From Selenomonadaceae bacterium (GTDB taxonomy: Bacteria > Bacillota > Negativicutes > Selenomonadales > Selenomonadaceae), in the NCBI GenBank assembly GCA_017470715.1, contig JAFUYE010000038.1, positions 1-32,109 of the forward strand: a stretch of DNA of 32,109 bases, in the 5' to 3' direction. Position 1 is the first letter of the stretch. Each line of letters begins with the position of its first letter. Of this stretch, positions 1-32,109 are shown one piece after another. The translations under genes and the position numbers were made by a program. The notes beneath the pieces are model-generated. The model made no database searches and was not told the origin of the DNA. It saw nothing but the letters and a program-made list of their open reading frames with translations.

Positions 1-108
1 CAAGTGTTACGGCAACCCGTGCGTTATCGTGCCCGCAAGTGAAACATCCTGTTTCAATTGCGGGCGAGGCCGTCATCCGTGACGGCCTCTGATTTACCGA
101 CAGCAACT
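1..108 (+). repeat. Stacked-hairpin dispersed repeat, copy I (left end cut by window)
   Basis: Two consecutive perfect hairpins are visible. The first has an outer stem GCCCGC (31-36) / GCGGGC (60-65) enclosing an inner stem GAAACA (41-46) / TGTTTC (50-55) with loop TCC. The second is a 10-bp stem GAGGCCGTCA (66-75) / TGACGGCCTC (80-89) with loop TCCG. It ends in CTCTGATTTA. The same order of parts recurs at 15520-15710 and, reversed, at 31801-31943. No promoter or gene is evident inside. It lies directly upstream of the first HAD gene. Confidence 0.7.
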
Positions 109-146
109 GATTGATTCTGCAATAAAAATTTTGGAGGCGATTTTTC

Positions 147-965
147 ATGTACAAAATCATCGCTTGCGACTTGGACGAAACTTTGTTGACGACGACCGAC
201 CGCAAAGTTTCAGCCAAAAATGTTGCGGCAGTCAAGGCGGCTCGTGAACGCGGCGTTAAATTCGTCGTGGCGACGGGACGCGGCTTCCCGTCAGTTTCCG
301 GCACGTTGAGCGAACTCGGACTGCTTGACCTGCCCGACGAATATGTCATTTCTTTCAACGGCGCGGCGATAACCGAAAATCGCGGCAACCGTCTGTTGCA
401 CTGTGTCGAAATGCCGTTTGAGATTGTCGAAAAAATTTTCAAACGCGGTGAAGCTTTTGACTTGGGCGCACACATTTACACGCTCGATAAAGTTTACGGT
501 TACCGTTTCACCGACAACGAACGCGCTTATTTGGCGGGACGCATGGAAGTTGAAATGCGCGACGATTGGAATATGGACTTTCTGCGCGGCGACAAGATTG
601 TCAAAATTCTGTTCGTCAATCCCAATCAAAATTATCTGTGGCAAATGGAACGCGAATTCGCCGACATAGCCGCAGGTTTGACCGTGAGTTTTTCAAGCAA
701 CCGTTACATCGAGTTTTCACCGGCGGGCGTCGACAAAGGTTCGGGACTTTTGAAACTTGCCGAAATGCTGGGCGTCAAGCCCGAAGAGACAATCGCGATA
801 GGCGACAACTTCAACGATTTATCAATGATTCGTGCGGCGGGATTGGGCGTCGGTGTTGCCAACTGCGTCGACGGAATTAAATCGGATTGCAATTACATTA
901 CGAACGCGACGAACGACGAAGGTGCCGTTGCCGAAGTCATCGAAAATTTCATCTTGCGGGCTTGA
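147..965 (+). CDS. Cof-type HAD-superfamily sugar/nucleotide phosphatase
   Basis: A 272-aa protein of the Cof subfamily of HAD hydrolases, which dephosphorylate small phosphorylated metabolites in the cytoplasm; the substrate cannot be told from sequence. Motif I is DLDET with the nucleophile D8 and acid/base D10. Motif II is VVATGRG. The Mg-binding motif IV is GDNFNDLSMI with D220 and D224. The C2-type cap lies between motifs II and III. The length is typical of the family. The ATG at 147 follows the SD GGAGGCG with good spacing. The gene stands alone between the hairpin repeat and the ileS promoter. A second member of the same family (12327-13130) is present, clearly diverged, so this is not a recent duplication. 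Confidence 0.93.
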   Translation: MYKIIACDLDETLLTTTDRKVSAKNVAAVKAARERGVKFVVATGRGFPSVSGTLSELGLLDLPDEYVISFNGAAITENRGNRLLHCVEMPFEIVEKIFKRGEAFDLGAHIYTLDKVYGYRFTDNERAYLAGRMEVEMRDDWNMDFLRGDKIVKILFVNPNQNYLWQMEREFADIAAGLTVSFSSNRYIEFSPAGVDKGSGLLKLAEMLGVKPEETIAIGDNFNDLSMIRAAGLGVGVANCVDGIKSDCNYITNATNDEGAVAEVIENFILRA

Positions 966-978
966 AAATTCTTCGCGC

Positions 979-1007
979 TTGATAAAGTTGTGCGCTTGAA
1001 TTAAAAT
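979..1007 (+). promoter_or_regulatory. Predicted sigma-A promoter of ileS
   Basis: TTGATA (979-984), a 17-nt spacer and TAAAAT (1002-1007). The predicted start near 1014 would place the heptad hairpin array in the 5' leader of ileS. Confidence 0.5.
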
Positions 1008-1020
1008 TGCCGCATTACAT

Positions 1021-1090
1021 TTTAGCTTTAAGGTGTAAGCTTTAAGCTTTAAGGATTTTTTCAAAGCTCAAAGCTCAAAGCTTAAAGCTC
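1021..1090 (+). repeat. Heptad repeat array 1 (unit AAGCTTT), inverted arms, in ileS leader
   Basis: The left arm (1021-1055) reads as 7-bp steps TTTAGCT, TTAAGGT, GTAAGCT, TTAAGCT, TTAAGGA. The right arm (1062-1089) is CAAAGCT three times and then TAAAGCT. The arms are complementary and can fold into a long hairpin with a T-rich loop. The array ends six bases before the ileS SD GAGGAGG (1096-1102). The same unit and arrangement occur inside copA at 6597-6679. Confidence 0.85.
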
Positions 1091-1110
1091 CACACGAGGA
1101 GGCAAAAATT

Positions 1111-4100
1111 TTGTTATATCGCAAGGTAGACACTAATTTAAATTTCGCAAGCCGCGAAAAGGAAGTTGAAACTTTTTGGGCGGACAACAACATCGCGCAA
1201 AAAGCAATCGACAATCGCGAAGGTTGCGAAGATTATACGTTTTACGACGGCCCGCCGACTGCAAACGGTCAGCCGCACATCGGGCACGTTTTGACACGCG
1301 TCATCAAAGATTTGTTCCCGCGCTATCACTCAATGAAGGGGCAAAAAGTTTTGCGCAAAGCCGGCTGGGACACGCACGGTCTGCCCGTCGAGTTGGAAGT
1401 CGAAAAACTCATCGGCATCAACGGCAAGGATCAAATCGAAGCTTACGGCATGGAACCTTTTATCAAAAAGTGCCGCGAATCCGTCTGGAAGTACAAAGGC
1501 ATGTGGGAAGAATTTTCCGGCGTCGTCGGATTTTGGGCGGACATGGAGCACCCCTACATCACTTACGAAAATTATTACATCGAATCCGAATGGTGGGCGC
1601 TCAAACAAATTTGGGATAAAGGTCTGCTTTACAAAGGTCACAAAGTCGTTCCGTATTGCCCGCGCTGCGGCACGCCGCTTTCAAGTCACGAAGTCGCGCT
1701 CGGTTACAAGGACGTTAAAGAACGTTCGGCGGTCGTCAAATTCAAAGCCGTTGATGATGACGCGTATTTTCTTGCGTGGACGACGACGCCTTGGACTTTG
1801 CCGTCGAACTTGTGTTTGTGCGTCAATCCGAAAGTCGATTACGTAAAAATTCAAGTCGGCGACACGAAATATATTTTGGCTCAAGCACTTGTCGAAAAAA
1901 TTTTTGACGGCGTTGAAGGCGAACGAACAATTTTGGCGACGTACAAAGGCAAAGACTTGGAATATCGCAAATATGAACCGCTGTATCCGTTCGCGGACGA
2001 AATTGTTGCGCGTTCAGGCAAGCAAGCTCACTACGTCACCTGCGACGATTATGTCACGACCGAAGACGGCACCGGCATTGTTCACTGTGCGCCCGCGTTC
2101 GGCGAGGACGATAACCGCGTTTGTCGCAAATATGATATTCCGTTCGTGCAATTCGTCGACGGCAAGGGCAATATGACTTCCGAAACAAAATGGGCGGGAA
2201 CTTTCGTTAAAGACGCCGACCCGTTGATTTTGCGCGACTTGAAAGAATCGGGCAAATTGTTCAAAGCTCCGCCGTTCGAGCACAGTTATCCGCATTGCTG
2301 GCGTTGCGACACGCCGTTGATCTATTACGCCCGCGAATCGTGGTTTATCAAAATGACTGCGGTTAAAGACGATCTGTTGAAAAATAACGCGAAAGTCAAC
2401 TGGATTCCCCCGACAATCGGCAAAGGACGTTTCGGCGATTGGCTTGAACACGTGCAGGATTGGGGCATTTCCCGCAACCGTTACTGGGGCACGCCGCTCA
2501 ACATTTGGGAATGCAAATGCGGTCACCAACATTCAATCGGCTCAATCGACGAACTCAAAAAACTTTCGCCGAATTGTCCCGACGATATTGAATTGCACCG
2601 CCCGTACATTGACGCGGTAACTTTCCCGTGCGAAAAATGCGGCGGCGAAATGCATCGCGTGCCGGAAGTTATTGACTGCTGGTTTGATTCGGGAGCAATG
2701 CCGTTCGCGCAGTGGCATTATCCGTTCGAGAATCAAAAAATTTTCGAGGAACATTTCCCCGCCGATTTCATCAGCGAAGCCGTCGACCAAACACGCGGTT
2801 GGTTTTATTCGTTGATGGCAATTTCGACGTTGCTGTTCGACGACACGCCGTTTAAAAATTGTATCGTGCTCGGTTTGGTGCTGGACAAAGACGGTCAAAA
2901 AATGTCGAAGTCCAAAGGCAATGCCGTCGCGCCCATGGAAACTTTGCAAAAACACGGTGCCGACGCAATTCGCTGGTATTTTTACGAAAACTCCGCGCCG
3001 TGGTTGCCGAATCGTTTTCATGACGACGCGGTTGTCGAAGGGCAACGAAAATTCCTCGGCACGCTGTGGAATACTTATGCGTTCTTCGTACTGTACGCGA
3101 ACATTGACGACTTTGACGCGACGAAATACACGCTCGATTACGAAAAACTTCCCGTTATGGACAAGTGGCTTTTGTCGCGGCTGAACACGATGGTTAAGAC
3201 CGTTGACGACGCGTTGACGAATTATAAAGTTCCCGAATCTGCGCGGGCGTTACAAGATTTCGTCGACGAACTGTCAAATTGGTATGTCCGCAGAAGTCGT
3301 GCGCGTTTTTGGGCGAAAGGCATGGAGCAAGACAAAATCAACGCTTACATGACGCTTTACACCGCGCTTGTGACGTTGGCGAAAGCTGCCGCGCCGTTGG
3401 TTCCGTTCATCACGGAAAATATTTATCGCAATTTGGTTTGCTCAATCGACAAGAACGCGCCCGAAAGTGTTCACCTGTGCGACTACCCGATTGCCGACGA
3501 AAAATTTATCGACGCCGAACTTGAACGCAACATGGACGCCGTGTTGAAAATCGTCGTGCTCGGTCGTTCGGCTCGCAATGCGTCGAATATCAAAAACCGT
3601 CAACCCGTCGGCAACATGTTCGTCAAGGCGACTCAAACTTTGCCGGAATTTTTCGTGGAGATCATCGAAGACGAATTGAACGTTAAGCGCGTCGAATTCC
3701 GCGACGACATGAGCGAATTTATCCGTTACAATCTCAAGCCGAATTTCCGCGTTCTCGGCAAAAAAGTCGGCAAACAGATGAGTGCCGTTAAATCCGCGCT
3801 TGAAAATGTTGACGGGCTTGCCGCGAAAAATTCTCTCGACAAGACGGGCGAATTCAAACTTGCGCTTGCGGACGGCGAAGTTGTTTTGACGGCTGAAGAT
3901 GTCGAAGTCACAATCTCGCAAACCGAAGGTTTCAACTGCCAGAGCGACGCCGATTTTTCCGTTGCGCTGTCGACGACGTTGACGCCCGAACTCGTCGAAG
4001 AAGGTTTCGTCCGCGAAATTATCAGCAAGATTCAAGTCATGCGCCGCGAAAGTAATTTCGAGGTCACCGACAGAATTAAAATTTTCGCCTCCGAAAGTGA

Positions 4101-4245
4101 AAAGCTCGCCGAAATCATCACCGGCAATTCCGAAGAAATTATGACGGTCACGCTTGCCGACGAGATTGATTTTTCCAATCACCCCAACGCGAAAACTTGG
4201 GACATCAACGGCGAAGAAATTTCTTTGGCGGTCGAAAAAGTTTAA
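1111..4245 (+). CDS. ileS: Isoleucyl-tRNA synthetase
   Basis: Class I aminoacyl-tRNA synthetase (1044 aa) that charges tRNA-Ile in the cytoplasm. The HIGH signature is H56-I-G-H59 and the KMSKS loop is at 597-601. A CP1 editing region (for example AWTTTPWTLPSN) follows the first catalytic half, and an anticodon-binding domain begins around residue 690. CxxC pairs occur in YCPRCGTPLSS, CWRCDTP and CEKCGG. The length is above the roughly 920-940 aa of the E. coli and B. subtilis enzymes and fits the longer eukaryote-like clade (IleS2), which is often naturally mupirocin-tolerant; that property is inferred. The start is TTG at 1111 behind SD GAGGAGG. No T-box leader is recognisable; the leader instead carries the heptad hairpin. 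Confidence 0.98.
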   Translation: MLYRKVDTNLNFASREKEVETFWADNNIAQKAIDNREGCEDYTFYDGPPTANGQPHIGHVLTRVIKDLFPRYHSMKGQKVLRKAGWDTHGLPVELEVEKLIGINGKDQIEAYGMEPFIKKCRESVWKYKGMWEEFSGVVGFWADMEHPYITYENYYIESEWWALKQIWDKGLLYKGHKVVPYCPRCGTPLSSHEVALGYKDVKERSAVVKFKAVDDDAYFLAWTTTPWTLPSNLCLCVNPKVDYVKIQVGDTKYILAQALVEKIFDGVEGERTILATYKGKDLEYRKYEPLYPFADEIVARSGKQAHYVTCDDYVTTEDGTGIVHCAPAFGEDDNRVCRKYDIPFVQFVDGKGNMTSETKWAGTFVKDADPLILRDLKESGKLFKAPPFEHSYPHCWRCDTPLIYYARESWFIKMTAVKDDLLKNNAKVNWIPPTIGKGRFGDWLEHVQDWGISRNRYWGTPLNIWECKCGHQHSIGSIDELKKLSPNCPDDIELHRPYIDAVTFPCEKCGGEMHRVPEVIDCWFDSGAMPFAQWHYPFENQKIFEEHFPADFISEAVDQTRGWFYSLMAISTLLFDDTPFKNCIVLGLVLDKDGQKMSKSKGNAVAPMETLQKHGADAIRWYFYENSAPWLPNRFHDDAVVEGQRKFLGTLWNTYAFFVLYANIDDFDATKYTLDYEKLPVMDKWLLSRLNTMVKTVDDALTNYKVPESARALQDFVDELSNWYVRRSRARFWAKGMEQDKINAYMTLYTALVTLAKAAAPLVPFITENIYRNLVCSIDKNAPESVHLCDYPIADEKFIDAELERNMDAVLKIVVLGRSARNASNIKNRQPVGNMFVKATQTLPEFFVEIIEDELNVKRVEFRDDMSEFIRYNLKPNFRVLGKKVGKQMSAVKSALENVDGLAAKNSLDKTGEFKLALADGEVVLTAEDVEVTISQTEGFNCQSDADFSVALSTTLTPELVEEGFVREIISKIQVMRRESNFEVTDRIKIFASESEKLAEIITGNSEEIMTVTLADEIDFSNHPNAKTWDINGEEISLAVEKV

Positions 4246-4249
4246 ACGC

Positions 4250-5120
4250 ATGAAAAAAGTTTTGCTGTGGTTCGTCTCGAAAGATACCGGTTTTCTTCAC
4301 GCCGCAATTGATACGTTGACTCGCCAACACAACGGGATTGAAATTGTCGGCATGATAACAGGTGAAAAAATCGCCCAAGTTGACTGGGGGGGGGGCGTAT
4401 GATATTTTACTTGTTGTCGGCGCGAAAAAATTCAGCATGGGCGGATTAACGAAAATCGCCCACCAACTGAAATTGCCCGAAGAAAAACTTTTGGGCGATT
4501 GGATTGTTTGCATCCCCGGTTTCACGCTCGAAAAATATCGCAAGTTGCAACGTTCGCGCCTGTCGATTTTCGCGCCACATTGTTTTGGCGGTTTTCTTTA
4601 TCACACGGTTGCTTTAACCTTCCGTTCGCCGTTCATTAACCTTTGGCTCGATATGGAAGATTACATTCGCTTTCTTCGTGCGCCGCGTGTTTACATAGAG
4701 GAGCAAGTGACTTTCAAAGAAACACGTTACGATAAGTTCCTCGACAAAAATTATCCCGTTACAGTGCTTGGCAACATTGAAATACACATGAATCACTATC
4801 GCGACTTCGACGAAGCGGTTAAAATTTGGACGCGCCGCAAAGAGCGAATCAACTGGTACAATTTGTTCGTAATGATGTACACCGACAGCGAAGAAATTTT
4901 GCAAAAATTTGACGCGTTGCCTTACGGCAAAAAAGTTTGCTTCGTGCCGTTCAAGTCAGATTTGGATTCGGCGTGGTACATCAATCCCGAAATTGATTTT
5001 GACAGAGCCGAAGAGGGTTTTTATGACGTAGTAAACAACTTTGCACGGGGAAAAATTTTTTACTACGACGTGTTTGACATGTTGCTTTACGGCAAGAAAA
5101 CTCCGCTGATTGAAATGTGA
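4250..5120 (+). CDS. DUF1919-family protein, reading frame interrupted at a G10 tract
   Basis: Starts at ATG 4250, four bases after the ileS stop, so translational coupling is likely. The first frame runs to W46 and then enters ten consecutive G (4386-4395), which lead to a TGA at 4400-4402. The second frame continues to 5120. Nine G would join both parts into a 289-aa protein reading VDWGGAYDILLVVG across the tract. The continuation carries features I associate with DUF1919 (SIFAPHCFGGFLYHT, then FRSPFINLWLDMEDYIRFL). DUF1919 proteins are often found in surface polysaccharide loci; their biochemical role is not established. The gene may be phase-variable through the G tract, truly broken, or affected by a homopolymer error. 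A shorter product starting in the second frame at 4362 is possible but has a poor context. Confidence 0.72.
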
Positions 5121-5189
5121 TTGGCGAACAAAAATTTTCACGGCGGTTGCGTTTTGTGACCGTCAATTTTTTTGGGAAGTGATGACTTT

Positions 5190-7832
5190 GTGGTTAAAGA
5201 AACTTTTGACGTGACGGGCATGAGTTGTTCGGCGTGTTCGGCGCGTGTCGAAAAAGCTGTCGGCAAAGTTGTTGGCGCGGACAATGTCAGCGTCAATCTG
5301 TTGACAAATTCAATGCAAGTCAAATTCGACGAGGCAAAAATTTCCGCCGCGCAGATTGTTGACGCGGTTGTCAACGCGGGCTACGGTGCCAGTCCGAAAA
5401 AAATTTCCGCGCAGAAAAAATCTTCGACGACGACGGAACGCACAATCGACAAAGAAATTTCCGCAATGAAGTTTCGGCTCACGTGGTCGATAATTTTCCT
5501 GTTGCCGACGGTTTATATCGCGATGCATTCAATGTTGCCGTTGCCCGTGCCGCCGATTGTCGCGGAACTGTTTGACGGTCGACAAAACGCCGTGACGTTC
5601 GCATTCGCGCAATTTCTGTTGATACTGCCGATTATGTATCTTAACCGAAAATATTACGTGAACGGCTTCAAAACTTTATTCGCGGGCGCGCCGAATATGG
5701 ATACTTTGGTCGGGCTCGGCTCAATGTCGGCGGCGATTTTCGGAGCGTTCGCCCTGTTCAGAATCGGTCAAGGTCTCGGCACGGGAAATTTCGCGTTGGT
5801 CGACGAATACAGCCGCAATTTGTATTTCGAGTCGGCGGGCATGATTGTCACGCTGATAACCGTCGGAAAATTTTTCGAGGCGCGTGCCAAAGGTAAAACT
5901 TCGCAGGCAGTCGAGAAATTAATTAATCTTGCGCCGAAAACCGCGACTGTTTTGCGTGACGGCAACGAAATTACAATCGCGGTCGAAGATTTGGTTGTCG
6001 GCGATGAAATCCTTGTAAAGCCCGGCGAAAGTTTTGCGGCGGACGGAATTATTTTGGACGGCGAAACTTCCGTTGACGAATCTGCGATAACCGGCGAAAG
6101 TTTGCCCGTCGAAAAAAATATCGGCGACACGGTCACAAGCGGCACGCTCAACAAAAGCGGCTTCGTGAAATTTCGTGCGTCGAAAGTCGGCGGCGAAACG
6201 ACAATCAGCAAAATTATTTCGTTGGTCGAAGAGGCTTCCGCGTCGAAAGCTCCGATTGCCAAACTTGCGGACAAAATCGCGGGAATTTTCGTGCCTGCGG
6301 TGATTGTGATTGCGATTGCGGCGGGAAGTTTTTGGCTTGCGAACGGCGCAAGTGTCGAATTTGCGTTTTCAATCGCCGTGTCGATTTTGGTTATAAGTTG
6401 TCCGTGCGCGCTGGGACTTGCCACGCCCGTCGCGATTATGGTCGGCACCGGCAAAGGCGCGGAGAACGGAATTTTAATCAAGTCGGGCGAATCGCTCGAA
6501 ACGGCGCACGCGGTCGATACAATCGTCGTCGACAAAACCGGCACGCTCACCGAAGGCAAGCCGTTTGTCACCGACATTTTACTTTGCGGCGATAACAGCT
6601 TTGAGCTTGAAGCTTTAAGCTTTAAGGAAAATTCGTCAACCGTGTCCTTTAAAGCTCAAAGCTCACAGCTTAAAGCTTTTCTGCGAATTGCGGCGGCACT
6701 TGAACGCGGCAGTGAACACCCGTTGGCGGAAGCCGTCACGAAATTTGTTGCCGAAAAAAATCTTCAACTTCCCGTTGCGGAAAATTTTCAAGCTGTGTTC
6801 GGGCGCGGCGTTCGTGCAAAAATTGACGGCGTCGAATATTTTGCGGGCAACGAAACTTTTTTGACGGAACTCGGCTTTGACTTGAAAAATCTGCGCGGGA
6901 AAATTTCCAAACTTGCGGACGAGGGCAAAACCCCGTTGATTTTCGCGGACGACAAAAAAATTCTCGGAATCATTGCCGTTGCCGACGTGCCGAAAAAAAC
7001 TTCCGCGCAGGCTGTCAGAGAGTTTCAAAATCTCGGCGCAAGTGTTATCATGTTGACGGGCGACAACGAACGCACGGCGCAGGCTGTCGGCAAAAATCTC
7101 GGCGTCGACAAAATTATCGCGGGCGTTCTTCCCGAAAACAAAGCCGCCGAAGTCGAAAAACTTCAATCGTCGGGGCGCAAAGTTGCAATGATCGGCGACG
7201 GTATCAACGACGCTCCGGCACTTGCGCGGGCTGATGTCGGAATTGCTATCGGTGCGGGCACGGACGTTGCAATCGAAAGCGCGGGCGCGGTTCTTGTTCG
7301 CAACGATTTACTTGACGCGGTCGCCGCAATCAAATTAAGTCGTGCAGTTATGACGAACATTCGGCAAAATTTATTCTGGGCGTTTTTCTACAACGTCGTT
7401 TGCATTCCGCTTGCGGCGGGAATTTTTTACCCTGCGTTCGGAATAAAACTTTCGCCGATGATTGGCGCGGCGGCAATGAGCATGTCGAGTGTGTGTGTCG
7501 TGCTGAACGCGTTGCGGCTGAGATTTTTTAACGTCGAACGTGCACAAACTTTTGACGAAACGCAACACAACGTTGAAGTCCGCGTCGAACAAATTCGGCA
7601 ACAAATTTTCAAGGAGGCAACTCAAATGCAGACAACAATCAAAGTCGAAGGCATGATGTGCAAACACTGTCAAAAACACGTGCATGACGCGTTGGCGAAA
7701 ATGGACGGCGTGACGGCTGTCGAAGTCAGTTTGGAAAACAATTCCGCGACGGTCGACGCCACACGCGAAATTTCCACGGACGAATTCGCCAAAGTTATCG
7801 AAGACGCCGGCTATGAATTAATTAGGAATTAG
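5190..7832 (+). CDS. copA: Copper-translocating P1B-type ATPase with C-terminal CopZ-like domain
   Basis: Exports Cu(I) across the inner membrane using ATP (880 aa). An N-terminal heavy-metal domain has CSAC (C13, C16) in GMSCSAC. Hydrophobic helices follow from about residue 95. The transmembrane metal site is CPC at 404-406. The phosphorylation motif is DKTGT with D448, then SEHPLAEAV and GDGINDAP (669-674). A second heavy-metal domain with CKHC (C824, C827) is attached after residue 812. I choose GTG 5190 because GGAAGTGAT precedes it with normal spacing; a TTG at 5172 has no SD. Two oddities are an in-frame heptad repeat array at 6597-6679, adding about 27 residues between the phosphorylation and SEHPLA motifs, and a perfect SD with ATG inside the frame at 7626. 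The last four residues and the stop come from a heptad array. Confidence 0.95.
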   Translation: MVKETFDVTGMSCSACSARVEKAVGKVVGADNVSVNLLTNSMQVKFDEAKISAAQIVDAVVNAGYGASPKKISAQKKSSTTTERTIDKEISAMKFRLTWSIIFLLPTVYIAMHSMLPLPVPPIVAELFDGRQNAVTFAFAQFLLILPIMYLNRKYYVNGFKTLFAGAPNMDTLVGLGSMSAAIFGAFALFRIGQGLGTGNFALVDEYSRNLYFESAGMIVTLITVGKFFEARAKGKTSQAVEKLINLAPKTATVLRDGNEITIAVEDLVVGDEILVKPGESFAADGIILDGETSVDESAITGESLPVEKNIGDTVTSGTLNKSGFVKFRASKVGGETTISKIISLVEEASASKAPIAKLADKIAGIFVPAVIVIAIAAGSFWLANGASVEFAFSIAVSILVISCPCALGLATPVAIMVGTGKGAENGILIKSGESLETAHAVDTIVVDKTGTLTEGKPFVTDILLCGDNSFELEALSFKENSSTVSFKAQSSQLKAFLRIAAALERGSEHPLAEAVTKFVAEKNLQLPVAENFQAVFGRGVRAKIDGVEYFAGNETFLTELGFDLKNLRGKISKLADEGKTPLIFADDKKILGIIAVADVPKKTSAQAVREFQNLGASVIMLTGDNERTAQAVGKNLGVDKIIAGVLPENKAAEVEKLQSSGRKVAMIGDGINDAPALARADVGIAIGAGTDVAIESAGAVLVRNDLLDAVAAIKLSRAVMTNIRQNLFWAFFYNVVCIPLAAGIFYPAFGIKLSPMIGAAAMSMSSVCVVLNALRLRFFNVERAQTFDETQHNVEVRVEQIRQQIFKEATQMQTTIKVEGMMCKHCQKHVHDALAKMDGVTAVEVSLENNSATVDATREISTDEFAKVIEDAGYELIRN
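6597..6679 (+). repeat. Heptad repeat array 2 (unit AAGCTTT) in frame inside copA
   Basis: The left arm is AGCTTTG, AGCTTGA, AGCTTTA, AGCTTTA, AGGAAAA (6597-6631). The right arm is TCCTTTA, AAGCTCA, AAGCTCA, CAGCTTA, AAGCTTT (6645-6679). The arms are inverted and complementary, as in array 1. The array is read through as coding sequence; every TAA in the units falls out of the copA frame. Related copper ATPases go directly from the VTDI-like segment to the LRIAAALE-like helix here. Confidence 0.85.
7626..7832 (+). CDS. Nested CopZ-like copper chaperone start inside copA
   Basis: A consensus SD AAGGAGG (7611-7617) lies eight bases before an in-frame ATG at 7626. Translation from there gives a 68-aa protein beginning MQTTIKVEGMMCKHCQKH, the size and fold signature of a free CopZ copper chaperone (HMA domain, CxxC at C12 and C15 of this product). 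It is identical to the C-terminal domain of the long CopA. It may be a formerly separate copZ gene that lost the copA stop, or a dual-product arrangement in which chaperone and fused ATPase are both made. Only the sequence signal is seen; separate expression is inferred. Confidence 0.6.
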   Translation: MQTTIKVEGMMCKHCQKHVHDALAKMDGVTAVEVSLENNSATVDATREISTDEFAKVIEDAGYELIRN

Positions 7833-7894
7833 GAATTAGGAATTAGGAATTAGGAATTGTTTCGATGATTTTCAATTACTAATTCCGCATTGCT
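7816..7894 (+). repeat. Heptad repeat array 3 (unit AATTAGG)
   Basis: ATTAGGA is repeated five times (7821-7855), followed by a loop and a right arm AATTACT, AATTCCG, CATTGCT (7874-7894). The segment 7846-7859 pairs with 7873-7886 with one mismatch. The first units encode the last residues of CopA and its TAG stop. The array ends three bases before the SD of the next gene. Confidence 0.85.
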
Positions 7895-7912
7895 TTTAAG
7901 GAGGCGTGTCAC

Positions 7913-8152
7913 ATGGAAATTCGCAAAATTGAAATCGGACGCAACTGCTTTTTGGTGGCGGTTGTCGACGAAGAAGAGACCGTTATCACGGCGGGTGCAT
8001 TCAAAAAGCGTGAAGAAGCGGACACGGCGGCGAATATGCTTTTCACCTTTATCACGCACCAAGGCTTGAACGACATCGAGGGCTATGAACCGCCCAATCT
8101 CAAGTTGGCTCAAGTGTGCGCAATGTACTCTCAGCGTTTGAAGATAAAATGA
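7913..8152 (+). CDS. Small conserved-looking hypothetical protein
   Basis: A 79-aa soluble protein that I do not recognise. It has a strong SD AAGGAGG (7898-7904) and an ATG at the right distance, so it is very likely translated. It is predicted to be an alpha/beta protein: a beta-like start (EIRKIEIGRNCFLVAVVD), a charged middle (FKKREEADTAANML) that looks helical, and a C-terminal stretch with a single cysteine (AQVCAMYSQRLKIK). There is no signal peptide or membrane segment. It lies between two AATTAGG-type heptad arrays, downstream of copA, but nothing in it suggests metal binding. No function is assigned. Confidence 0.72.
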   Translation: MEIRKIEIGRNCFLVAVVDEEETVITAGAFKKREEADTAANMLFTFITHQGLNDIEGYEPPNLKLAQVCAMYSQRLKIK

Positions 8153-8183
8153 CAATGGCGAATCAACTTCCGGCAACGCTCCA

Positions 8184-8230
8184 AAGGAATCAGTAATTGA
8201 ATCGCACACATTCCTAATTTCACATTGCCT
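8184..8230 (+). repeat. Degenerate heptad-like array 4
   Basis: GGAATCA, GTAATTG and then CATTCCTAATTTCACATTGCC show the same 7-bp rhythm and AATT/CATTG vocabulary as array 3, but with more decay. The right end overlaps the -35 box proposed for the downstream gene. Confidence 0.45.
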
Positions 8231-8253
8231 TTTCAACCGCGCTGTGATAAAAT
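8225..8253 (+). promoter_or_regulatory. Predicted extended -10 promoter for the polyprenyl synthase gene
   Basis: TTGCCT (8225-8230), a 17-nt spacer and TAAAAT (8248-8253), with TG one base upstream of the -10 (TGA-TAAAAT). The -35 lies in the end of the degenerate heptad array. Confidence 0.5.
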
Positions 8254-8283
8254 TGCCGAAAATTTTTTGAGCGGGTGAGACTT

Positions 8284-9252
8284 TTGAATTTCGTTGCAGC
8301 ACTGAGCGACAGGGCGTCAAAAAATCTTGGCGAACTTGAAGAAAACATCAGACAAGCAATTTCCGACGACCCTTTCATTTTCGAGGCGTGCGCACCGTTG
8401 ATTCGCGGCGGCAAAAGACTTCGCCCGATGCTCATGCTACTTTGTGCGAACGCAAAAAATTCTTGCCCGAATTCGCGAACAATGCCGCTTGCCACGGCGT
8501 TGGAATTGATTCACACGGCAAGTTTGGTGCACGACGACATTATCGACACGTCGAAGAAACGTCGCGGCGTCGAAACGGCGAACTCAAAATACGGTTCACA
8601 AATCGCGGTGCTTATCGGCGATTATCTTTTCGCCAAAGCTTTTCAACTCGTCGCGGAAAATAATTACGGCGCGCAGGTTCAGCTGATTTTGTCGAAGCTC
8701 GTCAAACAACTTTGTATCGGCGAAATCATGCAAGATCGTTCGCTGTTCGTCGTGCCGACAATGACGGAATATTATCGGCGAATCAACTTGAAAACCGCGA
8801 TTTTCCTGTCAAGTTGCTGTCAACTCGGCGCGATTGTTTCGGAACTTGACGAACGCGAAATCGAACAACTTGCGGCTTACGGTACAAGTTTGGGGCTTGC
8901 GTTTCAAATTATCGATGACGTTTTGGATTTTGTCGGCGACGAAAAAGTTACGGGCAAACCTCACGGCGGCGACATAAAAAGCGGCGTGATAACTTTGCCG
9001 GTGATTCGCGCACTGTCAACAAGCAATGATTCCGTCGCGTTGAAAAAAATCGTCACGAACAAAACTGTTACTTGCACGGATGTTGACGCGGCGATAAAAA
9101 TTATTTGTGACACGGATGCCGTCGACTACTGCAGGACGCGGGCGGAAGCGCATATCGAAGCGGCACGGGTAAATCTGCCGTCGTCGCTGAAAATTTCCGT
9201 CGCGCTTGCTCTCGAACAAATTGCCGAATTCGTCGTCGACCGCACGAGATAA
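8284..9252 (+). CDS. Trans-polyprenyl diphosphate synthase (heptaprenyl/octaprenyl type)
   Basis: A 322-aa all-helical prenyltransferase that extends farnesyl or geranylgeranyl diphosphate with isopentenyl units to make the side chain of menaquinone. The first aspartate-rich motif is DDIID (84-88) within LVHDDIIDTS, followed by the substrate-binding RRG. The second is DDVLD (211-215). The GGKRLRP motif near residue 40 binds isopentenyl diphosphate. The length and motifs are those of HepT/IspB-like long-chain synthases; chain length cannot be read with certainty. TTG 8284 is preferred over GTG 8275 because GGGTGA at 8273-8278 is a good SD for the TTG and overlaps the GTG. The SCIFF peptide gene follows after 21 bases and is likely co-transcribed. 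Confidence 0.92.
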   Translation: MNFVAALSDRASKNLGELEENIRQAISDDPFIFEACAPLIRGGKRLRPMLMLLCANAKNSCPNSRTMPLATALELIHTASLVHDDIIDTSKKRRGVETANSKYGSQIAVLIGDYLFAKAFQLVAENNYGAQVQLILSKLVKQLCIGEIMQDRSLFVVPTMTEYYRRINLKTAIFLSSCCQLGAIVSELDEREIEQLAAYGTSLGLAFQIIDDVLDFVGDEKVTGKPHGGDIKSGVITLPVIRALSTSNDSVALKKIVTNKTVTCTDVDAAIKIICDTDAVDYCRTRAEAHIEAARVNLPSSLKISVALALEQIAEFVVDRTR

Positions 9253-9273
9253 ATTTTTTGGGAGGCTATCGAA

Positions 9274-9420
9274 ATGAAACACATCAAAACAATCAACAAA
9301 CCGAATCTTCAAGACACGCTCAACAAGGGCGGCTGCGGCGAATGTCAGGCGTCGTGCCAAAGCGCGTGCAAAACTTCCTGCACCGTCGGCAACCAAGTCT
9401 GCGAACGTCGCAAAAAATAA
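9274..9420 (+). CDS. scfA: SCIFF six-cysteine ranthipeptide precursor
   Basis: A 48-aa peptide preceded by SD GGGAGG (9259-9264) and ATG 9274. It begins MKHIKTINKPNLQDTL and has six cysteines in its second half, in the order GGC, EC, SC, AC, SC, VC, including the segment CKTSCTVGNQVC. This matches the SCIFF family (six cysteines in forty-five residues), whose cysteines are cross-linked to partner residues by a radical SAM SPASM maturase to form a ranthipeptide. The biological role of SCIFF is not settled; it is widely conserved in Clostridia-related bacteria. The maturase gene is usually adjacent, but here the neighbours are the polyprenyl synthase and a terminator, so the maturase must be elsewhere. 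Confidence 0.92.
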   Translation: MKHIKTINKPNLQDTLNKGGCGECQASCQSACKTSCTVGNQVCERRKK

Positions 9421-9438
9421 TTTACAAACGGCAACAAA

Positions 9439-9470
9439 AAAACTCCTCGTCAAACGTGACGGGGAGTTTT
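9439..9470. terminator. Bidirectional rho-independent terminator
   Basis: A 14-bp stem, AAAACTCCTCGTCA (9439-9452) with TGACGGGGAGTTTT (9457-9470), one G-U pair and loop AACG. A-tracts on the left and T-tracts on the right allow it to end both the SCIFF transcript and the convergent ABC ATPase transcript. Confidence 0.9.
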
Positions 9471-9473
9471 GAT

Positions 9474-10196
9474 TTACAAAATTTTCGACAGGAATAATTT
9501 CGTGCGTTCTTCTTTCGGGTGCTCGAAAACTTCTTTGGGCTTGCCCTGCTCGACGATATAGCCGCCGTCGACAAAAAGTAAACGCGTGCCGACTTCGCGG
9601 GCAAAACCCATTTCGTGCGTGACGATAACCATCGTCATTCCGGTTTCCGCAAGCCGTTGCATAACGTCCAAAACTTCGCCGACCATTTCGGGATCCAACG
9701 CGCTTGTCGGTTCGTCGAACAACATAATTTTTGGTTGCATTGCCAAAGCGCGGGCGATTGCGACACGTTGTTGTTGTCCGCCGGAAAGTTGATTGGGATA
9801 AGCGTCCGCCTTGTCGCCCAGCCCGACGCGGTCAAGTAAATCCTGCGCGGTCTGTTCGGCTTTGTTGCGGTCAATCTTGCGAACTTTCATCGGGGCAAGC
9901 GTGATGTTGTCCAAAACGGTCATGTGCGGGAACAGATTAAAGCGTTGAAAAACCATGCCGACTTCTTCGCGAACTTTGTTGATATTTTCGTCGCTGTCAA
10001 GCGGAATTCCGTCGACGGTGATTGTGCCGCCCGTCGGCTCTTCCAAAAAATTTATGCAACGCAAAAGTGTCGACTTGCCGGAACCCGAAGGCCCGATAAT
10101 TACGACGACTTCGCGCTCGTCAATGCTCAGGTCAATGCCTTTCAAAACATGCAAGTCGCCGAAAGATTTTTTCAGGTTTTTAATTTCAATCATCAT
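9474..10196 (-). CDS. glnQ: Polar amino-acid ABC transporter ATP-binding protein (GlnQ-like)
   Basis: A 240-aa cytoplasmic ATPase subunit that would power an amino-acid importer. Walker A is GPSGSGKST (35-43), the Q-loop is [11 protein letters not shown], the ABC signature is [15 protein letters not shown], Walker B is [14 protein letters not shown] and the switch histidine is in [12 protein letters not shown]. Length and motifs are typical of the GlnQ/HisP family; substrate specificity is unknown. The start is ATG 10196, with SD AGGTAA overlapping the stop region of the upstream flagellar gene 14 bases away; a second ATG follows immediately. No permease or binding-protein gene lies in the window, which is unusual because these genes normally sit together. 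Confidence 0.94.
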
Positions 10197-10210
10197 AAGA
10201 CGTTACCTTT

Positions 10211-11212
10211 TTACTGTGCCGCGCCGATTTGATTAACTGCAGTGTCGAGCGCGGAGTCTTGCGTTTGAACGGCTTTGGCGTTTGCCTCGTAAAGTCTGTG
10301 GTTGTGAATCAATTCGACCATTTCCGTGACGATTGCGGTATTGGATTTTTCGAGTGCCCCTTGAATAATTTCGCCCGAAGCGGGTCGCGGCTGAGCGTCG
10401 GGATTCATGATTCGCGGCTGAACATTTTGCCCGACGGCGTTTGCGGCAGGCGGGTTACCTTCGTTGTCGTTAACGATGTAAAACAAATTGTCGCCTTGTT
10501 TTTGAGTTGCAAGTCTGTCGCCGAATTCAACCAGCTGAATTTGTGCAATTCGTTGTTGAGCATTTTGGTTTCCCGTCGATTCAAGTCGATTCGTCACGGG
10601 ATTAAGCACGGTTAATTGACCGGGGACGTAAACGGTTCCGTCGCCCGTGACTAAAACTCTTGCGTCGGGAACGTTTGCGGGAATGCGAATCGGGTTGCCC
10701 TGCACGTCAAGCAAATTGTAGCCGCGAATGTCTTGGATAAAACCTTGTTGATTTTTGAAAAACGCGCCGTTGCGAGTGTAGCGCACGCCTTCGGGAGTTT
10801 GCACGGCAAAAAATCCGTCGCCGGCGATAGCCAAGTCGAAAGTGTTGCCCGTCGATTCAAGCGCGCCTTGCTGATAGTCCACGGCAACTTCGTCAATGTA
10901 GTCGCCCAGTCCCAAAGGACCGATACCGGGGCGATAAAATGGGTCTGCGCTGAAGCCTTTGATTTGCGTAACGTCCTCTTTCGACGTGCCGAGATCCGCA
11001 AGCGAATTGAATGGTGCCGCATCCACTCCCAAAGTTCCGCCGTTTTCGTGATCGTTGACGCGTTTGATTAGCATCTGATGAAATTCTCTGTGGACGGTCA
11101 CATCGCGCTTGTAACCGGTCGTTGCGGCGTTGGCAATGTTCGAAGCGATAACGTCGGTGCGTTTCTGCTCACTTATCATGCCGGTTGCCGCCGTGTAAAG
11201 TCCGCGCCACAT
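10211..11212 (-). CDS. Flagellar hook-basal body rod protein (FlgF/FlgG family)
   Basis: A 333-aa axial protein of the flagellar rod or hook base, exported by the flagellar type III system. The N-terminus MWRGLYTAATGM and the motif NIANAATTGYKRD form the conserved rod N-domain. A central FlgE/F/G region has the motif LAIAGDGFFAVQ. The C-terminus, YEANAKAVQTQDSALDTAVNQ, resembles the family coiled-coil end. FlgF or the Firmicute FlhO/FlhP type cannot be separated confidently. ATG 11212 has an excellent SD GGAGGTGA. A promoter is visible upstream (11244-11272). No other flagellar gene is nearby; the next gene in the operon is an amino-acid ABC ATPase. Confidence 0.9.
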   Translation of the reverse strand: MWRGLYTAATGMISEQKRTDVIASNIANAATTGYKRDVTVHREFHQMLIKRVNDHENGGTLGVDAAPFNSLADLGTSKEDVTQIKGFSADPFYRPGIGPLGLGDYIDEVAVDYQQGALESTGNTFDLAIAGDGFFAVQTPEGVRYTRNGAFFKNQQGFIQDIRGYNLLDVQGNPIRIPANVPDARVLVTGDGTVYVPGQLTVLNPVTNRLESTGNQNAQQRIAQIQLVEFGDRLATQKQGDNLFYIVNDNEGNPPAANAVGQNVQPRIMNPDAQPRPASGEIIQGALEKSNTAIVTEMVELIHNHRLYEANAKAVQTQDSALDTAVNQIGAAQ

Positions 11213-11243
11213 TGGGCAATCACCTCCAAAATTTTCGATTCAA

Positions 11244-11272
11244 ATGATAACGCGCTTGCCCGTCAAAGTCAA
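11244..11272 (-). promoter_or_regulatory. Predicted promoter of the flagellar rod gene
   Basis: On the minus strand, TTGACT (11272-11267), a 17-nt spacer and TATCAT (11249-11244). This is a sigma-A-like architecture rather than a sigma-D/FliA flagellar promoter. Confidence 0.5.
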
Positions 11273-11312
11273 AATTTTTTTCGTCGCTTGTGACGCGGCG
11301 GGCGGATATTTC

Positions 11313-11379
11313 AATTAGGAGCCAAGAGTTAATTTCGCGTCAACAATTCCTAATTCCTAATTCCTAATTCCTAATTGCT
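11313..11379 (-). repeat. Heptad repeat array 5 (unit AATTAGG), inverse orientation
   Basis: On the plus strand AATTCCT occurs four times in succession (11345-11372), then AATTGCT. A shorter, decayed partner arm AATTAGGAGCCAAGAGTTAATT lies at 11313-11334. It has the same unit as array 3 but in the opposite orientation. It supplies the last codons (IRN) and stop codon of the MBL-fold gene. Confidence 0.85.
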
Positions 11380-12164
11380 TTTATCACGGTGCCCGTCGTC
11401 GGTCGTTCGCGGAAATGTTGCATGAATTCTTCGCCCGAACAGTGACACGGCAAAATTTTTTCGACGCCGAAAGTTTTAAGTTCGGTCAGCGTTCGCGAAA
11501 TTCGTTCGTCGATTGCGCCCGTCAAGTGCAGTCCGCCGATAACCGTGCGTATCGGGAGCAAAAATCTTTCGGCAACGTCCGCGACAATGTTCAAAACGCC
11601 GACATGTGCGCAAGCCGTCACGACAGCCAACCCGTCACCGTCGCGCAGAATCAAAACAATTTCGTCGCTGAAGTCGTCGGGAATTTTTTCGGCACCTTTG
11701 ACAAATTTTTTCGGGATTGTCTCGAAGTCGTAACGCCGTGCAAAATTTCCGACAAGCCACGCGCCCGAATCAATTTCGACAACGTCACGGCAAATTTTTT
11801 GTTCGACGTTGTGAGCCGTCAAAAAATTTTCGTCGAAGCCGCAACCGCGATATTTGTAACCGTCGCCGTCACGGGAAAATTTTTCGTCCCAAAAATTTTC
11901 GCCGGTGTAAACGGTTTTAATCGGCGCAACATCCAAAAGTTTTGGAAAGCCGCCCGCGTGGTCGTAGTGCGCATGACTGAGTACGGCAAATTTTATCGTC
12001 GACAAATTTTCGCCCAAAATTTTTGCGTTGTCGAAAGCCGCGCCCGTGTGTCCGCAGTCGAAAATAAATTTCACGTGTTCCGTCGTCACCAAAAAACTCA
12101 AACCGTGTTCGGCAATCAAGTTGTCGGGCGACGTGTTTTCAATTAAAATTTTCAATGTCGTCAA
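11364..12164 (-). CDS. MBL-fold metallohydrolase (COG1237-like)
   Basis: A 266-aa metallo-beta-lactamase-fold protein of the group that includes the archaeal dihydropterin-ribofuranosyl-aminobenzene phosphate synthase. The metal motif is H64-A-H66-Y-D68-H69 in LSHAHYDHAGG. Later ligand-like segments are TACAHVGVLNI, VIGGLHL and PCHCSGEEF, an arrangement typical of COG1237. The reaction in bacteria is unknown, so no pathway is claimed. TTG 12164 is preferred over GTG 12173 because the SD GGGGTGA overlaps the GTG and is spaced correctly for the TTG. The C-terminus is formed by heptad-repeat DNA. The gene is divergent from the second HAD gene and upstream of the flagellar promoter. Confidence 0.88.
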   Translation of the reverse strand: MTTLKILIENTSPDNLIAEHGLSFLVTTEHVKFIFDCGHTGAAFDNAKILGENLSTIKFAVLSHAHYDHAGGFPKLLDVAPIKTVYTGENFWDEKFSRDGDGYKYRGCGFDENFLTAHNVEQKICRDVVEIDSGAWLVGNFARRYDFETIPKKFVKGAEKIPDDFSDEIVLILRDGDGLAVVTACAHVGVLNIVADVAERFLLPIRTVIGGLHLTGAIDERISRTLTELKTFGVEKILPCHCSGEEFMQHFRERPTTGTVIKAIRN

Positions 12165-12257
12165 AGTGTTCACCCCTCAAAAGTTTCGCGCAGATTTTAT
12201 CAACAAAATTATTCGGCACGACGCAACCGTAATTCGCAAGGGCGCGTTAAATTTCCT

Positions 12258-12286
12258 TTGTGTAAATGAAAAATACCTGCTATAAT
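12258..12286 (+). promoter_or_regulatory. Predicted sigma-A promoter of the cof2-rapZ cluster
   Basis: TTGTGT (12258-12263), a 17-nt spacer and a perfect TATAAT (12281-12286) with an upstream TG extension (TGC-TATAAT). It lies 41 bases before the cof2 start. Confidence 0.7.
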
Positions 12287-12326
12287 CTGCGCGGAAATTC
12301 AAATCGATTTTAACGGAGGAATTGTA

Positions 12327-13130
12327 ATGAATGTAAAATTGTTTGTGACGGATCTCGACGGGACTTTGTTGCCCGAAGGAGGTCGCGTTTCAAAGGCAAA
12401 TATCAAAGCGGTTCACGACCTTGAAAGCATGGGCGTGCGTCTCGTTTTGGCGACGGGCAGAATGTACAAAGCCGCCTTGCCGATAGCCGAACAACTCGGC
12501 GTGCACGTCCCGATTATCGCTTACAACGGCGCGTTGATAAAATCGTCTGCGGGTGAAGTGATTCACACGCAATTTATGAACGAAAACATCGTTAAAAAAG
12601 TCTTGACGTTTTTTGAGCAACGCGGCTGGCACGTGCAAAGCTACAGCGAAGACGAACTTTATTTCCCGAAACGCGACCGCTACGTTCAATACTACGAAGA
12701 CATGCAAAAAGTCACGGGCAACGAAGTCGGTTGGCACGGAATGTACGAACACCTTTCCAACGTCACGAAACTTTTGAGCATTTCGGGCAAGAGCGACGAA
12801 CTCACGAACAGAATGCGCGAGATTAAAAAATTTTTCGGCGCACAAGTCGAAGTCACGCGCTCAAATGATTTGTTCGCAGAATTTTTGGCGGGCGGTTGCA
12901 CGAAAGCCGGCGCGGTGAAAGTTATCGCGGACAAACTCAGCATTGACCGCACGGAAATTATGGCAATCGGCGACAGCGAAAACGATTTGCCGATGTTGCG
13001 TTCCGTGGGCAGAAGTATCGCAATGGGCAACGCAATTCCCGCCGTCAAAAAATCCTGTTTCTATCGCACGGATCTTTGTGAAAACGACGGTTTTGCCAAA
13101 GCGGTTTACGAATACGTTCTGCGCGGCTGA
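12327..13130 (+). CDS. Cof-type HAD-superfamily phosphatase (second copy)
   Basis: A 267-aa Cof/YwpJ-like HAD hydrolase. Motif I is DLDGT with D9 and D11, motif II is LATGRMY, and the metal motif IV is GDSENDLPML. The C2 cap is normal. The substrate is unknown; such enzymes act on sugar phosphates or flavin and nucleotide phosphates. SD GGAGG precedes ATG 12327. It has a strong promoter and leads into rapZ only 33 bases downstream, so it is probably the first gene of the rapZ-yvcK-whiA transcription unit. It is distinct from the HAD protein at 147-965, which has DLDET instead of DLDGT. Confidence 0.93.
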   Translation: MNVKLFVTDLDGTLLPEGGRVSKANIKAVHDLESMGVRLVLATGRMYKAALPIAEQLGVHVPIIAYNGALIKSSAGEVIHTQFMNENIVKKVLTFFEQRGWHVQSYSEDELYFPKRDRYVQYYEDMQKVTGNEVGWHGMYEHLSNVTKLLSISGKSDELTNRMREIKKFFGAQVEVTRSNDLFAEFLAGGCTKAGAVKVIADKLSIDRTEIMAIGDSENDLPMLRSVGRSIAMGNAIPAVKKSCFYRTDLCENDGFAKAVYEYVLRG

Positions 13131-13163
13131 AATTGTTTGACGTGCACGGCAAGGAGATTTTTT

Positions 13164-14099
13164 ATGGAAGCTGAAACTCTCGACACTGCAAACCAAATCG
13201 AAACTCCAGCGGGCGAATTCGCCGACAAATCGCGAATTATAATTGTCACGGGCATGAGCGGCAGCGGCAAAACTCAGGCTTGCCGATACCTCGAAGACCT
13301 GGGCTATTTTTGTGTTGACAATTTGCCGCCCGTTTTTATTCCGAAATTCGTCGAACTGTGCACGCACGCCACGGGGCATTTCAACAAAATGGTTTTCGTC
13401 GTCGACACGCGCAGTCGCGAATTTTTTGATGACCTTGTTCAAGTTCTCGACGACATGGACAAAGACAATCAAGATTACGAAATGTTGTTTATGGACGCTT
13501 CGGACGACGTAATTATTCGCCGTTACAAAGAGACGCGCCGCCGTCACCCGATGGCTCCTTCGACAAGAATTTCCGACGGAGTTTTCAAAGAACGCACGCG
13601 GCTTGAAAGTGTTCGCGCCAAGGCAACTTACATTATCGACACGTCGAATTTGTCGAAAGTTGAACTGCGCGAAAAAATTCAGCGAATCTTCGGCAATTCC
13701 GACGGCGAAATAATGAACATTGCGGTTTTGTCGTTCGGCTTCAAATTCGGAATGCCGCTTGATGCCGACATGGTACTTGACGTGCGCTTTTTGCCGAATC
13801 CGTTTTACGTCACGGAACTGCGTCACAAGAGCGGAAGTGTGCCCGAAGTCGCCGCGTATATCGAAGAGAAACCGGTCACGCAGGAATATTTGAAACGTTT
13901 GGACGCGTTCATTGATTTTCTCGTCCCGCAATATGTTCGCGAAGGCAAAAGCCAACTCGTTATCGCAATCGGTTGCACGGGCGGAATGCACCGCTCGGTT
14001 TTTGTCGCGAAACACGTTTATGACTTGCTCGCGAAAAAAAGTTACGCCGTGAATTTGGAGCACCGCGACTTGATGAAAAACGACGTGTGGGAGGTTTAG
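13164..14099 (+). CDS. rapZ: RapZ-family RNase adapter / nucleotide-binding protein
   Basis: A 311-aa cytoplasmic P-loop protein. In enterobacteria RapZ directs RNase E to the GlmZ small RNA and so controls amino-sugar synthesis; in Firmicutes (YvcJ) it is linked to competence and cell-envelope metabolism. Walker A is GMSGSGKT (30-37), followed by YFCVDNLPP. The C-terminal domain, with IGCTGGMHRSV, is the family hallmark. I take ATG 13164, behind SD AAGGAGA, rather than the upstream in-frame TTG at 13137, which lacks an SD. The TAG stop is the first base group of the large heptad hairpin that fills the gap to yvcK. Confidence 0.96.
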   Translation: MEAETLDTANQIETPAGEFADKSRIIIVTGMSGSGKTQACRYLEDLGYFCVDNLPPVFIPKFVELCTHATGHFNKMVFVVDTRSREFFDDLVQVLDDMDKDNQDYEMLFMDASDDVIIRRYKETRRRHPMAPSTRISDGVFKERTRLESVRAKATYIIDTSNLSKVELREKIQRIFGNSDGEIMNIAVLSFGFKFGMPLDADMVLDVRFLPNPFYVTELRHKSGSVPEVAAYIEEKPVTQEYLKRLDAFIDFLVPQYVREGKSQLVIAIGCTGGMHRSVFVAKHVYDLLAKKSYAVNLEHRDLMKNDVWEV

Positions 14100-14171
14100 G
14101 AACCAGGGGCTGGGAACTGGGAACCGGTAGGGATTAGTCTAGTCCCTAGTTCCCAGTTCCTAGTTCCTAAA
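14095..14171 (+). repeat. Heptad repeat array 6 (unit GGAACTG/TAGGAAC), about 30-bp inverted arms
   Basis: The left arm runs TTTAGGAACCAGGGGC onward through GGGAACTGGGAACC, and the right arm is CAGTTCCTAGTTCCTAAAA. The arms are nearly fully complementary, with a short centre (TTAGTCTAG). The 7-bp unit repeats GGAACCA, GGAACTG, GGAACCG on one side and TAGTTCC, CAGTTCC, TAGTTCC on the other. It fills the whole space from the rapZ stop codon to just before the yvcK start codon. Confidence 0.88.
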
Positions 14172-14176
14172 AAAAA

Positions 14177-15466
14177 ATGTTTCATTTACTGAAGTGGCTT
14201 TACCCCGGCATGAAAATGAAACGCTGGTTGCTCTTGTTCGCAATCGGCGTCATGATGTTCAGTTTCGGCGGCGCGCTTGCCGTGAATTACGAATATCTCG
14301 GTCGCGCAGAAGAAGAAATTTTCATGTTCGTCTATCGCACGGTCGGCAGTTACAATTACGCGGTGACAATGTTCGTCGGGCTGATAATTTTGCTCGTCGG
14401 CTCGTGTTTAATGCTTTGGTCAACGCGCTCAATCATCCGTTCGATAATCGCCGTGCTTATTCCCGACCGTTCGGAAAATCTCGTTGACTTGATTTATCAG
14501 GAACGCAAACTCGGACGCGGTCCGGCAGTCACGGTTATCGGCGGCGGTCACGGCTTGAGTGTTTTACTGCGCGGAATAAAAACTTCGACGAACAATGTTT
14601 CGGCGGTTGTGACGGTTGCGGACGACGGCGGAAGTTCCGGACGACTTCGCGAAGAACTCGGAATCATCCCGCCGGGCGATTTGCGAAATTGTCTGGTTGC
14701 GTTGGCGGATACCGAACCGCTTATGGAAAAACTTTTCCAATATCGTTTCGAGGGCAACACCGCGCTTGCCGGTCACAGTTTCGGGAATTTGTTTATCGCG
14801 GCAATGAACGAAGTCACGGGCGACATGGAAACTGCGCTCAAAGAATCGTCGAAAGTTTTGGCGGTCAAAGGTCGCGTAATTCCCGCAAGCAAAGAACACG
14901 TGCGACTTGATGCGATTATGACTGACGGCACCGTTGTCGAAGGCGAATCACAAATTCCCGAAGCGCATAAAAAAATTCGTCGCGTGCAGTTGTTCCCGAA
15001 AGAAGTTCCCGCAGTTCCCGCCGCGCTTGACGCAATCGAATCTGCCGACGCGATTATTCTCGGACCGGGCAGCCTGTACACAAGCATTATGCCGAATCTT
15101 TTGGTTGACGGAGTTGCTCACGCGCTGAAAAATTCCAAAGCCGTCAAGATTTACATTTGCAACGTTTTGACGCAACCGGGCGAAACCGACGGATACACTG
15201 CCGCACAACACGCGAAGGCAATTCTTGAGCACACGGGCAACGGCGCGATTGATTATGTGTTGGTGAATTCTGCGCCGATACCCGAACAGATGTGGCAAGG
15301 CACGGGAGCGACGCCCGTCGAAATTGACGAAGACAAAATTAATGCGCTCGGTTGCGGGCTGATTAAAGCTGATTTGATGAGCACGACCGAAGCGGGACGA
15401 CACGACCCCGAAAAACTTTGTGCCGAAGTCATGAAAATTATTTACACGTTCGGCAACAGGCGATAG
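14177..15466 (+). CDS. yvcK: YvcK/CofD-like gluconeogenesis factor with N-terminal membrane segment
   Basis: A 429-aa member of the YvcK family, which binds UDP-sugars and supports growth on gluconeogenic carbon and normal cell shape in Bacillus. Two hydrophobic helices (about 18-36 and 55-75, for example VTMFVGLIILLVGSCLMLW) precede the cytoplasmic Rossmann-like domain. The glycine motif is VIGGGHGLSVLLRG near residue 115, then VADDGGSSGRLRE and PPGDLRNCL. The membrane-anchored form is common in Clostridia and Negativicutes. The start is ATG 14177, where MFHLLKWLYPGMKMKRW resembles relatives. No SD is visible because the heptad hairpin reaches almost to the start codon. A T8 run follows the stop. 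Confidence 0.95.
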   Translation: MFHLLKWLYPGMKMKRWLLLFAIGVMMFSFGGALAVNYEYLGRAEEEIFMFVYRTVGSYNYAVTMFVGLIILLVGSCLMLWSTRSIIRSIIAVLIPDRSENLVDLIYQERKLGRGPAVTVIGGGHGLSVLLRGIKTSTNNVSAVVTVADDGGSSGRLREELGIIPPGDLRNCLVALADTEPLMEKLFQYRFEGNTALAGHSFGNLFIAAMNEVTGDMETALKESSKVLAVKGRVIPASKEHVRLDAIMTDGTVVEGESQIPEAHKKIRRVQLFPKEVPAVPAALDAIESADAIILGPGSLYTSIMPNLLVDGVAHALKNSKAVKIYICNVLTQPGETDGYTAAQHAKAILEHTGNGAIDYVLVNSAPIPEQMWQGTGATPVEIDEDKINALGCGLIKADLMSTTEAGRHDPEKLCAEVMKIIYTFGNRR

Positions 15467-15519
15467 TTTTTTTTCGGTGATTTCGATTCGGGCGATTCGT
15501 GACTTTTGAATTTTTTGTT

Positions 15520-15710
15520 GTTACTTTCTTTGCTTGCCCAAAGAAAGTAACCAAAGAAAGGGCACCTCGCGGGGCGGCTACTCGTTCTTAACATCAATGT
15601 ATCGGCTACGGTAAGCCCGTGTGCCCGCGATAAAACATCCATGTTTTAACCGCGGGCGGAGCTGTCATCCATGACAGCTCCAAATAACGTCCGTGACGGT
15701 CTCTGATTTA
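15520..15710 (+). repeat. Stacked-hairpin dispersed repeat, copy II
   Basis: This fills most of the 273-bp gap between yvcK and whiA. Parts in order: a perfect 13-bp palindromic stem GTTACTTTCTTTG (15520-15532) / CAAAGAAAGTAAC (15539-15551); CCAAAGAAAGGGCAC; a double hairpin GCCCGCG (15623) / CGCGGGC (15657) with inner AAAACAT/ATGTTTT; and a hairpin GGAGCTGTCA / TGACAGCTCC (15658-15681), ending in GGTCTCTGATTTA. Parts two to four match copy I and the reverse of copy III. Confidence 0.8.
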
Positions 15711-15739
15711 TCGTTGCGGCTCAATTTACGGAGGTTTTC

Positions 15740-16624
15740 ATGTCGAGTTACGCTCAAGATGTCAAAAACGAATTGGCGCGAATTTTCGGCGACGAATCCG
15801 AAACTTTGCACGCCGAATTCGCCGCGCTGTTATTTTGCGGTACAAAAATTTTTGACGGGCGTTTGGAATTTGCGACAACCAATGCCGCAGTCGCTCGAAA
15901 AGTCATTTCGTTGACGAAAAAATTTTTACCCGCCGTCAAGCCCGAAGTTGCCGCCGTTCGCCGAAAAAAATTAAACAAAGACTTAATTTATGCCGTGCGA
16001 ATTTTTTTGACGGGCGAAGTGCAAAATTTTCTGGAGCAACTTGACGCGCCCGAATTGCTCAAACGTTCCCGATTTAAAGTTGCGTGGTTGCGCGGCGCGT
16101 TTTTGGCAAAAGGCACGGTCAATCGTCCCGAATCGCAATATTTGTTGCAAATCGTTTCACGCTCGGTTAAAACGGCTCAATTCGTGCGAAAAACTTTGGC
16201 GGCTTTGGACTTCAACGCGGGACTTTATCAACGCAAAAAAAATTTTATCGTCTGGTTGCGCGAAGCCGACGCGATTTGTGATTTTCTCGGCATGATTGGA
16301 GCCGTCAACGCCCTCGAACGTTTTGAGGTTGCGCGCAACTTGAAGGAAATTCGCCTGCAAGTTCATCGTCAGGTCAACATGGACACTTGCGCGCTCAATC
16401 GTGCCGCCGATGCCTCTCAACGCCAGATTGCCGACATAAAAATTTTGATGGCGCGAAATTATCCCGTCACGAAAAAAATCCGTGAGGCAATGGAACTGCG
16501 GCTTGCGAATCCGTCCTGCACAATCAACGAATTGGCGGAAAAAATTTCCTTGAGCAAGGCGGGCATGTGGTCTCGGTTCAAAAAAATTCATCACTTGGCA
16601 AAAAGAATAGCTAATAGGAAATAG
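15740..16624 (+). CDS. whiA: Sporulation/cell-division regulator WhiA
   Basis: A 294-aa DNA-binding protein with an N-terminal LAGLIDADG-like domain and a C-terminal helix-turn-helix. In Bacillus WhiA affects cell division and chromosome segregation; in Streptomyces it is a sporulation regulator. The start MSSYAQDVKNELARIF and the block VNMDTCALNRAADASQRQIADI correspond to family signatures (usually VNCETAN..K), here more diverged. The C-terminal segment INELAEKISLSKAGMWSRFKKI is the HTH. SD GGAGG precedes ATG 15740. It is the usual third gene after rapZ and yvcK. The TAG stop and last residues (ANRK) come from a heptad array. Confidence 0.93.
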   Translation: MSSYAQDVKNELARIFGDESETLHAEFAALLFCGTKIFDGRLEFATTNAAVARKVISLTKKFLPAVKPEVAAVRRKKLNKDLIYAVRIFLTGEVQNFLEQLDAPELLKRSRFKVAWLRGAFLAKGTVNRPESQYLLQIVSRSVKTAQFVRKTLAALDFNAGLYQRKKNFIVWLREADAICDFLGMIGAVNALERFEVARNLKEIRLQVHRQVNMDTCALNRAADASQRQIADIKILMARNYPVTKKIREAMELRLANPSCTINELAEKISLSKAGMWSRFKKIHHLAKRIANRK

Positions 16625-16639
16625 GCAATGTTTTTGCCT
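16606..16639 (+). repeat. Heptad repeat array 7 (unit AATAGGA) with short hairpin
   Basis: Three 7-bp units AATAGCT, AATAGGA, AATAGGC (16606-16626), then a small hairpin AGGCAA (16623-16628) / TTGCCT (16634-16639). It contributes the whiA C-terminus and stop codon and ends just before the SD of the following DUF4446 gene. Confidence 0.7.
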
Positions 16640-16657
16640 GCAAACGGAGGTTTTAAA

Positions 16658-17149
16658 ATGAGTGGCGCGTTCACGTCGGATTTCCTGCTTCATGCGGCGG
16701 GCGGCTTTTTGATTTTGATTATGCTCGGTTTGATAATAAATTTGTATATGGAGCTGTCGTCGATAAAATCTCGATACAAGCGCATGATGGAAGGTTCCGA
16801 AGGCGAAAGTATCGAACAGATGTTGGCGGCGCACACGCAGGCAGTCAACGACGTTTCCGACCAACAACAAAAAATGGAGCGAAAACTTTCGTCGCTGGAA
16901 GAACTGCTTAAAAGTTCGATAACTCGCGTCGCCGTAATTCATTTCGATGCCTTTGAGAAAACCGGTCAAGGGTTAAGCTGGTGTGTCGCAATGTTGGACA
17001 GGAATGACAACGGCGTAATTTTTTCGTCGATTTGCGGACAGGAATCCTCGCGCAGTTACGTCAAGCCGATTGAAGACGGGCGCGTTGCTTCAAACTACAA
17101 ACTTACCCGCGAAGAAGAACAGGCACTTGCTCAAGCTATGCGACAATGA
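16658..17149 (+). CDS. DUF4446 family membrane-anchored protein
   Basis: A 163-aa protein with one N-terminal membrane helix (about residues 10-30, FLILIMLGLIINLYMEL), then a coiled-coil-like region rich in Q, E and S (about 45-85), and a conserved C-terminal domain with RVAVIHFDAFEKTGQGLSWC and ESSRSYVKPIEDG. These blocks match DUF4446, a family of unknown function usually found in Firmicutes near chromosome-partitioning or housekeeping genes. ATG 16658 with SD GGAGG is chosen over an upstream TTG at 16628. It is the last gene of the plus-strand cluster and is followed by a terminator. Confidence 0.88.
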   Translation: MSGAFTSDFLLHAAGGFLILIMLGLIINLYMELSSIKSRYKRMMEGSEGESIEQMLAAHTQAVNDVSDQQQKMERKLSSLEELLKSSITRVAVIHFDAFEKTGQGLSWCVAMLDRNDNGVIFSSICGQESSRSYVKPIEDGRVASNYKLTREEEQALAQAMRQ

Positions 17150-17154
17150 GCGCA

Positions 17155-17191
17155 CGAAAAAACTCCTCCCGAAACGAGAGGAGCTTTTTTT
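17155..17191. terminator. Bidirectional terminator between DUF4446 and rpoC
   Basis: Stem CTCCTC (17163-17168) / GAGGAG (17178-17183), extended inside by CG/CG around AAA. It is flanked by A-runs on the left and T7 on the right, so it can end both convergent transcripts. Confidence 0.85.
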
Positions 17192-17206
17192 GTTTGTGGT
17201 AATAAT

Positions 17207-20200
17207 TTATTCGGCGGCGGAATTTTCTTCGTCGACTGCTTCGTTATCGATGACTTTCAAATCGCGATAATGCGACATGCCTGTTCCCGCAGGAATCAGC
17301 TTGCCGATTATGACGTTTTCTTTCAAGCCGATAAGCGGGTCGATTTTGCCTTTAATCGCCGCGTCCGTCAAAACTCTGGTGGTTTCTTGGAAACTCGCCG
17401 CGCTGAGGAACGAATCAGTTGCCAAAGATGCCTTCGTTATGCCGAGCAGAATCGGTTTTGCGACTGCCGGAGCACGATCTTCCTCAATGGCTTTAGTGTT
17501 TTCCGCCTCGAAAATGTTCACGTCGACATATTCGCCCGGCAAAAATTCCGTGGAGCCGCTGTCTTCGATCTTTACCTTGTGCAACATCTGGCGAACCATA
17601 ACTTCGATGTGCTTGTCGTTGATTTCGACGCCCTGAGACTTGTAGACTTTTTGGACTTCTTTGACGAGGTAGCGGTGAGTTTCTTTGAGACCGCAGATAC
17701 GCAGGATGTCGTGCGGATTTTTGGCGCCGTCGGTGATGTTGTCGCCGGCATGGATTTCGTCGTCGGGCTTAACTTTTGGTTGGATGCCGAAGGGGATCAC
17801 GTATTCGCGACTCTGTTGGTTGTTTAAATCGTGCGGAGTAATTATTACTGTTTTTAAGCCGGTCTTTTCGTCGGTGCCGAAACTGACTATGCCGTCGATT
17901 TCGGCTATTATCGCGTTGTTTTTCGGTTTTCGGGCTTCGAACAACTCTTCGACGCGGGGTAAACCTTGGGTTATATCGCCGCCCGCGACGCCGCCCGTGT
18001 GAAAAGTTCGCATCGTCAACTGCGTACCGGGTTCACCTATCGACTGTGCCGCTATGATTCCGACAGCCTCGCCGACTTCGACCTCGGTTTGATTTGCCAA
18101 ATCGCGTCCGTAACATTTTTGACAAACTCCAAACGGGCTTTTACAGGTCAACACGCTACGGATTGAAACTTTATCGCGCACTTCGCAAATTTTTTGAACG
18201 TTGGATTCGTCAATCATATCGTTGACTTTAGCAATCAAGCAGCCGTCGTCGTCGTAGATGTCCTCCGCCAAAGTTCGCCCGATGATGCGATCGGCAAGTG
18301 GTTCGATGACGCCTTTTTGAGCTTTGAGATGCAAAGTTTGCGCTGTGAACGCGGGCAAATTCAACTCGGCGACACTGCGAATTAAAACTTTGTCGCGCAC
18401 CTCACAAATTTTTTGAAGCTTGGATTCGTCGATAATCTCGTCGACTTTCGCAATCAAGTTGCCGTCGTTGTCGTAGATATCCTCCGCCAAAGTCCGCCCG
18501 ATAATGCGGTCGGTTTGCAACTCGGCAACACTGCGGATTGAAACTTTGTCGCGCACTTCGCAAATTTTCGGAAGATTGGATTCGTCAATCCGGTCGTCGA
18601 CTTTCGCAATCAAGTTGCCGCCGCCGTCGTAGATGTCCTCTGCCAAAGTTCGCCCGATTATGTCGTCGACTTTCGCACTCAAGTTGCCGTCGTCGTCGTA
18701 GATGTCCTCCGCCAAAGTCCGCCCGATGATTCCGTCGGTTTGCAACGCCGCGATTTTTTTTGCGATTCCCGTAGTCAATTTCGTGCCCGCAGGTAAATTC
18801 AACGCCGCAAAATCTTTAGCCAATGTCCGCCCGATATATTTCAAAGCGTCGTGCGCGTCAATTTCCTCAGTCTGTGAACCGCGAGTTTCTTCGACAATCG
18901 CCTCGACATCTATGCCGCGAATGTTGCCCATGCGGATTTGCAGTTCCGAAATTTCTTCCGCGTCCAAAATTGCTTCGGCAAGGTCGCGCTCTATCGGCGT
19001 TTCCGGCTCGTAATCGAAGACCATTTGCGCCAGGTTTTTGCCTATCAGTTCCCGCAAAAATGCTTCCCGCAGGCGTTTGCGTTCAGTTTCGTCCCGCGTG
19101 CCCAATTTGATTACTTCCGAGACCAGCGAATGACTTGCCGCGTTCGGTGCCGTCAAACTCTGTCCGCGCAATGAGATTTCCGGCGTGTTCAGTTCGCCCA
19201 ACAGTTCCAACGCAGCGTCGTCCAAAATCGAATCGGTTGCGATTGCCACTTCGCCGGTTTTCGGGTCGATTACGTCCGCGCCGACAACACGTCCTAATAA
19301 TGCCTCGCTTAACAGTTCCAACGCGTCAAAGGTATCGTTCGCCAGCCGCGCACGAATCAGAGTCAAATTTATCGAACGGATATCGCAATCTTTTTGTCGC
19401 ACTATCACATCTTGCGCTACGTCAACCAGTCGCCGCGTCAAATATCCGCTGTCCGCCGTCCGCAAGGCTGTATCCGCCAATCCTTTGCGCGCTCCGTGTG
19501 ACGAAATAAAGTAGTCGCTAACCGACAAACCTTCGCGGAAATTCGCCGTTATCGGCAAGTCGATTGTTTTGCCCGACGGATCCGCCATAAGTCCGCGCAT
19601 GCCCGCAAGTTGTCTCATCTGCTGTTTATTGCCGCGTGCGCCGCTGTCCGCCATCATAAATATCGGATTGAACGGGTCCATATTCGACATCATCGCATCT
19701 GCCACGCGATTTGTTGCTTCTTCCCACAGCGCGATTACTTTGTTGTAACGTTCCTGGTCCGTCAAAAGACCGCGATTGAAAAACATTTCCACGCGTTTGA
19801 CTTTCGACGACGTTTCAGCGATTATGTCTTTCTTCGCGGGCGGAACAATGACATCCGATATCGCAACCGTCATTCCCGCAATGCAGGCGTAGTGATAACC
19901 CAGTCGCTTTACTCCGTCGATTACTTCAGCCGTCTTCGTCGCACCGAATTTATTAAAACATTCCGCGACCAACTTGCCGAGTTCTTTTTTGCTCATAACC
20001 GTGCCAAGCGTCAATTTACCTTCAGCGTCCCGCTTAAATTGTCGCAGTTCCGACGGCAAAATTTCGTTAAATATCATGCGCCCAACCGATGTCCTGACTA
20101 GTTGCAATTCGCCTTCGTATTCAAGCCGCACAAGTATTTCTGTTTGTAACGACAGGTCACCACTGTCATAAGCCAGCAGCGCTTCGTTGTACGAGCTGTA

Positions 20201-21754
20201 GGCTTTAAGGGGGAAGTTTTTCCCTTCACCCTTGTCCCTTATTTTCGTCAAATAGTACGTGCCCAAAACCATGTCTTGCGTCGGCACGATTATCGGCTTG
20301 CCGTCTTTGGGCGCCAAGATGTGATTCGCTGCCAACATCAACACTCGGGCTTCGGCTTGCGCTTCCGCCGACAGGGGCAGGTGTATCGCCATCTGGTCAC
20401 CGTCGAAGTCTGCATTGTACGCCGTACATGCCAACGGGTGTAATTTCAATGCGCGACCTTCCGTCAACACCGGCTCAAACGCTTGAATTCCCAATCGATG
20501 CAACGTCGGCGCTCGATTCAACAGCACCGGATGTTCCTTGATGACTTCTTCGAGCACGCCCCACACTTCAGCATTTGCTCGGTCGACTTTGCGTTTCGCC
20601 GCTTTGATTGTCAAATTTGAATCTGCCGACAATTTTTTCATCACAAACGGTTTGAACAGTTCCAACGCCATTTCTTTTGGCAACCCGCATTGATGTAATT
20701 TCAATTTCGGTCCGACCACGATTACCGACCTGCCCGAATAATCCACGCGCTTGCCCAACAGATTTTGCCGGAAGCGTCCTTGTTTGCCTTTAAGCATGTC
20801 CGACAGCGACTTTAACGGGCGGTTGCCCGGACCGGTGACGGGACGACCGCGCCTGCCGTTATCTATCAGCGCGTCAACTGCTTCTTGCAACATTCGCTTT
20901 TCGTTGCGCACTATTATATCCGGGGCTTTCAAATTCAACAGTCGACGCAAACGATTGTTTCGATTGATTACTCGCCGGTATAAGTCATTCAAATCACTCG
21001 TTGCGAATCGCCCGCCGTCCAGTTGCACCATCGGGCGCAGTTCCGGCGGGATTACAGGTATCACCGTCAATATCATCCACTCCGGCTTGTTGCCGCTTTT
21101 GCGAAATGCTTCGACAACTTCCAGGCGGCGAATTGCTCGCACTCGCTTTTGTCCGTTCGACGAAATTAATTCTTCGCGCAACTGACCGGCCATTTCGTCC
21201 AAATCGAGAAAGCTCAACAATTTTTGGATAGCTTCGGCGCCCATGCCGACTTTAAACGAATCGCGCCCGTAGGTTTCTCGCGCCAGGCGATATTGACCTT
21301 CCGTCAGGATATCTTTCGGTTTGAGTTCTGGCGTTTGTGACTCCAGCACGATATAGGACGCGAAATAGAGCACGCGCTCCAAGGCACGCGGCGACATATC
21401 CAACAACAAGCCCATTCGTGACGGAATTCCTTTGAAGTACCAGATATGCGAAACCGGGGCGGCAAGTTCGATATGCCCCATTCTTTCGCGGCGCACTTTG
21501 GCTCGGGTGACTTCTACGCCGCAGCGGTCGCAGATAGTGCCTTTGTAGCGGATACGTTTATATTTTCCGCAATGGCATTCCCAATCACGCGTAGGTCCGA
21601 AAATTCGTTCGCAAAACAGACCGTCGCGTTCCGGCTTTAAGGTTCGGTAATTGATAGTTTCCGGTTTTTTTACTTCGCCGTGCGACCAGAAGCGGATTTT
21701 GTCGGGCGACGCCAAGCCAATTCGCATAGAATCGAAAACATTTACGTCGAGCAT
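17207..21754 (-). CDS. rpoC: DNA-directed RNA polymerase subunit beta'
   Basis: A 1515-aa beta' subunit, clearly longer than the roughly 1200 aa of B. subtilis. The N-terminal zinc site has C60, C62, C75 and C78. The catalytic Mg motif NADFDGDQ is at 447-454. The bridge-helix region contains [19 protein letters not shown]. The second zinc site has C1204, C1211 and C1214 ([16 protein letters not shown]), and [20 protein letters not shown] follows. Two oddities: residues about 1007-1203 hold tandem copies of a roughly 50-residue [10 protein letters not shown] module that is normally single, and residues about 504-518 are encoded by DNA with a 7-bp rhythm. ATG 21754 has SD AAGGAGG. It lies 18 bases after rpoB, in the same operon, and ends before the bidirectional terminator. 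Confidence 0.98.
18150..18735 (-). repeat. Tandem repeat inside rpoC (three full and one partial copy)
   Basis: Copies at about 18150-18293, 18370-18513, 18520-18662 and a truncated one at 18663-18735. Two adjacent copies are spaced by exactly 156 nt (52 codons; CTCGGC at 18365 and 18521). Each encodes [19 protein letters not shown], then [21 protein letters not shown]. The copies differ at scattered bases, so the duplication is not brand new. A linker starting ELNLPA separates the copy next to the zinc site from the other copies. Confidence 0.92.
20203..20244 (-). repeat. Heptad-like segment inside rpoC coding sequence
   Basis: The plus strand reads CTTTAAG, GGGGAAG, TTTTCCC, TTCACCC, TTGTCCC, TTATTTT in 7-bp steps, with an inverted centre (AAGGGGGAA / TTTCCCTT). 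The composition resembles array 8. It encodes part of [17 protein letters not shown]. The GEG residues are conserved in RpoC, so part of the pattern may be coincidence. Confidence 0.45.
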
Positions 21755-21772
21755 TGTTGTCCTCCTTCGCGA

Positions 21773-24700
21773 TTAATCAAAATCCTCATCGGTATTATGG
21801 TGAAAATCTTCGGCAAAATTGACCTCTTCAGAGTCAACAAAAGTCAAAACATCTTCGCTCACGGTCACAGGTTCAGCTTGTTCAAAATCGGAATCGCCAT
21901 GATCATTAGCAATAACTTTAACGGCAGGCTCGTCGTCGTCGTCGCGAATGAGAATTTCCTTGGCGTCGGAGCTAAGAACTCTGATATCCAAACCGATAGA
22001 TTGCAATTCCTTGATGAGAACTTTGAAGGATTCGGGCACGCCGGGTTCGGGAATGTTTTGCCCTTTGACAATAGCTTCGTAAGCTTTTACTCTACCGACA
22101 ACGTCGTCGGATTTAACGGTTAAGATTTCTTGCAAGGTAAAAGATGCGCCATAAGCTTCGAGAGCCCAAACTTCCATTTCGCCGAAACGTTGACCGCCAA
22201 ATTGGGCTTTACCGCCGAGCGGTTGTTGAGTAACGAGGGAATAGGGACCCGTAGAGCGCGCATGAATTTTATCGTCAACAAGGTGGTGTAATTTGAGCAT
22301 GTAGACACATCCGACAGTGACGCGGTTCTCAAAAGGCAAGCCGGTTCTGCCGTCGAAAAGCGTAGATTTGCCATCCAGGTCGAGCCCGGCGGTCTCAATT
22401 GCGCGAAAGATATCGGATTCGTGAGCACCGTCGAAAACTGGGGTGGCGACGCAGAAATCCTTATCGAAACCGTTATCGGCAAGATTCGAAAGTTGCCGGA
22501 CAGCCATCCCGAGATGCGTTTCAAGAATTTGCCCGATATTCATGCGGCTGGGAACGCCTAGTGGATTTAGCACGATATCGACGGGCGTACCGTCGGGCAA
22601 GAAAGGCATATCTTCTTGCCTGCGGATTTCGGAAACGACGCCTTTGTTACCGTGGCGACCGGACATTTTGTCGCCGACGGAAATCTTGCGTTTTTGAGCG
22701 ATAAAGACGCGAACTTGTTTAAGAACGCCCGGAGCCAATTCAGCATTGTTATCGCGGTCAAAGATATTGACGGCAACGACCTTGCCCTGTTCGCCGTGCG
22801 GAACGCGCAGGGAAGTATCGCGCACTTCGCGAGCTTTTTCGCCGAAAATCGCACGCAAAAGCCGTTCTTCAGCGGTAAGTTCGGTTTCGCCTTTCGGAGT
22901 GACTTTGCCGACTAGAATATCGCCAGTGCGGACCTCTGAGCCGATAGCAATGATGCCCGCGGAATCGAGATTGACAAGGGAGTCTTCCGAAACGTTCGGA
23001 ATGTCGCGAGTAATATCTTCGGAGCCCAATTTGGTTTCGCGGGCGTCACAAGTATATTCTTCTATGTGAATAGAAGTGAAAATATCGCGTTTGATAAGGT
23101 TTTCATTGAGCAGAATTGCATCTTCGTAATTGTAGCCTTCCCAAGGCATATAGGCGACCAGGATGTTATAACCGAGAGCCAACTCGCCTTGGGAAGTCGC
23201 GGGACCGTCAGCAATGGGTTCACCCTCGTCGACGTGTTGACCTTCGCAGACAATCGGAATTTGGTTAATGCAGGTGCCCTGATTGGAGCGTTGAAATTTT
23301 TGAAGAGGATAAGAGCACAGGCGGTTATTAAAGTCGGAACGAATGGAAATGGAATCGGAATCGACTTTAATGACGGAGCCAGCTTGTTTGGCAAGAATCA
23401 TGACTCCGGAGTCACAGGCAGCTTTAAATTCCATACCGGTGCCGACAAGCGGGGCTTGGGTTTTTAGCAGCGGGACGGCTTGACGTTGCATGTTCGCGCC
23501 CATAAGAGCGCGATTGGCATCGTCATTTTCCAGGAAGGGAATCAAGGCAGTAGCAATAGAAACGACCTGTTTAGGTGAAACGTCCATAAAATCGGCGTCG
23601 GAGCGAAGAACTTTAGCGGACTGAAGGTTGACGCGCGCGGTAAGGCGTTCATTGATAAAACGATTGTTTGAGTCAAGAGGCTCATTAGCCTGAACGATAA
23701 TCAAGTCTTGTTCTTCATCGGCGCCCAAGTAGCGAACGAAGTCAGTAACAAAAACGTCGCAAGAGCCGTCCGGTCGCGAAACTTTATCGACTTTGCGATA
23801 AGGGGATTCCATAAAACCGAATTTATTAACGCGAGCGAAATTGGACAGGGAGCCGATAAGCCCGATATTTGGACCTTCCGGCGTTTCGATAGGACACATC
23901 CGACCATAGTGGGAATTGTGCACGTCGCGAACTTCAAAGCCCGCACGTTCACGGGAAAGCCCGCCGGGACCTAGTGCTGAAAGCCTTCGTTTGTGCGTTA
24001 ATTCGCTCAGCGGATTATGTTGATCCATGAACTGCGACAGTTGCGAAGAGCCGAAAAATTCTTTGATTGCGGCGACGACGGGTCGAATATTTATAAGATT
24101 TTGCGGGGTGACGATTTCGGGATCTTGCGTCGTCATTCTTTCGCGGATAACGCGCTCCATTCTGGACATCCCAATACGGAATTGATTTGCAAGTAATTCG
24201 CCGACCGCACGCACTCGCCTATTACCCAGGTGGTCAATGTCATCTTTGCTACCGACCTGGGCGCTCAGGTCGAAAAGGTATCCGACGGCAGCGGTAATAT
24301 CCGCTACCGAAATTGTGCGCTCCGGCTCCTCCGGCAGGCACAGCATTGCGAAATTCCCAAACTTGGATTTTATTCGGACTTGACAGGGAAATTTAAATCC
24401 GCAGCGAACATAGTCTTTTTGCAAGGGGAAAATTTCGCTCTCGGGGCAATCAAAATCTAGCATCTCTTTGGTTATGGGGATATCAGCGGGCACCAAGATG
24501 ACTCGGGCGAAAATATCCTTGGCGAACGACTTTCCTTCGAACGAAGCAAGGATATCTTTGAATAAAACAGTTCCGGCTTTTATAAGGAAATCTCCCGTTG
24601 TACAATCGAAAACGTCCTCAAAAATTTGCACGCCAATCAAATCGTCAAGGTATTTTTTAGATAAAACCGTATTGCCCGGGAAAATCAACCTTGTGCGACA

Positions 24701-25846
24701 AATCGGCTCAGCAAGCGTTTTGCCCAGGATTCGACGTTTCCAACCAAGCTTTTTGGTTAGTTTATAGCGCCCAACCGCCGCAAGATCATAGCGTCGCGGG
24801 TCGAAAAAGAGCGAATTTAGCATTCCCAACGCATTGTCGGCACTGGGCGGCTCACCGGGTCTCAGTCGGGCGTACATTGCAATCAAGGCTTTTTCCTTAT
24901 TGTCGTCGTTGGATTTTTTATCGGAATCAAGTTGCTCAAGCAGTGCCCGATACGCCCGCGCAAGTGAATTTTTTTCATCGCGTGCGATGATTTTTTCAAG
25001 CAAATACCTCAGGTTGTCGAGTCGGTCAAATTTTTCGTTTATCGCCGCAAAAGCTTCAAGCAAATTTTTAAATGTATCTTCGCAATGCTGTCCGTGCAAA
25101 AGATACGCCTTCAAAAGCGAATCGCGCAAATCACTCGCGTCGTCGAAGAATTTCGCGTCGAACGAATGTAACTTTTCGCAGACAAAATACGAGACATCAA
25201 AAAGGTCAATAATGTCGTCGTTGTCAGTGATGTCAAGTGCCCGTAACATATATGTCAACGGCATCTTTCGGGTCCGGTCAATGCGAACAGAAATCGCGCC
25301 GTCGGAATCAGTTTCAAGCTCAATCCATGCGCCACGATTAGGTATAACTTGCCCGGTGAAAATGTTCTTGCCGCTCTGGTCAATCGCCCCGTCATAATAG
25401 GCACCAGGCGAGCGAACAAGCTGACTGACAATCACGCGCTCCGCCCCGTTGATGATAAAAGTGGCGGTCTCAGTCATAATAGGAAAGTCGCCCATGAAAA
25501 CTTCTTGCTCTTTAACTTCGCCTTTGGCTTTGTTGAGTAATTTGACTTTCACACGAATAGGCGCCGCAAAAGTGCCGTCTCTGCGCTTGCACTCCTCAAG
25601 CGAGTACTTGCTCTCCCCAAAAGAAAACCCCTCAAAAAACAGCTCCAAATTTCCCGTGAAGTCCGAGATGGGCGATACATCCCGAAAAATTTCCGCAAGA
25701 CCTTCCTTCCGGAACCATTCGTAGGAGTTGCGCTGAATGTCGAGGAGGTGTGGCATCTCCATGACTTCCTTAATTCGCGCATAGCTGTAGCGTGTTCGTT
25801 TGCCGATTTTAACGGGGTGTAATCCAACAAGCTCAGGTTTTAACAA
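21773..25846 (-). CDS. rpoB: DNA-directed RNA polymerase subunit beta
   Basis: A 1357-aa beta subunit. The rifampicin region has wild-type-like [20 protein letters not shown] and LSALGPGGL, followed by [31 protein letters not shown] and a C-terminal [16 protein letters not shown] are normal. Residues about 218-317 form a hydrophilic, helix-rich extension between [15 protein letters not shown] and the conserved [10 protein letters not shown] block; most Firmicute proteins have a short linker here, and E. coli carries its unrelated SI1 insertion at this position. TTG 25846 is chosen because SD GAGGAGTGA (25860-25852) is spaced for it and overlaps the alternative GTG 25855; the resulting [13 protein letters not shown] matches relatives. 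It has its own promoter and is followed by rpoC. Confidence 0.98.
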
Positions 25847-25953
25847 AGCCGTCACTCCTCACTGAATTTAAATGCGCGGCGTAACCCATCGGGATTGCCA
25901 AACGGACACGACGCGCATACTTCCTCCATCTTATGTCAATCAAGTAGCTTTGA

Positions 25954-25982
25954 ATTTTATCGCTGAAAATAAAATTTGTCAA
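25954..25982 (-). promoter_or_regulatory. Predicted sigma-A promoter of rpoBC
   Basis: On the minus strand, TTGACA (25982-25977), a 17-nt spacer and TAAAAT (25959-25954). It leaves a leader of about 100 bases before rpoB with no clear attenuator. Confidence 0.72.
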
Positions 25983-26011
25983 TCGCCGAGCGGATTTTTT
26001 TATCGGCAAAA

Positions 26012-27250
26012 TCAATCACGCCGGAATAAGTCACGTGTGTAAACTTTTTCGCGCACGTCGTCAAGTTCGCTTTCGTAACGATTGGCGATAATGCAGCGGC
26101 TCAAACGTTTGAATTCTGTCGGGTTGTTGATGACGCGGCTACCGAAAAACGTTGAGCCGTCCGGCAAAGCAGGTTCGTAGACAATAACGGTTGCGCCTTT
26201 GGCTTTGATGCGTTTCATGATGCCTTGAATCGACGATTGACGGAAATTGTCGCTGTCGGTTTTCATTGCAAGCCGCCACACACCGATAATAACTTCGTGT
26301 TCGCGGTCAGAGGAAAAATTTTCGCTGCCGGTGTATGCGCCGGAAATTTCCAAAACGCGTTCGGCAATAAAATCTTTGCGCGTGCGATTGCTGTTGACGA
26401 TTGCCTCAATCAAATTTTCGGGCACGTCTTGATAATTCGCCAAAAGTTGCTTCGTGTCTTTGGGCAGACAGTAGCCGCCGTAGCCGAACGACGGATTGTT
26501 GTACATGTCGCCGATACGCGGGTCGAAACAAATTCCTTTGATGATGTCGCGGGTCGAAAGATTTTTCATTTCGGCATAGGTGTCCAGTTCGTTGAAGTAA
26601 GCGACGCGCAAGGCAAGATATGTGTTCGCGAAAAGTTTGACTGCCTCGGCTTCGGTCGTGCCCATGATTAACGTCGGAATATTTTCTTTGACTGCGCCTT
26701 CCTGCAGAAGTTCTGCAAATTCACGGGCGGCAGTCAAATTTTTTTCGTCCGAAAGATTCGTGCCGACAATAATTCGCGACGGATGAAGATTGTCGTAAAG
26801 TGCTTTACTTTCGCGCAAAAATTCGGGGCTGAACAAAATTTTATCCGTGGAAAATTTTTCGCGGGCACCTTCGACGAAACCGACGGGAATCGTGCTTTTG
26901 ATGACGATAAACGCTTCGGAACCGCTTGACAAAACTTTTTCGATAACGGCGTTGACGGCGGAGGTGTCGAAGAAATTTTTTTTCGGATCGTAATTCGTCG
27001 GGACGGCGACAATCACGAAGTCTGCGGCTTTGTAAGCTGAATCGGCGTCCGTTGTGGCAGTCAAGTCAAGTTTGCGTTCCGCAAAAAATTTTTCGATATA
27101 TTCGTCACGAATCGGGCTTTGGCGATTGTTGACGGCTGAAACTTTTTCGGGCGACACGTCGACTGCCAAAACTTTGTTGTGCTGAGCAAGCAAAGTTGCA
27201 AGCGACAACCCGACGTAACCGAGACCGGCAACCGCGATAGTTTTATTCAA
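26012..27250 (-). CDS. ugd: UDP-glucose 6-dehydrogenase
   Basis: A 412-aa NAD-dependent enzyme that oxidises UDP-glucose to UDP-glucuronate, a precursor of acidic surface polysaccharides. The N-terminal Rossmann motif is [22 protein letters not shown] lies in the middle, and the catalytic cysteine is in [16 protein letters not shown]. The C-terminal part, with FIAERVLEI and [14 protein letters not shown], binds UDP. It closely resembles the short E. coli-type Ugd. The true start is TTG 27250 with SD AAGGAGTGA, giving [14 protein letters not shown]; the 47 in-frame codons upstream cover the promoter and array region. It is transcribed toward rpoB, so read-through from ugd into rpoB is possible. 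Confidence 0.96.
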
Positions 27251-27280
27251 ATGAATCACTCCTTCGATTGTGTTACCGTC

Positions 27281-27309
27281 ACGATAGCAAAAAATTTTTT
27301 CGCTGTCAA
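27281..27309 (-). promoter_or_regulatory. Predicted promoter of ugd
   Basis: On the minus strand, TTGACA (27309-27304), a 17-nt spacer and TATCGT (27286-27281), with a TG extension (TGC). Its -35 lies six bases from the -35 of the divergent topB promoter. Confidence 0.6.
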
Positions 27310-27315
27310 AACGCG

Positions 27316-27344
27316 TTGACGTTGGGCGAACGTTTGAATAAAAT
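27316..27344 (+). promoter_or_regulatory. Predicted promoter of topB
   Basis: TTGACG (27316-27321), a 17-nt spacer and TAAAAT (27339-27344). The heptad array begins at the end of the -10 and would form the 5' leader. Confidence 0.6.
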
Positions 27345-27424
27345 TTAAGGGAAAAGGGCAAAGTGACAAGAGAAAAGAGCGACAACAACAACTTCTCCCT
27401 TCCCTCTTATCCCTTCTCCCTTAA
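27344..27424 (+). repeat. Heptad repeat array 8 (unit AAGGGAA), inverted arms, topB leader
   Basis: The left arm reads TTTAAGG, GAAAAGG, GCAAAGT, GACAAGA, GAAAAGA. The right arm (27393-27420) reads TTCTCCC, TTCCCTC, TTATCCC, TTCTCCC, then TTAAAA. The arms are largely complementary around a centre with CAACAACAAC. It sits exactly between the predicted topB promoter and its SD (27429-27435). Confidence 0.88.
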
Positions 27425-27441
27425 AACCGAGGTGAAATGTT

Positions 27442-29664
27442 TTGAGACTTTACATAGCCGAAAAGCCGTCAATGGCGCGGGAACTTGCCAACTGTCTGGG
27501 CAATCCGATTAAATGCAACGGTTATATACAAACCGACGACGGAATTGTTACGTGGTTGTTCGGGCATATTTTGGAGCAGGTGGAGCCCGCCGCTTACGAC
27601 CCGAAATATAAATCGTGGCGTGCGGAAGACTTGCCGATTGTCCCGAAAGTTTGGAAGTTGCAAGTTCGTCCCGACGCCGCGCAACAATTCGACGTTGTCA
27701 AAAGATTAATCGCCAAGGCTGACGAAATTATTCACGCGGGCGACCCCGATCGCGAAGGTCAACTGCTTGTCGATGAAGTTTTGGATTTTCTCGGCAACAC
27801 GAAGCCCGTCAAACGAATTTTGCTTAACGCACTCGACACGGAAAGTATTTTGCGTGCCAATGAAAATCTGCGCGACAACGCCGAATTTTTTAACTTGAAA
27901 CAGTCCGCACTTGCCCGAAGCCGCGCAGATTGGTTAATCGGCATGAATTTATCGCGGGCTTATACTTTGGCGGCACGTCGACGCGGTCACGATATGGTTT
28001 TGCCGATTGGACGCGTGAAAACTCCGACGCTTGCATTGGTTGTGCGCCGCGAACGCGAAATAAAAAATTTCAAGCCCGTCGACTTTTTTACAATTCGGGC
28101 GACGTTCATTCACGCGAACGGCGAATTTACCGCAACATTCAAGCCATCAGAAAAAATGCTCAAGCTCAAAGTTTTCGACGCGGACGGACGATTGATTGAT
28201 AAAAAATTCGCCGACGAACTTATCGAAAAATTTTCGACCGCGCCGCTCGACGGAAAAATTTCTTCGTGCAAGACGACCAAAAAAAAAGAATCACCGCCGT
28301 TGCCGTTTTCGCTGTCGACGTTGCAAATCGCCGCAGGTAAAGCATTCGGATATTCGCCGCAACAAGTTTTGGACGCCGCGCAGAAACTTTACGAAATGAA
28401 GTTGACGACTTATCCGCGTTCCGACTGCGAATTTTTGCCGACGAATCAATTCAAAGACGCGCTTGCAATTTTGTCGCACCTGACAACGTCAACCGACGAA
28501 ACTTTAAAAAATCTTGCCGCAAATTCCAACGCCGCAATTAAAAGCCGTGCATGGAATGACAAAAAAATTTCCGCGCATCACGCAATCATTCCGACGAAAA
28601 ATAAATTGACGCAACCGTTGCCCGCCGTTGAGTTTAATATTTACAACCTTATCGCGAAAAATTACGCCGTGCAATTTCACGACCTGCACATTTACGACGA
28701 AACCGTTATCGTCGTCGACTACAAGGACGAAAATTTTCGCGTGACCGGCAAAGTCGTCAAGCAACTCGGTTGGCGGGAATTTTTTATCGTGTCGAAAACC
28801 AAAGCCGACGCGAAAAATCCCAAGTCGAAGTTGAAGCCGCCCGACGAAGACGAAAGCGAAAATCCGTTGCCGCAAATGAAAACGGGCGACACCGTCACGC
28901 ACAAAAAATCCGAACTCAAAAAAGGTGTGACGAAACCGCCGTTGCCGTTCACCGCCGCAAGTCTCGTGCAGGGCATGAAAGATATTCACAAGTACGTTAA
29001 AAATCCCGACGCGCAAAAACAACTTAAAGACGTTTACGGAATCGGCACGGAAGCGACACGGGCGGCGATTATCGACGACTTGATTCAGCGGGAATTTTTG
29101 CGTGTCGGCAAGAAAAAAATTTTGCAACCGACGGCACGCGCTTACCTGCTGATTGACGCCCTGCCCGATGAAATGACTTATCCCGACGCAACGGCAATTT
29201 GGGAAGATAAATTGCACTCGATGAGCGACGGCGACGGTACGTTAGAAAATTTTTTGGACGGGCAAGTTAATTTCACTCGCGAACTTGTCAACGACGCAAT
29301 GACGGCAAATTTTTCCGTTGCCGAAGGTACTTTCAAATGTCCGAATTGCGGCAATGCTTTGGTCAAGCTACGCGGCAAAAACGGTGAATTTTGGAGTTGC
29401 ACAAATTACCCGACGTGCAAGACCGCTTTCGACGACGATAAAGGCAAGCCAAATTTTCCTGACGAAAACGCGCCGAAATGTCCGACGTGCGGCAGTGCTT
29501 TAGTCAAACGTCACGGCAAAAACGGCGACTTTTGGGGTTGCTTAAATTTTCCGCGTTGCCGAACGACTTTCGACGACAAAAACGGCAAGCCCGATTTCGA
29601 CGGCAAGAAAGGTTACGTTCCGATGTCCTCCGAAGAGTTTATCGCCATGACTTCCGATGATTGA
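27442..29664 (+). CDS. topB: DNA topoisomerase III (type IA)
   Basis: A 740-aa type IA topoisomerase that relaxes or decatenates single-stranded or negatively supercoiled DNA. The toprim domain starts with IAEKPSMARELA (E7) and has D101, D103 and E105 in HAGDPDREG. The active tyrosine is Y324 in LTTYPRSDCEF. Two C-terminal zinc ribbons begin at C633 (CPNCGNALVK) and C680 (CPTCGSALVK), each with a second cysteine pair about 20 residues on. The second ribbon resembles the first, a simple internal duplication. TTG 27442 with SD GAGGTGA is used; the nearby ATG at 27437 meets a stop after two codons. Confidence 0.96.
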   Translation: MRLYIAEKPSMARELANCLGNPIKCNGYIQTDDGIVTWLFGHILEQVEPAAYDPKYKSWRAEDLPIVPKVWKLQVRPDAAQQFDVVKRLIAKADEIIHAGDPDREGQLLVDEVLDFLGNTKPVKRILLNALDTESILRANENLRDNAEFFNLKQSALARSRADWLIGMNLSRAYTLAARRRGHDMVLPIGRVKTPTLALVVRREREIKNFKPVDFFTIRATFIHANGEFTATFKPSEKMLKLKVFDADGRLIDKKFADELIEKFSTAPLDGKISSCKTTKKKESPPLPFSLSTLQIAAGKAFGYSPQQVLDAAQKLYEMKLTTYPRSDCEFLPTNQFKDALAILSHLTTSTDETLKNLAANSNAAIKSRAWNDKKISAHHAIIPTKNKLTQPLPAVEFNIYNLIAKNYAVQFHDLHIYDETVIVVDYKDENFRVTGKVVKQLGWREFFIVSKTKADAKNPKSKLKPPDEDESENPLPQMKTGDTVTHKKSELKKGVTKPPLPFTAASLVQGMKDIHKYVKNPDAQKQLKDVYGIGTEATRAAIIDDLIQREFLRVGKKKILQPTARAYLLIDALPDEMTYPDATAIWEDKLHSMSDGDGTLENFLDGQVNFTRELVNDAMTANFSVAEGTFKCPNCGNALVKLRGKNGEFWSCTNYPTCKTAFDDDKGKPNFPDENAPKCPTCGSALVKRHGKNGDFWGCLNFPRCRTTFDDKNGKPDFDGKKGYVPMSSEEFIAMTSDD

Positions 29665-29689
29665 AAAATTTTTTCAAGCGGTGTATAAT
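29661..29689 (+). promoter_or_regulatory. Predicted sigma-A promoter of ald
   Basis: TTGAAA (29661-29666), a 17-nt spacer and a perfect TATAAT (29684-29689). The -35 overlaps the topB stop codon. Confidence 0.75.
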
Positions 29690-29700
29690 CCCGTGCTATC

Positions 29701-29728
29701 AATTACGCATTACGCATTGCGCATTGCA
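29701..29728 (+). repeat. Heptad repeat array 9 (unit ACGCATT), ald leader
   Basis: AATTACG, CATTACG, CATTGCG, CATTGCA in four consecutive 7-bp steps. There is only one arm, with no clear complementary arm. It lies between the ald promoter and its SD GGAGG (29733-29737). Confidence 0.75.
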
Positions 29729-29745
29729 GTTTGGAGGTTTGCATT

Positions 29746-30867
29746 ATGATTATCGGCGTGTCAAAGGAAATCAAGAACAACGAAAATCGCGTAGGTTTGA
29801 CGCCTGCGGGTGCAGATGCGCTCGTCAAGGCGGGTCACACGGTTTTGATTGAGCAAACGGCGGGTATCGGCTCCGGCTTCGAGGACATCGATTATATGGC
29901 TGTCGGCGCGAAAATCGTTGACGATAAGAAAAAAATCTTCGACGACGCAGAACTTATCATCAAAGTCAAAGAACCGCTTGAACCCGAATATGAACTTTTC
30001 CACGACGGGCAAATTCTGTTCACGTATTTGCATCTTGCGCCGGAACCCGCGTTGACGAAAGCTCTGCTCGACAAAAAAGTCACGGGCATTGCTTATGAAA
30101 CTGTTGTGGGACGTGACGGCAGAAGTTTACCGTTACTTGCACCGATGAGCGAAATTGCGGGACGCATGTCAATTCAACTCGGCGCACAATTTTTGGAAAG
30201 TCAATACGGCGGTCGCGGCGTGTTGCTCGGCGGTGTGAGCGGCGTCGAATCCGGTCAAGTCGTCATTATCGGCGGCGGTGTCGTCGGCACGAACGCGGCG
30301 AAAATCGCGCTCGGTATGCGGGCACGCGTCACGATTATCGATTTGTCGATTGAGCGGCTCCGTTACCTTGATGACATTTTCGGCGGAAAAGTCTGCACGG
30401 TTATGAGCAACAGTTACAATATCGCGCATTGGACGAAACAGGCTGATTTGCTTGTCGGCGCAGTTTTGATTCCGGGCGCGAAAACTCCGCAACTCGTCAC
30501 GGAAGAAATGGTTAAAACCATGAAACGCGGCTCGGTTATAATCGACGTTGCGATTGATCAAGGCGGCTCCATTGCCACTTGCGACCGTGTCACGACGCAC
30601 GACAACCCGACGTTTGAGAAATTCGGCGTGATTCATTATTCTGTTGCCAATATCCCGGGCGCGGTGTCGAGAACGTCGACGCTTGCTTTGACGAACGCAA
30701 CTTTGCCTTACGCGCTGAAAATTGCCGGCAAAGGTTGGAAGGCTGCCTGCAAAGACGACGCGGGACTTGCCAAAGGTCTCAACACGATTGACGGCAAACT
30801 CACCAACAAAAACGTCGCCGAAGCTCTCGGACTTGAATTCGTCGATTACAACAATTTCCTCGGCTAA
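29746..30867 (+). CDS. ald: Alanine dehydrogenase
   Basis: A 373-aa cytoplasmic NAD-dependent enzyme that interconverts L-alanine and pyruvate plus ammonia. The N-terminus [19 protein letters not shown] and [10 protein letters not shown] carry substrate residues. The Rossmann motif is [12 protein letters not shown] with glycines at 176-181, and [13 protein letters not shown] is part of the active site. Length and motifs match the Bacillus enzyme. I use ATG 29746, behind SD GGAGG, and not the in-frame TTG 29731, which overlaps the SD. Its stop codon interleaves with that of the convergent radical SAM gene (four-base overlap). Confidence 0.97.
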
Positions 30868-31745
30868 ACGTTGCTCAAGTCAAAGTTCGGAATAAATTTT
30901 TCGTCGGCGGTCTTGCCGACTTGCACGAAACAATTTGTAACGCCCAACTCGGTCGCGTGGTCGACGACGGATTGATATTCAAACGTCGTCAACTTGCGGC
31001 TGATTTTTTTGTACTCAAATGCGCGGTAAATCGGCGTGTATTGATTCATCAAGCTGATAAAAATTTCGTCGCCGAAAGTCTCGTAAAGCCAATCGACAAT
31101 TTTCATTGCGTCGCGGCGAAAGTTCGGCAAAACCAAATGACGGACAATCATCCCGCGAATCATCTGCCCGTTGACAATCTGCGCGGCACCGACAATTTCA
31201 AACATTTTTTTGACGGCGGCTTGAGCGATTGCAAAATAATTCGGCGCGGCAGAAAAAATTTTCGCGGCGTCGTCGGAAAAATATTTCACGTCGGGCAAAA
31301 AAATATCGACACGTCCCTGCAAAAGTTCCAGCGTCGAAATATTTTCGTAGCCGTTCGAGTTCCAAACAATCGGCAATTTAAGCCCGCGACTTTTGGCAAT
31401 GTCAATCGCCGCGCAGATTTTTTCGGCGTAATGTGTGGGCGTGACAAGTTCGACGTTCGCCGCCCCGCGATTTTGTTGCTCCAAAAAAATTTCGGCAAGA
31501 CGTTCAACGGAAATTTCCGCGCCGTAACTTTCGTGGCTGATTGAAAAATTTTGGCAGTAAACGCATTTCAAATTACAGTTCGCGAAAAAAATCGTGCCCG
31601 CGCCGTTTTCGCCGACAAGACACGGTTCCTCCCACTTGTGCAGGCTGACCAACGCAACGCGAAGATTTTCGCCCGCCTTGCAGAATCCGAAATTTTTCAC
31701 GCGGTCGACGCGGCACATTCGCGGACAAAGTTCACACGGTTTCAA
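30864..31745 (-). CDS. PflX-type radical SAM protein (COG1313-like)
   Basis: A 293-aa radical SAM protein related to pyruvate formate-lyase activating enzymes. The cluster motif CxxxCxxC is C57, C61 and C64 in [14 protein letters not shown] preceding cysteine set (C4, C7, C11, C22; CELCPRMC...GFC) is typical of the PflX group and may hold a second Fe-S centre. The barrel follows with [12 protein letters not shown] and VWNSNGYE. The substrate is unknown; no glycyl-radical enzyme is adjacent. TTG 31745 is preferred to GTG 31754 because GGGAG lies ten bases before the TTG but only one before the GTG. It is convergent with ald. Confidence 0.9.
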
Positions 31746-31800
31746 TAAAATCACACTCCCGAAAAAATTTTAATCGTCTGACGAAAATCCGGTCGTCATG

Positions 31801-31943
31801 GGCAAATGCGCGCTGGCAAGCATTTGCGCCGCGCCGGCGGTTGAAACAGGATGTTTCACCTGCCGGCACAAGTACTTGACCGCAGCCGACACGCTGACTT
31901 TACGAACGCCCAAGCTCTCCGCAGGAGTGCCCTTTTCTTTTGG
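31801..31943 (-). repeat. Stacked-hairpin dispersed repeat, copy III (reversed)
   Basis: Hairpin GCAAATGC (31802-31809) / GCATTTGC (31820-31827). A double hairpin follows, GCCGGC (31833-31838) / GCCGGC (31862-31867) with inner GAAACA (31843-31848) / TGTTTC (31852-31857), and then GTGCCCTTTTCTTTTGG (31927-31943). Read on the minus strand, the order and spacing (CCAAAAGAAAAGGGCAC, then TCGGCTGCGGT, then the double hairpin) match copy II. The region 31746-31991 holds no gene. Confidence 0.72.
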
Positions 31944-31991
31944 CGAACGCGAACTGGTGAGCGTGAGGTTTTCTTTTGGGCACTTGAATTG

Positions 31992-32109
31992 TCAAACGAA
32001 GTGCAACGGGGTAGAAAACCACACTTCCCACGGTGATTTGTAACCCAAACATTTTCGCGGTCTCTGATTTAACTGCTCAACCACTGCCTGCAAATCCGTC
32101 TCGCTCAAC
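31992..32109 (-). mobile_element. IS30-family transposase, C-terminal end (partial, continues outside window)
   Basis: The minus strand from 32108 translates as an open frame of 38 codons to a TGA at 31992-31994. It includes VVEQLNQRPRKCLGYKSPWE and ends STPLHFV. This is the characteristic end of IS30-family DDE transposases (RPRKCLGYxTPxE, final LHF). The rest of the element lies beyond the window, so it is unknown whether it is intact. The terminal inverted repeat is expected just below 31992 (GACAATTCAAGTGCCC on the minus strand), next to the hairpin repeat copy III. Confidence 0.85.

Follow-up and report, generated by a model that had tools for sequence, protein, structure and literature searches.

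The inverted period-7 arrays of a Selenomonadaceae bacterium are probably (roughly 60%) small dispersed non-autonomous hairpin elements, the arms of which turn over in 7-bp steps. An element is ~65–85 bp long and consists of a G-rich arm made up of some four heptamers, then a loop of ~10–25 nt, and a C-rich inverted arm. The window, which is the whole stretch of 32,109 nucleotides analysed here (GenBank assembly GCA_017470715.1, contig JAFUYE010000038.1), carries several of them.

A preliminary description of the window listed nine period-7 loci. We scanned the window for matches at a fixed lag (+1 for a match, −2 for a mismatch, score of at least 12, periods 4–15). Eight runs were found at period 7, one at period 6, three at period 14, and none at all other periods, and the period-14 runs are the harmonic of the period-7 arrays. 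Tandem Repeats Finder (TRF) agreed with the lag scan, and 30 order-3 Markov simulations of the window gave no period-7 run. Seven of the nine loci are arrays. Both detectors were passed by six (those starting at 1021, 6597, 7816, 11313, 14095, and 29701), and locus 27344 was found by TRF only, with 75% matches and both arms. The remaining two, 8184–8230 and 16606–16639, were missed by both detectors and count as degenerate at best. Loci 1021, 6597, 14095, and 27344 have two clear arms, 7816 and 11313 a long and a weak one, and 29701 one arm. The six loci with two or weakly two arms, when folded, span ~70–85 bp. The features are as follows (arrays have no strand assigned).

1017..1090: AAGCTTT/GAGCTTT-type two-armed element between a HAD hydrolase gene and ileS; both detectors; RNA fold z −4.7
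6594..6679: AGCTTT-type two-armed element, in frame within the copper P-type ATPase gene copA (5172–7832)
7816..7894: AATTAGG array of 5 units with a weak right arm; both detectors; folded
8176..8230: degenerate AATTAGG-type remnant, by eye; neither detector
11310..11378: AATTCCT right arm (AATTAGG on the minus strand) with a weak left arm; both detectors; array missing from G016
13137..14099, plus strand: rapZ (NCBIfam NF003828), with its stop codon at the left edge of the element
14098..14170: GGAACTG/GGAACTA-type two-armed element at the rapZ–yvcK junction; fold z −6.8
14177..15466, plus strand: yvcK (NCBIfam TIGR01826), with its start codon right of the element
16606..16639: weak AATAGGA repeat 3′ of whiA; neither detector
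27344..27424: AAGGGAA-type two-armed element; TRF; fold z −3.4
29701..29728: single-arm ACGCATT array 5′ of the alanine dehydrogenase gene; both detectors; missing from G016

The copA reading frame terminates within the array at 7816..7894, and the copA end of G016 has no array. No known RNA family matched the window in an Rfam scan at gathering score. A 79-aa ORF between two arrays (7913–8152) was considered as cargo and rejected; among the fetched sequences it occurred in the window's genome only, and it had no Pfam or NCBIfam match.

The proposed comparison of period 7 with periods 5–9 gave a clear excess in samples of the genome. In 20 stretches picked without regard to arrays (274,749 bp), 36 runs were found at period 7 and 0–3 at each other period from 2 to 15 except 14 (21 runs). 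In 20 stretches picked for holding AATTAGG arrays (332,469 bp), the values were 62 and 0–5, again except for period 14 (41). The motif AATTAGGAATTAGG had 303 overlapping matches in the genome, and its reversed control had none. Period 7 thus exceeds the other periods, as in STRRs. Species of the genus ranged from hundreds of matches down to none; no array was present in 87, 100, and 40 kb of G003, G006, and G017, respectively.

In most of seven sets, arms with four heptamers were the commonest, and the median total length was 66–77 bp; the right arms of Chloroflexi peaked at three, and a small mixed set had no clear four. Among two-armed AATTAGG elements, four units were found in 25 of 43 left arms and 28 of 43 right arms of the genus set, and in 6/10 and 7/10 arms of a fresh set. 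This count took in two-armed elements, and one-armed arrays of up to 75 nt lie outside it. Size is accordingly not strict (arrays up to 75 nt at L028:3876 and L012:5348). An STRR or slippage model, as we read it, would give no preferred unit number, and two-armed AATTAGG elements have one. The G-rich strand of the arms pointed to the loop in 25 of 26 pairs in G000 and 16 of 18 in relatives. The layout was present in records of several phyla, which outside Bacteroidota were metagenome assemblies only; cultured species that carry it include Chitinophaga hostae and Sediminibacterium roseum.

The preliminary description had contrasted the arrays with transposable families and favoured a 7-nt generating process rather than transposition of one element. 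This contrast fails, since full-length copies were found at unlinked intergenic places. One element of G078 had matches at seven other places in that genome with 90–95% identity over 74–81 bp, which stopped near the element ends; the copies at two of the seven were read directly. In the window's genome, the element at L010:7758 matched L028 with 94% identity over 97 bp, and the element at 6594..6679 had a full-length relative at L047:10247 (86% over 87 bp). For the element at 27344, the fifth of the genome that was sampled held only weak relatives (77% over 65 bp). Within a genome, copies of one unit family are therefore homologous over full length, loop included. In the window's genome, the loops of 20 AATTAGG elements, hand-picked from 55 rows leaving out nested rows, duplicates, and one poly-T loop, had a similarity of 5.73, compared with a maximum of 4.89 in 300 GC-matched random sets. 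Inverted arms with dispersed near-identical copies are also features of MITEs.

Likeness between loops did not extend clearly beyond a family or a species. With 19 of the same 20 loops and five and six others, all hand-picked, AGCTTT and AATTAGG family loops were weakly alike (19 of 1000 control sets as high), which we do not take as evidence, and for six sister-species loops, likeness to the loops of the window's genome did not clearly exceed that of controls (64 of 1000 reached it). No conserved loop across phyla was seen by eye in 30 printed loci, the loops of which look unrelated. Because loops were not clearly closer between sister species and were unlike between phyla, these comparisons do not establish descent of one element across species.

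Arms varied among copies by substitutions in heptamers and by changed heptamer number. Some changes were in register: the L337 copy carries extra heptamers, and G016 has ATTACGC/ATTACGA at the place of AATTCCT in G000. The element at 1017..1090 also occurs in G016, with altered units and loop. The earlier claim that each locus has a different unit was overstated: in the window the AAGCTTT type occurs twice and the AATTAGG type two or three times, and AATTAGG made up 55 of 106 arrays (two of which are poly-C contig starts) in 41 sequences examined.

Comparison of orthologous sites in sister genomes, as had been suggested, revealed whole elements present or absent. Differences were found at 27344, 6597, 11313, 29701, L010:7758, and rapZ–yvcK. 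For the last of these, the flank comparisons drawn on include a listing of 123 out of 603 (flanks averaging 84% identity or more, each element taken once per genome, some sites being repeated by overlapping loci). The G016 site of element 27344 is empty: the element's ~80 bp in the window replace 3 nt, without target duplication. At the site of element 6594..6679, 28 of 29 copA orthologues read had 24–36 nt and G000 had 99 nt; G074 had 48 nt there with another heptamer array (GGAAATG type). A fixed-length target-site duplication, as expected of a MITE, was absent as a rule; flank similarity was 6.37 at the same locus and 6.09 between loci (n = 51). An imperfect duplication of 16–19 bp was present at L010:7758.

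The rapZ–yvcK junction is filled in six species (the window's, G016, G021, G078, G022, and G063) and empty in three (G020, G066, and G036). Spacers are 77–129 nt, with units of the GGAACTG type, AGCTTTx and an AGCTGAT/AGCTTAT variant, and AATTAGG. These amount to three or four types, depending on whether the AGCTGAT-like units of G021 are an AGCTTT variant. Here the view that period and symmetry are kept where the unit is not was borne out. The flanks of G078, which has the element, and G020, which has none, are 96–97% identical over 2.5 kb; both are draft genomes of many contigs, and loss in G020 is possible instead of gain in G078. The units of the G078 insertion are already mixed (CTTTAAG and CTGTAAG; CTTTGAG and CTTAGAG), which argues against birth by one-step slippage or fold-back.

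Under the preferred reading of dispersed hairpin elements, copies would arrive in one step out of existing copies. The arms may then turn over in 7-bp register by slippage or unequal exchange and spread of the changed unit, and such turnover would lead to unit drift, new unit families, and sites that later hold another family. Elements would survive mostly between a stop codon and a Shine-Dalgarno sequence or start codon, presumably because the RNA self-folds there. At rapZ–yvcK, the hairpin stands between the Shine-Dalgarno sequence on its left and the start codon on its right, and folding would bring back the spacing of the two. No transposase of an autonomous parent was recognised in 11 intervals between heptamer ends, covering part of each genome; this inspection, by eye, took in the initial 60 residues of the longest frame, and the ORF starts resembled host genes. 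A broader proposal is that of a mobile hairpin class across phyla, with a mobiliser that reads geometry (two inverted arms, about four 7-bp steps, G-rich strand inward) and leaves the unit free to change; we offer it tentatively, as a possibility with the odds against it.

The strongest alternative to dispersed elements, though an unlikely one, is birth in place, in which the polymerase slips in a 7-nt register on a short native seed and then switches template to produce the inverted arm. Slippage as a source of heptamers goes back to Mrazek 2007, according to PMC4679880 and PMC4692102. Some one-armed arrays at the ends of genes do look seeded locally: in G063 and G018 the GAATTAGTTAGA of the copA 3′ end is expanded to AGTTAGG, and by eye the single arrays at copA 3′ ends extend a native TTAG in phase. 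Heptamers at rapZ–yvcK are likewise in phase with the stop codon TAG/TGA by eye, alleles of L037:14764 with and without the array are equal in length, and arms of unlike units occur at one locus (L013:4688, L021:15361, L027:4338, and L015:8166). However, two-armed elements come or go whole and have full-length copies elsewhere in the genome. The arms of the recent G078 element are neither uniform nor mirror images, mirror identity lay under random (5.78 and 5.75 in two registers vs 5.99), and heptamer number peaks at four with no fall-off. Loss of mismatch repair was rejected as the cause of array-rich species, since all 60 genus genomes have MutS_V matches.

We consider it improbable that selection maintains the hairpins as structures that regulate or stabilise mRNA, in which only the fold matters, so that the unit is free. 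All ten folded sequences were more stable than the shuffle mean (z −2.4 to −6.8), and only nine of 83 element clusters in G000 stretches lay deep within a long open frame, such frames making up 87% of the sequence. The sequence before the rapZ–yvcK junction is GGGAGG in five of the six filled species and GGGAAG in all three empty ones. On the other hand, all 60 permutations made from the stems' own units were more stable than the stems themselves (n = 37). Mirror-unit matches, counted where each of the two arms has four units (19 of 43 elements; 4 of 10 in the fresh set), numbered 11 vs 17.5 expected (P = 0.010, n = 19) and, pooled, 15 vs 24.8 (P = 0.00075, n = 23); this avoidance was noticed post hoc, and the fresh set of four elements, in which unit 4 matched once, had no power. 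It appeared elsewhere at unit 2 in Oscillospiraceae/Clostridia (0 of 8 vs 4.0 expected) and was not seen in Bacteroidota or in rows without a taxon. Arms at some loci are not complementary, sister species lack elements at the same junctions, and the sampled 87, 100, and 40 kb of G003, G006, and G017 do without arrays.

Very little probability attaches to a telomerase-like origin, in which a bacterial reverse transcriptase, templated by RNA, would extend both ends of a break with heptamers. DRT10, a bacterial enzyme that writes tandem repeats of variable length off a short template, exists, but in the passages describing it the products are free single-stranded repeats, not chromosomal arrays (PMC12632851). 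The polarity equals that of a head-to-head telomere fusion with the G-rich strand inward, and small deletions without target duplication occur at 27344 and in copA. The distribution of reverse transcriptases does not match, however, and the suggestion of an iterating reverse transcriptase as generator finds no backing in it. RVT_1 matches were present in 20 of 60 genomes, including array-rich G022 (one) and G000 (two), but were not found in array-rich G015, G016, G020, G024, and G032, although a reverse transcriptase too divergent for the RVT_1 threshold, or encoded on a missing contig, may have escaped. G017 has 14 matches, yet neither AATTAGGAATTAGG nor an array in 40 kb. The lone G000 match over the cut-off (L012:17046–18476) resembles a diversity-generating element by eye, and whole elements are copied with their loops.

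REP/REPIN sequences and MITEs are small, dispersed, hairpin-forming, non-autonomous, and intergenic, with conserved ends and a RAYT or DDE transposase; in REP/REPIN, a GTAG or CGTC tag adjoins a 20–40 bp palindrome. Movement of REP/REPIN elements by RAYT is highly improbable here despite the likeness in size, hairpin shape, copy number, and location between genes, since the arms are heptamer arrays of changing unit with no fixed target duplication, and Y1_Tnp (PF01797) occurred in 7 of 60 genus genomes, none of them G000, G015, G016, G020, G022, G024, G032, or G078.

Cyanobacterial STRR heptanucleotides and a heptanucleotide excess in prokaryotes were reportedly described by Mazel in 1990 and Mrazek in 2007. 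They share heptamer arrays and the 7-nt excess with the elements, and the citing accounts, in their relevant passages, do not describe them as two-armed elements of fixed size. STRRs, named as the nearest precedent, are thus a fair one, but Xanthomonas pairs (PMC4692102) and Nostoc trnL P6b (PMC4476775) come closer in what those papers say of them. Inverted heptamer arrays and heptamer-class replacement are, respectively, already in print there. Two Xanthomonas genomes have 70 and 75 convergent inverted pairs of GGGAATC heptamers (Rehm 2015, PMC4692102). Like the present elements, which also have close convergent arrays of about four units on opposite strands, these are mostly intergenic, mostly of four units, and strongly variable in length and sequence between close species. 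Unlike them, they form one unit family per genome and are treated as simple repeats and G-quadruplexes; the passages considered contain no whole-element copies, one-site unit change, or cross-phylum layout. In the Nostoc trnL intron, the P6b stem has seven-nucleotide repeats of two classes, TDNGATT and NNTGAGT, which were swapped repeatedly at one locus with the fold retained (Kaasalainen 2015, PMC4476775). That case differs in being a single group I intron locus, phylogeny-based, with mobile elements merely raised as a possibility in the text concerned. TAACTGA repeats of Beggiatoaceae, Cyanobacteria, and Bacteroidetes (MacGregor 2015, PMC4679880) are similar as heptamer arrays in many intergenic regions 5′ of start codons, patchy across phyla, but in the portions considered they are direct (169 sets, one "indirect") and translation regulation is proposed. 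In the open-access articles searched, we found neither the element described for Selenomonadales nor these units described as forming the two arms of one element.

The bacterial heptamer excess has been known since 2007, with no agreed cause in the accounts citing it (PMC4679880, PMC4692102). A recurring layout, copies over the full length, and a single junction with three or four unit types among sister species turn this into a question about one defined mobile object, whose rate of gain can be counted and whose enzyme is missing. The genus, ranging from array-rich to array-free species, is a ready system for a hunt for that enzyme by gene content. The host is a gut bacterium. In G016, a mixed-unit element with GGTGTCA on the left and CCTGAAT on the right occurs in two adjoining copies, which have no counterpart in G033; as judged by eye, they sit between ribosomal protein genes.

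The period-7 arrays of the preliminary description are real. A lag scan of the window at periods 4–15 gave eight runs at period 7 and none at the other periods except one at period 6 and three at period 14, the last of which are a harmonic of period 7. In 20 stretches picked without regard to arrays (274,749 bp), we found 36 period-7 runs compared with 0–3 at the other periods (2–15, 14 excepted). Among the nine loci originally listed, seven were recovered as arrays by at least one detector, and 8184–8230 and 16606–16639 by neither. Examination of 41 sequences gave 106 arrays (two of them poly-C contig starts), of which 55 were AATTAGG; the remainder comprised AAGGGAC, AAGCTTT/GAGCTTT, AATGAGG, AGGAGTT, GGAACTA, and other types. 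AATTAGGAATTAGG was present in 24 of 60 genomes: it had 303 matches in the window's own and 1 to 162 in each of 23 of the 36 congeners, and it was in none of the 23 genomes of other genera; one relative, G026, carried its reversed form instead (86 matches). No period-7 run was found in 87 kb of G003, 100 kb of G006, or 40 kb of G017. In G034 (L101), the copA orthologue ends in what by eye is a step-8 array (AGTTGGAT-like), where sister species have step 7, and stretches of G025 contained two period-8 runs.

The window corresponds to contig C1 in an assembly of 155 contigs and 2.9 Mb (95% complete). Gene names were checked for ten of its ORFs:
HAD hydrolase: name confirmed
ileS: name confirmed
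copper P-type ATPase (copA): name confirmed
polyprenyl synthase-like: match below the cut-offs
rapZ: name confirmed
yvcK: name confirmed
whiA: name confirmed
topoisomerase III: name confirmed
alanine dehydrogenase: name confirmed
7913–8152: 79-aa ORF, heptamer sequence flanking both sides, no family match

The 79-aa ORF was missing from the orthologous place in the relative G016, and none of the other fetched genomes contained it. The stop codon of the copA reading frame comes from a heptamer array (7816–7832); in G016 the copA gene ends without an array. Elsewhere in the window, 156- and 69-bp tandem repeats (18362–18727) form an in-frame expansion within a long ORF that, from its position and sequence, looks like rpoC. 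Another high-copy repeat of ~200 bp (15482–15690; actttctttg...caaagaaagtaac) had many matches across the eight relatives searched, and a sequence resembling it by eye adjoins the AATTAGG element at L026:9865. The sequence at the right contig end (31970–32109) recurs in several relatives and is probably the cause of the contig break.

In stretches of the window's genome (G000), 26 of 35 neighbouring array pairs were inverted under a strict rule and none were direct; the other nine include near-self-complementary AAGCTTT pairs and pairs with differing units. The left arm contained more G than C in 25 of the 26 inverted pairs and in 16 of 18 from relatives, and these two sets are the evidence for G-richness, the figure in other phyla being fixed by the search pattern. 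Among the two-armed AATTAGG elements of the genus (n = 43), 25 left and 28 right arms had four heptamers. The Selenomonad, Oscillospiraceae/Clostridia, Bacteroidota, and unnamed-row sets also had their mode at four; in Chloroflexi the modes were four left and three right, and in a small mixed set (eight elements) three left and two or four right; the non-genus sets were drawn by a pattern demanding two exact units per arm. Median total element length across sets was 66–77 bp. A fresh 773-kb sample yielded ten elements, with four heptamers in six left and seven right arms.

At least 116 stretches in the species collection carried the layout (two AATTAGG, 5–35 bases, two CCTAATT). The matches listed (80) included records from Selenomonadales, Oscillospiraceae, Bacteroidota, Chloroflexi, Gemmatimonadota, Acidobacteria, Latescibacteria, Kiritimatiellota, and Victivallales; the isolates among them were all Bacteroidota (Litoribacter, Sediminibacterium, Chitinophaga, and Cellulophaga), and the others were metagenome assemblies, in which misbinning is possible. 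Related pattern-matched records were labelled Selenomonadales or Selenomonadaceae, and the rumen or reticulum of goats and sheep was the source of some; the window very likely comes from an uncultured member of this family living in the gut or rumen. By eye, the 30 loops compared look unrelated across groups.

The view that the arrays are not a transposable family is unsupported, since full-length copies were found within genomes. The elements behave as dispersed miniature elements with heptamer-array arms, and those within one genome are copies, not independent births. The 78-bp element at the rapZ–yvcK junction of G078 recurred at seven other places in that genome (90–95% identity over 74–81 bp), with the match ends falling near those of the element; there were 55 matches in all, some being one place counted on both strands. 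The copies read shared the right arm and varied in left-arm length and single heptamers. In the window's genome, L028 held a match to the L010:7758 element (94% over 97 bp) and L047 one to the copA element (86% over 87 bp); in the fifth of the genome that was sampled, the 27344 element had no more than weak matches. The loops of 20 AATTAGG elements had a mean pairwise score of 5.73, and the highest of 300 GC-matched sets scored 4.89; six sister-species loops were not clearly nearer to the window-genome loops than controls (64/1000). In G016, the same mixed-unit element occurred at two neighbouring sites between genes judged by eye to be ribosomal protein genes, with no counterpart in G033. At L034:6362–6647 and L038:69–207, elements were duplicated within larger tandem duplications.

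At orthologous sites, locus 1021 was common to the window and G016; loci 6597, 11313, 27344, and 29701 were absent from G016, locus 14095 had another unit family, and locus 16606 differed. Units also differed between the two genomes at L010:7147 and L037:2586. At L010:7758, the G016 site was empty and the G000 flanks show an imperfect 16–19 bp duplication, and at L037:14764 the G016 stretch was about equally long without an array. Inside copA, two conserved points lay 24–36 nt apart in 28 of the 29 orthologues read; this interval was 99 nt in G000 and 48 nt in G074, where it holds a heptamer array built from a different unit. The clearest case of unit change, gain, and loss was the rapZ–yvcK junction, where three or four unit types occur. 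The preliminary description correctly held that period and symmetry persist through changes of unit. At this junction, the six filled species had AGCTGAT/AGCTTAT (G021), GGAACTG (G000), AGCTTTx (G078 and G016), or AATTAGG (G063 and G022), with anchor-to-anchor spacings of 77, 80, 84, 86, 91, and 129 nt; the spacing was 5–6 nt in the empty species (G020, G066, and G036). Because G078 and G020 were 96–97% identical over 2.5 kb around the junction, their difference there is recent; the single other region compared was 83–88% identical.

In the G078 insertion the units are unlike within both arms, an arrangement that agrees better with copying from an element already present than with local slippage or fold-back. 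Later changes in heptamer number and unit drift would then give rise to the unit families. No common target duplication was found at element flanks, no Y1 transposase in array-rich genomes, and no recognised transposase between heptamer ends. Reverse transcriptases were rejected as the generator, as their distribution does not track the arrays. An RVT_1 reverse transcriptase (L012:17046–18476) lies close to a protein whose C-terminus is rich in aromatic residues (L012:19198–19971, DUF6273); by eye, this locus may be a diversity-generating retroelement. Convergent heptamer pairs and heptamer-class replacement at one locus are already in print (PMC4692102 and PMC4476775, respectively). What makes the present elements worth following is that their layout recurs across groups, that a single junction carries three or four unit types, and that the enzyme is missing.

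Simple selection for a hairpin is opposed by two results. On average over 37 genus elements, the RNA hairpin was less stable than in every one of 60 permutations of the element's heptamers, and among elements whose two arms both have four units (n = 19), opposite units were identical 11 times versus 17.5 expected (P = 0.010), never at units 2 and 4. Pooling with the fresh set, whose four qualifying elements were too few to test the avoidance, gave 15 versus 24.8 expected (P = 0.00075). Such mismatch would result if long perfect hairpins were avoided; the pattern was noticed after the fact and was not seen in Bacteroidota elements.

Of 83 element clusters in G000, 36 were intergenic, 38 overlapped a long open frame (stop to stop, ≥150 aa) at its end, and nine lay deep within one; such frames cover 87% of the sequence. 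In the flanks, C was favoured at the ninth and tenth positions out from the arms (45/102 and 46/102), an excess that may be read as CCTCC, the Shine-Dalgarno complement. At rapZ–yvcK, the hairpin stands between the Shine-Dalgarno sequence on its left and the start codon on its right, and the folded RNA would bridge them. The Shine-Dalgarno sequence was GGGAGG in five of the six filled species and GGGAAG in all three empty ones; the sixth filled species, G016, had GGAGG right of the hairpin instead.
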